Shown here in pieces: positions 1 to 64,000 of a stretch of 64,000 bases of DNA. The notes beneath the pieces were generated by a model. That model was not told where the DNA came from and ran no database searches. It worked only from the letters and a program-made list of their open reading frames with translations. Where the stretch lies: assembly GCA_037042915.1 (NCBI GenBank), contig CM073199.1, positions 2,046,001 to 2,110,000 of the forward strand. The letters are read 5' to 3'. A program made the position numbers and the translations under genes. Numbering within the stretch: the first letter of the stretch is position 1; each line of letters starts with the position of its first letter. This DNA comes from Auricularia sp. M13 (lineage: Eukaryota; Basidiomycota; Agaricomycetes; Auriculariales; Auriculariaceae).

Positions 1-1510
1 TGCTCAACACACCGGCGAAGGAGACCGGGCTCGGACATGCTGCGGTGAACTTGGGAAACACCGCGCGGTAGACGGCGTACGTCGTCTTGACGTCCGTCGC
101 GCAGTACGTGAGGTACTTATCCAAGTTGCCAAAGATCTCCTCGCGCGAGGCAACCAGAAAATCGTTGCGCACGGCCTTCTTGACGACGATGCCGCAGTGC
201 AGCAACGCGACGTCCGCGAGCGAGTTGGCCGACGTCAGCTCCTCCCACCGCTTCTCGTCCACGTTCGAGTCACCGTTTTGGCTGAGCCGCTCTAGGCTGT
301 CCATGAGGTCGCCGCGCAGGTTGGCAAGATCACTCTGTGCGTCATCGTCCTCCGCCGCTGCCAGCTTGCTCTCGGTGTCCTCGAGCATATTCTGCACAAC
401 CTCGATGGTCTCCTTCTTCTCCTTCTTCCACTTCATCCAAGCGGGGCGCTGGTGGGACGAGATGCCCTTGACGGCGACGTGGAGGGACATGGTGTCGATG
501 AAGCGGGTTGCAGAACGCTCAAGGTGGTATTCTTCGCGAATGCGCGCGCGGTCGTAAGAGACGTTATGACCGACGACGAGGCGAGGGACAGACGGGTTGC
601 CGAGCGGAATGAGTTGCTCCATTTCGTCCGTTTCCCCGAGGAGCCAGGGAGATACCCACGAATACCAGTGTGTAGGCGAGAGCGCAGTAGCCATAACGGC
701 AAAAGGCGATATATGGGGCATGGTTTCGACATCGAAGCAGAGCAATTCCTCGTCCGGAGTGTCGACCTGCACGAAATAGTCCTCGGCCACATTTTTGCCT
801 CGGTGATACTTTGTCCAGCCCGAATGCTGCAGGTTCCAGTGACCAGGCAGACGTTGCACGCGCTTGATATTCACAAAGTCTTTCGCCATGGAGAGGTACG
901 GCTCTGCAATGTTACTGCCGACATTGTGAAAATGCTCGTCGATAGAGTCTCCTTGAAGCGGAGGCAGGTCGAACGCAATGTCTGGCAGCGCAGAGCCCTG
1001 TTTGGGGTCAAGACCATGCAGAGCGAGATGCTCTTTGGCTATAGCGACAAAGTTCGCTGGCGGCTTTGGGAACGGAGGACCGGGGAATAACTGCTCGTGC
1101 AGGCGGCGCGATAGCAACTGCACACCGACGGCATTGCGCAATGCTGCAGTTTGCATCAGCAAATAGGTATGCGAGAAAGGTGGAGTGGCAGCCATGCAAG
1201 CAAGTCTCAACGGCTCATTGACCGTTCTGCCCTTAATGAGGTACTTTGTACTCACGTGCGGCGGGTTTGCGGGCATTTGCAGGTTCTGTTTAGCGTGTCA
1301 GAAATTATACTGTATGATTAAAAAGTCACACGACGCACCTTGAGCTATCTTCTGCGTGTCGGACACGACCGTTGGCGCCTTTGGCTTCGCGGCAAGGGTC
1401 GCCTTGGACTTTTCCGACTTGCGAGCAGGCTGCGCGTAGGCGAGGGCAGAAAAGGAGCGTGTGAGCGGGGCCACGCGTCGCTGGGTATGCGTGGAGAGCC
1501 GTAGAAGCAT
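1..1510 (-). CDS. MIP1: Mitochondrial DNA polymerase gamma, N-terminal part (runs off the window)
   Basis: Family-A DNA polymerase that replicates mitochondrial DNA; this is the presequence and 3'-5' exonuclease region. Three exons join in one frame: 1510-1339, 1285-1256 (30 bp) and 1143 to the window edge, with GT-AG introns between. The start MLLRLSTHTQRR is a typical arginine-rich, acid-free mitochondrial presequence; an ATG at 1567 is an alternative. Exon 3 opens with NAVGVQLLS and LHEQLFP, the conserved polymerase gamma N-terminal signature, then CFDVETMP (exonuclease motif with catalytic Asp and Glu), VVGHNVSYDRAR (second exonuclease motif), DTMSLHVAVKGISSHQR, and YCATDV close to the window edge (third motif). 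An acidic, lysine-rich insert of about 60 residues lies between the second and third motifs. Polymerase domain is outside the window. Identification is by motif memory of the yeast and human enzymes. Confidence 0.95.
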
Positions 1511-1842
1511 TCGAATGCACAACTCATCCGAAGCCGAGCGCGAGCAAGAACTGAGCACAAGTTGCAAAAACGCCGGCGAATTCCGGTATCACCTTCCCTC
1601 CTTCCTTCAGCCTCGTCCGGGGCTGCTTCAGCTGTATAGCGACACCTCCGTTCAGCAGTGCGGGGTGTATTGCTGTATTATTGCTCTATTTCCGTTATTC
1701 TACTCTGGGATATCACAGAAATCGACATTGGACGAACAATTCGCCCACACATAGACCGCGATACCCTGATAGGCAGACCCGTTGTTCAAGACTGCGCTAT
1801 CCCATTCCTCTTGCTGATCCTATACATGTGGTCCTGCGACCC
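1511..1842. other. Intergenic region, no gene seen
   Basis: It is the upstream side of MIP1 and the downstream side of the DUF5648 remnant. Short open frames on the plus strand have no recognisable motif. Nothing else is visible. Confidence 0.5.
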
Positions 1843-2169
1843 TTAGCGGCCAGTGAAGCGGTAGAGCTGTACAGCGGCGTGCTCGCGCAACCGTCGCTCT
1901 CCCGGGCGGCGATGCCCTCGTCAATGTCGCCCCTCAGGATAGCGGACGCGCGCTCTATGCGGCCTGTCGTATACCAGTGGTCGTATGTGTACTCGGGGTT
2001 GTACAGCCTGTACAGCGGCACCAAGCCGAGGCTTTGCGACTCGTTCGTGAACACCTTGCAGCCGCCATCCTCGCTGTAGTAGCGGGAAAACGTCGCAGAC
2101 CTTGTCTTTGCTCGTCGTGTAGAAGTGCTCGCCTACACCGGTGCCCGCGGTCACGTACGGGCTGACCAT
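1843..2169 (-). pseudogene. DUF5648-type repeat protein remnant
   Basis: Two hallmark segments of the DUF5648 fold are present on the minus strand: GEHFYTTSKDK and, further on, VPLYRLYNPEYTYDHWYTT followed by ERASAI and DEGIAA. In this family (a beta-rich domain found in bacterial and fungal secreted proteins, function unknown) HFYTT and PLYRLYN alternate, as here. The two halves are in different frames: the first stops matching at about 2085 and the second starts in another frame with YYSEDGGCKVF. The likely last residues, LYRFTGR and a stop at 1843, need a further frame change near 1880. No splice sites explain these shifts and I see no signal peptide, so I call it a broken or partial gene. 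The ATG at 2169 is only the nearest candidate. Confidence 0.55.
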
Positions 2170-2561
2170 CCTCCAGAATGACACGGGGGTTTCAGGGCAC
2201 GTCCTACACCGCACTTTCATGTCCGGGTCGAATCCGTATCGGACTCTGCCGAGAGCCACGCCGCCACGCCGCCACTGACCACATCCGGCCCACAGGTGGT
2301 TTCCCGACAAAATCGAATATCATTCCGTGGTGGGTCGACCCAAATCTGGAATCCAGGTCCCATTCCAGCCTGATACCGACTACGAATCCAGGTCTCAGTG
2401 TTGTTGCGATCTAGCTCAGGGATTGATTGATGTTCGAATGTGCGCGAGCTCGCTAAATCCAGCTTTTCCTACTCCCAAATCATGGCCAATTTCGGACGAA
2501 TAATTATTAGGAAAATGTAATATATTGCAGAGCATGGATCATGATACAAACAGGGGTAACA

Positions 2562-3907
2562 TTAAACATCGTCATTGGGGCTGCCGCTCCGGTCGTCTAC
2601 GGTCGCAGCGCGCCCACCAGTTATCGCCTGCCCAGTGGCGTCGAGTGTATGGTCATGCGCGGCACGCTGGGGGCCGCTCAGCTCTGCGTCAGCTGCAAGC
2701 GTCCATGTCTTCTCCTTGTTCTTGTCACTCTTGCGCGTGTACTCCGCCTGATCAGTCTCTGCATACATGTTCATCGCGCTGCATACGAATGTTAGCAGAA
2801 TAACGAAACATCATGAAGCAGACGCACACTTGGAATGACGCTGACGTTGGGTGGTCCTTGTATTCTTGTGAAAGCTGCGCGTCGATATATTTCCAGAACG
2901 GCTTGGCCTTCTGGTCTGCGGGCGCGGTCGTGTAATGAAAGCGCTGACAATAGTGATGAATGAAAGGGAGTAGGGTAAGCAGCCCGAGACGCACCAGGAA
3001 CGACATGCGCGCGTAATGCCCACTTGTAGCCTTGATTTTCGCCGGACGACAGACGTCGTCAACAAGCTCTTCAAGGCAAAGCTTCTCTGTAACCGAGGAT
3101 ACGATCTGGCATGCTGTTAGCAATGGAAAGGAGGAGGAGGAGGAGACAGACCGCTTTTTTTATGGCCGCACGCCGGTCAGTCGCACTGTCCTTGATTAGC
3201 GATGCGAAGACCGCTTCAGATCCGGTCGCCTCGAGCAGTTGCTTTGGAACAGCGCCCTTGTCCAGCAACAATTTCTAAAAAATGTGACGAGTTTGCACCG
3301 TGAATAAATACGGACGAACGTGCCTTAATCTTGTCAATGTTGATGTTTGCATACGATGTGAGGAAAGGGCTGCAGATGATGGCATCGACGTATTTGTGAA
3401 CTTCCGCCTGCCACCCAATGAGTCTGGGCAAGCAAAAATCGGGAGCCATACCTTGATAGTCTCTGGGATACTGAATGGTGCTTCCGGTGTGTACGCGCTG
3501 TCCAGTTTGAACTTGAGTTCCAGCATGAGGTCGTGCGTCAAGGCCTCGCGCTCCGTAGGACCGCACTGTCCTGCCGGTAAATAATAAACAAACACCAGAT
3601 GCAATGAACATACCTTTGCCCAGTCCCGAAGAGCTACTGCATGGTCGACCTTGCGGCGCTTCTGGTTGATGATGTTTTCGACGATGTAGGATGAACTGGG
3701 GCCGACGGTTACACTGCGAGCCCGCGGTGAGCCTGGCGGTGTCGGCGACTCTTCGCGGTGTCGAATGGTGCCGGCAAGAGGGTTGCTTGCAGGAGGCGCT
3801 GTTGATCTCGCTGCAGAAGCGGCAACGCGCTCGTTGATTTGGCGTCGCATTCTGCTGCGAGGGGTCTCTTGAATGTGCTGCTCGGAGTCGCCGGTGTCGC
3901 TCTGCAT
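2562..3907 (-). CDS. Conserved basidiomycete protein of unknown function
   Basis: A spliced gene starting at the ATG at 3907 (MQSDTGDSEQ). I can follow about six exons in frame: a low-complexity Ser/Pro/Arg N-terminus, then YIVENIINQKRRKVDHAVALRDWAK, then CGPTEREALTHDLMLELKFK, a YVDAII block, KLLLDKGAVPKQLLEATGSE with SLIKDSATDRRAAIKKA, and a C-terminal block around GHYARMSFLVRL; the last exon ends at a stop at 2562. Introns are about 45-55 bp with GT-AG ends, except the one beginning near 3330, whose donor looks like GC. From memory, similar proteins recur in many Agaricomycetes genomes beside transposon genes, but I know no domain name or function. The central part is predicted helical by eye. 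The gene appears intact. Confidence 0.6.
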
Positions 3908-4174
3908 TGCGGTGTGCGATCAGTGAGGTGGGTGGCACAGGAAAGAGAAGCGAGGGCAAGCGCTGCCATTATATTGGCGACGGTGGTGCGTGGTGCGAGG
4001 CCACCGTTGTGGTGGGAAGACAACATGCGGTTTTTGCCGCACGCGCGCATCGCGCGCTTCATTAGCAGCTCGACTGTGGCTCTCGACGCACCTGAATCTT
4101 GACTTCATTCACAAAGGCAGCACCAGGGCCTCGTAAAGAAAAAATATAAATATATATGAATGGCAAGGCAGAAT

Positions 4175-7100
4175 TTAGACACGCTTTCGTTTCGACATGT
4201 GTGTTTTCGAACGAGTCAAGCGGCCAGCAGCAGGTTCAGCGTGTGTCACAGAGCCCACCTCGTCTCCACCGTCCACAGTGCCAAGGTCTCCGTCATCCTC
4301 CGACTCCGAATCTACACGGGAGCGTTTGCGCTTCCTGCGCTGTCGTGTGAGCGTCCGTGTTTGCGCTCGGGTCGAGGGGCCAGCGTGGGCTGCTGTCGGG
4401 CTTGCAGCAGAGCCTGATGCTGAAGCCCCGTCACTAGCAAGGCCCTCTTCGTCCGCCTCGGCACCGATTTCCCCTCCACTCTGAGATCCCGATTCCTCAG
4501 GGGCAGTCCGCTTGGGTCGCGCGCGGGACCTCCTTCCAACTCCGGCGCCAGCTGGGTCTTTGCTGCCTGCTTTATCGGCCCGCGTCTGCGCACGCTTCTT
4601 CTTCGCGACCTCGGCACTCTTTGCTAGCGCGTCCTGAGCAGCTTCTGCAGTGTGCTGAAGCCAGACGTCACGATCGGCGGTGAGTCGTTTGGGACGACGG
4701 AGCTCGAGCGGCAGGACTTTGCGGAGAAGCGCTGCATTATGGAATGCGTGCAAATTGATGATATAGCGCTCGTTCGCCTTGTGCTTTATCTCGAGTGTAG
4801 TCCGTGTTGTCTCCTGCCGCTCCTGGAGAATTGGTCGCGTGGCAGCTGGTTGGCAGTCACACGAGCGGCAGTCATGTTGCACGTTGATATTGAATTGTAG
4901 CGCCTGGCGGCGATGAGCGACTCAAAGAATGAGAGAGAGAGGGGGGGTCGCACCTTGGGCTCAAGTACGTGGAGTAACGCGTTGTCGCCACATGTTAATA
5001 TTGGCATGTCGAACTCGGGATGAAGGCGCAAGGCAAGGTTATACTCCCTGATGGTGACCAGCGCTGTAAATGGCAATGTTGAGCCACCACTGTGCAGGAT
5101 GGATACACGTGCGATCCGCCCGATGCGCATTGAGTCCTGGAGGGTAATATTGACACATTAAGTAGGGCGATGAGAACAGCCCAGAAACGCACATTGCCAA
5201 CGTCAAAGACAACCCAGCCGTTGGGGCGGCAGACATCGCCAGTCCTAGCAGTAACAGAGACGCCGTCGATCCATTGAAGCTGCTGAGAAACAGCACGGCG
5301 CTAATCTGCCGATGGTGATTCACACAGTACTGCCAGTTCGTCAGCTGAAAGTCCGTGCGCAACTGCCTTATTGGCAGCAATGGGCACAACAATTCCTATC
5401 CTGCCGTCAGCTTCGAAATCCCGCAGAGCACTGCTCACGCACCGGCGGGCGTAGGTTCAGCTGGACTCCACCCAAGATGCTGCTGAACAATCTTGTGCTC
5501 AAGCACGCTTCGGACGTTCACGCTTGCCTGCTGCCAGGTCTTCTCAGCTTTATTGTACCAGAAACCGCCGCTGATGATGTGTTTGAAGCGATCCATGCGG
5601 GCCAGAGCAACTGCGATGTCACGACTGGGGGCCTGATGGTTGCTCAAGACCGAACACATGCGGAAAATCGCGTTGAACGACTCGAATATCTCGGTTGCAA
5701 AGCGTATGGCAGGTCCATAACGCCTAATGTCGTCCACCAAATGGACGAGGACATGCAGCTTGAATTTCGTTAGAATTCTGGTCGGGTCGATAGCAGCGTA
5801 AGCGTCAAGAACGTTGTCGATGAGAATCTGTAAATCATCCTGTAAATATCGTGAGTCAATGCCGGCGGCCTGTTAGATGCGCACCCACCAGGTACTCATC
5901 CATGTTCTCAATTTCATGGTACCAAAGCATTGCAGCAAGTAGGCCGGTCGCCTTGACAAGCGCAAATTGCTGGGGTGTTGAAATACCGTGGATGTGAAAG
6001 ACCATAAGCTGCGTCAGCGACTTGAAGTGCTTGCCAATCAGGCCATTCTTGTACTGCATCATGTACGCTGCACGCAGTGGGTCGATGGACAAGCCGCTGA
6101 TGTCGGACGACTGCAGCCGCACAGAAAAAAGAGCCTCGTGCTCGGTCTTCCACGACGAATGGAGACTGTGCCAAACGTATTTCACGAGCCCGAGAAGAAT
6201 CGTATGAAGGATCTCGACTGGAGTGTCTGAATGCGGATCCAGTCCTAACTTCAGTGAGCACCACTACCAGCACCGGCAGAGGGATTGACGCACCACTCCA
6301 AGACAGTAATGGATGATAGTGGTCGCCGGGTTGCGATTCAAGCCAAGCTTTCAATTCTTGAGCAACCTCTTCAGGACTCGAAGTGCCCTCCTTGATACGC
6401 TCGCGTGCCATCGAGAGGAGCCGCTGGACCCAGACCTCAGCGATTGGATCCTTGACACCGCTCTTGGTCTGTTCCTCTGAAACCTTGGTCGCGACGCCAG
6501 TCGCGGCGAGCTTGAACTGTTCATTAATACTTGCAAGCGTAGCAGCAATCGTGCGACGCTCGGATTGCTGCTCAAACAGTCAGTACCTGATTTTTGGAAG
6601 AAGGGACAACGCATACGGAGTAGTTTTTGATGTACCAGTCGAGGCCGACAGCGTCTTTCGGCGGCCGTCGCACGTTCTTGCAACGGCGACAATTGAGATT
6701 GGCCTGCCCAGGAAGACAAGAACAATTCTCCGCCTGCTGAGGGTTGTCGCCGGGTAACGCCTGGGCAACAATTCTGAACCGACACTCGCGACCGGTGTGT
6801 GCATTGTAGCACGGATACGGTTTTTCGTGCGTCTTACTGCAGGCTCATTTTAGTGAACTCATGGGAAAAAGCAGAGATCGTACACGATCTGGTCCTTGAT
6901 GGCTGTGAACTGTTCGGCTGCGGAGGCATGTGGGCTGGTCGAAAAAAATCGTACGAAGTACTCCTGCGAAAGAAGAGCGGACGGCAGGTTCATGTTGGAA
7001 ACATAGATGTTCAGGTGCTTGTTGTACTGTTTGGACACATTGCCGGACACATCGTCTGCCCAGAGGTTGACGAAGATGGTATAAACTTCATCATCGTTCG

Positions 7101-8652
7101 AAGCGCGCAGGGCATTCGGCTCAGTGTAACAGCGGGAAACATCTGTGCAAATGTCAGCGAACGTCGAAATGGATCGACGCGCGTACCGTCCACAGGGGGG
7201 AGCTGACCATCCCGAAGTAAACCGGGAAGCGGTACAGCCATTTGTGACAGCGCAATCTCGACCGGGGCTGATGTGTCGACCGTAAGACGTTGGTGCACCT
7301 TGAGATACTTTTAGGCCAGCAAAAAATGCGAATGGAGTGGAAACGTACTGGATCGACGACACAACGGTAGGACATCGCATATATCTCTTCGGCCGCCCCA
7401 GACGGTGTGTCGGGTGCATCGTATTGGAACCAAATAAATGGGACTGCATACGATCCATCATGGAGCATGCAGATCTCGTTTACGAAGAACTTGAGGCTGC
7501 CCGAGACGGCCATAGGGGTCAGAAGATCTGGAGGGATCTCCCACCATCGAGTCGCGTGCCAGACCTCAGACACGCGCTGCGCATTGAGAACGGGGTAAAA
7601 TCGAAAGTGCCGCGCGACCTGAGGATTTGCAAATTCCTGAAGATAAATCAGCATGGCTTAACGGCAGCTGACTCAGTCCCCACCATGGCTATCGTTGCAC
7701 GAATGTCATTTGAGTAAAAGATGTTGCCCAGTTCGGAACGATGTTGTACGGTCGGCGCGCCAATCATTTCTTGCAGCTGTTTCTGGCACTTGCGAAGTTT
7801 GTAAAGGCTTGGGACTGAACGCGATCCTGTTTGCTCCATAACCCAGAGGATCATCCGTATCTGTGCGTCGGACAGGCGGAGCCGCGGAAGATTGGTTAAG
7901 AGGTCGAGGAAAAAAAGCTGCAGTTATGTATGTCAGTCTTTCGCGTGTCAAGGACATAGACGAAATGCGAACCGTCTTGTTTTCGTATGGGAACCATTCG
8001 GAATCACGAGAGCAAGTCGTTGGTGCCGACGCAGAGTCAAAGAAGGCCGACTCGATCTCTTCAGCGTCGAGCCCGGTGGCTGTTTGATTGTCAAGACTTG
8101 AAGTGCAGCAGAGTTAGACAAAAGCGTACCTTCATCGACAAATGCATCGCCAACGGTTGCATCGAGCTCACGCCCACTGCTCAGATCTTGCGCCATTTGC
8201 ATGATGCCGAAGCCATGGATGAGGTCGACCAGGGCCAGAGTCAGCTTGTTGCGAAACTCCTCCGCCGTGTGAGTGCGGGCTGCTGCAATGGCCGCGCGGG
8301 CATAGTCCATATCGACCTCGAAGGCTCCTGAGCCGGTTTGGGGCACGGCATCACCAAGCGGTGGTACCATGGACAGGTCAGGAGGCGAAGACGGCGCAGT
8401 TGGTATATCCACAGATGCGAGCGACGCCGGGTTGGCTTGGGCGAGATCATAAGCCTCTTTGATACAGGCACGGACATCGCGAAGGGCGGCCTGACGCTGT
8501 ACAGACGCTACGTGCGTGGCACTGGTGATGTGCGCCTTCCAACCTTTGCGCTGAATCCAGTTTGCTGAGCCGCACAGTGTGCAGCGAATCCGCTGTTCGT
8601 CCTCTATGTGGGTCTCGAAGCAGTCAGGTAGAGCAGTGCGCGATGGGGCCAT
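4175..8652 (-). CDS. Large transposase-like protein, Tnp2/CACTA-like (family assignment tentative)
   Basis: A 4.5-kb multi-exon gene with ATG at 8652. The N-terminus has a C2H2-like zinc finger (CTLCGSANWIQRKGWKAHITSATH). It continues with RFYPVLNAQRVSEVWHATRW and a core containing LWADDVSGNVSKQYNKH, FSTSPHASAAEQF, and a cysteine knuckle (CSCLPGQANLNCRRCK). Then come LRAAYMMQYKNGLIGKHFK, HVLVHLVDDIRRYGPAIRF and RFKHIISGGFWYNKAEKTW. The C-terminal third has a BAH- or Tudor-like beta segment (ARTGDVCRPNGWV, then ILTCGDNALLHVL), a cysteine motif HDCRSCDC, and a Ser/Ala/Arg-rich tail with nuclear-localisation-like RRKRKRSR. The arrangement (zinc finger, two acidic cores, GPAIRF near HLVDDIRR) resembles Tnp2-type CACTA transposases, and the family is abundant in Agaricomycetes as I remember it. 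No inverted repeats were found around it. The reading frame can be followed across the introns I checked, so it seems intact. Confidence 0.6.
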
Positions 8653-8990
8653 GGGATTGAGATAGTTGACAATGCATTGCCCTGTCGCGCAGATTTATAA
8701 GGACTGCGGTGTTGTCTCACATTGCCAGACAAGGGACAAAGCGCACAGTAATCCGGATCGTGTTCCGCTGGCAACCATCACGGTCGGTCGCCCTGACCGG
8801 CGGACAGTTGCTCGTTGTTCCAAACGAACGCGTTGCGCGCGATGCAAGAGACGGTGACCCTGGAAACTTCCGAAGCTTGCACGCTGACTGAGGAAAACAG
8901 ATCATAACGCTCATAGACTAATTTGCGAGGTCCCTGTCCTGTAAACTGTTATTATTCTATTACATTTTGGCGAGGCAGAAGCATTCATTT

Positions 8991-9523
8991 TCATTTGGTT
9001 CTCCCCTCCGCCGTCATACCCTCTGAGCTTGACGGTATCATGCCCTGCACCGCCAATGTCCGCGCGGCTGCATCAATGCCGATGTTCAGAGGCTTACGAT
9101 TCGGCAACTTCAATAGGGCGTCCAAAGAGTCAGGCGAGAGCGGGCGGCTCGGGGGCGCAAGGGTGTCGTCCTCAGATTCCGTCAGAGAATAGCCAAGGCG
9201 CTCTTCCTCAGTGCCGCGACAGTATTTCCGGACGGTGCGAACCATGAGACCATTGGAATGTAGCTGGGAACTTTTGACAGCCTGGAGGATTGAGGTGTGC
9301 ATTGCACGCAAGTCGGCGAGGCACGGCAACTGGCCGTCGTCCGAGTCGTCAAGGAACAGAGTGATGGTCTATAACAACAAATTTTCAAGATCAAGACCTT
9401 CAGTGCAATCTCACTTACGGTTATTCCAGAATCAAATGTTGTTGTGACGCAGGAAGGATCGCATCCGTCGAGCTTAAAGCCGAGCAGCTCGCCGCTGAAT
9501 GATATCGAGAGCGAGACTGGCAT
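8991..9523 (-). CDS. Small protein of unknown function
   Basis: Two exons (9523-9419 and 9368-8991) join in phase 0 across a 50-bp GT-AG intron to give 160 residues, starting MPVSLSISFSGELLGFKLDG. The middle is polar and helical (LADLRAMHTSILQAVKSSQL), followed by an acidic and proline-rich stretch (SLTESEDDTLAPPSRPLSPD). I do not recognise the family. It lies 340 bp upstream of the transposase-like gene on the same strand. Confidence 0.5.
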
Positions 9524-10674
9524 GATAGCACACGAAGTGTGACGGTTCTCCAAAGCACGAGCATTATAAGAAACTTACGGCGAAGCGTTAGGGGGTATGT
9601 ATGCGGGATAACTAAGCCTGGGTTTCTCGTCCTTCGAACGCAGCAGTGGTCGCTGCCACACGCTTCCCATGCCTGGAGGAGATCTGGCATCCGTATCCGA
9701 GCCCCATGGAACCCGCACCACAGCGCTGCCCACGGCGCTGTATTGCATTCGGACTACCACCAGGCTTTGTTCGCATCCACCACGACGTTGCTGCGGTCCG
9801 TACACAAAGGGACAATGCCGGGCAGCGGCTTGATACCGACGTGTGGTGGGCGACGCTTCAGCGCGAGTCCTGATCAACCACAGCCTGAAACCACCCGGAC
9901 GACCACGTCTGCCCCAGCGCGTCGCTCCACCCGCGGTTGTCCCCGGTTTCATTTGGCGGTGTAGTCTCCTTCGCCGACTGTCACGTAGGAAGACAATCGT
10001 TCCCAGGCAGGTCCCGACCTGCACTTTGATTAGCATATATCCGTATTGTTACCCAAACTCCCCCCATCTGTCAAACGCGGACCCAATTTCCTTTTACAGC
10101 CTGCTTTCCCCGCCGCCCTGACCTGCTGCTTATATACTTTCTTTGTTTACCGTTGTTGCCTCCTCCTTGCTCATTCCCTTGCTCTCCGCTTGCGCTTGCG
10201 TCACGGCTCTATGACGTGTCCACACCGTTCTGTCCCCCTTGCGCTTGCGCCCAATTCCTCCTCTCCTTCGCTCGCGTCGTCCTTCCCGCCCCCGCCAACT
10301 GCTTGGCCTTCCCGCGCAGGCGTTACTGCTGGCTTGCCCCGGGCCCGGCCTGGCTAGCATGCCACGACTTGGCTAGCAGCTCGCGGACAGCCGGCGCGCT
10401 GGACGTGCCGCGGACAGCCGGCTCTGCCGCGGCTACGTGGCCCTTTGCGCACCTCTTCTGCACTCTCTGTCTGGCGTCATGTGACGTGTCTTTGGCCAAA
10501 CGCGTCCTACGTCACACGTATTAGGGCACGTGATTCCATTCCTTCGCTTATGTCATCTGCACAATGTCATGCATTTTTCTGCATGGCCCGTCATATTCGC
10601 TGCGTTGTGGCTTATGTCGTCTGCTCTACTGCGTCACGGCTGTCTGCACACGCTCCTCTTCGCTGAACTCGCCC
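9524..10674. other. Intergenic region, pyrimidine-rich, no convincing gene
   Basis: Open frames exist on both strands between 9540 and 10040 but their proteins are Arg/Pro-rich, overlap one another and have no motif or splice structure. From about 10080 to 10350 the plus strand is strongly C/T-rich. Repeated TGACGTG or GTCATGTGAC-like words occur near 10480-10530. It probably holds the upstream region of the gene at 10740. Confidence 0.4.
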
Positions 10675-10680
10675 TATAAA
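10675..10680 (+). promoter_or_regulatory. TATA box of the 10740 gene
   Basis: TATAAA lies 60 bp upstream of the ATG at 10740. Very similar boxes precede the other plus-strand genes of the cluster (TATAAAA at 13719, TATAAAG at 60040, TATAAG at 61068, and weaker ATTTAA-type boxes at 12073 and 12561), at 38-62 bp from the start codon. Confidence 0.6.
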
Positions 10681-10739
10681 ATGAGACTTTGTGGACCTCC
10701 TCCGTCTGTACGGGCTCTACCCACATACACCAGCGTGCA

Positions 10740-11798
10740 ATGACTTCCTTCCTGTTGGCTGGCTATCTCGCAGTGTCAGGTGGCCGGCGCATTGCTTCGG
10801 AGAATGCGTCTACCCATAAGACGACTCACCACGTCTTTTACGACACTGTTATCCAGACGTGCGGACTCGACTTAACGGCAGAAATAAGGCACTGGGCTCC
10901 GAACAATGATGCGCTGCTACCTGACGGTACAATCGTCGACATTCTCGCGAAGGTTTACGCGCCTCCCAAGGGCGGTGTTCAACTAGATGCCATCCACATC
11001 ATCCCCTTTCCCGGTGATGCCGATTCTTCCACCTATGAGGACCACATTCTGCAGCGCGCCTTCCCCACCCTGATCGTACTCGGTCACATGGCTGCTAGCG
11101 CGGAAATTATGGACGATGGTATCTCTGTTGGTTATCAGTTGCAAGCTTCCGATTACGTGCGCGATCAATCGCGATCGTCGCGCGTGTAGTGAGTCCGCAT
11201 CTTGATCATGTAAACGTCGGTTGACTTCCCTGCTGCAGTTGTCGTTTCGACGGTAATAAGCCACGTTGGAAGAAGACGCCTCGTCCACCGTCTGGAACCG
11301 GTGTCTTTGTCGTCGGTACTGCGTTTGGGGTTTATGAGCCGGAAGGACATATCATGGTCGATGTTGAGCACGTCCAGCTTAATGTCGGTTCCAGGCCGGC
11401 CTCCGTCTCCGCCGCACGGGTTGAAGCTGGAGGCCCTCCCGCCAAACGCCGTCGCTTCCCTATGACTCCAGCATCCGCCAACGCGCCATCGTGAGTCAAA
11501 AACTGTTTCTGTGCGCGCTGTATGCGCTGTAATTCAATTCCGCTTCAGTTCTAGCCGCGAAATCAACCCGTTTGCGAACGCTTCTGTTCCGGAGGAGACA
11601 GTGGAGGAAGATGCGGCCAGTCCGGCCGCTCCAGTGTACGTCTGTGGCATGTTAACAGCGTTCATGCCGTATTTCTGATTTCCACTTAGTAATCCGGAGG
11701 AGGCTACGAAGTCTAAGAGGGCGGCAGCTGGTCGCCGTACCATACGCGGAGCTGTTGCGATGGCGCGTCGCGATGAGAACGGCAACACCGAAGAGTAG
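10740..11798 (+). CDS. Cluster protein A, possible OB-fold-like nucleic-acid-binding protein
   Basis: Four exons (10740-11188, 11239-11490, 11549-11635, 11690-11798) give a 298-residue protein; all three introns are in phase 2 with clean GT-AG ends. The body has LDLTAEIRHWAPNNDALLPD, VQLDAIHIIPFPGD, FPTLIVLGHMAAS, then CRFDGNKPRWKK and VFVVGTAFGVYEPEGHIMVD followed by EHVQLNVG. The alternation of short beta strands with a final V-x-V-x-H strand suggests an OB fold. The C-terminus is disordered and basic (KRRRF, GRRTIRGAVAMARRD). Proteins like this recur in Agaricomycetes in my memory without a named function. The gene at 13781/58928 is a paralog: shared VLGHMAA/FVGRVSA block, shared final strand, and the first intron here falls just before CRF, as it falls just before CFF there, in the same phase. 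An RPA-like role beside a Helitron is an inference. Confidence 0.65.
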
Positions 11799-12136
11799 AT
11801 TATGAATGTGGACCCTGCTTTCGCGTTCCCGAGTCCGTGTGTTTCTTTTTTTGTGTTTTCATCCACTATCACTTTGTGTCGAGAAAGACGAAAACTCTCA
11901 AAAACATGTATGCTATCCTAATTCCCAGACGTTGGCTTGGTCTATGCCCTATAATTAATATAATTAATATGTTTCTGACGTGAATGATCATGACGTCATC
12001 GCCGCTTTGTGTCCCGAGTATGTTCTGGTACATTCTAGATCTAGACCGAATGTCACGATAAAAGGCGGCGGTTATTTAAGGCGGATCTGTGAGCCAGAAT
12101 TCCCCATTCACGAACGTCCGTGTTCGCCAGATTGTC
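11799..12136. promoter_or_regulatory. Intergenic region with CRE-like site
   Basis: Contains an AT-rich stretch near 11950 and a perfect palindrome TGACGTCA at 11991-11998, followed by TATTTAA at 12073, 58 bp before the next ATG. The same TGACGTCA octamer recurs at 12502, 13449 and 59959, each upstream of or between genes of this cluster. Confidence 0.4.
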
Positions 12137-12426
12137 ATGGACGCTCTCGCGATGAAGGCTCTCTTGAGCCAGCATGGCTGTGTGATTTGTGAACGCAATG
12201 CAGATATGCTTCTTCTAAGCGTACGCGTAGGCGATGTGAGTTTATCACATCAAGTCATCTGTGTGAATAGGACATGTCCTTATATTCCATTAGGAGACCG
12301 TCTGCTCGTATCAAAATCGCGACAAACGCAGACGCGGAAGTTATTGGCCGCTTGATAACGTCCGCAATGGAAGATTCGGTGCCCTGTTTTTGTATCCTGC
12401 CTACTACAGTGTTCAGAACGCCTTGA
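12137..12426 (+). CDS. Small cluster protein, unknown function
   Basis: An ATG at 12137 opens an 84-residue protein if a 35-bp intron (12236-12270, GTGAG...AATAG) is removed; both exons are then in phase 0 (33 and 52 codons including stop). The N-terminus is MDALAMKALLSQHGCVICER; the second exon contains SIRRPSARIKIATNADAEVI. Unspliced, the frame gives 72 residues instead. I do not recognise it. A TATA-like box precedes it, in the pattern of its neighbours. Confidence 0.4.
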
Positions 12427-12603
12427 TGTGTTTTCTGCGTCGCGCGTCGCTCACGCGTTGATGTTAGTGTAATGACATAACCGTGCCTCTTTGCCTGTTT
12501 GTGACGTCATGAACAGGGTGGCTGTGTTTGCACTTTCTTGGATGTCCGGATGTAGATCTCTTTAAATGCTGACTTTCTGCATGCCGCACCGCAACATCCC
12601 GCC

Positions 12604-12798
12604 ATGGCCCCTCGCTTCCGTGGTGAGTGAAGGTGTTCTCCAGCCCGCTCATCGCACTCACATGATGCAGATTGTCCCTGCCTATTCTATCGCGGGCGAG
12701 CGAGTATCGTTCGTCGCGATAGCCTGCCTCCAGCCGACGTGTTCCCCCAGCGCGCAATGCATGTGCGTCTTCATCTGCTTCTTCAGTGTGGCGCGTAA
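12604..12798 (+). CDS. Very small candidate gene
   Basis: ATG at 12604 (MAPRFR), a 48-bp GT-AG intron (12623-12670) and a second exon reading CPCLFYRGRASIVRRDSL up to a stop at 12796 give 48 residues. A TTTAAA box lies 38 bp upstream. Evidence is the promoter position and the clean splice only. It could be the first part of a longer gene continuing into the frame starting at 12825. Confidence 0.3.
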
Positions 12799-12824
12799 CT
12801 CACGGTAGCGCGCAGTGCTATTAC

Positions 12825-13142
12825 ATGGCGCGCTCGGCTGAGGCGTTCGAGGGGTTGCCGCTCGTCGACTGGCGTTGCATCAGGCATCCTCGATATCCCG
12901 CCAAGTGGATGAAACGCGCCCTTCGCGACGTTCCCTATCGAAACATAGTCTTTCGCCGTTTACATCGCGCTTCGTCTCCAGCTCGACGCGCTGGAGTTCG
13001 ACGTTCACTTGGAGCTGGCATGCTCGAAGCGGGCCGAGCGGTCTGCGCGCAAGCGTCGCGCTCATTTCGAGAAATGGATTGGGAAGTTGAATGGCTTTTC
13101 GACAAAGTCGACAACGAGATGCGTACGATCGTTTCATGGTGA
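12825..13142 (+). CDS. Candidate small protein or frame-broken gene
   Basis: Open frame MARSAEAFEGLPLVDWRCIR of about 105 residues. The first half (to about 12955) looks protein-like; from about 12960 a different frame reads YIALRLQLDALEFDVHLELA and KRRAHFEKWIGKLNGF, which looks like a continuous helix. So the gene may have been frameshifted near 12960. Family unknown. Confidence 0.3.
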   Translation: MARSAEAFEGLPLVDWRCIRHPRYPAKWMKRALRDVPYRNIVFRRLHRASSPARRAGVRRSLGAGMLEAGRAVCAQASRSFREMDWEVEWLFDKVDNEMRTIVSW

Positions 13143-13780
13143 TGGTCCACCGACGCACCGACTTCAACTGGTTTTCGAGTGTCTCTGTATCTCTGTATCT
13201 ACAAGTATCTTTCGTGCGTGTAGCATTATTGTAATATCACCACTTGATTGGCATTATGATACTTTGTGAATTATCGCTTTTTCCTGGCACATTCCCATGT
13301 TCGCAAGCCGTGTGAACCTCTTCCGAAGCCGCAGATCTTCGACGCGTGCGTCGTCATCAACTCCGTTGGCACCGACGCCAAAGTCGACTTCCCTCAGCAT
13401 CCACCCCGCCGCGGCAACCTAGGGACAGTGCCCATGACGGCAATTCGCTGACGTCATGTTTTGCGTCGGATGCAACCCAGTGATGAGATCCAGCTTTGAG
13501 TTTAACTGAAATATAATTCCGCCATGTCTGTGTGCGCGGTGTCCCACGTCATACTGTCACCGGAGTTACGGTCGCTTACGTCGGACGTAATTTGCTGATT
13601 ACATAAACGTCATCCAATTTTGACCGAAGGACATTTTTCGTCAAGTCCAGCGTCATGCGCCGCTGCCAGCTTATCATGGTGTGCCCGTGTTCTCTATGAT
13701 GGCATGACTTTGGCTGGGTATAAAACGGACATAGATGGTCCGCCGGGCGGCGTCTGTCGCACCTCGGTAGCTGTCGCATC
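13143..13780. promoter_or_regulatory. Upstream region of the interrupted gene
   Basis: Contains TGACGTCA at 13449-13456 and TATAAAA at 13719-13725, 62 bp before the ATG at 13781. No gene seen in the rest. Confidence 0.45.
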
Positions 13781-14041
13781 ATGCCGGGCATTCTCTGCAA
13801 CGCGTACTTCAACGTCTTCAACCCGACTTACCACGGTCCCGAGCCTGGCACCAACGACGCATACCACACCTATCTTTCGAGTGTCAACATCGAACGTGAG
13901 TCTGTTAGCATCTAGCATGCTCCGCATAACGCTGGCGGGGTTGCAGGCTCGCGTTTCGCTTTCTCAATTGCCCAGCCGGTCGATGAGCACAACCGCGACC
14001 CTCTTCCGCACGGTGCGGTTGCCGAGGTCTACGGTACCTTG
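13781..14041 (+). pseudogene. Interrupted cluster protein B, 5' part
   Basis: Exon 1 (13781-13895, MPGILCNAYFNVFNPTYHGP) and exon 2 (from 13947) join by a 51-bp intron in phase 1. Exon 2 reads FAFSIAQPVDEHNRDPLPHG then AVAEVYGTL, and its last codon, TTG (14039-14041), abuts the outer mobile element. Exactly 70 codons precede the insertion. Read on into the element, the frame stops at 14219 after about 60 unrelated residues. The rest of the gene is at 58928-59713. The segment up to the insertion shows no damage, so the element is its first obvious lesion. Confidence 0.8.
14039..14041 (+). repeat. Left target-site duplication (TTG) of the outer element
   Basis: TTG immediately before the left terminus CACACCCTG; the same TTG follows the right terminus at 58928-58930. 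It is also codon 70 of the interrupted gene. Confidence 0.75.
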
Positions 14042-14670
14042 CACACCCTGCAACCAATCCTTATTCATGCCTTTTCCCACAATGAAAATCCAGGAATTAA
14101 CAGTCGAAAAGGCCAAATTTTGCCGATCCAAATAGCCATGGAATATATATCAAAAACATTACCTTTTTGTCCTATTCTGACAAGATTTTCCAACACCGAA
14201 AACACAGGGAATAGGCAATGATAATGCTGTGAAGAGCTATAATTTTCCTTGACTGTTCATAAGCTTTTCGGGTCGGGAAAAGGCTTGGACAATGACAAGT
14301 TTTCACTGAAATTTCACCGGCATTTGCTGGCCTTTTCCCTAATCTGTTGATTCAGCTGACTCAGTTGGAATCGGTCTGAATCAGTCTGAATCATTCTGAA
14401 TCAGTCTGAATCATGTTGAATCATTCAGAATCTGACAGAATCTAGAGATTCAACTGGATTCAAGTTGAATCTGATGAATCCATCTGTTTCAATTGATTCA
14501 TTGATTCAGCAATTCGAACAAGGTGGACGACGGAGGGCCAGAATTCCCTGACACAGAGCAGTCCGCCTCAGTGCCACTTGGCCTCAGTGCCACTTGACGC
14601 AGGTCATCCTGGTGCCACTTGTGCGCTTTTTGAATGACAAGATTCGGACGAGAATTTGAGACGTGAAGGT
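14042..14670 (+). repeat. Left terminal inverted repeat of the outer element
   Basis: Reverse complement of 58299-58927. By eye I find only four mismatches over 629 bp, so it is over 99% identical. Inside it, 14350-14480 is packed with GAATCA/TGATTC words spaced about 10-11 bp, then 14570-14630 holds three copies of GTGCCACTT. The inner end merges with inverted satellite monomers. Confidence 0.9.
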
Positions 14671-17600
14671 CGTTTCGGGCAGCCGAACGAGTCAGAAGTG
14701 ACGTCGGGAGCTCAAAAATCGCCCCTTCAACACCGGAGGAGGGCCGAAGCTCCGATTTGCGCCAGGTGCCACTGGTGCGCTTTTTGAATGACAAGATTCG
14801 GACGAGAATTTGACACGTGAAGGTGGTTTCGGGCAGCCGAACGAGTCAGAACTGTTGTCGGGAGATCAAAAATCGCCCGCAGACCCATTTCACGTCGCCG
14901 AATCGCCGAATCACTCATGGTGCCACTGGTGCGCTTTTTGAATTCGCGTCCGAATCTTGTCATTCAAAAAGCGCACCAGTGGCACCTTGCGCAAAACTGG
15001 AGCTTCGGCCCTGCTCCGGTGTTGAACGGGCGATTTTTGAGCTCCCGACGTCAGTTCTGACTCGTTCGGCTGCCCGAAACCACCTTCACGTGTTAAATTC
15101 GCAACCGAATCTTGTCATTCAAAAAGCGCACCAGTGGCACCTGGCGCAAAACCGGAGCTTCGGGCCTGCTCCGGTGTTGAACGGGCGATTTTTGAGCTCC
15201 CGACATTAGTTCTGACTCGTTCGGCTGCCCGAAACCACCTTCACGTGTCAAATTCGCATCCGAATCTTGTCATTCAAAAAGCGCATCAGTGGCACCTGGC
15301 GCAAAATCGGAGCTTCGGCCCTCCTCCGGTGATGAAGGGGCGATTTTTGAGCTCCCGACGTCAGTTCTGACTCGTTCGGCTACCCGAAACCACCTTCACG
15401 TGTCAGATTCTCCTCCGAATCATGTCATTCAAAAAGCGCACCAGTGGCACCATGAGTGATTCGGCGATTCGGCGACGTGAAATGGGTCTGCGGGCGATTT
15501 TTGAGCTCCCGACGTCAGTTCTGACTCGTTCGGCTGCCCGAAACCACCTTCACGTGTCAAATTCTCCTCCGAATCTTGTCATTCAAAAAGCGCACCAGTG
15601 GCACCTGGCGCAAAATCGGAGCTTCGGCCCTCCTCCGGTGTTGAACGGGCGATTTTTGAGCTCCCGACATTAGTTCTGACTCGTTCGGCTGCCCGAAACC
15701 ACCTTCACGTGTCAAATTCTCCTCCAAATCTTGTCCTTCAAAAAGCGCATCAGTGGCACCTGGCGCAAAACCGGAGCTTCGGGCCTGCTGCGGTGTTGAA
15801 CGGGCGATTTCTGAGCTCCCGACGTCAGTTCTGACTCGTTCGGCTACCCGAAACGACCTTCATGTGTCAAATTCGCGTCCGAATCTTGTCATTCAAAAAG
15901 CGCACCAGTGGCACCATGAGTGATTCGGCGATTCGGCGACGTGAAATGGGTCTGCGGGTGATTTTTGAGCTCCCGATGACAGTTCTGACTCGTTCGGCTG
16001 CCCGAAACCACCTTCACGTGTCAAATTCTCCTCCAAATCTTGTCATTCAAAAAGCGCATCAGTGGCACCTGGCGCAAAACCGGAGCTTCGGGCCTGCTCC
16101 GGTGTTGAACGGGCGATTTCTGAGCTCCTGACGTCAGTTCTGACTCGCTCGGCTGCCGAAACCACCTTCACGTGTCAAATTCGCATCCGAATCTTGTCAT
16201 TCAAAAAGCGCATCAGTGGCACCTGGCGCAAAATCGGAGCTTCGGCCCTCCTCCGGTGATGAAGGGGCGATTTTTGAGCTCCCAACGTCAGTTCTGACTC
16301 GTTCGGCTGCCCGAAACCACCTTCACGTGTCAAATTCGCATCCGAATCTTGTCATTCAAAAAGCGCATCAGTGGCACCTGGCGCAAAACCGGAGCTTCGG
16401 GCCTGCTGCGGTGTTGAACGGGCGATTTTTGAGCTCCCGACATTAGTTCTGACTCGTTCGGCTGCCCGAAACCACCTTCACGTGTCAAATTCTCCTCCGA
16501 ATCTTGTCATTTAAAGAGCGCACCAGTGGCACCATGAGTGATTCGGCGATTCGGCGACGTGAAATGGGTCTGCGGGTGATTTTTGAGCTCCCGATGACAG
16601 TTCTGACTCGTTCGGCTGCCCGAAACCACCTTCACGTGTCAAATTCTCCTCCAAATCTTGTCATTCAAAAAGCGCATCAGTGGCACCTGGCGCAAAACCG
16701 GAGCTTCGGGCCTGCTCCGGTGTTGAACGGGCGATTTCTGAGCTCCTGACGTCAGTTCTGACTCGTTCGGCTGCCCGAAACCACCTTCACGTGTCAAATT
16801 CGCATCCGAATCTTGTCATTCAAAAAGCGCATCAGTGGCACCTGGCGCAAAATCGGAGCTTCGGCCCTCCTCCGGTGATGAAGGGGCGATTTTTGAGCTC
16901 CCAACGTCAGTTCTGACTCGTTCGGCTGCCCGAAACCACCTTCACGTGTCAAATTCGCGTCCGAATCTTGTCATTCAAAAAGCGCACCAGTGGCACCATG
17001 AGTGATTCGGCGATTCGGCGACGTGAAATGGGTCTGCGGGCGATTTCTGAGCTCCCGACGACAGTTCTGACTCGTTCGGCTGCCCGAAACGACCTTCACG
17101 TGTCAAATTCTCCTCCGAATCTTGTCATTCAAAAAGCGCACCAGTGGCACCTGGCGCAAAATCGGAGCTTCGGCCCTCCTCCGGTGTTGAACGGGCGATT
17201 TTTGAGCTCCCGACATTAGTTCTGACTCGTTCGGCTGCCCGAAACCACCTTCACGTGTCAAATTCTCCTCCGAATCTTGTCATTTAAAGAGCGCACCAGT
17301 GGCACCATGAGTGATTCGGCGATTCGGCGACGTGAAATGGGTCTGCGGGTGATTTTTGAGCTCCCGATGACAGTTCTGACTCGTTCGGCTGCCCGAAACC
17401 ACCTTCACGTGTCAAATTCTCCTCCAAATCTTGTCATTCAAAAAGCGCATCAGTGGCACCTGGCGCAAAACCGGAGCTTCGGGCCTGCTCCGGTGTTGAA
17501 CGGGCGATTTCTGAGCTCCTGACGTCAGTTCTGACTCGTTCGGCTGCCCGAAACCACCTTCACGTGTCAAATTCGCATCCGAATCTTGTCATTCAAAAAG

Positions 17601-20600
17601 CGCATCAGTGGCACCTGGCGCAAAATCGGAGCTTCGGCCCTCCTCCGGTGATGAAGGGGCGATTTTTGAGCTCCCAACGTCAGTTCTGACTCGTTCGGCT
17701 GCCCGAAACCACCTTCACGTGTCAAATTCGCGTCCGAATCTTGTCATTCAAAAAGCGCACCAGTGGCACCATGAGTGATTCGGCGATTCGGCGACGTGAA
17801 ATGGGTCTGCGGGTGATTTTTGAGCTCCCGATGACAGTTCTGACTCGTTCGGCTGCCCGAAACCACCTTCACGTGTTAAATTCGCATCCGAATCTTGTCA
17901 TTCAAAAAGCGCACCAGTGGCACCTGGCGCAAAACCGGAGCTTCGGGCCTGCTCCGGTGTTGAACGGGCGATTTCTGAGCTCCTGACGTCAGTTCTGACT
18001 CGTTCGGCTGCCCGAAACCACCTTCACGTGTCAAATTCTCGTCCGAATCTTGTCATTCAAAAAGCGCACCAGTGGCACCTGGCGCAAATCGGAGCATCGG
18101 GTCTGCTCCGGTGTTGGACGGGCGATTTTTGAGCTCCCGACGTCAGTTCTGACTCGTTCGGCTGCCCGAAACCACCTTCACGTGTCAAATTCGCATCCGA
18201 ATCTTGTCATTCAAAAAGCGCATCAGTGGCACCTGGCGCAAAATCGGAGCTTCGGCCCTCCTCCGGTGATGAAGGGGCGATTTTTGAGCTCCCGACGTCA
18301 GTTCTGACTCGTTCGGCTGCCCGAAACCACCTTCACGTGTCAAATTCTCCTCCAAATCTTGTCATTCAAAAAGCGCACCAGTGGCACCATGAGTGATTCG
18401 GCGATTCGGCGACGTGAAATGGGTCTGCGGGTGATTTTTGAGCTCCCGATGACAGTTCTGACTCGTTCGGCTGCCCGAAACCACCTTCACCTGTCAAATT
18501 CTCCTCCGAATCTTGTCATTCAAAAAGCGCATCAGTGGCACCTGGCGCAAAATTGGAGCTTCGGCCCTGCTCCGGTGTTGAACGGGCGATTTCTGAGCTC
18601 CCGACGTCAGTTCTGACTCGTTCGGCTGCCCGAAACCACCTTCACGTGTCAAATTCGCATCCGAATCTTGTCATTCAAAAAGCGCATCAGTGGCACCTGG
18701 CGCAAAACCGGAGCTTCGGGCCTGCTCCGGTGTTGAACGGGCGATTTCTGAGCTCCCAACGTCAGTTCTGACTCGTTCGGCTGCCCGAAACGACCTTCAC
18801 GTGTCAAATTCTCCTCCGAATCATGTCATTCAAAAAGCGCACCAGTGGCACCTGGCGCAAAACCGGAGCTTCGGGCCTGCTCCGGTGTTGAACGGGCGAT
18901 TTTTGAGCTCCCAACGTCAGTTCTGAGTCGTTCGGCTGCCCGAAACCACCTTCACGTGTCAGATTCTCCTCCGAATCTTGTCATTTATAAAGCGCACCAG
19001 TGGCACCATGAGTGATTCGGCGATTCGGCGACGTGAAATGGGTCTGCGGGCGATTTCTGAGCTCCCGACGTCAGTTCTGACTCGTTCGGCTGCCCGAAAC
19101 CACCTTCACGTGTCAAATTCTCGTCCGAATCATGTCATTCAAAAAGCGCACCAGTGGCACCTGGCGCAAAATCGGAGCTTCGGCCCTGCTCCGGTGTTGA
19201 ACGGGCGATTTCTGAGCTCCCGACATTAGTTCTGAGTCGTTCGGCTGCCCGAAACCACCTTCACGTGTCAAATTCTCCTCCAAATCTTGTCCTTCAAAAA
19301 GCGCATCAGTGGCACCTGGCGCAAAACCGGAGCTTCGGGCCTGCTGCGGTGTTGAACGGGCGATTTCTGAGCTCCCGACGTCAGTTCTGACTCGTTCGGC
19401 TGCCCGAAACCACCTTCACGTGTCAAATTCGCATCCGAATCTTGTCATTCAAAAAGCGCATCAGTGGCACCTGGCGCAAAATCGGAGCTTCGGCCCTGCT
19501 CCGGTGTTGAACGGGCGATTTTTGAGCTCCCGACATTAGTTCTGAGTCGTTCGGCTGCCCGAAACCACCTTCACGTGTCAAATTCTCGTCCGAATCTTGT
19601 CATTTAAAAAGCGCACCAGTGGCACCATGAGTGATTCGGCGATTCGGCGACGTGAAATGGGTCTGCGGGCGATTTCTGAGCTCCCAACGTCAGTTCTGAC
19701 TCGTTCGGCTGCCCGAAACCACCTTCACGTGTCAAATTCTCCTCCGAATCATGTCATTCAAAAAGCGCACCAGTGGCACCTGGCGCAAAATCGGAGCTTC
19801 GGCCCTGCTCCGGTGTTGAACGGGCGATTTCTGAGCTCCCGACGACAGTTCTGACTCGTTCGGCTGCCCGAAACCACCTTCACGTGTCAAATTCTCCTCC
19901 AAATCTTGTCCTTCAAAAAGCGCATCAGTGGCACCTGGCGCAAAACCGGAGCTTCGGGCCTGCTCCGGTGTTGAACGGGCGATTTCTGAGCTCCTGACGT
20001 CAGTTCTGACTCGTTCGGCTGCCCGAAACCACCTTCACGTGTCAAATTCGCATCCGAATCTTGTCATTCAAAAAGCGCATCAGTGGCACCTGGCGCAAAA
20101 TCGGAGCTTCGGCCCTGCTCCGGTGTTGAACGGGCGATTTTTGAGCTCCCGACATTAGTTCTGAGTCGTTCGGCTGCCCGAAACCACCTTCACGTGTCAA
20201 ATTCTCGTCCGAATCTTGTCATTTAAAAAGCGCACCAGTGGCACCATGCGTGATTCGGCGATTCGGCGACGTGAAATGGGTCTGCGGGCGATTTCTGAGC
20301 TCCCAACGTCAGTTCTGACTCGTTCGGCTGCCCGAAACCACCTTCACGTGTCAAATTCTCCTCCGAATCATGTCATTCAAAAAGCGCACCAGTGGCACCT
20401 GGCGCAAAATCGGAGCTTCGGCCCTGCTCCGGTGTTGAACGGGCGATTTCTGAGCTCCCGACGACAGTTCTGACTCGTTCGGCTGCCCGAAACCACCTTC
20501 ACGTGTCAAATTCTCCTCCAAATCTTGTCCTTCAAAAAGCGCATCAGTGGCACCTGGCGCAAAACCGGAGCTTCGGGCCTGCTGCGGTGTTGAACGGGCG

Positions 20601-23600
20601 GGTTCTGAGCTCCGAGCGTCAGTTCTGACTCGTTCGGCTGCCCGAAACCACCTTCACGTGTCAAATTCGCATCCGAATCTTGTCATTCAAAAAGCGCATC
20701 AGTCGCACCTGGCGCAAAATCGGAGCTTCGGCCCTGCTCCGGTGTTGAACGGGCGATTTTTGAGCTCCCAACATTAGTTCTGAGTCGTTCGGCTGCCCGA
20801 AACCACCTTCACGTGTCAAATTCTCGTCCGAATCTTGTCATTCAAAAAGCGCACCAGTGGCACCATGAGTGATTCGGCGATTCGGCGACGTGAAATGGGT
20901 CTGCGGGCGATTTCTGAGCTCCCAACGTCAGTTCTGACTCGTTCGGCTGCCCGAAACCACCTTCACGTGTCAAATTCTCCTCCGAATCATGTCATTCAAA
21001 AAGCGCACCAGTGGCACCTGGCGCAAATCGGAGCTTCGGGCCTGCTCCGGTGTTGAACGGGCGATTTTTGAGCTCCCAACGTCAGTTCTGACTCGTTCGG
21101 CTGCCCGAAACCACCTTCACGTGTCAAATTCTCCTCCGAATCATGTCATTCAAAAAGCGCACCAGTGGCACCTGGCGCAAAATCGGAGCTTCGGCCCTGC
21201 TCCGGTGTTGGACGGGCGATTTTTGAGCTCCCGAAGTCAGTTCTGACTCGTTCGGCTGCCCGAAACCACCTTCACGTGTCAAATTCTCCTCCGAATCTTG
21301 TCATTCAAAAAGCGCACCAGTGGCACCTGGCGCAAAATCGGAGCTTCGGCCCTGCTCCGGTGTTGGCTCCCGACGTCAGTTCTGACTCGTTCGGCTGCCC
21401 GAAACCACCTTCACGTGTCAAATTCGCATCCGAATCTTGTCATTCAAAAAGCGCATCAGTGGCACCATGAGTGATTCGGCGATTCGGCGACGTGAAATGG
21501 GTCTGCGGGCGATTTCTGAGCTCCCGACGTCAGTTCTGACTCGTTCGGCTGCCCGAAACCACCTTCACGTGTCAAATTCTCCTCCAAATCTTGTCATTCA
21601 AAAAGCGCACCAGTGGCACCTGGCGCAAAATCGTAGCTTCGGCCCTGCTCCGGTGTTGAACGGGCGATTTTTGAGCTCCGACATTAGTTCTGAGTCGTTC
21701 GGCTGCCGAAACCACCTTCACGTGTCAAATTCGCATCCGAATCTTGTCATTCAAAAAGCGCATCAGTGGCACCTGGCGCAAAATCGGAGCTTCGGCCCTG
21801 CTCCGGTGTTGAACGGGCGATTTTTGAGCTCCCGACGTCAGATCTGACTCGTTCGGCTGCCTGAAACGACCTTCACGTGTCAAATTCTCGTCCGAATCTT
21901 CTCATTCAAAAAGCGCATCAGTGGCACCTGGCGCAAAATCGTAGCTTCGGCCCTGCTCCGGTGTTGAACGGGCGATTTTTGAGCTCCGACATTAGTTCTG
22001 AGTCGTTCGCTGCCCGAAACCACCTTCACGTGTCAAATTCGCATCCGAATCTTGTCATTTAAAAAGCGCATCAGTGGCACCTGGCGCAAAATCGGAGCTT
22101 CGGCCCTGCTCCGGTGTTGAACGGGCGATTTTTGAGCTCCCGACATTAGTTCTGAGTCGTTCGGCTGCCCGAAACCACCTTCACGTGTCAAATTCTCCTC
22201 CGAATCTTGTCATTCAAAAAGCGCACCAGTGGCACCTGGCGCAAAATCGGAGCTTCGGCCCTGCTCCGGTGTTGAACGGGCGATTTCTGAGCTCCCGACG
22301 ACAGTTCTGACTCGTTCGGCTGCCCGAAACCACCTTCACGTGTCAAATTCTCCTCCAAATCTTGTCCTTCAAAAAGCGCATTAGTGGCACCTGGCGCAAA
22401 ACCGGAGCTTCGGGCCTGCTGCGGTGTTGAACGGGCGATTTCTGAGCTCCCGACGTCAGTTCTGACTCGTTCGGCTGCCCGAAACCACCTTCACGTGTCA
22501 AATTCGCATCCGAATCTTGTCATTCAAAAAGCGCATCAGTCGCACCTGGCGCAAAATCGGAGCTTCGGCCCTGCTCCGGTGTTGAACGGGCGATTTATGA
22601 GCTCCCAACATTAGTTCTGAGTCGTTCGGCTGCCCGAAACCACCTTCACGTGTCAAATTCTCGTCCGAATCTTGTCATTCAAAAAGCGCACCAGTGGCAC
22701 CATGAGTGATTCGGCGATTCGGCGACGTGAAATGGGTCTGCGGGCGATTTCTGAGCTCCCGACGTCAGTTCTGACTCGTTCGGCTGCCCGAAACCACCTT
22801 CACGTGTCAAATTCTCCTCCAAATCTTGTCATTCAAAAAGCGCACCAGTGGCACCTGGCGCAAAATCGTAGCTTCGGCCCTGCTCCGGTGTTGAACGGGC
22901 GATTTTTGAGCTCCCGACATTAGTTCTGAGTCGTTCGGCTGCCCGAAACCACCTTCACGTGTCAAATTCGCATCCGAATCTTGTCATTCAAAAAGCGCAT
23001 CAGTGGCACCTGGCGCAAAATCGGAGCTTCGGCCCTGCTCCGGTGTTGAACGGGCGATTTTTGAGCTCCCGACGTCAGATCTGACTCGTTCGGCTGCCTG
23101 AAACGACCTTCACGTGTCAAATTCTCGTCCGAATCTTCTCATTCAAAAAGCGCATCAGTGGCACCTGGCGCAAAATCGTAGCTTCGGCCCTGCTCCGGTG
23201 TTGAACGGGCGATTTTTGAGCTCCCGACATTAGTTCTGAGTCGTTCGGCTGCCCGAAACCACCTTCACGTGTCAAATTCGCATCCGAATCTTGTCATTTA
23301 AAAAGCGCATCAGTGGCACCTGGCGCAAAATCGGAGCTTCGGCCCTGCTCCGGTGTTGAACGGGCGATTTTTGAGCTCCCGACATTAGTTCTGAGTCGTT
23401 CGGCTGCCCGAAACCACCTTCACGTGTCAAATTCTCCTCCGAATCTTGTCATTCAAAAAGCGCACCAGTGGCACCTGGCGCAAATCGGAGCTTCGGGCCT
23501 GCTCCGGTGTTGAACGGGCGATTTTTGAGCTCCCAACGTCAGTTCTGACTCGTTCGGCTGCCCGAAACCACCTTCACGTGTCAAATTCTCCTCCGAATCA

Positions 23601-26397
23601 TGTCATTCAAAAAGCGCACCAGTGGCACCTGGCGCAAAATCGGAGCTTCGGCCCTGCTCCGGTGTTGGCTCCCGACGTCAGTTCTGACTCGTTCGGCTGC
23701 CCGAAACCACCTTCACGTGTCAAATTCGCATCCGAATCTTGTCATTCAAAAAGCGCATCAGTGGCACCATGAGTGATTCGGCGATTCGGCGCGTGAAATG
23801 GGTCTGCGGGCGATTTTTGAGCTCCCGACGACAGTTCTGACTCGTTCGGCTGCCCGAAACCACCTTCACGTGTCAAATTCTCGTCCGAATCTTGTCATTC
23901 AAAAAGCGCACCAGTGGCTCCTGGCGCAAATCGGAGCATCGGGTCTGCTCCGGTGTTGGACGGGCGATTTTTGAGCTCCCGAAGTCAGTTCTGACTCGTT
24001 CGGCTGCCCGAAACCACCTTCACGTGTCAAATTCTCCTCCGAATCTTGTCATTCAAAAAGCGCACCAGTGGCACCTGGCGCAAAATCGGAGCTTCGGCCC
24101 TGCTCCGGTGTTGGCTCCCGACGTCAGTTCTGACTCGTTCGGCTGCCCGAAACCACCTTCACGTGTCAAATTCGCATCCGAATCTTGTCATTCAAAAAGC
24201 GCATCAGTGGCACCATGAGTGATTCGGCGATTCGGCGACGTGAAATGGGTCTGCGGGCGATTTTTGAGCTCCCGACGTCAGTTCTGACTCGTTCGGCTGC
24301 CCGAAACCACCTTCACGTGTCAAATTCTCCTCCGAATCTTGTCATTCAAAAAGCGCACCAGTGGCACCTGGCGCAAAATCGGAGCTTCGGGCCTGCTCCG
24401 GTGTTGAACGGGCGATTTTTGAGCTCCTGACGACAGTTCTGACTTGTTCGGCTGCCCGAAACCACCTTCACGTGTCAAATTCGCATCCGAATCTTGTCAT
24501 TCAAAAAGCGCATCAGTCGCACCTGGCGCAAAATCGGAGCTTCGGCCCTGCTCCGGTGTTGAACGGGCGATTTTTGAGCTCCCAACATTAGTTCTGAGTC
24601 GTTCGGCTGCCCGAAACCACCTTCACGTGTCAAATTCTCGTCCGAATCTTGTCATTCAAAAAGCGCACCAGTGGCACCATGAGTGATTCGGCGATTCGGC
24701 GACGTGAAATGGGTCTGCGGGCGATTTCTGAGCTCCCAACGTCAGTTCTGACTCGTTCGGCTGCCCGAAACCACCTTCACGTGTCAAATTCTCCTCCGAA
24801 TCATGTCATTCAAAAAGCGCACCAGTGGCACCTGGCGCAAAATCGGAGCTTCGGCCCTGCTCCGGTGTTGAACGGGCGATTTCTGAGCTCCCGACGACAG
24901 TTCTGACTCGTTCGGCTGCCCGAAACCACCTTCACGTGTCAAATTCTCCTCCAAATCTTGTCCTTCAAAAAGCGCATCAGTGGCACCTGGCGCAAAACCG
25001 GAGCTTCGGGCCTGCTGCGGTGTTGAACGGGCGATTTCTGAGCTCCCGACGTCAGTTCTGACTCGTTCGGCTGCCCGAAACCACCTTCACGTGTCAAATT
25101 CGCATCCGAATCTTGTCATTCAAAAAGCGCATCAGTCGCACCTGGCGCAAAATCGGAGCTTCGGCCCTGCTCCGGTGTTGAACGGGCGATTTATGAGCTC
25201 CCAACATTAGTTCTGAGTCGTTCGGCTGCCCGAAACCACCTTCACGTGTCAAATTCTCGTCCGAATCTTGTCATTCAAAAAGCGCACCAGTGGCACCATG
25301 AGTGATTCGGCGATTCGGCGACGTGAAATGGGTCTGCGGGCGATTTCTGAGCTCCCGACGTCAGTTCTGACTCGTTCGGCTGCCCGAAACCACCTTCACG
25401 TGTCAAATTCTCCTCCAAATCTTGTCATTCAAAAAGCGCACCAGTGGCACCTGGCGCAAAATCGTAGCTTCGGCCCTGCTCCGGTGTTGAACGGGCGATT
25501 TTTGAGCTCCCGACATTAGTTCTGAGTCGTTCGGCTGCCCGAAACCACCTTCACGTGTCAAATTCGCATCCGAATCTTGTCATTCAAAAAGCGCATCAGT
25601 GGCACCTGGCGCAAAATCGGAGCTTCGGCCCTGCTCCGGTGTTGAACGGGCGATTTTTGAGCTCCCGACGTCAGATCTGACTCGTTCGGCTGCCTGAAAC
25701 GACCTTCACGTGTCAAATTCTCGTCCGAATCTTCTCATTCAAAAAGCGCATCAGTGGCACCTGGCGCAAAATCGTAGCTTCGGCCCTGCTCCGGTGTTGA
25801 ACGGGCGATTTTTGAGCTCCCGACATTAGTTCTGAGTCGTTCGGCTGCCCGAAACCACCTTCACGTGTCAAATTCGCATCCGAATCTTGTCATTTAAAAA
25901 GCGCATCAGTGGCACCTGGCGCAAAATCGGAGCTTCGGCCCTGCTCCGGTGTTGAACGGGCGATTTTTGAGCTCCGACATTAGTTCTGAGTCGTTCGGCT
26001 GCCGAAACCACCTTCACGTGTCAAATTCTCCTCCGAATCTTGTCATTCAAAAAGCGCACCAGTGGCACCTGGCGCAAATCGGAGCTTCGGGCCTGCTCCG
26101 GTGTTGAACGGGCGATTTTTGAGCTCCCAACGCGTCAGTTCTGACTCGTTCGGCTGCCCGAAACCACCTTCACGTGTCAAATTCTCCTCCGAATCATGTC
26201 ATTCAAAAAGCGCACCAGTGGCACCTGGCGCAAAATCGGAGCTTCGGCCCTGCTCCGGTGTTGGCTCCCGACGTCAGTTCTGACTCGTTCGGCTGCCCGA
26301 AACCACCTTCACGTGTCAAATTCTCGTCCGAATCTTGTCGTTTAAAAAGCGCATCAGTGGCACCTGGCGCAAAATCGGAGCTTCGGCCCTGCTCCGG
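14671..26397 (+). repeat. Left 155-bp satellite array
   Basis: About 76 monomers of 154-155 bp. Each contains TCACGTGTCAAATTC, CATTCAAAAAGCGCA, CAGTGGCACC and GGGCGATTT. Two monomer types share one half: type A has GGCGCAAAATCGGAGCTTCG and type B has ATGAGTGATTCGGCGATTCG. Type B starts at about 18386, 19005, 19624, 20243 and 20862, i.e. a higher-order period of 619 bp (four monomers). A 773-bp block is repeated (about 16504 and 17277) and a larger block recurs about 2.6 kb apart (near 22384 and 24980). The first two monomers (to about 14942) run in the opposite direction and belong to the inverted repeat. Confidence 0.95.
14919..14986. repeat. Inversion junction inside the left array
   Basis: The monomer end GTGCGCTTTTTGAA (inverted) meets TTCGCGTCC, then TTCAAAAAGCGCACC reads forward. 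The two 24-bp arms, 14919-14942 and 14963-14986, are perfect inverted copies 20 bp apart. From here the array runs in one direction up to the inner element. Confidence 0.85.
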
Positions 26398-26405
26398 TGT
26401 TGAAC
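26398..26405 (+). repeat. Left 8-bp target-site duplication of the KDZ element
   Basis: TGTTGAAC, part of a type-A satellite monomer (CCGGTGTTGAACGGG). The same octamer follows the right end at 43382-43389, where the monomer resumes with GGGCGAT. Confidence 0.9.
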
Positions 26406-26430
26406 CACCTCAGGTAGCTGCAACCGGGTG

Positions 26431-26471
26431 ACGCTAACCCTATTTTACCCCCCCGGAAAATAGGCTAGCGT
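26431..26471. repeat. Hairpin inside the KDZ terminal repeat (left)
   Basis: ACGCTAACCCTATTTT and AAAATAGGCTAGCGT form a nearly perfect stem around a C-run. The matching hairpin at the right end is 43316-43356 with two base changes. Confidence 0.7.
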
Positions 26472-26529
26472 CAGGCCCGCGCCCGCGCCCGCGTCCGTTG
26501 CAGGTGGGTCAGTGGGACAGCAGGTGGTG

Positions 26530-27235
26530 GTGCGGGTTTCGTTGCGGGTCCCTGTATAGTAGTGCGGTTCCCATTGCGGGTGCGTGAATGCCAGTGCGGT
26601 TCCCATTGCGGGTGCGTGAATGCCAGTGCGGTTCCCGTTGCGGGTCCCTGGGTGCGCCTGCGGCTCCCGTTGCGGGTCCCTGGGTGCGCCTGCGGGTCCC
26701 GTTGCGGGTCCCTGGGTGCGCCTGCGGGTCCCGTTGCGGGTCCCTGGGTGCGCCTGCGGGTCCCGTTGCGGGTCCCTGGGTGCACCTGCGGGCGCCCTGC
26801 GGATACCTGGGTGCGCCGCGGGTGGCCCTGCGGGTCCCTGGGTGCGCCCGCGGGTGGCCCTGCGGGTCCCTGGGTGCGCCCGCGGGTGGCCCTGCGGGTC
26901 CCTGGGTGCGCCCGCGGGTGGCCCTGCGGGACCCATTGCGGATCCCTGGGTACGCATGCGGGTCCGTTGCGGGTCCCTGGGTGCACCTGCGGGTTGCTCT
27001 GCGGGACCCATTGCGGATCACTGGGTACGCCTGCGGGTCCCGTTGCGGATCCCTGGGTGCGCCCGCGGGTGGCCCTGCGGGCACTGCTGCGTGCGGCTTA
27101 TCCCGGTGGGCCCCGCCGTCGCCGGCATCGGCCGCCGCCGCGCCCACCGCCGTCGGCATCGGCCGCCGCCGCGCTCCACCACCGTCGGCATCGGCCGCCA
27201 CCGCTGCCGCCGCCGCCGGTCGCCGCCGGCGCTTA
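26530..27235. repeat. Left subterminal GC minisatellite of the KDZ element
   Basis: Units of about 32 bp built on GTTGCGGGTCCCTGGGTGCG. All six frames stay open across it, giving PRDPQ- or RVPGC-like peptide repeats, which I take as a by-product. G-runs occur every 6-10 bases. It ends at about 27235 in CGGCATCGGCCGCC repeats, followed by AT-rich sequence shared with the right side. Confidence 0.9.
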
Positions 27236-27290
27236 AATCTCAAAAACATTTTCTTTCCCAAACTACAAAACAAATCGAGGCAACACTTAA

Positions 27291-28098
27291 TCTGTACATT
27301 AGTTCCATTTAAAAGCGGCGACACAAAAACTGCATGAAACAAAAATGTCAATCATGAATCCCACATATGTAACCGCAGCTGAAACCTCAACTCAAATCAC
27401 TCAAGTACATTCATATCAGCTAACAAATTTATATTTCAAGTCACCTCTGTTACATCTACGCGCCCGGCCCAGTGCGCGGGTGCAACTGCGGCTGCGGCTG
27501 CGGCTGCGGCTGCGGCTGCGGCTGCGGGTGCGGGTGCGGCAGAGGGCATTCGAGAGCAGACATAAGAAACTCAGCGCCAATCCGGTGACAGCCTCTGCCA
27601 TTACAAAACGTATTTAAGATATGCCAGACGCCTGATTATGCAATTTCAGCCATCGGTGCTATGTGCCCGTTGTTGTACATGAACAAAATAACTGGGGACA
27701 AATTTCAAATCGGAGAAGCAGTGAATGCTTGGAGGGTCTCTCAGTACGTGTGAATGTGTTTATGTGAATGTGGATATGTTGATTTGACTATGGATGTTGA
27801 TGTTTCAAGAAAATGTGCATTGTGAGAAGTACTTGTCACATTCTTTTCATCAGATGCTGGATAATCACCAAAACCCCAGATAAAGATTTACATTCAGATG
27901 CATAAGAGCACATGAGCCTATGTCTGAATTCCAATTTCCCATTGGGACTCAAGTTGCACACCAACTCCTGCATCCGCATCCGCAACCGCGCCCGCAGCCG
28001 CAGCCGCAGCCGCGCCCGCGCCGCTCCGCTTGTACTTGGTTCACACGGAAATTTAGCGCAACAAATCAAAGCTCCAATTTCAAGGAAACCGGCACACG
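27291..28098. other. Non-coding stretch of the KDZ element, left of the companion locus
   Basis: Contains a (GGCTGC)n/(GGGTGC)n run at 27478-27540, a TATGTGCCCGTTGTTGT word at 27660-27676 that recurs at the other end of the element, and GCAGCC/GCGCCC runs at 27975-28025. No gene seen. Confidence 0.6.
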
Positions 28099-31000
28099 CT
28101 ACATGACGAGCTCAAGGAACATTTCCATCATCTCGGGCGACTTCTTGACATCCGCCGGCCAGCTCTTGAAGCAGTGCCGGATGAGCACCTTCTCCACCTC
28201 GGTCAGGGCAACGCGATTGAGCGCGCGCAGAATCGCGGTCGTGTACGCGGTCTGGTCCTCGAACCCTGCCGGCACCTGCATACCGGCCGGCCACGACTTC
28301 TGAGGCTTGAGGAGGCCGTCCATCTGCTTGTTTGACTTGGACATCTTCTTGGCCTTTGCGATCGTGAGGGTGACCGCGGGGAGCTTGCTGATGGCCTTCT
28401 CCTGCACTCGGGACGACTTGCGCGGCTGCGCGTCCTCCTCGCCTGTGTCTGCAGCATCGCGCTTGCGTTTGTTGGACGGCGTAGTAGACGGGCCTGCCTC
28501 AGCCGTATTGGCGACGACGCGCTGGCGATTGCGGGAGGGTGTGACGGGAGGGGCGGGAGGGGATGAGGGTGCGGGGAGGCTTTGCGCTTGCCCTTGACCT
28601 TGCTGGACTCGGGCGAAGTATCGCCCTCGGACGCGGGCACGTCAGGCTGGACGTTGCGCTTGCCCTGCTTTCCAGCCCTGGATTTGGGCGTGGGCTCGGG
28701 CTCGGGCGTGGGCTCGGGCGTGGGGTCAGCCTCGGGCTCGGGCTCGGGCTCGGGCTCCGGCGCCGGCTCGGGTGCGGGTGCGGGTGCGGGTGCGGCCGCG
28801 GGCGCGGGTTGCGGGTGCGGATGCGCCCGCAATCTTGCGCTTCTTGGCCGCCTGTGAATGGTCAGTGTGATGGACACCAAAATCAGCAAAAAAAAAACTT
28901 ACCGGTGCATCCTTATCCTCCGCAAACACGACCGACCTCTTGGACTTCCTGCGCTTGGGAGCCTCCACACGCGTTGGGTCGACGGGCAGGTCGACTTCCT
29001 CCTCCTCGTACTCGACCTCCTCGACGTCCTCCTCGTTGGCTTCCTTCTCCTTTTCCTGCTCGTGTGTCTTGTTGCGGCCCGTTGTCTTCTTCAGCGTCCT
29101 TTGCAGCCGGTTTGGAGGTCGCAGCCTCGGTGACAGCTGTGGTGTCGTCAATCTCGACGTACCGATCCACCATTTCCTTCTTACGCTGCTGCTGTTGATT
29201 GTGCAGCTCTTTCTCAGCTGCGAGCTGCTCCTTGGACTTGACAGACGCGGATACGCCCTTGGGCGGCTTCGACGGCTTCTTGGTCTTGTTGCTGACAACC
29301 TCGGTGACGGGCGCGAGAGCCGCCTCGTCGCCCGAGTTGACCGTGTCGCGCGCCTTGCGCTTGGACTTCTTGGCGGTGGGAGCGGGCGCGGGTGCGGGTG
29401 CGGGTGCGGGTGCGGGCACGGGCGCAGGTGCGGGCGCGGGTGCGGATGGTGCGGGCGTTGCGGCTTGCTGCCCATCTGATGCACATTGCGCGGCGAGCGC
29501 AGCCGAAGGCTCAGGGCCCACTCGAAGAACGCGTGGAGCGGGCGCCTTTACTCCCTTGTAAGGGCAGTTGGGCGGCGGGACTTTGACTGCGGTGGGAACA
29601 TAGTCGATGAGCTCTTTATGCGGGCAGCCAAGGACCGTCTTGTCGTTGAGCATAGCACGATACGTGCCAGCCCACTGCGGCTTGCCAACGCCGACGGGTA
29701 CTCCTCACTGAGCACCATGACGAAGACGTTGTTGAGGTGGGGCTTGCCCGTGGCTGTGCGGACCTGCTCGAGCATGTCGCCCTCGAGTTCAAGCGCGGGC
29801 CGCGTCCATAGCTTGCCGCAGAGTGCAGCAAACAAGATCAGCCGTTGCATCGCACCGCTGAACGACGAGAAGTTGGTGCGGCCCGACAAATCGGCCGGGA
29901 AATATGCGAATGGCGGCCAGCCACCCATCATCATCCGGTAATTGTTGAGCGCGGTCATCATGGCCGCCAGAGGTATCCCGTCATTTTGTGGCAAAGGGAT
30001 CTTGACGTGAGTAACTGCAAGACATCAGCACGGTGTCAAGCGCGGGCACGGGCGCGGGCGCAGGCGCGGGCGCGGATGTGGTTGGTACTTACATTCGAAG
30101 AGCTCGACGAGCCTATCGCGCGCCAATTTCCTATCCTCCTCCGAGAGCTGCAGCGTGAAACCGATGTAGTCGGTGTACAGCGGCGTGTAGTCGAGCAGAA
30201 CTTTCATCCGCTGCGTCGTGTTGCCCCTGCGAGTCCAGATGGCGATCTTGCCCGCTGGCACCGGCTCGTCGACGTCCGGATAGTACAGGACGGGCTCCTT
30301 GCCCTTCTCTGGCGTCTTGGACGTTCCCTCGACCTGCTCCTCGTCGTTGCCCTCGTGTTCCGCTGTCTCGCCACGGGCCGACATTGGTGCAGGTGTAGCG
30401 GCACCCGCGCCCGTACTCGCGCCCCGCGCCGCACTCGCGCCCGCGCCCGCACCCGAGCCCGAGCCCGATGCGCGAGCTGCCTGTAGCCCGTATCCAACCG
30501 CCCCAGGGCGAGGGCGTGTTGCTATGTAGAATTGGTCGGGCGTCGGCTGGGGCGGGGGGACGGTGCCCGTGATGCTGACGCGCTGGGCGGGTGGCTGCTG
30601 ACCGCGGGCGATTGCGGTCATGTCCGTCACCATGTTGAGGTGGCTGTTCCTACGAGCCAATATCAATGTCAGCGAGAGGGAAAGAGTTGACAAACTCTTT
30701 CAGGCACTCACGTCACGTGGCCCTGGAACTTGGCCAAGGCTCCACGGGGCTCCTCCAACAGCTTGTGTTGGACGAAGTCGCGCGCATTGTGGGTCGCATG
30801 GAACCGCGACATCGAGGGGTCGCGGTCGAAGTCGATGCGCGAGCCGGCAATAAAGAGCGTCGAGTCGAAATGGTAGAACGCGGCCAGGTAATCGAGCTGC
30901 AAGGTAAAAAGCGTCAGCGCTGCATGTATAGGTAGGCGCACGCGCAGCCGCACCCGCGCCCGCGCCTGCGACCGCAATAGTGACTTACCAGCCGGATGAC

Positions 31001-33890
31001 GTTGTCCACCTCGACTTGAAAGAGGTTGTGGCGGTCGGTGGGCGTGCCATTGTCCGGGCCGTACGGGTACACAATTTCGTGACGGATGAGCAGATTGTCG
31101 ATCTGCTCGTCCGTCAACTTGGCCGACCACTTGGTGTACAGCGTCTTGCACTCCTCGGCGCTGTACTTGCCGCGGTTGCCGAGGATATCGTCGAAATTGC
31201 GACGCTCTGTACATTCTGCAATCACATCAGCATACGAGACAAGAGAAAGAAGGAAAAAAAGGTACCCTCGTGCGTGTTGCGGCAGAACTTCTTGAACAGC
31301 TCGAGCCGGGTGACTTGACGCGGCTTCTGCAGAAGCCCAATGAGGGCGTGCAGGCGCTCGAGCTAACCCCAAGGCTGGCTGAGCCGAGGGTGACCATCTT
31401 GGAAAAAACGTCGCCATAAGGTCCATGGCCTGGCCCTGGCGCGCTGTGGGACGCCCGGGTCCCAGTTCGTGCTGCAGCTTGGCCTCACGCAGCAAAGTCT
31501 TCATGAGGAGCTTGTAGAGGTCGTGGACCTCCTCCTGAGTCGTGTCCCGGCCAGCAGGCCTGAAGACCTTGTCAAACTCTCTGGCCTCCTGTTCGAGGCG
31601 TTCCTCCTCGTCCTCTGGGTCTTCGTCGAACATCAGCACGTCGGGGATGTCGAATGGCTCGGCGGCGCGGGCGGCGGCGGCGGCGGCAGGATCCAGAGGC
31701 GGTGGAGATGGAGGCGCGGGGGTTGACGCGGGCGCGGGTGCGGGTGCGGCTGCGGCCACGGGCGCAGCGGCAGCACCTCTGCTCTTGCCTTTGCCTTTGC
31801 TGGGCTCGGCCATGACCTCGGAGGTCGCGGGGACGGGCGTGGGCGCAGGCGCGGCTGCGAGCGCAGCGGACGCACTTTTGCTCTTGCTTTTGGCTTTGCT
31901 GGCCGCGGGCACGGGCGTGGGCGCGGGCACGGCTGCGGCTGCGGGCGCAGCGGACGCACTTTTGCTCTTGCTTTTGCGCTTGCTGGCCTCGGGCGAGATC
32001 TCTAAGGGCGCGGGAAGGTCGGGCTCGACGTTGCGCTGCTTGCGCTGCTTGGGCTTGGGCGCGGGCTCTGGAGCAGGCGGAGGAGCGGACGCAGTGGTAG
32101 CGTCGGCACTTGCGGGTGCGCCTGCGGGTGCTGCTGCAGGTGTCGCAGCGGGCACGGCGGTCGGTGTCTCGTCGCCGTCGTCGCTACTGTCCTCGCCCAG
32201 CAACTCGCCGAGCGTCCGCTTGACGATGGGCTTTGCCGCGCGCGACCGGTGCACCAACGGACGCAGGTGGCCGAGCTGAGATGGCCGCAGCCAGGGTACC
32301 CTGCTCGGGGGCCGACGCGCGACGGCCGCCCGTTGCCTTGGCCTTCGACTTCGCAGGCGCTGGTGACGGCGATGCCTGCACCCCGGGAGTTGCGGGCGCG
32401 GGTGCGGGGGCGGGCGAAGACGAGGGCGCGGGCGTGGGCGCGGGTTCGAATGCGACGTGCGGGGAGTCGGGGAACTCGACCTGCTTCTCGACGACCACGT
32501 CGTATGTGTCCTTGGCGTCTGCCTGCATCCGCCGCAGCCGTTCCCTCACCATATCCGGCGTCATATCGACGAGATCCTTCTTCCGCACCGCCTTGAGGTC
32601 GTTCAAGATTATTGACCGGAGTCTGACCCGGTTCGCTTCTTCCTGCTCTCTCTCCTCTGAATCGCACGGCAGGAAGCTTGCTGTGTAGAGCATTTCCAAG
32701 GCTCCCAGGCTGTTGAACGGTTCGAGTTTGAGGCACAACTGCTTGTACTCCGGGAAGGTCAGAATAGGCTGCAGAGCTCGTTAGTGCTGATGACTCGCGA
32801 CAAAAAGACTGTACATACTACATCCTCAAACAGATCATCTTCATCGACCGTTTGCGCGTCGTCGTCGTCCGACTGAGCCACATATTAGAAAAATAAAACA
32901 CTGGAGATGAAAACCTCACCTGTTCCGACGGAGTCGGGGTTCGCGCAGGCGGGCTGACGGGCGAGTACGTCGAGTCGACCTCGCTCGTGTCGTCGTCGAC
33001 GGCGCTCATGTTCTTGTCGCCGTCTTTGTCGCCGTCGTCCTCAGCCGCGATCTTGTCAGCGGCACCCGCGCCCTCGCCCGCGAGCGCGCCCTCGCCCGCG
33101 AGCGCGCCCGCGTCCGCGTCGCCGGTGGGTGCGCCGTCAGCGGGGCCCTCGGCGGCGATCTCCTCGCCGGCCGCGCTCTTGTCGTCGGCGGCGCTCTCGT
33201 CGTCGGCGGCTCCATCGGCGGCGGTGACCGTCTTGTCGCCCTCGTTGGTGTCGTCGTCGGCGGCTCCATCGGCGGCGGTGACCGTCTTGTCGCCCTCGTT
33301 GACGCTCTCGTCAGCGCTGTCCTCGTCGTCGGCGCCCTTGGCCGCGTCGTCAGCAGCGTCCTCGTTGGCGCTCTCGTCGGCCGCGCTCTCGTTGTCAGCG
33401 GCTCCCTTGGCCGTGTCGTCCTTGTCGCCCGCGTCGTCCTTGTCGCCCTCGGCGGCGCTCTCGTCGGCGGCGCCCTCGTCGTCCTTGTCGCCCTCGGCGG
33501 CGCTCTCGTCGGCCTTGTCGCCCTCGGCAGCGCTCTCGTCGGCCGCAGCGTCGCTCGCGGCCTCGTACTCTGACTCTTCTGCGGCGCTGGACGTGGCGGA
33601 CTCCTCGGCCGTTTTCTCGTCTTCGTCGTCGTCGTCGTTTTTGTCGTCGTCGCCTCTGTCGCTGCTGCTGTCGCCGGTGTAGGCTCCTCGCTATGCAAGG
33701 CTGTCAGCAAGGCAAAGTCGTGCGAGAACAAAGGGCGCACCTTCGCAACGGGGGCCTTGGTGGCCCTGGTGGCCTTCGTGGCCGTCGTGGCCTTTGCGGT
33801 GGGCTTTGCAGCCCGTTTTGCGGGCGACGCTGCTGGCGCGCTTGCGGCTGCGGCTGCCTTCTTGCGCAGGCTAGCGCGGCGCGGTAGCAT
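28099..33890 (-). CDS. KDZ-element companion locus: long low-complexity chromatin-like protein, unknown function
   Basis: The ATG at 33890 opens a basic, histone-H1-like segment of 50 codons (KRAAKPTAKATTATKATRAT). A 50-bp intron follows, then a 257-codon acidic exon (33690-32920) with repeats such as ADESAAEGDKDDE. Further exons hold folded-looking blocks separated by Ala/Pro linkers: LCLKLEPFNSLGALEMLYTA; FDDILGNRGKYSAEECKTLY; FVQHKLLEEPRGALAKFQGH; IWTRRGNTTQRMKVLLDYTP; and LNNYRMMMGGWPPFAYFPAD. The last exon ends FKSWPADVKKSPEMMEMFLE and stops at 28099. No family recognised; no TET/JBP or helicase motif found. Two frame changes (near 32,300 and 29,690) have no plausible splice sites, so it may be decayed, split into two genes, or affected by indel errors. 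It may total roughly 1,600-1,800 residues. Confidence 0.5.
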
Positions 33891-36281
33891 CCTGCGCTGC
33901 CTGTCAGCACTGCAAGCAGGGCGGTAAACGCCCAGGCGCACCTGGGGAGGTAGGGGCGGGCGCGGGGTGAGCGGGGGCGAGGTTGGGATTACGGATCAAG
34001 AGACGGAATCGGAGTTCCATTTCGCGTGCCCCCGGTGTACCAGTGGGTCCTCAAACGCCCCCAGAGGCATGAGAAATAGTAGACAACGCCATAAACACGT
34101 GTCTAATACAGTTGGAGATAGTGGGGCAAAGAAATTCGGTCACAATATCGGCTCAATTGATCCCTACAAGGTTTATTATCCCGGAGGTGACCCTGAACGA
34201 ACTCTCTCGGTTGCAATAAGGCTGAACTAACTCTAATGTAGCCTTGAATCAGTCCTTGATAAGGACAGCAAGTCCTCTTGCACTTGCGGCTGCGCTTGCG
34301 GCCGCGGTTCTGACTGCGTGCGCGACTGCGTGTGTCTATGGAGCGTTCTCACTCGTGCCTCAGTCAACTATGCAGCAGTGACGGATTCTGCAACCTGAGA
34401 CTTATGTCTGCAATACATATCAATGTCCTCACTGTCAAATATAGCACGGTGTAAGTGTTGGGAGGTTGAAGTGTGTTCTGGTCAGTGCATTCATGCATGG
34501 CACTCGAAGCACCAGTGAGTTATACAGCGTCTCCCACCTGTTTCCAGGCGTGCTTTTGCTGGAAGGACACTGCTGTCAGTGAGAATGAGTAGGCTCAGCT
34601 GTGTCTAGGATGTGAGGCGCACCATTCATAGCCTGCACAGTCTGCAGTGCGATGCTCAGTGACTTGCTGCAGGGAACAGCTCGAGTGAGCACTACGCTGC
34701 AGCTGCATGCGCAGTCCTGACTGCCTTGGTGTGCGGGATTTCACGCTGTATTTCCCTGGCGCACCTCAGTACAATACATATGTAGTTTCATCGAATAAAG
34801 GCTCATGAGACAGTGCTGTGGACATTGAGGTACTGGGTGTAAGCTGTTTGAACAAGAATACCACAGCTGCTGCATACACAACCATCCCACGCGTTTTCCT
34901 TGACCCCTTGCACAGGATGGACAGTAGATGATCTTAGGACACTGGAATAAGACTGGATGTGCGTACGGTGGGCTGGTTGTTCGACGACTCGATCTGCTTT
35001 GCATGAATCTGTATCCTTAACCCAAGTGAACAAAACCATCACAAAGTCTTCCACTACTTGCCTCTCAAAGCTCTCTCACCACCTCAAGAGACTCTGACTT
35101 GCATCTAAACTGTACTCCTATGAGGGGTCAAGACTTGCATGCATCGTTGGGGCGATAATCGCCATTACAGACCGCGAAGAGCAGGGTATTAGTGCTCAGT
35201 GTAATGCTCAGTGTAATCAAACTTCACTGATTAGAACACTTTCGACCCTAATGCAAAGCAAATCAAATACAATCCCGCGCGCATTACCTTGCGCTTTCTA
35301 ATGCGTTTGCGCGCACATTAGACTTGCGCTTTCTAATGCGTTTGCGAGCGCATTAGACTTGCGCTATCTAATGCGCTCGCAAACGCATTAGACTTGCGGT
35401 TTCTAATGCGTTTGCGAGCGCATTAGACTTGCGCTATCTAATGCGCTCGCAAACGCATTAGACTTGCGGTTTCTAATGCGTTTGCGAGCGCATTAGACTT
35501 GCGGTTTCTAATGCGTTTAGCGCATTAGACTTGCGCTATCTAATGCGTTTTTGCGCATTAGACTTGCGGTTTCTAATGCGTTTGGCAGCGCATTAGACTT
35601 GCGGTTTCTAATGCGTTTGAGCGCATTAGACTTGCGCTTTCTAATGCGTTTGCGAGCGCATTAGACTTGCTGTTTCTAATGCGTTTGAAGCGATTAGACT
35701 TGCGCATTCTAATGCGTTTGCGAGCGCATTAGACTTGCGCTATCTAATGCGTTTGCGCGCGCATTAGACTTGCGGTTTCTAATGCGTTTGCGGCGCATTA
35801 GACTTGCCTTTGCTGTGGGGTTTGCTAATGCATTTGGCCTTGAATCCTGGTGCTATTCTAATGCGGTTTTCTCCGGATTACTTTCTGGATTGCCTCTTGT
35901 TTTGCAACCGCGTTTTGCCCATGCGGGTTTCGCCGTGCTACTGTCTGACCTGTAATACGGTTTCTCCCGCTTGACTTTGTGCGTTTCTTGAGTCCGGCCT
36001 CTTCGAAATCGATTTCTTCGCCACACATTTCCCCTCAACACATTTATGACTTGTAATATGATATGGCACCGCCTTAAATAGGACATCAAAAATATTTTTC
36101 ATACATATTTTTGAAATGGTACATGTGGCAGCAAGCTGCTTCAACACACTTAAAAAAATGTCGAGGGTCACGCAAGTGCGTGATGCGGGTGCGGGCGCGG
36201 GCGCGGGTGCGGCCGCGGGTACAGCCGCGCGCTCCACGGCATTTGCCGTTGCAGAAGGAACCAAGCTTTCTGCCAGCCAAA
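33891..36281. other. Large non-coding region between the two KDZ-element genes
   Basis: Both genes are on the minus strand, so this holds the upstream region of the companion locus and the downstream region of the transposase. It contains the hairpin array at 35284-35815 and a GCGGGY run at 36185-36225. From 34250 to 35250 there is no gene or repeat I can recognise beyond scattered CAGTG/CTCAG words. Confidence 0.5.
35284..35815. repeat. Tandem array of palindromic hairpins
   Basis: About 17 units of 25-38 bp. Each has arms CTAATGCG and CGCATTAG around a short loop (TTTGCGAG most often), separated by ACTTGCGSTWT. Two early units have the loop reversed (CTCGCAAA), so the palindrome is turned around. 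Loop lengths vary (TTTAG, TTTTTG, TTTGGCAG). The end decays into CTAATGCATTTGG near 35825. Confidence 0.9.
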
Positions 36282-39200
36282 TTACAAAGGATCAACATTA
36301 TTATCTACTACAGGAACATGCCTACAAATGAGATCATACAAATAAACCCGAAACACAGGAATTAGATCCTCGGACAACCCAGTTGAGCGCCACTGGCGGA
36401 CTACAGCTGCCATCGTAGCCAGCACCCAAAGCCCACTGTCCACAAGGCCGTGGACCTGATGGGGCTCTGTGGGAGACACCAGTCTTCGCACGTCCCAACG
36501 CATAGGCGGTGTTGTTGCGTTCCTTGATGGGACGGACTTGGCGAACCCAAGGAGCGCAGTGATGAATTGACCAACGCACTAAGAGCAAGTTAGCACTCTG
36601 TCTCAGCGGACATCACAGAGACACACCTCCGCATGAATTTCCGCGCGATCCTTGTTGCCGAAGCAATCATAGAAGTCGATCTTGTTGCAGAGAGGGTACA
36701 CCACAGCCAGCATCCAGTCGTAGTTCTTCAAGATCGGCACCGCGATGACGTCCTTCCTCCAAAACTCGGTGCATTCGACCTGCTTGAACACGCGGGTTCG
36801 CTCACTTGTGTCGAGCCAGAGTGCGTAGTCGCGAGGGTGAAACACAGCAACGCGGTCTGAAGCCCCACCGGCGAACTCAGAAATGAGAGCCCTCGTACAC
36901 GCATATATGGCATCGCCTGAGAGAACGCCAGGAGCGCGCAGCGAGGTGAGAGCTGCACAAGTCAGATCCACCCGCGCAAAACCGGACCCGGGCCGCTGCG
37001 AGCGCGGCTGCGGCTGCGGCTGCGGGTGCGCTGGAACATAGGCTTGGAGCATGGGGCCGAGCTCCGAGTCGATATGCGCAGACTTGATCTGTTGAAGGCG
37101 GTTTGTGTAAGTATTATGCCGCAAAATCTATATCAAGGATGACTCACCGGCTTGTGGGCAGCAAAGTCAACAGTTGGTGCAATACCAAGCTCATAGTCGG
37201 CCACGCGAACAGAATTGTCCAGAAACGGGTCGTCTTCATCGCTTGAATCGCCGTCGTCGTCGTCGTCCGAGTCCTCATCAGAGTCAGAGTCCTCGTTCTC
37301 CACGCCGTGATGGTGTCGGTGCTGTGGAGTCGGCGGCGGCGTTGAGAGACCCAGTGTGCGCGGTCGTGTACCGTTCGGCAATGCCAAATTGAACCGAATT
37401 GGACCGTGAGATGTCGTTCCAATGTTGGGGCGCGGAGCCTGCCCGACATGGGCCGACACTGGTGTTCCAAGCGCGGGCGCGGGCGCGGGCGCGGTTGCGG
37501 CTGCGGCTGCGGCTGCGGCTGCGGTGGCCTCGACCGCTGCGATGGGCGTTTGCACCGCTTCCTCCCACCTAGCGAGCGGGATATTGAGCTTCTTGCAGCC
37601 CTGAGCAAGGTCTTCCAGACGAGCATACTCCCGCCGCAATAGGGTCACGTAAAGAGCGTCTTATGGTGGGTCAATCTTGGCTGCGATAAATTGATAGCTT
37701 GACGTACTGCTAGGGTTCATGATCGCCGAGGCAATGGCCTTTGCCTCCAGTGTTAGCCAGTTAAACAGTTGCTTCTCCTCGCGAAGTAGGCGCTCCCTCT
37801 CAGCAGTGCAACGATCGAGAGCAAGCTGCGCCCGAATCGCAACACGGACAGTCGAGTCTGTCAGCCACAGACCGTTTCCAGAAGGTAGCCTTGACACCCA
37901 GACATCCTCCAGCAGCATCGAGTTGTCGCTCTTGAGCTTGAAATGTCGGTTGGCAGCTCCTGCGGAAGGGGAACGTGCGGCCTGCGGGTAGGAGCTGTCG
38001 CACACGTGCGCAAAGGTCGTTATAGCGGACGATGGCGCTGTGAACTGCAGAGTACGGCGATTAATCGAAGACCGGACCTTCTGATGCTGCTTGGTGCCTG
38101 CAAAGATCGTAGGACGTTAGAACATATAAACCAAGCAACTCACGAACTCACCCAGCGGCTCGCCAGCACCACCGGCAGCCTGATCGAGGGTCTCGTACTC
38201 GAAAAAACGTCCGGTAATCTTGCGGCGCGCAATGCACTTCGCATCGTAGCACATGATCAAGGCACGCACAAAGTCCACACCAAGTTCCTGAATGTCGGGA
38301 AACTCCTGCTCCACGTTGAGCGAGGCGTACAGCGCATCTGCCTGCTGTGTCAGGTTCGCCAATGATTCTCGAAGCTCGTCCAGGTGCGCATTGGGAGATG
38401 CAGACGGCACACTGCTGCGGTCGACGGCGGCCTGTGCAACTGCGATGGCTTCCTCGACCGTGTCGATCTGGTCTTGAAGCGCCATTACAGCCTCCAGCTC
38501 CTTGCGCAACCGGGGTGTCCGAGCTGCAAGTCCGTTAGCTTAATCGAACAAGCAGACGTACACGCGCCCGTGCCCGCGCCCGCGCCCGTAGCCGCGCCCG
38601 TAGCCGCGCCCGCAGACGTAACAAAACTTACTGCGGCGTACCGCCAATTGAGCTTCGCGTTGCTCGCGCCACTGCGCCCTCAGGAGTTCCGATGAGCGTC
38701 CGGACGCCTCAATGTCCTTCTTTGCCTCCACTTCGCGGTCCTTGACTGCTTTCCACTTTCGTTGCAGCCACTTGCCCGACTCGTCGCGTATGGCTCTGCC
38801 GACCCATTGGATATGCCGATCGAGGGTAATGAGGCGTCCCTTCCTCTGTATAATGTCAATATAAATACCAAACAGGTGCAATTTGACTTACCCAAGCACC
38901 ACGGAGGTTGGTAATCAACCCCCTGAGCCGTGACCACAGCCGTTCAACGCCTTCGCCATCAGAGAGGCCAAATCCGGGATTCATTCGCGGACTGTACACA
39001 ATCTGACACTCCCACTGGTGCGCATAGGAGTGCATGGAGCTCGTGGCAAATACCACGAGGGACTCCATCAGGGGAGTCAGGACGGCATACTGAGGAGGCA
39101 TTAGCTGAAGTCACGGTGGCATGTGCTGCGGCCGCGGTCGCACCCGCACCCGCAGGCGCGCCCGCGGCCGTATCCGCAATGGTGCTCACAGCCAGAACGG

Positions 39201-41230
39201 TCTTGTGCTGCACACATCCGATGTCGTACAGGTTCAGAATAGTCGCCAGAGACGGAAGGTGGAGTTTTGTCCAGATAAACATTGCGAGGGCGTACTTCAT
39301 CTGTTCTCCCGGTGTGTCGATGTTGCAGACATAGAGTGGCACGTCATGTCGACAGACGATAGCCATCAAACCGCGGTCGTCGTGCTTCTCACCGCCGGCC
39401 TTGATCCGTGACCCGTCCGCCGCGGTATGAGAGCTTTCGCATTGCTTCACTGCGCTTGCGGGCACCTCAGTCTTGTACTTGCGAGCAGGGCGCTTCCTGG
39501 CTTCGTCGTGTGCGGTACCAACGGCATCGGCAATTCCTTCGGTATAAAGGCCTCGGGCGTGAACAGAATCTCTGGGCAGTCACCTGCTGTGACGTTACGT
39601 CGGTGGGAGAAGTTGCCATCGACAGCCAGGTGGTAATCACATCTGTTGAGCATAAGTCACACCGCACGCAGCCCAGAGCAGAAAATTACATACGTCGACA
39701 GCGGAAGTCCAACGAATGCCGTAGCGAAGCACTTTGCGCAACGAGACGCAAGATATCCATCGATGTCGGTCCGACCATCAGGAAACAGGCCAAACTTGGC
39801 CGCAACAGCAATCCAGTGACGTGCTGGCCCTGTTACCTGTGGCCCACTCGGCGCCGGTCGCGGACGGGCTGCGGGATGCGGCGGATGCCAGGGCTCTGCC
39901 CGTGGAAACCTGTCCATGTCGAACTCAGTGTCAGGGACATCTGACGACCGATCTTCGTCCATGGCGTCTTCGTCGAGAACCTCCTCAACGGTCGGGAATG
40001 GTATCCGGTGCCGCTGATGCTCGTGGGTGGGCGTTGGAGGCGGGGTCGCAAGTTCGACCGCGCCTGCGCCCGCGCCCGTGCCCGTACCCGTACCCGCGAC
40101 CGTGACCGCGCTCGCCAGCGATGGATACAGCACGTCTTGCCGGCCTCGAAGAATGCACTTGGCAGTCCCGGCCTCCTGTCTGGCACGAACGAGGTCGTAC
40201 CACAGGAGTGCGTCCGTGAGGGCCTTCTTGAATCCCTCCTTGATCGGTTTTCCCTGAAACGGAAAGAAATTAGCGACTGGGCTGTACTTCACGCACTATT
40301 GTTACCTTCTTCGTCCGCAAAATGTAACCATTGCTTCGATGCTGATCTCTGAGCGATGCGGCGAGAGACTGAACGGAATTGGAAGCATTCCGGATGAGGT
40401 CTAGAAATAGATTCAGCAAGTCGATACTAAATGCGTAATGGGGATTGCAAGGAGATGAGGGAAACAGGCCGCGCTCAGCTAAATAGACTGCATAGCTCAT
40501 GTGGCTACACGTCCTAACTTCCCGGGTTTCACAGTCTGATATTGTGTGTGAGTAACATCCAAGCATGGCAAGAAAATTCGCACGCTTCAGGTACACCAGA
40601 TTAACGCGATGCAGGCGCACTCCACTTGTGCACGCGTCGCCGGGGCATTCTGATAATGTACACACTCAGGAAACATCTTCTGTTGTAACTGCGACATACC
40701 TTCAGAGCGCGAGAAGACATCGCAGCTGCCGCTACCGGTCCCGCTGCGGGTCCCGCTACCGCTGCTGCCCATCGCGTCGCCGTAGCTGGATGCGAGATAA
40801 TGGAGGATCGGGTCGACCAGCTTCGGTAGCAGCTCGTTCCAATGAAAGAACTTGCGCTCCGTCTTCAGCGTCGGTGGACCTGCGACCCGCTTGCGTTTCG
40901 GGGCCGGCGTATAGTCGTAGTCATCTGCTGGGCCAAACGGAATAAAGTCGTCCTGCACCTCCGGAGCAGCGGCGGCCTGTGGAACGGTGACTCGCGATGA
41001 ACAGCAGTGCGGGCGCGAACGACACCTGACGCGGGGATTTTGGGGACGACAAACAGCGGCGTCATGTGCTGCTCGCCGCTTTTCCGCCTTTTTGTGAGCT
41101 TTTTCATGGCCTGGGGTATACCCAGGCCAATGGATGTCACAGCGCCGATTTTAACGCTCGAGTTGCGTCGCTGGGCGCCGGACTTTTGGGTGCGCTTAGG
41201 CGCGGCCGACGAGCCAGGTCTGTGGGACAT
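36282..41230 (-). CDS. KDZ transposase with cysteine cluster and C-terminal Ulp1/C48-like domain
   Basis: Multi-exon gene from the ATG at 41230 (MSHRPGSSAAPKRTQKSGAQ) to a stop at 36282. N-terminal cysteine cluster (CPGDACTSG, CYSHTISDC) is followed by YLAERGLFPSSPCNPHYAFS, the usual entry to KDZ proteins. The transposase core has AVDGNFSHRR (first acidic residue; near 39600-39630), DDRGLMAIVCRHDVPLYV, LNLYDIGC, MHSYAHQWECQ and LSDGEGVERLWSRLRGL, then a long coiled-coil region and an acidic Ser/Asp/Glu segment. The last two exons form a Ulp1-like fold: VIAVPILKNYDWMLAVVYP, IDFYDCFGN, then GLVDSGLWVLATMAA. There the catalytic His position reads Asp (36717-36719) and the Cys position reads Ser (36435-36437). 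An Ala/Gly-rich insert sits inside the core. I can follow the frame through the introns I checked, including a 48-bp one at 36579-36626. The transposase is probably active in principle; the protease domain probably is not. Confidence 0.88.
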
Positions 41231-42060
41231 TATGTGGTGTGGTGGCGGCGGGTGGGTGAAAAAAAGTCGGCCTTCCCGGATACTTCCGTAGGTCCGCCGC
41301 ACCCGTCCACGTGACCCGCAGGATCAGCCGCAACGGAGATCAGCCGCAACGGACTTGTCCGTTGACAGCTGACAGACACCCGACACAGGTACCGCCGCGG
41401 GTACGGCGCGGAATGCGGCGCGGGTGCGGGCACAGGTGCGGGCGCAGGTGCGCGTCCGGGGGCGTGTACCATAAATACTTGTGATGAACAACAACGGGCA
41501 CATACCGCGATTAAATGATATTTATTCGTCTATGTGCCCGTTGTTGTGCATTCCTTTATTTTGCGTCCGACTTGGTGATCCTAATCTCTGGATGTACAAC
41601 AACGGGCACATAGAGGCTCTGGGTCAATATTTTACCCGTATAGCTCGTGCGTAGACGTAGCAGAGGTAACGCGAACAATTTTGCATGCATCAGGACATGG
41701 CGTTCGATTCAACGTTCGTCACATCTACGGGTGCGGCCGCGGGTGCAGGCGCGGGTGCGGCCGAGGGTGTGTGGATGTCGATGCATACATCCATAATGAA
41801 CAACAACGGGCACATACCGCAAAGTATCATTGGTCTATGTGCCCGTTGTTGTGCATTGAATGATTATATCGTTGTTGTTGCACATCCAGACACATAGAGG
41901 CTGCAAGGGAACTTAGAAGGGAATTCCTATCACCTCTGCTTTGTCTGCTCTTGATAATCCTTGCGTAAATTGCTCGCTTGTAGACATAGCAAAGGTGATA
42001 CGAAAGTTTCTGCATGCATTAAGATTCCGTGCTCCAAATTTGACACTGCTTTCGAATATG
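41231..42060. other. Non-coding right flank of the transposase gene, with inverted ACGGGCACATA words
   Basis: Contains GC-rich (GCGGGY) runs at 41395-41460 and 41735-41765. The word ACAACAACGGGCACATA occurs at 41488-41504, 41596-41612 and 41799-41815, and its reverse complement at 41531-41547 and 41836-41852. Two of the inverted pairs can fold into hairpins with 20-30-base loops. No gene seen; it should include the transposase promoter. Confidence 0.65.
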
Positions 42061-42129
42061 GTACATATTAAGTGTTGCCTCGATTTAGTTTGTAGTTGGG
42101 GAAAGAAAATGTTTTTGGGAAAGAAAATG

Positions 42130-43290
42130 TTTTTGAGATTTAAGCGCCAGCGGCGCCGGCGGCGGCGGCAGCGGTGGCGGCCGATGCCGACGGTGGTGGC
42201 GCGGCGGCGGCCGATGCCGACGGCGGTGGCACGGCGGCGGCCGATGCTGGCGACGGCGGGGGCCCACCGGGATAAGCCGCACGCAGCAGCGCCCGCAGGG
42301 CCACCCGCGGGCGTACCCAGCGACCCGCAATGGAACCCGCAGAGCAACCCGCAGTAGCACCCAGGGACCCGCAACGGGACCCGCGGGCGTACCCAGCGAC
42401 CCGCAATGGGACCCGCAGAGCAACCCGCAGCAGCACCCAGGGACCCGCAACGGGACCCGCAGGCGTACCCAGGGAACCGCAATGGGTCCCGCAGAGCAAC
42501 CCGCAAGTGCATCCCGGGACCCGCAGAGCAACCCGCAGGTGCACCCAGGGACCCGCAACGGGACCCGCAGGCGCACCCAGGGACCCGCAACGGGACCCGC
42601 AGTAGCACCCAGGGACCCCAACGGGACCCGCGGGCGTACCCAGCGACCCGCAATGGGACCCGCAGAGCAACCCGCAGCAGCACCCAGGGACCCGCAACGG
42701 GACCCGCAGGCGTACCCAGGGAACCGCAATGGGTCCCGCAGAGCAACCCGCAAGTGCATCCCGGGACCCGCAGAGCAACCCGCAGGTGCACCCAGGGACC
42801 CGCAACGGGACCCGCAGGCGCACCCAGGGACCCGCAACGGGACCCGCAGTAGCACCCAGGGACCCGCAACGGGACCCGCGGGCGTACCCAGCGACCCGCA
42901 ATGGGACCCGCAGAGCAACCCGCAGCAGCACCCAGGGACCCGCAACGGGACCCGCAGGCGTACCCAGGGAACCGCAATGGGTCCCGCAGAGCAACCCGCA
43001 AGTGCATCCCGGGACCCGCAGAGCAACCCGCAGGTGCACCCAGGGACCCGCAACGGGACCCGCAGGCGCACCCAGGGACCCGCAACGGGACCCGCAGTAG
43101 CACCCAGGGACCCGCAACGGGACCCGCAGGCGCACCCAGGGACCCGCAACGGGAACCGCACTGGCATTCATGCACCCGCAATGGGAACCGCACTGGCATT
43201 CACGCACCCGCAATGGGAACCGCACTACTATACAGGGACCCGCAACGAAACCCGCACCACCACCTGCTGTCCCACTGACCCACCTGCAAC
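42130..43290. repeat. Right subterminal GC minisatellite of the KDZ element
   Basis: Inverted counterpart of 26530-27235 but longer. Besides the basic unit (GACCCGCAACGGGACCCGCA) it has a higher-order unit of about 247 bp present three times (about 42350, 42600 and 42848). The left end lacks this, so the two ends expanded independently. Confidence 0.9.
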
Positions 43291-43381
43291 GGACGCGGGC
43301 GCGGGCGCGGGCCTGACGCTAGCCTATTTTCCGGGGGGGTAAAATAGGGTTAACGCCACCCGGTTGCAGCTACCTGAGGTG

Positions 43382-46300
43382 TGTTGAACGGGCGATGTCT
43401 GAGCTCCTGACGTCAGTTCTGACTCGTTCGGCTGCCCGAAACCACCTTCACCTGTCAAATTCTCCTCCGAATCTTGTCATTTAAAAAGCGCACCAGTGGC
43501 ACCATGAGTGATTCGGCGATTCGGCGACGTGAAATGGGTCTGCGGGCGATTTTTGAGCTCCCGACGTCAGTTCTGACTCGTTCGGCTGCCCGAAACCACC
43601 TTCATGTGTCAAATTCTCGTCCGAATCTTGTCATTCAAAAAGCGCACCAGTGGCACCATGAGTGATTCGGCGATTCGGCGACGTGAAATGGGTCTGCGGG
43701 CGATTTTTGAGCTCCTGACGTCAGTTCTGACTCGTTCGGCTGCCCGAAACCACCTTCACCTGTCAAATTCTCCTCCGAATCTTGTCATTCAAAAAGCGCA
43801 TCAGTGGCACCTGGCGCAAAATCGGAGCTTCGGCCCTGCTCCGGTGTTGAACGGGCGATGTCTGAGCTCCTGACGTCAGTTCTGACTCGTTCGGCTGCCC
43901 GAAACCACCTTCACGTGTCGAATTCTCGTCCGAATCTTGTCATTTAAAAAGCGCACCAGTGGCACCTGGCGCAAAATCGGAGCTTCGGGCCTGCTCCGGT
44001 GTTGAACGGGCGATTTTTGAGCTCCCGACGTCAGTTCTGACTCGTTCGGCTGCCCGAAACCACCTTCACGTGTCAAATTCTCCTCCAAATCTTGTCATTC
44101 AAAAAGCGCATCAGTGGCACCTGGCGCAAAATCGGAGCTTCGGCCCTGCTCCGGTGTTGAACGGGCGATGTCTGAGCTCCTGACGTCAGTTCTGACTCGT
44201 TCGGCTGCCCGAAACCACCTTCACCTGTCAAATTCTCCTCCGAATCTTGTCATTTAAAAAGCGCACCAGTGGCACCATGAGTGATTCGGCGATTCGGCGA
44301 CGTGAAATGGGTCTGCGGGCGATTTTTGAGCTCCCGACGTCAGTTCTGACTCGTTCGGCTGCCCGAAACCACCTTCATGTGTCAAATTCTCGTCCGAATC
44401 TTGTCATTCAAAAAGCGCACCAGTGGCACCATGAGTGATTCGGCGATTCGGCGACGTGAAATGGGTCTGCGGGCGATTTTTGAGCTCCTGACGTCAGTTC
44501 TGACTCGTTCGGCTGCCCGAAACCACCTTCACGTGTCAAATTCTCGTCCGAATCTTGTCATTCAAAAAGCGCACCAGTGGCACCTGGCGCAAATCGGAGC
44601 TTCGGGCCTGCTCCGGTGTTGAACGGGCGATTTTTGAGCTCCCGACGTCAGTTCTGACTCGTTCGGCTGCCGAAACGACCTTCACGTGTCAAATTCTCGT
44701 CCGAATCTTGTCGTTTAAAAAGCGCATCAGTGGCACCTGGCGCAAAATCGGAGCTTCGGCCCTGCTCCAGTGTTGAACGGGCGATTTCTGAGCTCCCGAC
44801 GTCAGTTCTGACTCGTTCGGCTGTCCGAAACCACCTTCACGTGTCAAATTCTCCTCCGAATCTTGTCATTCAAAAAGCGCATCAGTGGCACCTGGCGCAA
44901 AATCGGAGCTTCGGGCCTGCTCCGGTGTTGAACGGGCGATTTCTGAGCTCCTGACGTCAGTTCTGACTCGTTCGCTGCCGAAACCACCTTCACGTGTCAA
45001 ATTCTCGTCCGAATCTTGTCATTCAAAAAGCGCATCAGTGGCACCTGGCGCAAAACCGGAGCTTCGGCCCTGCTCCGATGTTGAACGGGCGATTTTTGAG
45101 CTCCCGGACGTCAGTTCTGACTCGTTCGGCTGCCGAAACGACCTTCACGTGTCAAATTCTCGTCCGAATCTTGTCATTCAAAAAGCGCATCAGTGGCACC
45201 TGGCGCAAAACCGGAGCTTCGGCCCTGCTCCGGTGTTGAACGGGCGATTTTTGAGCTCCCGACGTCAGTTCTGACTCGTTCGGCTGCCCGAAACCACCTT
45301 CACGTGTCAAATTCTCGTCCGAATCTTGTCATTCAAAAAGCGCACCAGTGGCACCTGGCGCAAAATCGGAGCTTCGGGCCTGCTCCGGTGTTGAACGGGC
45401 GATTTTTGAGCTCCCGACGTCAGTTCTGACTCGTTCGGCTGCCCGAAACCACCTTCACGTGTCAAATTCTCGTCCGAATCTTGTCATTCAAAAAGCGCAT
45501 CAGTGGCACCTGGCGCAAAATCGGAGCTTCGGTCCTGCTCCGGTGTTGAACGGGCGATTTTGAGCTCCCGACATTAGTTCTGAGTCGTTCGGCTGCCCTA
45601 AACCACCTTCACGTGTCAAATCCGCATCTGAATCTTGTCATTCAAAAAGCGCACCAGTGGCAGGTGGCGCAAATCGGAGCTTCGGGCCTGCTCCGGTGTT
45701 GAATGGGCGATTTTGAGCTCCGGCGTCAGTTCTGACTCGTTCGGCTGCCCGAAACGACCTTCACGTGTCAAATTCTCGTCCGAATCTTGTCATTCAAAAA
45801 GCGCACCAGTGGCACCTGGCGCAAATCGGAGCATCGGGTCTGCTCCGGTGTTGGACGCGCGATTTTTGAGCTCCCGAAGTCAGTTCTGACTCGTTCGGCT
45901 GCCCAAAACCACCTTCACGTGTCAAATTCTCCTCCGAATCTTGTCATTTAAAAAGCGCACCAGTGGCACCATGAGTGATTCGGCGATTCGGCGGCGTGAA
46001 ATGGGTCTGCGGGCGATTTTTGAGCTCCGAGCGTGAGTTCTGACTCGTTCGGCTGCCGAAACCACCTTCACGTGTCAAATTCTCGTCCGAATCTTGTCAT
46101 TCAAAAAGCGCACCAGTGGCACCATGAGTGATTCGGCGATTCGGCGACGTGAAATGGGTCTGCGGGCGATTTTTGAGCTCCCGACGTCAGTTCTGACTCG
46201 TTCGGCTGCCCGAAACCACCTTCACGTGTCAAATTCTCCTCCAAATCTTGTCATTCAAAAAGCGCATCAGTGGCACCTGGCGCAAAATCGGAGCTTCGGT

Positions 46301-49300
46301 CCTGCTCCGGTGTTGAACGGGCGATTTTTGAGCTCCCGACATTAGTTCTGAGTCGTTCGGCTGCCCTAAACCACCTTCACGTGTCAAATCCGCATCTGAA
46401 TCTTGTCATTCAAAAGGCGCACCAGTGGCAGGTGGCGCAAATCGGAGCTTCGGGCCTGCTCCGGTGTTGAATGGGCGATTTTTGAGCTCCCGACGTCAGG
46501 TCTGACTCGTTCGGCTGTCCGAAACCACCTTCACGTGTCAAATTCTCCTCCAAATCTTGTCATTCAAAAAGCGCATCAGTGGCACCTGGCGCAAAATCGG
46601 AGCTTCGGCCCTGCTCCGGTGTTGAACGGGCGATTTCTGAGCTCCTGACGTCAGTTCTGACTCGTTCGGCTGCCCGAAACCACCTTCACGTGTCAAATTC
46701 TCGTCCGAATCTTGTCATTCAAAAAGCGCACCAGTGGCACCATGAGTGATTCGGCGATTCGGCGACGTGAAATGGGTCTGCGGGCGATTTTTGAGCTCCC
46801 GACGTCAGTTCTGACTCGTTCGGCTGCCGGAAACCACCTTCATGTGTCAAATTCTCGTCCGAATCTTGTCATTCAAAAAGCGCACCAGTGGCACCATGAG
46901 TGATTCGGCGATTCGGCGACGTGAAATGGGTCTGCGGGCGATTTTTGAGCTCCTGACGTCAGTTCTGACTCGGTCGGCTGCCCGAAACCACCTTCACGTG
47001 TCAAATTCTCGTCCGAATCTTGTCATTCAAAAAGCGCACCAGTGGCACCTGGCGCAAATCGGAGCTTCGGGCCTGCTCCGGTGTTGAACGGGCGATTTTT
47101 GAGCTCCCGACGTCAGTTCTGACTCGTTCGGCTGCCCGAAACGACCTTCACGTGTCAAATTCTCGTCCGAATCTTGTCGTTTAAAAAGCGCATCAGTGGC
47201 ACCTGGCGCAAAATCGGAGCTTCGGCCCTGCTCCAGTGTTGAACGGGCGATTTCTGAGCTCCGACGTCAGTTCTGACTCGTTCGGCTGCCGAAACCACCT
47301 TCACGTGTCAAATTCTCGTCCGAATCTTGTCATTCAAAAAGCGCATCAGTGGCACCTGGCGCAAAACCGGAGCTTCGGCCCTGCTCCGATGTTGAACGGG
47401 CGATTTTGAGCTCCCGACGTCAGTTCTGACTCGTTCGGCTGCCCGAAACGACCTTCACGTGTCAAATTCTCGTCCGAATCTTGTCATTCAAAAAGCGCAT
47501 CAGTGGCACCTGGCGCAAAACCGGAGCTTCGGCCCTGCTCCGGTGTTGAACGGCGATTTTTGAGCTCCCGACGTCAGTTCTGACTCGTTCGGCTGCCGAA
47601 ACCACCTTCACGTGTCAAATTCTCGTCCGAATCTTGTCATTCAAAAAGCGCACCAGTGGCACCTGGCGCAAATCGGAGCTTCGGGCCTGCTCCGGTGTTG
47701 AACGGGCGATTTTTGAGCTCCCGACGTCAGTTCTGACTCGTTCGGCTGCCGAAACGACCTTCACGTGTCAAATTCTCGTCCGAATCTTGTCGTTTAAAAA
47801 GCGCATCAGTGGCACCTGGCGCAAAATCGGAGCTTCGGCCCTGCTCCAGTGTTGAACGGGCGATTTCTGAGCTCCCGACGTCAGTTCTGACTCGTTCGGC
47901 TGTCCGAAACCACCTTCACGTGTCAAATTCTCCTCCGAATCTTGTCATTCAAAAAGCGCATCAGTGGCACCTGGCGCAAAATCGGAGCTTCGGCCCTGCT
48001 CCGGTGTTGAACGGGCGATTTCTGAGCTCCCGACGTCAGTTCTGACTCGTTCGGCTGTCCGAAACCACCTTCACGTGTCAACTTCTCCTCCGAATCTTGA
48101 CATTCAAAAAGCGCATCAGTGGCACCTGGCGCAAAATCGGAGCTTCGGGCCTGCTCCGGTGTTGAACGGGCGATTTCTGAGCTCCTGGCGTCAGTTCTGA
48201 CTCGTTCGCTGCCCGAAACGACCTTCACGTGTCAAATTCTCGTCCGAATCTTGTCATTCAAAAAGCGCATCAGTGGCACCTGGCGCAAAACCGGAGCTTC
48301 GGCCCTGCTCCAGTGTTGAACGGGCGATTTCTGAGCTCAGCGTCAGTTCTGACTCGTTCGGCTGCCGAAACCACCTTCACGTGTCAAATTCTCGTCCGAA
48401 TCTTGTCATTCAAAAAGCGCACCAGTGGCACCATGAGTGATTCGGCGATTCGGCGGCGTGAAATGGGTCTGCGGGCGATTTTTGAGCTCCGACGTCAGTT
48501 CTGACTCGTTCGCTGCCCGAAACCACCTTCACGTGTCAAATTCTCCTCCGAATCTTGTCATTCAAAAAGCGCACCAGTGGCACCTGGCGCAAATCGGAGC
48601 TTCGGGCCTGCTCCGGTGTTGAACGGGCGATTTCTGAGCTCCCGACATTAGTTCTGAGTCGTTCGGCTGCCCTAAACCACCTTCACGTGTCAAATCCGCA
48701 TCTGAATCTTGTCATTCAAAAAGCGCACCAGTGGCACCTGGCGCAAAATCGGAGCTTCGGGCCTGCTCCGGTGTTGAACGGGCGATTTTTGAGCTCCCGA
48801 CGTCAGTTCTGACTCGTTCGGCTGCCCGAAACCACCTTCACGTGTCAAATTCTCCTCCGAATCTTGTCATTCAAAAAGCGCATCAGTGGCACCTGGCGCA
48901 AAATCGGAGCTTCGGCCCTGCTCCAGTGTTGAACGGGCGATTTCTGAGCTCCCGACGTCAGTTCTGACTCGTTCGGCTGTCCGAAACCACCTTCACGTGT
49001 CAAATTCTCGTCCGAATCTTGTCATTCAAAAAGCGCATCAGTGGCACCTGGCGCAAAACCGGAGCTTCGGCCCTGCTCCAGTGTTGAACGGGCGATTTCT
49101 GAGCTCCCGACGTCAGTTCTGACTCGTTCGGCTGTCCGAAACCACCTTCACGTGTCAAATTCTCGTCCGAATCTTGTCATTCAAAAAGCGCATCAGTGGC
49201 ACCTGGCGCAAAACCGGAGCTTCGGCCCTGCTCCAGTGTTGAACGGGCGATTTCTGAGCTCCCGACGTCAGTTCTGACTCGTTCGGCTGCCCGAAACCAC

Positions 49301-52300
49301 CTTCACGTGTCAAATTCTCGTCCGAATCTTGTCATTCAAAAAGCGCACCAGTGGCACCATGAGTGATTCGGCGATTCGGCGACGTGAAATGGGTCTGCGG
49401 GCGATTTTTGAGCTCCGACGTCAGTTCTGACGTTCGGCTGCCGAAACCACCTTCACGTGTCAAATTCTCCTCCAAATCTTGTCATTCAAAAAGCGCATCA
49501 GTGGCACCTGGCGCAAAATCGGAGCTTCGGTCCTGCTCCGGTGTTGAACGGCGATTTTTGAGCTCCCGACATTAGTTCTGAGTCGTTCGGCTGCCCTAAA
49601 CCACCTTCACGTGTCAAATCCGCATCTGAATCTTGTCATTCAAAAGGCGCACCAGTGGCAGGTGGCGCAAATCGGAGCTTCGGGCCTGCTCCGGTGTTGA
49701 ATGGGCGATTTTGAGCTCCCGACGTCAGGTCTGACTCGTTCGGCTGTCCGAAACCACCTTCACGTGTCAAATTCTCCTCCAAATCTTGTCATTCAAAAAG
49801 CGCATCAGTGGCACCTGGCGCAAAATCGGAGCTTCGGCCCTGCTCCGGTGTTGAACGGCGATTTCTGAGCTCCTGACGTCAGTTCTGACTCGTTCGCTGC
49901 CCAAACCACCTTCACGTGTCAAATTCTCGTCCGAATCTTGTCATTCAAAAAGCGCACCAGTGGCACCATGAGTGATTCGGCGATTCGGCGACGTGAAATG
50001 GGTCTGCGGGCGATTTTTGAGCTCCCGGCGTCAGTTCTGACTCGCTCGGCTGCCGGAAACCACCTTCATGTGTCAAATTCTCGTCCGAATCTTGTCATTC
50101 AAAAAGCGCACCAGTGGCACCATGAGTGATTCGGCGATTCGGCGACGTGAAATGGGTCTGCGGGCGATTTTTGAGCTCCTGACGCGTCAGTTCTGACTCG
50201 GTCGGCTGCCGAAACCACCTTCACGTGTCAAATTCTCGTCCGAATCTTGTCATTCAAAAAGCGCACCAGTGGCACCTGGCGCAAATCGGAGCTTCGGGCC
50301 TGCTCCGGTGTTGAACGGGCGATTTTTGAGCTCCCGACGTCAGTTCTGACTCGTTCGGCTGCCCGAAACGACCTTCACGTGTCAAATTCTCGTCCGAATC
50401 TTGTCGTTTAAAAAGCGCATCAGTGGCACCTGGCGCAAAATCGGAGCTTCGGCCCTGCTCCAGTGTTGAACGGGCGATTTCTGAGCTCCCGACGTCAGTT
50501 CTGACTCGTTCGGCTGCCCGAAACCACCTTCACGTGTCAAATTCTCGTCCGAATCTTGTCATTCAAAAAGCGCATCAGTGGCACCTGGCGCAAAACCGGA
50601 GCTTCGGCCCTGCTCCGATGTTGAACGGGCGATTTTTGAGCTCCCGACGTCAGTTCTGACTCGTTCGGCTGCCCGAAACGACCTTCACGTGTCAAATTCT
50701 CGTCCGAATCTTGTCATTCAAAAAGCGCATCAGTGGCACCTGGCGCAAAACCGGAGCTTCGGCCCTGCTCCGGTGTTGAACGGGCGATTTTTGAGCTCCC
50801 GACGTCAGTTCTGACTCGTTCGGCTGCCCGAAACCACCTTCACGTGTCAAATTCTCGTCCGAATCTTGTCATTCAAAAAGCGCACCAGTGGCACCTGGCG
50901 CAAATCGGAGCTTCGGGCCTGCTCCGGTGTTGAACGGGCGATTTTTGAGCTCCCGACGTCAGTTCTGACTCGTTCGGCTGCCCGAAACGACCTTCACGTG
51001 TCAAATTCTCGTCCGAATCTTGTCGTTTAAAAAGCGCATCAGTGGCACCTGGCGCAAAATCGGAGCTTCGGCCCTGCTCCAGTGTTGAACGGGCGATTTC
51101 TGAGCTCCGCGTCAGTTCTGACTCGTTCGGCTGTCCGAAACCACCTTCACGTGTCAAATTCTCCTCCGAATCTTGTCATTCAAAAAGCGCATCAGTGGCA
51201 CCTGGCGCAAAATCGGAGCTTCGGCCCTGCTCCGGTGTTGAACGGGCGATTTCTGAGCTCCCGACGTCAGTTCTGACTCGTTCGGCTGTCCGAAACCACC
51301 TTCACGTGTCAACTTCTCCTCCGAATCTTGACATTCAAAAAGCGCATCAGTGGCACCTGGCGCAAAATCGGAGCTTCGGGCCTGCTCCGGTGTTGAACGG
51401 GCGATTTCTGAGCTCCTGACGTCAGTTCTGACTCGTTCGGCTGCCCGAAACGACCTTCACGTGTCAAATTCTCGTCCGAATCTTGTCATTCAAAAAGCGC
51501 ATCAGTGGCACCTGGCGCAAAACCGGAGCTTCGGCCCTGCTCCAGTGTTGAACGGGCGATTTCTGAGCTCCCGACGTCAGTTCTGACTCGTTCGGCTGCC
51601 CGAAACCACCTTCACGTGTCAAATTCTCGTCCGAATCTTGTCATTCAAAAAGCGCACCAGTGGCACCATGAGTGATTCGGCGATTCGGCGACGTGAAATG
51701 GGTCTGCGGGCGATTTTTGAGCTCCCGACGTCAGTTCTGACTCGTTCGGCTGCCCGAAACCACCTTCACGTGTCAAATTCTCCTCCGAATCTTGTCATTC
51801 AAAAAGCGCACCAGTGGCACCTGGCGCAAATCGGAGCTTCGGGCCTGCTCCGGTGTTGAACGGGCGATTTCTGAGCTCCCGACATTAGTTCTGAGTCGTT
51901 CGCTGCCCTAAACCACCTTCACGTGTCAAATCCGCATCTGAATCTTGTCATTCAAAAAGCGCACCAGTGGCACCTGGCGCAAAATCGGAGCTTCGGGCCT
52001 GCTCCGGTGTTGAACGGGCGATTTTTGAGCTCCCGACGTCAGTTCTGACTCGTTCGGCTGCCCGAAACCACCTTCACGTGTCAAATTCTCCTCCGAATCT
52101 TGTCATTCAAAAAGCGCATCAGTGGCAGGTGGCGCAAATCGGAGCTTCGGGCCTGCTCCGGTGTTGAATGGGCGATTTTTGAGCTCCCGACGTCAGTTCT
52201 GACTCGTTCGGCTGCCCGAAACCACCTTCACGTGTCAAATTCTCGTCCGAATCTTGTCATTCAAAAAGCGCATCAGTGGCACCTGGCGCAAAATCGGAGC

Positions 52301-55300
52301 TTCGGTCCTGCTCCGGTGTTGAACGGGCGATTTTTGAGCTCCCGACATTAGTTCTGAGTCGTTCGGCTGCCCTAAACCACCTTCACGTGTCAAATCCGCA
52401 TCTGAATCTTGTCATTCAAAAAGCGCACCAGTGGCAGGTGGCGCAAATCGGAGCTTCGGGCCTGCTCCGGTGTTGAATGGGCGATTTTTGAGCTCCCGAC
52501 GTCAGTTCTGACTCGTTCGGCTGCCCGAAACGACCTTCACGTGTCAAATTCTCGTCCGAATCTTGTCATTCAAAAAGCGCACCAGTGGCACCTGGCGCAA
52601 ATCGGAGCATCGGGTCTGCTCCGGTGTTGGACGCGCGATTTTTGAGCTCCCGAAGTCAGTTCTGACTCGTTCGGCTGCCCAAAACCACCTTCACGTGTCA
52701 AATTCTCCTCCGAATCTTGTCATTTAAAAAGCGCACCAGTGGCACCATGAGTGATTCGGCGATTCGGCGACGTGAAATGGGTCTGCGGGCGATTTTTGAG
52801 CTCCCGACGTCAGTTCTGACTCGTTCGGCTGCCCGAAACCACCTTCACGTGTCAAATTCTCGTCCGAATCTTGTCATTCAAAAAGCGCACCAGTGGCACC
52901 ATGAGTGATTCGGCGATTCGGCGACGTGAAATGGGTCTGCGGGCGATTTTTGAGCTCCTGACGTCAGTTCTGACTCGTTCGGCTGCCCGAAACCACCTTC
53001 ACGTGTCAAATTCTCCTCCGAATCTTGTCATTCAAAAAGCGCACCAGTGGCACCTGGCGCAAATCGGAGCTTCGGGCCTGCTCCGGTGTTGAACGGGCGA
53101 TTTTTGAGCTCCCGACGTCAGTTCTGACTCGTTCGGCTGCCCGAAACCACCTTCACGTGTCAAATTCTCGTCCGAATCTTGTCATTCAAAAAGCGCACCA
53201 GTGGCACCATGAGTGATTCGGCGATTCGGCGACGTGAAATGGGTCTGCGGGCGATTTTTGAGCTCCCGACGTCAGTTCTGACTCGTTCGGCTGCCCGAAA
53301 CCACCTTCACGTGTCAAATTCTCCTCCGAATCTTGTCATTCAAAAAGCGCACCAGTGGCACCTGGCGCAAATCGGAGCTTCGGGCCTGCTCCGGTGTTGA
53401 ACGGGCGATTTCTGAGCTCCCGACATTAGTTCTGAGTCGTTCGGCTGCCCTAAACCACCTTCACGTGTCAAATCCGCATCTGAATCTTGTCATTCAAAAA
53501 GCGCACCAGTGGCACCTGGCGCAAAATCGGAGCTTCGGGCCTGCTCCGGTGTTGAACGGGCGATTTTGAGCTCCCGACGTCAGTTCTGACTCGTTCGGCT
53601 GCCCGAAACCACCTTCACGTGTCAAATTCTCCTCCGAATCTTGTCATTCAAAAAGCGCATCAGTGGCACCTGGCGCAAAATCGGAGCTTCGGCCCTGCTC
53701 CGGTGTTGAACGGGCGATGTCTGAGCTCCTGACGTCAGTTCTGACTCGTTCGGCTGCCCGAAACCACCTTCACCTGTCAAATTCTCCTCCGAATCTTGTC
53801 ATTTAAAAAGCGCACCAGTGGCACCATGAGTGATTCGGCGATTCGGCGACGTGAAATGGGTCTGCGGGCGATTTTTGAGCTCCCGACGACAGTTCTGACT
53901 CGTTCGGCTGCCCGAAACCACCTTCACGTGTCAAATTCTCGTCCGAATCTTGTCATTCAAAAAGCGCATCAGTGGCACCTGGCGCAAAATCGGAGCTTCG
54001 GTCCTGCTCCGGTGTTGAACGGGCGATTTTTGAGCTCCCGACGTTAGTTCTGAGTCGTTCGGCTGCCCTAAACCACCTTCACGTGTCAAATCCGCATCTG
54101 AATCTTGTCATTCAAAAAGCGCACCAGTGGCAGGTGGCGCAAATCGGAGCTTCGGGCCTGCTCCGGTGTTGAATGGGCGATTTTTGAGCTCCCGACGTCA
54201 GTTCTGACTCGTTCGGCTGCCCGAAACGACCTTCACGTGTCAAATTCTCGTCCGAATCTTGTCATTCAAAAAGCGCATCAGTGGCACCTGGCGCAAAATC
54301 GGAGCTTCGGTCCTGCTCCGGTGTTGAACGGGCGATTTTTGAGCTCCCGACATTAGTTCTGAGTCGTTCGGCTGCCCTAAACCACCTTCACGTGTCAAAT
54401 CCGCATCTGAATCTTGTCATTCAAAAAGCGCACCAGTGGCAGGTGGCGCAAATCGGAGCTTCGGGCCTGCTCCGGTGTTGAATGGGCGATTTTTGAGCTC
54501 CCGACGTCAGTTCTGACTCGTTCGGCTGCCCGAAACGACCTTCACGTGTCAAATTCTCGTCCGAATCTTGTCATTCAAAAAGCGCACCAGTGGCACCTGG
54601 CGCAAATCGGAGCATCGGGTCTGCTCCGGTGTTGACGCGATTTTTGAGCTCCGAAGTCAGTTCTGACTCGTTCGGCTGCCCAAAACCACCTTCACGTGTC
54701 AAATTCTCCTCCGAATCTTGTCATTTAAAAAGCGCACCAGTGGCACCATGAGTGATTCGGCGATTCGGCGACGTGAAATGGGTCTGCGGGCGATTTTTGA
54801 GCTCCGACGTCAGTTCTGACTCGTTCGGCTGCCGAAACCACCTTCACGTGTCAAATTCTCGTCCGAATCTTGTCATTCAAAAAGCGCACCAGTGGCACCA
54901 TGAGTGATTCGGCGATTCGGCGACGTGAAATGGGTCTGCGGGCGATTTTTGAGCTCCCGACGTCAGTTCTGACTCGTTCGGCTGCCGAAACCACCTTCAC
55001 GTGTCAAATTCTCCTCCAAATCTTGTCATTCAAAAAGCGCATCAGTGGCACCTGGCGCAAAATCGGAGCTTCGGTCCTGCTCCGGTGTTGAACGGGCGAT
55101 TTTGAGCTCCCGACATTAGTTCTGAGTCGTTCGGCTGCCCTAAACCACCTTCACGTGTCAAATCCGCATCTGAATCTTGTCATTCAAAAGGCGCACCAGT
55201 GGCAGGTGGCGCAAATCGGAGCTTCGGGCCTGCTCCGGTGTTGAATGGGCGATTTTTGAGCTCCCGACGCGTCAGGTCTGACTCGTTCGGCTGTCCGAAA

Positions 55301-57623
55301 CCACCTTCACGTGTCAAATTCTCCTCCAAATCTTGTCATTCAAAAAGCGCATCAGTGGCACCTGGCGCAAAATCGGAGCTTCGCCCTGCTCCGGTGTTGA
55401 ACGGCGATTTCTGAGCTCCTGACGTCAGTTCTGACTCGTTCGGCTGCCCGAAACCACCTTCACGTGTCAAATTCTCGTCCGAATCTTGTCATTCAAAAAG
55501 CGCACCAGTGGCACCATGAGTGATTCGGCGATTCGGCGACGTGAAATGGGTCTGCGGGCGATTTTTGAGCTCCCGACGTCAGTTCTGACTCGTTCGGCTG
55601 CCCGAAACCACCTTCATGTGTCAAATTCTCGTCCGAATCTTGTCATTCAAAAAGCGCATCAGTGGCACCTGGCGCAAAATCGGAGCTTCGGTCCTGCTCC
55701 GGTGTTGAACGGGCGATTTTTGAGCTCCCGACATTAGTTCTGAGTCGTTCGGCTGCCCTAAACCACCTTCACGTGTCAAATCCGCATCTGAATCTTGTCA
55801 TTCAAAAAGCGCACCAGTGGCAGGTGGCGCAAATCGGAGCTTCGGGCCTGCTCCGGTGTTGAATGGGCGATTTTTGAGCTCCCGACGTCAGTTCTGACTC
55901 GTTCGGCTGCCCGAAACCACCTTCACGTGTCAAATTCTCGTCCGAATCTTGTCATTCAAAAAGCGCACCAGTGGCACCATGAGTGATTCGGCGATTCGGC
56001 GACGTGAAATGGGTCTGCGGGCGATTTTTGAGCTCCCGACGTCAGTTCTGACTCGTTCGGCTGCCCGAAACCACCTTCACGTGTCAAATTCTCCTCCAAA
56101 TCTTGTCATTCAAAAAGCGCATCAGTGGCACCTGGCGCAAAATCGGAGCTTCGGTCCTGCTCCGGTGTTGAACGGGCGATTTTTGAGCTCCCGACATTAG
56201 TTCTGACTCGTTCGGCTGCCCTAAACCACCTTCACGTGTCAAATCCGCATCTGAATCTTGTCATTCAAAAGGCGCACCAGTGGCAGGTGGCGCAAATCGG
56301 AGCTTCGGGCCTGCTCCGGTGTTGAATGGGCGATTTTTGAGCTCCCGACGTCAGGTCTGACTCGTTCGGCTGTCCGAAACCACCTTCACGTGTCAAATTC
56401 TCCTCCAAATCTTGTCATTCAAAAAGCGCATCAGTGGCACCTGGCGCAAAATCGGAGCTTCGGCCCTGCTCCGGTGTTGAACGGGCGATTTCTGAGCTCC
56501 TGACGTCAGTTCTGACTCGTTCGGCTGCCCGAAACCACCTTCACGTGTCAAATTCTCGTCCGAATCTTGTCATTCAAAAAGCGCACCAGTGGCACCATGA
56601 GTGATTCGGCGATTCGGCGACGTGAAATGGGTCTGCGGGCGATTTTGAGCTCCGACGTCAGTTCTGACTCGTTCGGCTGCCCGAAACCACCTTCATGTGT
56701 CAAATTCTCGTCCGAATCTTGTCATTCAAAAAGCGCACCAGTGGCACCATGAGTGATTCGGCGATTCGGCGACGTGAAATGGGTCTGCGGGCGATTTTTG
56801 AGCTCCTGACGTCAGTTCTGACTCGTTCGGCTGCCCGAAACCACCTTCACGTGTCAAATTCTCGTCCGAATCTTGTCATTCAAAAAGCGCACCAGTGGCA
56901 CCTGGCGCAAATCGGAGCTTCGGGCCTGCTCCGGTGTTGAACGGGCGATTTTTGAGCTCCCGACGTCAGTTCTGACTCGTTCGGCTGCCCGAAACGACCT
57001 TCACGTGTCAAATTCTCGTCCGAATCTTGTCGTTTAAAAAGCGCATCAGTGGCACCTGGCGCAAAATCGGAGCTTCGGCCCTGCTCCAGTGTTGAACGGG
57101 CGATTTCTGAGCTCCCGACGTCAGTTCTGACTCGTTCGGCTGTCCGAAACCACCTTCACGTGTCAAATTCTCCTCCGAATCTTGTCATTCAAAAAGCGCA
57201 TCAGTGGCACCTGGCGCAAAATCGGAGCTTCGGGCCTGCTCCGGTGTTGAACGGGCGATTTCTGAGCTCCTGACGTCAGTTCTGACTCGTTCGGCTGCCC
57301 GAAACCACCTTCACGTGTCAAATTCTCGTCCGAATCTTGTCATTCAAAAAGCGCATCAGTGGCACCTGGCGCAAAACCGGAGCTTCGGCCCTGCTCCAGT
57401 GTTGAACGGGCGATTTCTGAGCTCCCGACGTCAGTTCTGACTCGTTCGGCTGTCCGAAACCACCTTCACGTGTCAAATTCTCCTCCGAATCTTGTCATTC
57501 AAAAAGCGCATCAGTGGCACCTGGCGCAAATCGGAGCTTCGGTCCTGCTCCGGTGTTGAACGGGCGATTTTTGAGCTCCCGGCGTCAGTTCTGACTCGTT
57601 CGGATGCCCGAAACCACCTTCAC
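43382..57623 (+). repeat. Right 155-bp satellite array
   Basis: About 92 monomers of the same two types as the left array and in the same direction. The first 8 bp are the KDZ target duplication. Compared with the left array many monomers have lost single bases in CCC, GGG or GGCTG runs, and extra variants occur (CTAAACCACC with CCGCATCTG, and GGCAGGTGGCG). A long block is repeated near 44377, 46842 and 56695. Confidence 0.95.
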
Positions 57624-58297
57624 TAGGCTCGTGACCAGCCGCTTTAGAACTCCGCTGCGCTGCGATGTAAAGCGGCTGGGAACAACGGACGTCACAAACA
57701 TATGTCACACTTTTTGATACTGAGCGTGACACGGGACTTAGCCAAATCGCGCGCCCGCACCTCATGCCACTACCGTCACAAACTTATTTTTTCGTCATAA
57801 TCCAAAAGTTACCATTTATCCCTTCTGAATCGATTTATATAGGGTAATATTTATAAGTTTTGGAAGTATAAAATAGCAACTGGGCACCAAGGAAGTCCAG
57901 GAATGACCCTCATTCGGTAGGGATGGGTCGTAAAGTGATTATCCTATACTTTGGGGAGTCCAGAACGCTCACGGCCGTGCGTTATAGTGGTAGCGGCGCC
58001 AGGCAGGGAGCAGAGCAGACCCAGGCCAATTCACAGCGATAGAGCAATCACCTTGCTCAAATTATTGCACCATATGGCATATTAGTACCCAGAACTAGGA
58101 TATATTGACTCAAATGGACGGGACAGAACACAAGGATGTTGGGTGCTCGGGGGGAAGAGGCGAAATCTGGCTAAGTCCCGCGTCACGTCAGTATCAGCGC
58201 CATCACTCGGTTATGATGCTGTCCAATGTTCCCAGACGCTTCGCATCGGCCCGTCCCAATTTCAAAGTCCGATGCGTCGCGTCTGGTTACGAGACTA
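57624..58297. mobile_element. 674-bp non-autonomous element splitting the outer right inverted repeat
   Basis: Ends TAGGCTCGTGACCAG and, on the opposite strand, TAGTCTCGTAACCAG. It is flanked by CACCTTCAC on both sides (57615-57623 and 58298-58306), i.e. an 8-9-bp duplication of satellite sequence. Subterminal inverted segments also match (GACACGGGACTTAGCC on the left, GGCTAAGTCCCGCGTCAC on the right). The left end has a 12-bp perfect hairpin (CCAGCCGCTTTA / TAAAGCGGCTGG). No coding region. Duplication length fits hAT or Mutator-like families; I cannot choose. Confidence 0.75.
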
Positions 58298-58298
58298 C

Positions 58299-58927
58299 AC
58301 CTTCACGTGTCAAATTCTCGTCCGAATCTTGTCATTCAAAAAGCGCACAAGTGGCACCAGGATGACCTGCGTCAAGTGGCACTGAGGCCAAGTGGCACTG
58401 AGGCGGACTGCTCTGTGTCAGGGAATTCTGGCCCTCCGTCGTCCACCTTGTTCGAATTGCTGAATCAATGAATCAATTGAAACAGATGGATTCATCAGAT
58501 TCAACTTGAATCCAGTTGAATCTCTAGATTCTGTCAGATTCTGAATGATTCAAAATGATTCAGACTGATTCAGAATGATTCAGACTGATTCAGACCGATT
58601 CCAACTGAGTCAGCTGAATCAACAGATTAGGGAAAAGGCCAGCAAATGCCGGTGAAATTTCAGTGAAAACTTGTCATTGTCCAAGCCTTTTCCCGACCCG
58701 AAAAGCTTATGAACAGTCAATGAAAATTATAGCTCTTCACAGCATTATCATTGCCTATTCCCTGTGTTTTCGGTGTTGGAAAATCTTGTCAGAATAGGAC
58801 AAAAAGGTAATGTTTTTGATATATATTCCATGGCTATTTGGATCGGGAAAATTTGGCCTTTTCGACTGTTAATTCCTGGATTTTCATTGTGGGAAAAGGC
58901 ATGAATAAGGATTGGTTGCAGGGTGTG
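58299..58927 (-). repeat. Right terminal inverted repeat of the outer element
   Basis: Mirror of 14042-14670, ending ...GGATTGGTTGCAGGGTGTG. Differences seen: one base each near 58309, 58551, 58722 and 58847. Confidence 0.9.
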
Positions 58928-59713
58928 TTGAGCGTCGTCGGCAAAGCGTTGCTCGTGACAGCATCGACCACCACGGGTCTTTATGTCGCGACGACACCAA
59001 CTACTCGCCGCTCTGTGGACGCCGAGTTCGAGCCGACTCTATTCTTTGTTGGCAGAGTATCAGCTCTGGGCAAGCTCGACATCGCCAAGCCTGGCGTTCG
59101 TTCCGTTGACATCGCTGTTGACTGCAACGACACTTGGCCCGTGCAGACCACCGTCATCCGGTGAGTTGGACATCGCTGAGCGCTTACTGTGCTCGCGCTG
59201 AATGCAGTGCCTCGCAGCTGCTTCTTCAATCGCGATGAGCGGTGCTTCCGGTCTCTGGGCAGCATGGCCGTTGGCTTGCCCCTGGACATTGTCGGCGTTC
59301 TCATGGGCTGGGTCGACGGCAAGCTGGCAGTCGATGTGCACCAAGTCCGCGTTAGCTACGACGGGCCGGTGCCAGTCCTGCCACTCGTTGCCCTGCGTAG
59401 CCCGTTCGCTGACCGCGACATTGTGGACGACCACGCCGTTTTCGATGACACAACGGTTCTTCCGAAACGCGTGGGGTCGCGCGTCCCCGATGCTTCAACG
59501 TCGGTGACCAGGTACGCCAGCAGCCGCACCCTTTCTTACACCTCGGCTGACTTTGATGCAGACCTCATGTCGTCGACGAGTCTTGCATCCCCGGTGCTGA
59601 TTCACTCGTTGAAGGGTGCGAGTTTCGTTGCATTCCGTGTTATCTCGCCTAATATTTGTTCAGGTGGCAGCCAGCTGACGGTGCGCAATCAGCCAGAGAG
59701 GAGCTCGCCATAG
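58928..59713 (+). pseudogene. Interrupted cluster protein B, 3' part
   Basis: Starts with the duplicated TTG (58928-58930) and continues in frame: LSVVGKALLVTASTTTGLYV, EFEPTLFFVGRVSALGKLD, VDIAVDCNDTW, VIR. A 57-bp intron (59161-59217, phase 2) leads to CFFNRDERCFRSLGSMAVG, PLDIVGVLMGWVDGKLAVDV and HQVRVSYDG. Further introns at about 59512-59561 and 59594-59663 lead to a stop at 59711. With the 5' part the uninterrupted gene would encode 271 residues with no internal stop. The closest relative in the window is the gene at 10740 (same order of blocks, same first-intron position and phase before C-F). A beta-rich OB-like fold is an inference from the strand pattern. Confidence 0.78.
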
Positions 59714-60075
59714 GCCGCGCTCGCCGCGCTCGGCCTTCCATGCAAACGGGAAGGCATGCTCAGCAGACACCTTTGAACGCCCAGCTGCCGAAGATCGTGT
59801 ACGTCTTCACAGTTGCTCTGCACATGCTGGTCTTCTAACCAATTGACGTCGCATAGCGTCGTGTAGGTGTCAGATGCAGCGGACTTTTCATGACTCGAAC
59901 GCGTTGCTCGAATGTAGTGTAGGCTTCGTTATCAGTGTCTGTATCGGTAGTATGAATGTGACGTCAGGTTGTGTCCGTGTAATGCCATTTTTTTTTCTGC
60001 AAATGGGGGAGCGCTGTGGTGACGTGATAGTGCCATCGGTATAAAGACTTGAGGCGATGAGATTGCTGCGGCACT
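59714..60075. promoter_or_regulatory. Intergenic promoter region with CRE-like site and TATA box
   Basis: TGACGTCA at 59959-59966 and TATAAAG at 60040-60046, 36 bp before the ATG at 60076. No gene seen, although the frame ending at 59838 could be an alternative last exon of the preceding gene. Confidence 0.45.
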
Positions 60076-60725
60076 ATGTCGCTCGCCTTCAATGGAGTCC
60101 TTGCTCTCATGCGCCCGCGGTGTCGGTCTATACAGATGCCATGGGAAAGCCGAGTGGTAATCGAGGAAACTTATGATACTTTCATCGAGGGCGAATTACT
60201 ATGCATACCGATAGAGGCGGTATTGGTGTGGATACGGGACGAGGCCACTGAGAACTGTGAATTCACGTTCACCGAAGGTCAGAATGTCCAAATCATAGGT
60301 CGTATTACAGTGTCTTTCCGTGGTTTGGCGACTATTCGCGCGTTGCACGTTGAGCTCGCTGAGCCGTACACTCTCCGTAGCCGTCTTCTGTACCAACCAT
60401 TGATAACTGGAATCGGTCTCGTAGTCGGGCGGGTTTGTCCTTGGTATGGGGGCCCCAATGGAATCAATGGTGTGACAGTCGATATTGCAGGCCAATTCAA
60501 CGTGTTGTAAGCGATACCCCTCCATCTAGCCAATATTCAGTGACACGCTGCAGCTGTGTCGCAGACAACATGCCGAATAGAACTCTATTGAGCTTGCGCT
60601 ACGCCAGACCTCTATTCATATGTGGACGGTGTATAGGATGGAACTACAATGAGTCGTGCATCGTTGTGCGCGTGCTGCACGTGGCGGCTGTAGCGCTCGA
60701 GTTGATTCACTGCCTGCCTCACTAG
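60076..60725 (+). pseudogene. Third member of the cluster family, apparently frame-broken
   Basis: ATG at 60076 (MSLAFNGVLALM) opens 144 residues containing FTEGQNVQIIGRITVSFRGL, GIGLVVGRVCPW and VTVDIAGQFN, ending at a stop at 60508. In a shifted frame the sequence continues YSVTRCSCVADN and PLFICGRCIGWNYNESCIVV with RVLHVA to a stop at 60723. These pieces line up, in order, with protein B (VGRVSA, SVDIAVDCN, VIRCFF, PLDIVGVLMGW, DVHQVRV). A 1-nt shift near 60500 joins them; the GT...AG pairs available would give introns of only 23 or 34 bp. So it is either a damaged paralog or a 144-residue protein with an untranslated remnant. Confidence 0.5.
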
Positions 60726-61111
60726 GGTCCCAATCCTAGCATGCCGTCATTTGCTCAAATTTTCGTGCCTTAGTTGTGTTCGGGGAACAGTAGAAATTAT
60801 GTCATGCTCTAGGCTTCACGTGATGCGATTACATCACGTGACGTGTTTTCTCAATGTAGCACAACTCCTATTTGTTCAGATATACCGCGTCGCGACGAGA
60901 TCGGTCCAGAATGCGTGAAAATTGCGTCATGCTTGGCTTCCTCATCAGACACGTTATGTGCCTGATGTCGTTCGTTCTCATTATGGTGCCCAATTGCTGT
61001 ATGTATACGACATGACGCATGGTGCCCAGCATATGACGCCATGGCACATCGGCCCATGGATTCTACCTATAAGTACGCGGGAATGAGTGATTGTAAGCAT
61101 TGTGTGTACCG
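60726..61111. promoter_or_regulatory. Upstream region of the Helitron helicase gene
   Basis: Contains CACGTGATGCGATTACATCACGTG (paired ATCACGTG words, near 60818-60841) and TATAAG at 61068-61073, 39-44 bp before the ATG at 61112. No gene seen. Confidence 0.4.
61068..61073 (+). promoter_or_regulatory. TATA box of the Helitron helicase gene
   Basis: TATAAG, 44 bp upstream of the ATG at 61112, in the same position as the boxes of the other cluster genes. Confidence 0.45.
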
Positions 61112-64000
61112 ATGGATTCCCAGACCTGGAAAGTCGCTCGACTGAAGAAGAACACGCTGTGGTGGGGCATCAACAAGAACTCTAACATGCCGCATCTGTG
61201 TAATCATTGTGGGATAGAGCTACTCACCGGTGAAGCCTCCGGCTTTTGCTGTGGACCGCGGGGAGAGAAACTGCATGATGTTGCGTCTTTGCCACCGCTC
61301 CCTGAAGAATTCAGCGCTTTCCTTTCCGATCCTCGCGTTTCCTCTCTCTCTAGACTTCTAAATCTCGTGTACACGTTTGCTCAGTTGGAGTCCTCACATC
61401 AGTTCCCAGAAATTGGTCCGGGTCCTGCACATTTTGCTGTGGAGGGCAAGATTTTCCATTGCGTTAGGCCTACGTTCCAGAATTCAGCAGTTCGCTGGCT
61501 GCTATATGATGGATTCATGAGAGGACAAGAGCCACACGCGTCTGCGAATTGGTTCAGCAAGCTTCCAGCTACCTGGATTGAGGCACTCTCCGCTGCGCTG
61601 CTGCTGCGTCAACCCATACGTACGACTCATCAATGTCTTCCGACAAAGTCCAGAGAGCGATCTCCCCAACGTCCACTTGCTCATTCGGGACGCTGGCGAG
61701 AACGAGATAGCTGGCATTATGTGTTTCGACAATACGGTAGAATCCGATGCGAAAGTAGGTACATTTTGGCACATGCGTTTCGGCCTTACTGAGGCGAGTA
61801 GCTGAGGTCAGTAATAATCTCAAAGAAACGTCGTCCAGCGCCGGGCTTTGTGGATTCCATCGACGAGACGTCGTCCAATGTGCATTATATTTCGGCGGTG
61901 AACTGCTTCTGGGAGCCACTCGTGTATCCGCTGTTCTTCCCTCATGGGACTTTGGGTTGGGGAAGGGCCTCAGCTGCAGACAACAGGCTTGCCGCCGCGC
62001 GGGACGACGGTCAGGACGTGATGACGAGCCAGATCTGGCATTGCCGTGCACGTTTGTTACGCGAAGAGAGGTTTTCCATTTTTGGAAGACTGACCAATGA
62101 ATACGTCGTTGATATGTTCACGCGCAATATTGAGTCGCGACTCGCGTACATTCGTTTTAGCCAAGCTGCAGCGCACCGCGAAGACGCGGCATTGATGGGA
62201 TTGGAAGCCCGACGGACTCTGAAAACGTTTTTCTTCCGTCTTCATTCCTCGGTTCCAACGCTTGGTGTTCGGACCAGATCGCGGACGCGCTCACCATCGC
62301 TGCCAACTGCGGCGTGCCGACATTCTTTGTCACAATGACCTGCAATCCGGACTGGCCAGAAGTGCGCCAGAAGCTGCGGCCAGGCCAGGGCTGGCAAGAT
62401 GTTCCGCTCGTGATCGCCCGCGTGTTCAAGCAGAAGCTGGGCGTCTTGATGAAGACTTTGAAGACTATGTTTCCGCACGCTGGTGGTATAGTAAGCTTGC
62501 GCTTTGTCGTGCTTAGTTTGGCGTGCCTAATCGCGCGCAGGTTTATCGACTGTCTGCCGTTGAGTTTCAGAAGCGAGGACTCCCTCACTGTCATATCCTA
62601 ATCAAATATGAACGGGATTGCATTACTGCCTCGGACATTGATGCGGTGGTCTCTGCGGAGATGCCCAAAAGTGCAGCTGACGCTGCATTAGTTCAGCGTT
62701 TCATGACGCACAAACATCCCGTGCAGCGATGACCCCAGCAAAGTCACCATACCGAAATACTGTCAGCGACGAGCGCGCGTGTTTGATGCCCACGGTACGG
62801 AGGCTGACACAGTCTGCCGCTTCGGATATCCCAAACCGATTCGTGACACCACCTCGCTGTCCTTCGACGGACGCCCACAGTACAGGCGACGTCAAGCGGA
62901 AGATAGCAATGTCGTTCCGCACTGTTTGCCCCTTCTGCGAGCCCTCGACTGCCATATCAACTTCGAGGTCGCCAACTCGTCGCACATCTTTCAATACCTA
63001 TTCAAGTACATACGAAAAGGTAAGCCTTCGTCTTCTTTGGTGCCTGGGATACATCATTGAAGATGCCGCAGGCGTTGATCGTACCCACGCGCGTCTCCGT
63101 GTCGATGGTTCAGAGCTTATCGATGAGATAGAGGATTATTGGCGAGCGCGCTACCTATCTGCTGGAGAAGCGGCATGGCGTCTCCTTGGGTTCGCGTTGC
63201 CAGCAAATCACCCGGTGTCACTGGGCTCGTCATCCACCTGCCGCAATCGCGCAAGCATCGTCAGTATCGACGTGCGAATGGGCCTACCAGCAACTTTTCG
63301 ACCCTCGATCGCTATTTTCACCGCCCTCACGGTCTTTACATGTGGAATGGCGCTGAATGTACATTCGCCGATGTCACGTACACCGACTTTTATGCCAGGT
63401 TTCGCCATGTGCCATGGGACGACGCTATGGCAGACACCCCAGGTTACTATAAAGAGCAAGACGTTCCCGACGGTGAAATGACGCGCCTCGTGCTGAAGCG
63501 GTCTGAGGGCCATCGGCATTTCGTTCGACTAGCTTCCGTGAAGCCATCCCAGGGCGAGCTATTTTATCTACGAGCTATACTCTTGAATTGTCCAGCGCGC
63601 TCATTTTTGGACGCACGTACTATCGACGGTGTTGTGCATGCCTCATACCAGGAAGCTGCGCAGTCAATGGGTCTCTTTGCGGACAAACATGAGGCTCAGT
63701 TTGCTCTTGAGGAGGCTGTCCAGTGTCTTCGCACCCCCTGGCAAATCAGACTGCTTTTTGTGCACCTGATTATCCACGACGCGGAGGAAGTCGACTTTCC
63801 CTTGAAGCTCTGGGAGCTGTTCCGTGATGAGATGAGTATGGACTTCTACTTCGAGAATGGCGGATCGCAGACAAATGCCTATTCGCCCGCTCAGGCTGAA
63901 ATCTCACGCATGCTGGACGAATTCGGGCGCAGCCTTGGTGACTTCAATCTTCCATTGCCTCAGTCGTTCGAAGGAGAAGCAGAATACGAGCGGGAGCGAT
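61112..64000 (+). pseudogene. Helitron RepHel helicase, N-terminal half, frameshifted (runs off the window)
   Basis: Rolling-circle replication initiator and helicase of Helitron transposons. The N-terminus has the family's zinc finger CNHCGIELLTGE...FCCGPRGEKL and LPPLPEEF, then NSAVRWLLYDGFM. After an intron (61759-61811) comes WEPLVYPLFFPHGTLGWG. The Helitron-like N domain follows: VFLPSSFLGS, FFVTMTCNPDWPEV, the HUH motif LPHCHIL (62586-62594) and, before the next intron, YLFKYIRK with two tyrosines (62995 and 63007). Introns at 62491-62540 and 63020-63062 are clean. Frame changes of 1 nt with no splice sites occur near 61,610 (CTG run), 62,222 (AAAA), 62,720 and 63,200. Residues FPLKLWELFRDEM near 63,800 lead toward the helicase, which is outside. 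Either a decaying copy or several indel errors. Confidence 0.88.

Follow-up and report, generated by a model that had tools for sequence, protein, structure and literature searches.

It has long been asked how satellite DNA comes to occupy new sites on chromosomes, and much of the evidence consulted on its spread comes from satellites that resemble pieces of transposons or from small elements with few internal repeats. In the excerpts of the sources drawn on here, the CACTA-like Jozin of Chenopodium quinoa carries 32.5 monomers of 171 bp (5,550 bp) within a coding element of 16,523 bp, the array lying near the 3' end and the element ends being called 'almost complete' (PMC8978399; Jozin elements of Chenopodium are also treated in PMC7320549). 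A satellite within CACTA elements is, on the account of the same excerpt of PMC8978399, already known in Chenopodium. In Drosophila virilis, tandem repeats in the ends of the foldback element Tetris seeded satellite arrays; its authors suggested that arrays of larger size may have disrupted transposition (PMC4079207, excerpt). CAC..GTG ends with 3-bp duplications are described as EnSpm/CACTA features in fungi (PMC12730594, excerpt), and enlarged EnSpm elements reach 16-20 kb in a red alga and 15.2 kb in Ectocarpus (PMC12477816, PMC6431247, excerpts). Starships of a basidiomycete span 41,942-605,797 bp (PMC13066641, excerpt).

We studied a window of 64,000 bp of Auricularia sp. M13 DNA (C7:2046001-2110000), and searched the genome of 52.1 Mb in 14 contigs for relatives of the element found in it. 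The presence of KDZ and Plavaka transposons in this genome is what would be expected of a basidiomycete. As in the published excerpts on Jozin, a satellite array lies inside several elements of CACTA-like appearance; Jozin is a coding element, whereas the satellite-carrying members here showed no transposase within the sequence read. Against the 5,550 bp and the 'almost complete' ends of Jozin, three members here have 8.7-49 kb of satellite, and the ends are exact, with duplications of 3 bp and an empty site. The likeness to Tetris, as far as its excerpt goes, is that of a non-autonomous element with terminal inverted repeats (TIRs), internal tandem repeats and a smaller relative with common ends; Tetris makes duplications of 8-10 bp and is probably a Mutator element, whereas those seen here are of 3 bp, and members of 9.8-60 kb retain both ends and duplications. 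The excerpted fungal and giant EnSpm elements have the same type of ends and duplications (PMC12730594, PMC12477816, PMC6431247), but this family has in addition a member of 314.8 kb and a satellite cargo. That member falls within the size range of Starships, which, in their excerpt, carry a tyrosine-recombinase captain, whereas it has long inverted ends and a Transposase_21 gene. The titles and abstract openings listed in literature searches contained no fungal transposon with a satellite array and no CACTA element longer than 100 kb; what is new here are the array sizes, the near-exclusive satellite content apart from later insertions, and the giant relative.

A precise insertion and its target

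The features of the window are as follows (coordinates, strand, description; TSD, target-site duplication):

13741..14041, plus: left half of the interrupted target, made up of exons of a multicopy repeat that is probably a Helitron (from protein-level copies and empty-site copies)
14039..14041, no strand: left TSD, TTG (a single TTG in two uninterrupted flank copies)
14042..14670, plus: left TIR of 629 bp, starting with CACACCCTGCAACCAATCCTTAT, its final ~60 bp being satellite (from the arm comparison)
14348..14442, plus: subterminal 10-bp repeats of the TGAATCAGTC type
14658..14943, minus: two inverted satellite monomers adjoining the left end (from monomer matches)
14941..26405, plus: 155-bp satellite array, left part
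26398..26405, no strand: left copy of the 8-bp KDZ duplication, TGTTGAAC
26406..43381, minus: nested KDZ transposon of 16,976 bp, with TIRs of ~390-465 bp
43382..43389, no strand: right copy of the 8-bp KDZ duplication, TGTTGAAC
43390..58298, plus: 155-bp satellite array, right part, oriented as the left part, with matches continuing into the right end to ~58362
58299..58927, minus: right TIR of 629 bp (from the arm comparison)
58928..58930, no strand: right TSD, TTG (direct repeat with 14039..14041)
58931..64000, plus: right half of the target repeat, with copies of 99% identity on C1, C2 and C9 (from genome copies)

The arms 14042-14670 and 58299-58927 were inverted relative to each other and gap-free, with 625 of 629 positions identical and four mismatches. 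The termini read CACACCCTG...CAGGGTGTG, and a direct repeat of exactly 3 bp, TTG, stood on either side of 14042-58927. Two claims of an earlier, sequence-only reading of the window, namely inverted ends of 629 bp with about four mismatches and no net length difference, and a TTG on both flanks, are thereby borne out.

When the element and one TTG were removed, the frame ran from VYGTL directly into SVVGKALL. As a control, we determined the share of 199,956 random host positions that stay open for a given number of codons; 19% do so for the 77 codons concerned, so the frame by itself is weak evidence and the argument rests on the empty-site copies. Two other copies of the flank, on C9 and C2, pass the junction unbroken with a single TTG each: relative to the joined window flanks, the C9 copy showed no difference at any aligned base and the C2 copy only a single 1-bp gap. 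The insertion was therefore exact and recent, as the sequence-only reading had suggested, and an empty site, for which it had proposed a search, exists. The protein of the joined exons is likewise continuous across the junction in four close uninterrupted copies (97% identity on C2, C1 and C9, 93% on C3) and in seven distant ones (38-45% identity). The 5,073 bp to the right of the element have counterparts of 99% identity on C1, C2 and C9, and two pieces on C3 match the greater part of this stretch at 97-98%. The exon supposed to be split between two codons does rejoin exactly, but it is part of a multicopy repeat and not of a unique gene. Since a PIF1-type helicase frame lies further right in C7 (L021:334-1305, E 7.5e-26), this repeat is probably a Helitron copy; in the target repeat, a Helitron Rep domain and the element ends were not found or mapped. 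In sum, 14042-58927 is confirmed as a true and precise transposon insertion.

The 44.9 kb did not move as a single unit, as had been proposed, because 17 kb of the interval are a KDZ transposon inserted into the array. This separate transposon (26406-43381) has a KDZ domain (PF18758) in the minus-strand frame 38959-39579 (E 4.9e-17), and its 8-bp duplication originates from a satellite monomer. KDZ matches were present in all five large copies of this element (the one in the window, C7:3294694-3313022, C11:1724106-1739924, C1:8642124-8659423 and C10:1068506-1086410), and 8-bp duplications were also found in the three sister copies whose flanks were read. The KDZ domain, inverted ends and 8-bp duplication are those of known KDZ transposons (Zisupton type), and nothing else is notable in the nested element except its landing site in a satellite array. 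Without it and one copy of its duplication the outer element measures 27,902 bp, mostly 155-bp satellite. The description of an element with satellite DNA instead of genes thus fits the outer part, where no gene was recognised, but not the whole 44.9-kb interval, which includes the KDZ transposase domain.

Members of the family and their ends

Queries were the 629-bp end and the 19-base terminus at up to three mismatches. The latter gave 44 matches, as compared with four for the reversed pattern, and the 12 exact matches formed five inverted pairs and two single ends (C1:8973104 and C2:1850883). The five two-ended members are:

C7, 14042-58927 of the window: window member, 44.9 kb, TSD TTG
C12:116138-125979: small C12 member, 9,842 bp, TSD CCA
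C12:536571-851361: large member, 314,791 bp, TSD CGA
C2:3529910-3589902: C2 member, 59,993 bp, TSD AGT
C3:511093-512749: C3 member, 1,657 bp, TSD TCA

In addition there were four 169-bp pairs, or miniatures. Three of them are independent, with the TSDs TCA, ATA and ACC; the flanks of the fourth are those of the third, and it represents that same insertion at another place. All eight independent insertions examined were flanked by a 3-bp direct repeat, for which the chance expectation is ~1/64 each. These further copies have the same boundaries, as expected from the earlier proposal of one precise transposon insertion with CACTA-like ends. All five two-ended members have CACAC...GTGTG termini, as do the miniatures, except that one end of a miniature reads CGCAC. 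Ends that read CACAC are unlike those of classical CACTA elements. An exact scan of viral contigs with the 23-base terminus gave no matches.

The small C12 member splits the frame of an MFS transporter (166 + 160 codons), with a Pfam match extending over the junction (E 4.9e-34). The large member sits in a 532-codon frame (322 + 210), the first part of which contains an F-box; among the 199,956 random host positions, 3.5% remain open over 210 codons, so the continuity of this frame is moderate support and not strong proof. The flanks of the C2 and C3 members contained no informative frame.

Two subfamilies of ends were distinguished. Subfamily A comprises the window and small C12 members, ~99% alike, and the large member, which is 89% identical to the window over 507 bp; the ends of these three are homologous over at least 507 bp. 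Subfamily B comprises the C2 and C3 members, 94% alike over 576 bp, together with the single end at C2:1850883. One A end and one B end were ~61-63% identical, far above 100 shuffles, and a stricter local alignment retained the first 23 bp only. Common to the long ends are this terminal 23 bp and a subterminal stretch rich in TGARTC, of which the 629-bp window end has 13 sites on both strands versus 20 in 19,114 bp of window flank. Counts for the remaining long ends examined were 8-13 sites, except the single end L042, with four, and the right C2 end, with six. Arm divergence was 0.3% in the large member (substitutions over 2.4 kb, with several indels besides), 0.6% in the window member, 1.3% in the small C12 member, ~10% in the C3 member and 11% in the C2 member; some insertions therefore look young and some old.

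Two candidates were set aside. The pair C1:7056266/7067121 (10.9 kb, termini with three mismatches) is probably a chance one, host-gene-like frames being present in its left 10 kb, the part that was read. Seen by eye, one of these frames is histone H4-like. An inverted pair ~290 kb apart on C6, considered as a giant element, has the wrong orientation and KDZ matches beside both copies.

The 155-bp satellite and how much of it travelled

Tandem repeats with a period of 154-155 bp occupy 14941-26405 and 43381-57623 of the window, and the window element contains 168 full monomers and 26,075 bp of monomer matches. The satellite is present in four of the five two-ended members: the small C12 member has 56 full monomers, the C2 member 316, and the C3 member one full monomer among five matches. 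Mean monomer identity was 90% within the window array, i.e., the window monomers differ by ~10% among themselves, 90% between the window and the small C12 member, 88% within the C2 member and 75% between the window and C2. The consensus units of the window and C2 were 82% identical, as compared with ~61% for the ends of the two subfamilies. The first monomers after the left end are inverted, two in the window and five in the small C12 member, and the remainder run the opposite way; the full monomers of C2 have a single orientation. CpG depletion was looked for and none was seen.

In three genome searches (117, 26 and 150 of 172 matches listed), all listed matches fell within the four elements or the ends of the large member. 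Among these listed matches the window's own array appears as one monomer in the first search and not at all in the other two, so they are incomplete and absence of the satellite elsewhere is not proven by them. Of the large member, ~16.1 kb (~5%) were read in four pieces (L012, L013, L036, L043), and no satellite monomer was found in the three longer ones.

The window target differs from its sister copies by ~1%, and the insertion is therefore probably younger than that divergence. A rival account is that only a few monomers were present at transposition and that the long array grew later in place through unequal exchange, slippage or reinsertion of circles. Such growth would agree with the 26 of 157 ten-monomer blocks that have a partner closer than 1%, whereas the other 131 have none (median 3.7%) while the target has diverged by only ~1%. 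Similarly, substitution-free twins exist for 102 of 166 window monomers, but joining monomers at one or two substitutions still leaves 56 or 32 types, equivalent to 8.7 or 5.0 kb. Either exchange between monomers or recent regrowth can explain this monomer pattern. Array lengths vary among members with ~99% identical ends, and the 1.66-kb member has five monomer matches only, both in keeping with later growth; the monomer variants and the inverted start common to the window and 9.8-kb copies speak against it. We consider growth from a few monomers unlikely; our conclusion is that the element brought with it an array of several kb or more. What stands of the proposal that the satellite block moved as a unit is this clear minimum of ~5-9 kb; that all 26 kb came along is only likely. 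The window array has been homogenised and perhaps partly regrown, and its length at insertion is therefore only bounded.

Class assignment and the 314.8-kb relative

The family has CAC..GTG termini, 3-bp duplications and repeated short subterminal motifs, all of them CACTA/EnSpm traits, the last being a feature of plant En/Spm. Plavaka termini (TGT..ACA or CATCA..TGATG, in the excerpt of PMC12730594) are absent from the window element, whose own are CACACCCTG and its counterpart. A CACTA-type transposase gene bounded by the same termini, for which the sequence-only reading had proposed a search, is present in the 314.8-kb relative. Of 18 genomic matches to Pfam Transposase_21 (tnp2), two lie within this member; its gene scored 30.6 bits against a cut-off of 28.6, and DUF4218 in the neighbouring frame stayed below threshold (23 bits, cut-off 27). 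The two copies were 100% identical over 5.6 kb and therefore represent one duplicated locus. Immediately upstream of the gene lies a repeat (L036:444-1192) whose listed matches all fall within C12:593-842 kb, which suggests that the interior of the large member has a content peculiar to it; the final 0.4 kb of that query are a dispersed repeat found in many places.

These ends might instead belong to another DNA-transposon superfamily that makes 3-bp duplications, the Transposase_21 gene being nested cargo of the large member. No family end was found near the two Transposase_21 genes, the only further terminus inside the member (at up to three mismatches) being a lone one at C12:549519, and one of the ~17 Transposase_21 loci of the 52 Mb would be present in it by chance with p ~0.1. 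CAC..GTG ends with 3-bp duplications nevertheless fit EnSpm, as excerpted above, and none of the listed matches to Plavaka (87) and KDZ (149), the two other superfamilies searched, lies inside the large member. We regard another superfamily as improbable and a CACTA assignment as probable, judging from ends, duplications and gene content. An assembly artefact, i.e., a misjoin or false inversion of the kind to which long satellite arrays are prone, is extremely improbable, given that the two halves of the target fit together exactly around a single TTG, as in independent copies, that the same boundary and a 3-bp duplication recur at seven other independent insertions, and that the KDZ insertion has its own 8-bp duplication.

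The satellite-carrying members are thus, in our fairly confident judgement, non-autonomous CACTA/EnSpm-like cut-and-paste transposons whose cargo is their own satellite. In this model a CACTA-type transposase would act in trans, recognising the conserved ~23 bp at the termini together with the TGAATC-type repeats of the subterminal regions, the latter being its putative binding sites; the enzyme may be the Transposase_21 protein of the 314.8-kb relative or that of another copy. It would excise the complete TIR-array-TIR unit, with most of the array presumably already present, and join it with a 3-bp stagger to the target, here an exon of the probable Helitron copy. Array length would then shift through duplication and exchange of monomer blocks. 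The KDZ transposon jumped into the array.

A bolder and rather doubtful extension is that a CACTA-type lineage has become a dedicated satellite vehicle, with the 155-bp satellite existing only inside its members and being moved in many-kb blocks by the transposase of the 315-kb relative. If this were true, the array would be a functional part of the element (for length, chromatin or transposase loading) and not junk, and the relative would rank with the largest known DDE-type transposons. The large relative, of which ~5% was read, may be more surprising than the satellite cargo: if it is one unit, it is ~15 times longer than the 16-20-kb EnSpm elements of the excerpted reports (PMC12477816, PMC6431247). 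At this locus the vehicle and its two ends can be seen, together with the target duplication, the empty-site sequence and sister copies whose arrays differ in length. The family demonstrates a concrete means by which satellite DNA can spread, and if arrays move at tens of kb, that spread becomes directly testable.

A large relative on contig C12

C12:536571-851361, 314.8-kb element (ends in sequence pieces L012 and L013, gene in L036)

The termini of this element were identical to those of the window element, and it was flanked by the target duplication CGA. Its inverted arms, which differed by 6 substitutions, measured at least 2.3-2.4 kb, and an additional inverted match within the element, at C12:540423-540887, suggests that they are longer. 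The interior contained a duplicated Transposase_21 gene (read in L036) as well as repeats of its own.

Miniatures and lone ends

C2:373197, 169-bp miniature (L037)
C2:1577986, 169-bp miniature (L038)
C3:171380, 169-bp miniature (L039)
C3:2388817, 169-bp miniature (L040)
C2:1850883, lone family end (L042)
C1:8973104, lone family end (L041)

The miniatures presented termini related to those of the family and duplications of 3 bp; L039 and L040 had identical flanks in opposite orientations, i.e., they lie in a duplicated segment. As for the lone ends, a relationship to the C2 end persisted over about 350 bp in L042 and over just a short stretch in L041. A genome scan for the family terminus found no partner end for either.

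Other repeats and neighbouring features

window 2-1297 (minus strand), PF18136 exonuclease domain of the mitochondrial DNA polymerase, E 1.5e-100

This locus is a host gene, 12.7 kb away from the element. G+C-rich minisatellites of 32-bp and related units (window 26531-27081 and 42292-43256) were located within and adjoining both arms of the nested KDZ transposon. KDZ matches were also contained in an inverted pair with equal scores, C6:572397-575220 and C6:859916-862738, separated by about 290 kb. The C2 satellite array harboured a 4.5-kb insert (C2:3554228-3558749, in L015) with mirrored 127-bp tandem repeats close to each end, perhaps another TIR element.

Satellite and end conservation

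The satellite occurred in the window element, the small C12 member (L010), the C2 member (L015-L018) and the C3 member (L024). Between the two end-subfamilies the satellite consensus was 82% identical, whereas the ends were about 61% identical, a hint of exchange or constraint behind the higher conservation of the satellite.
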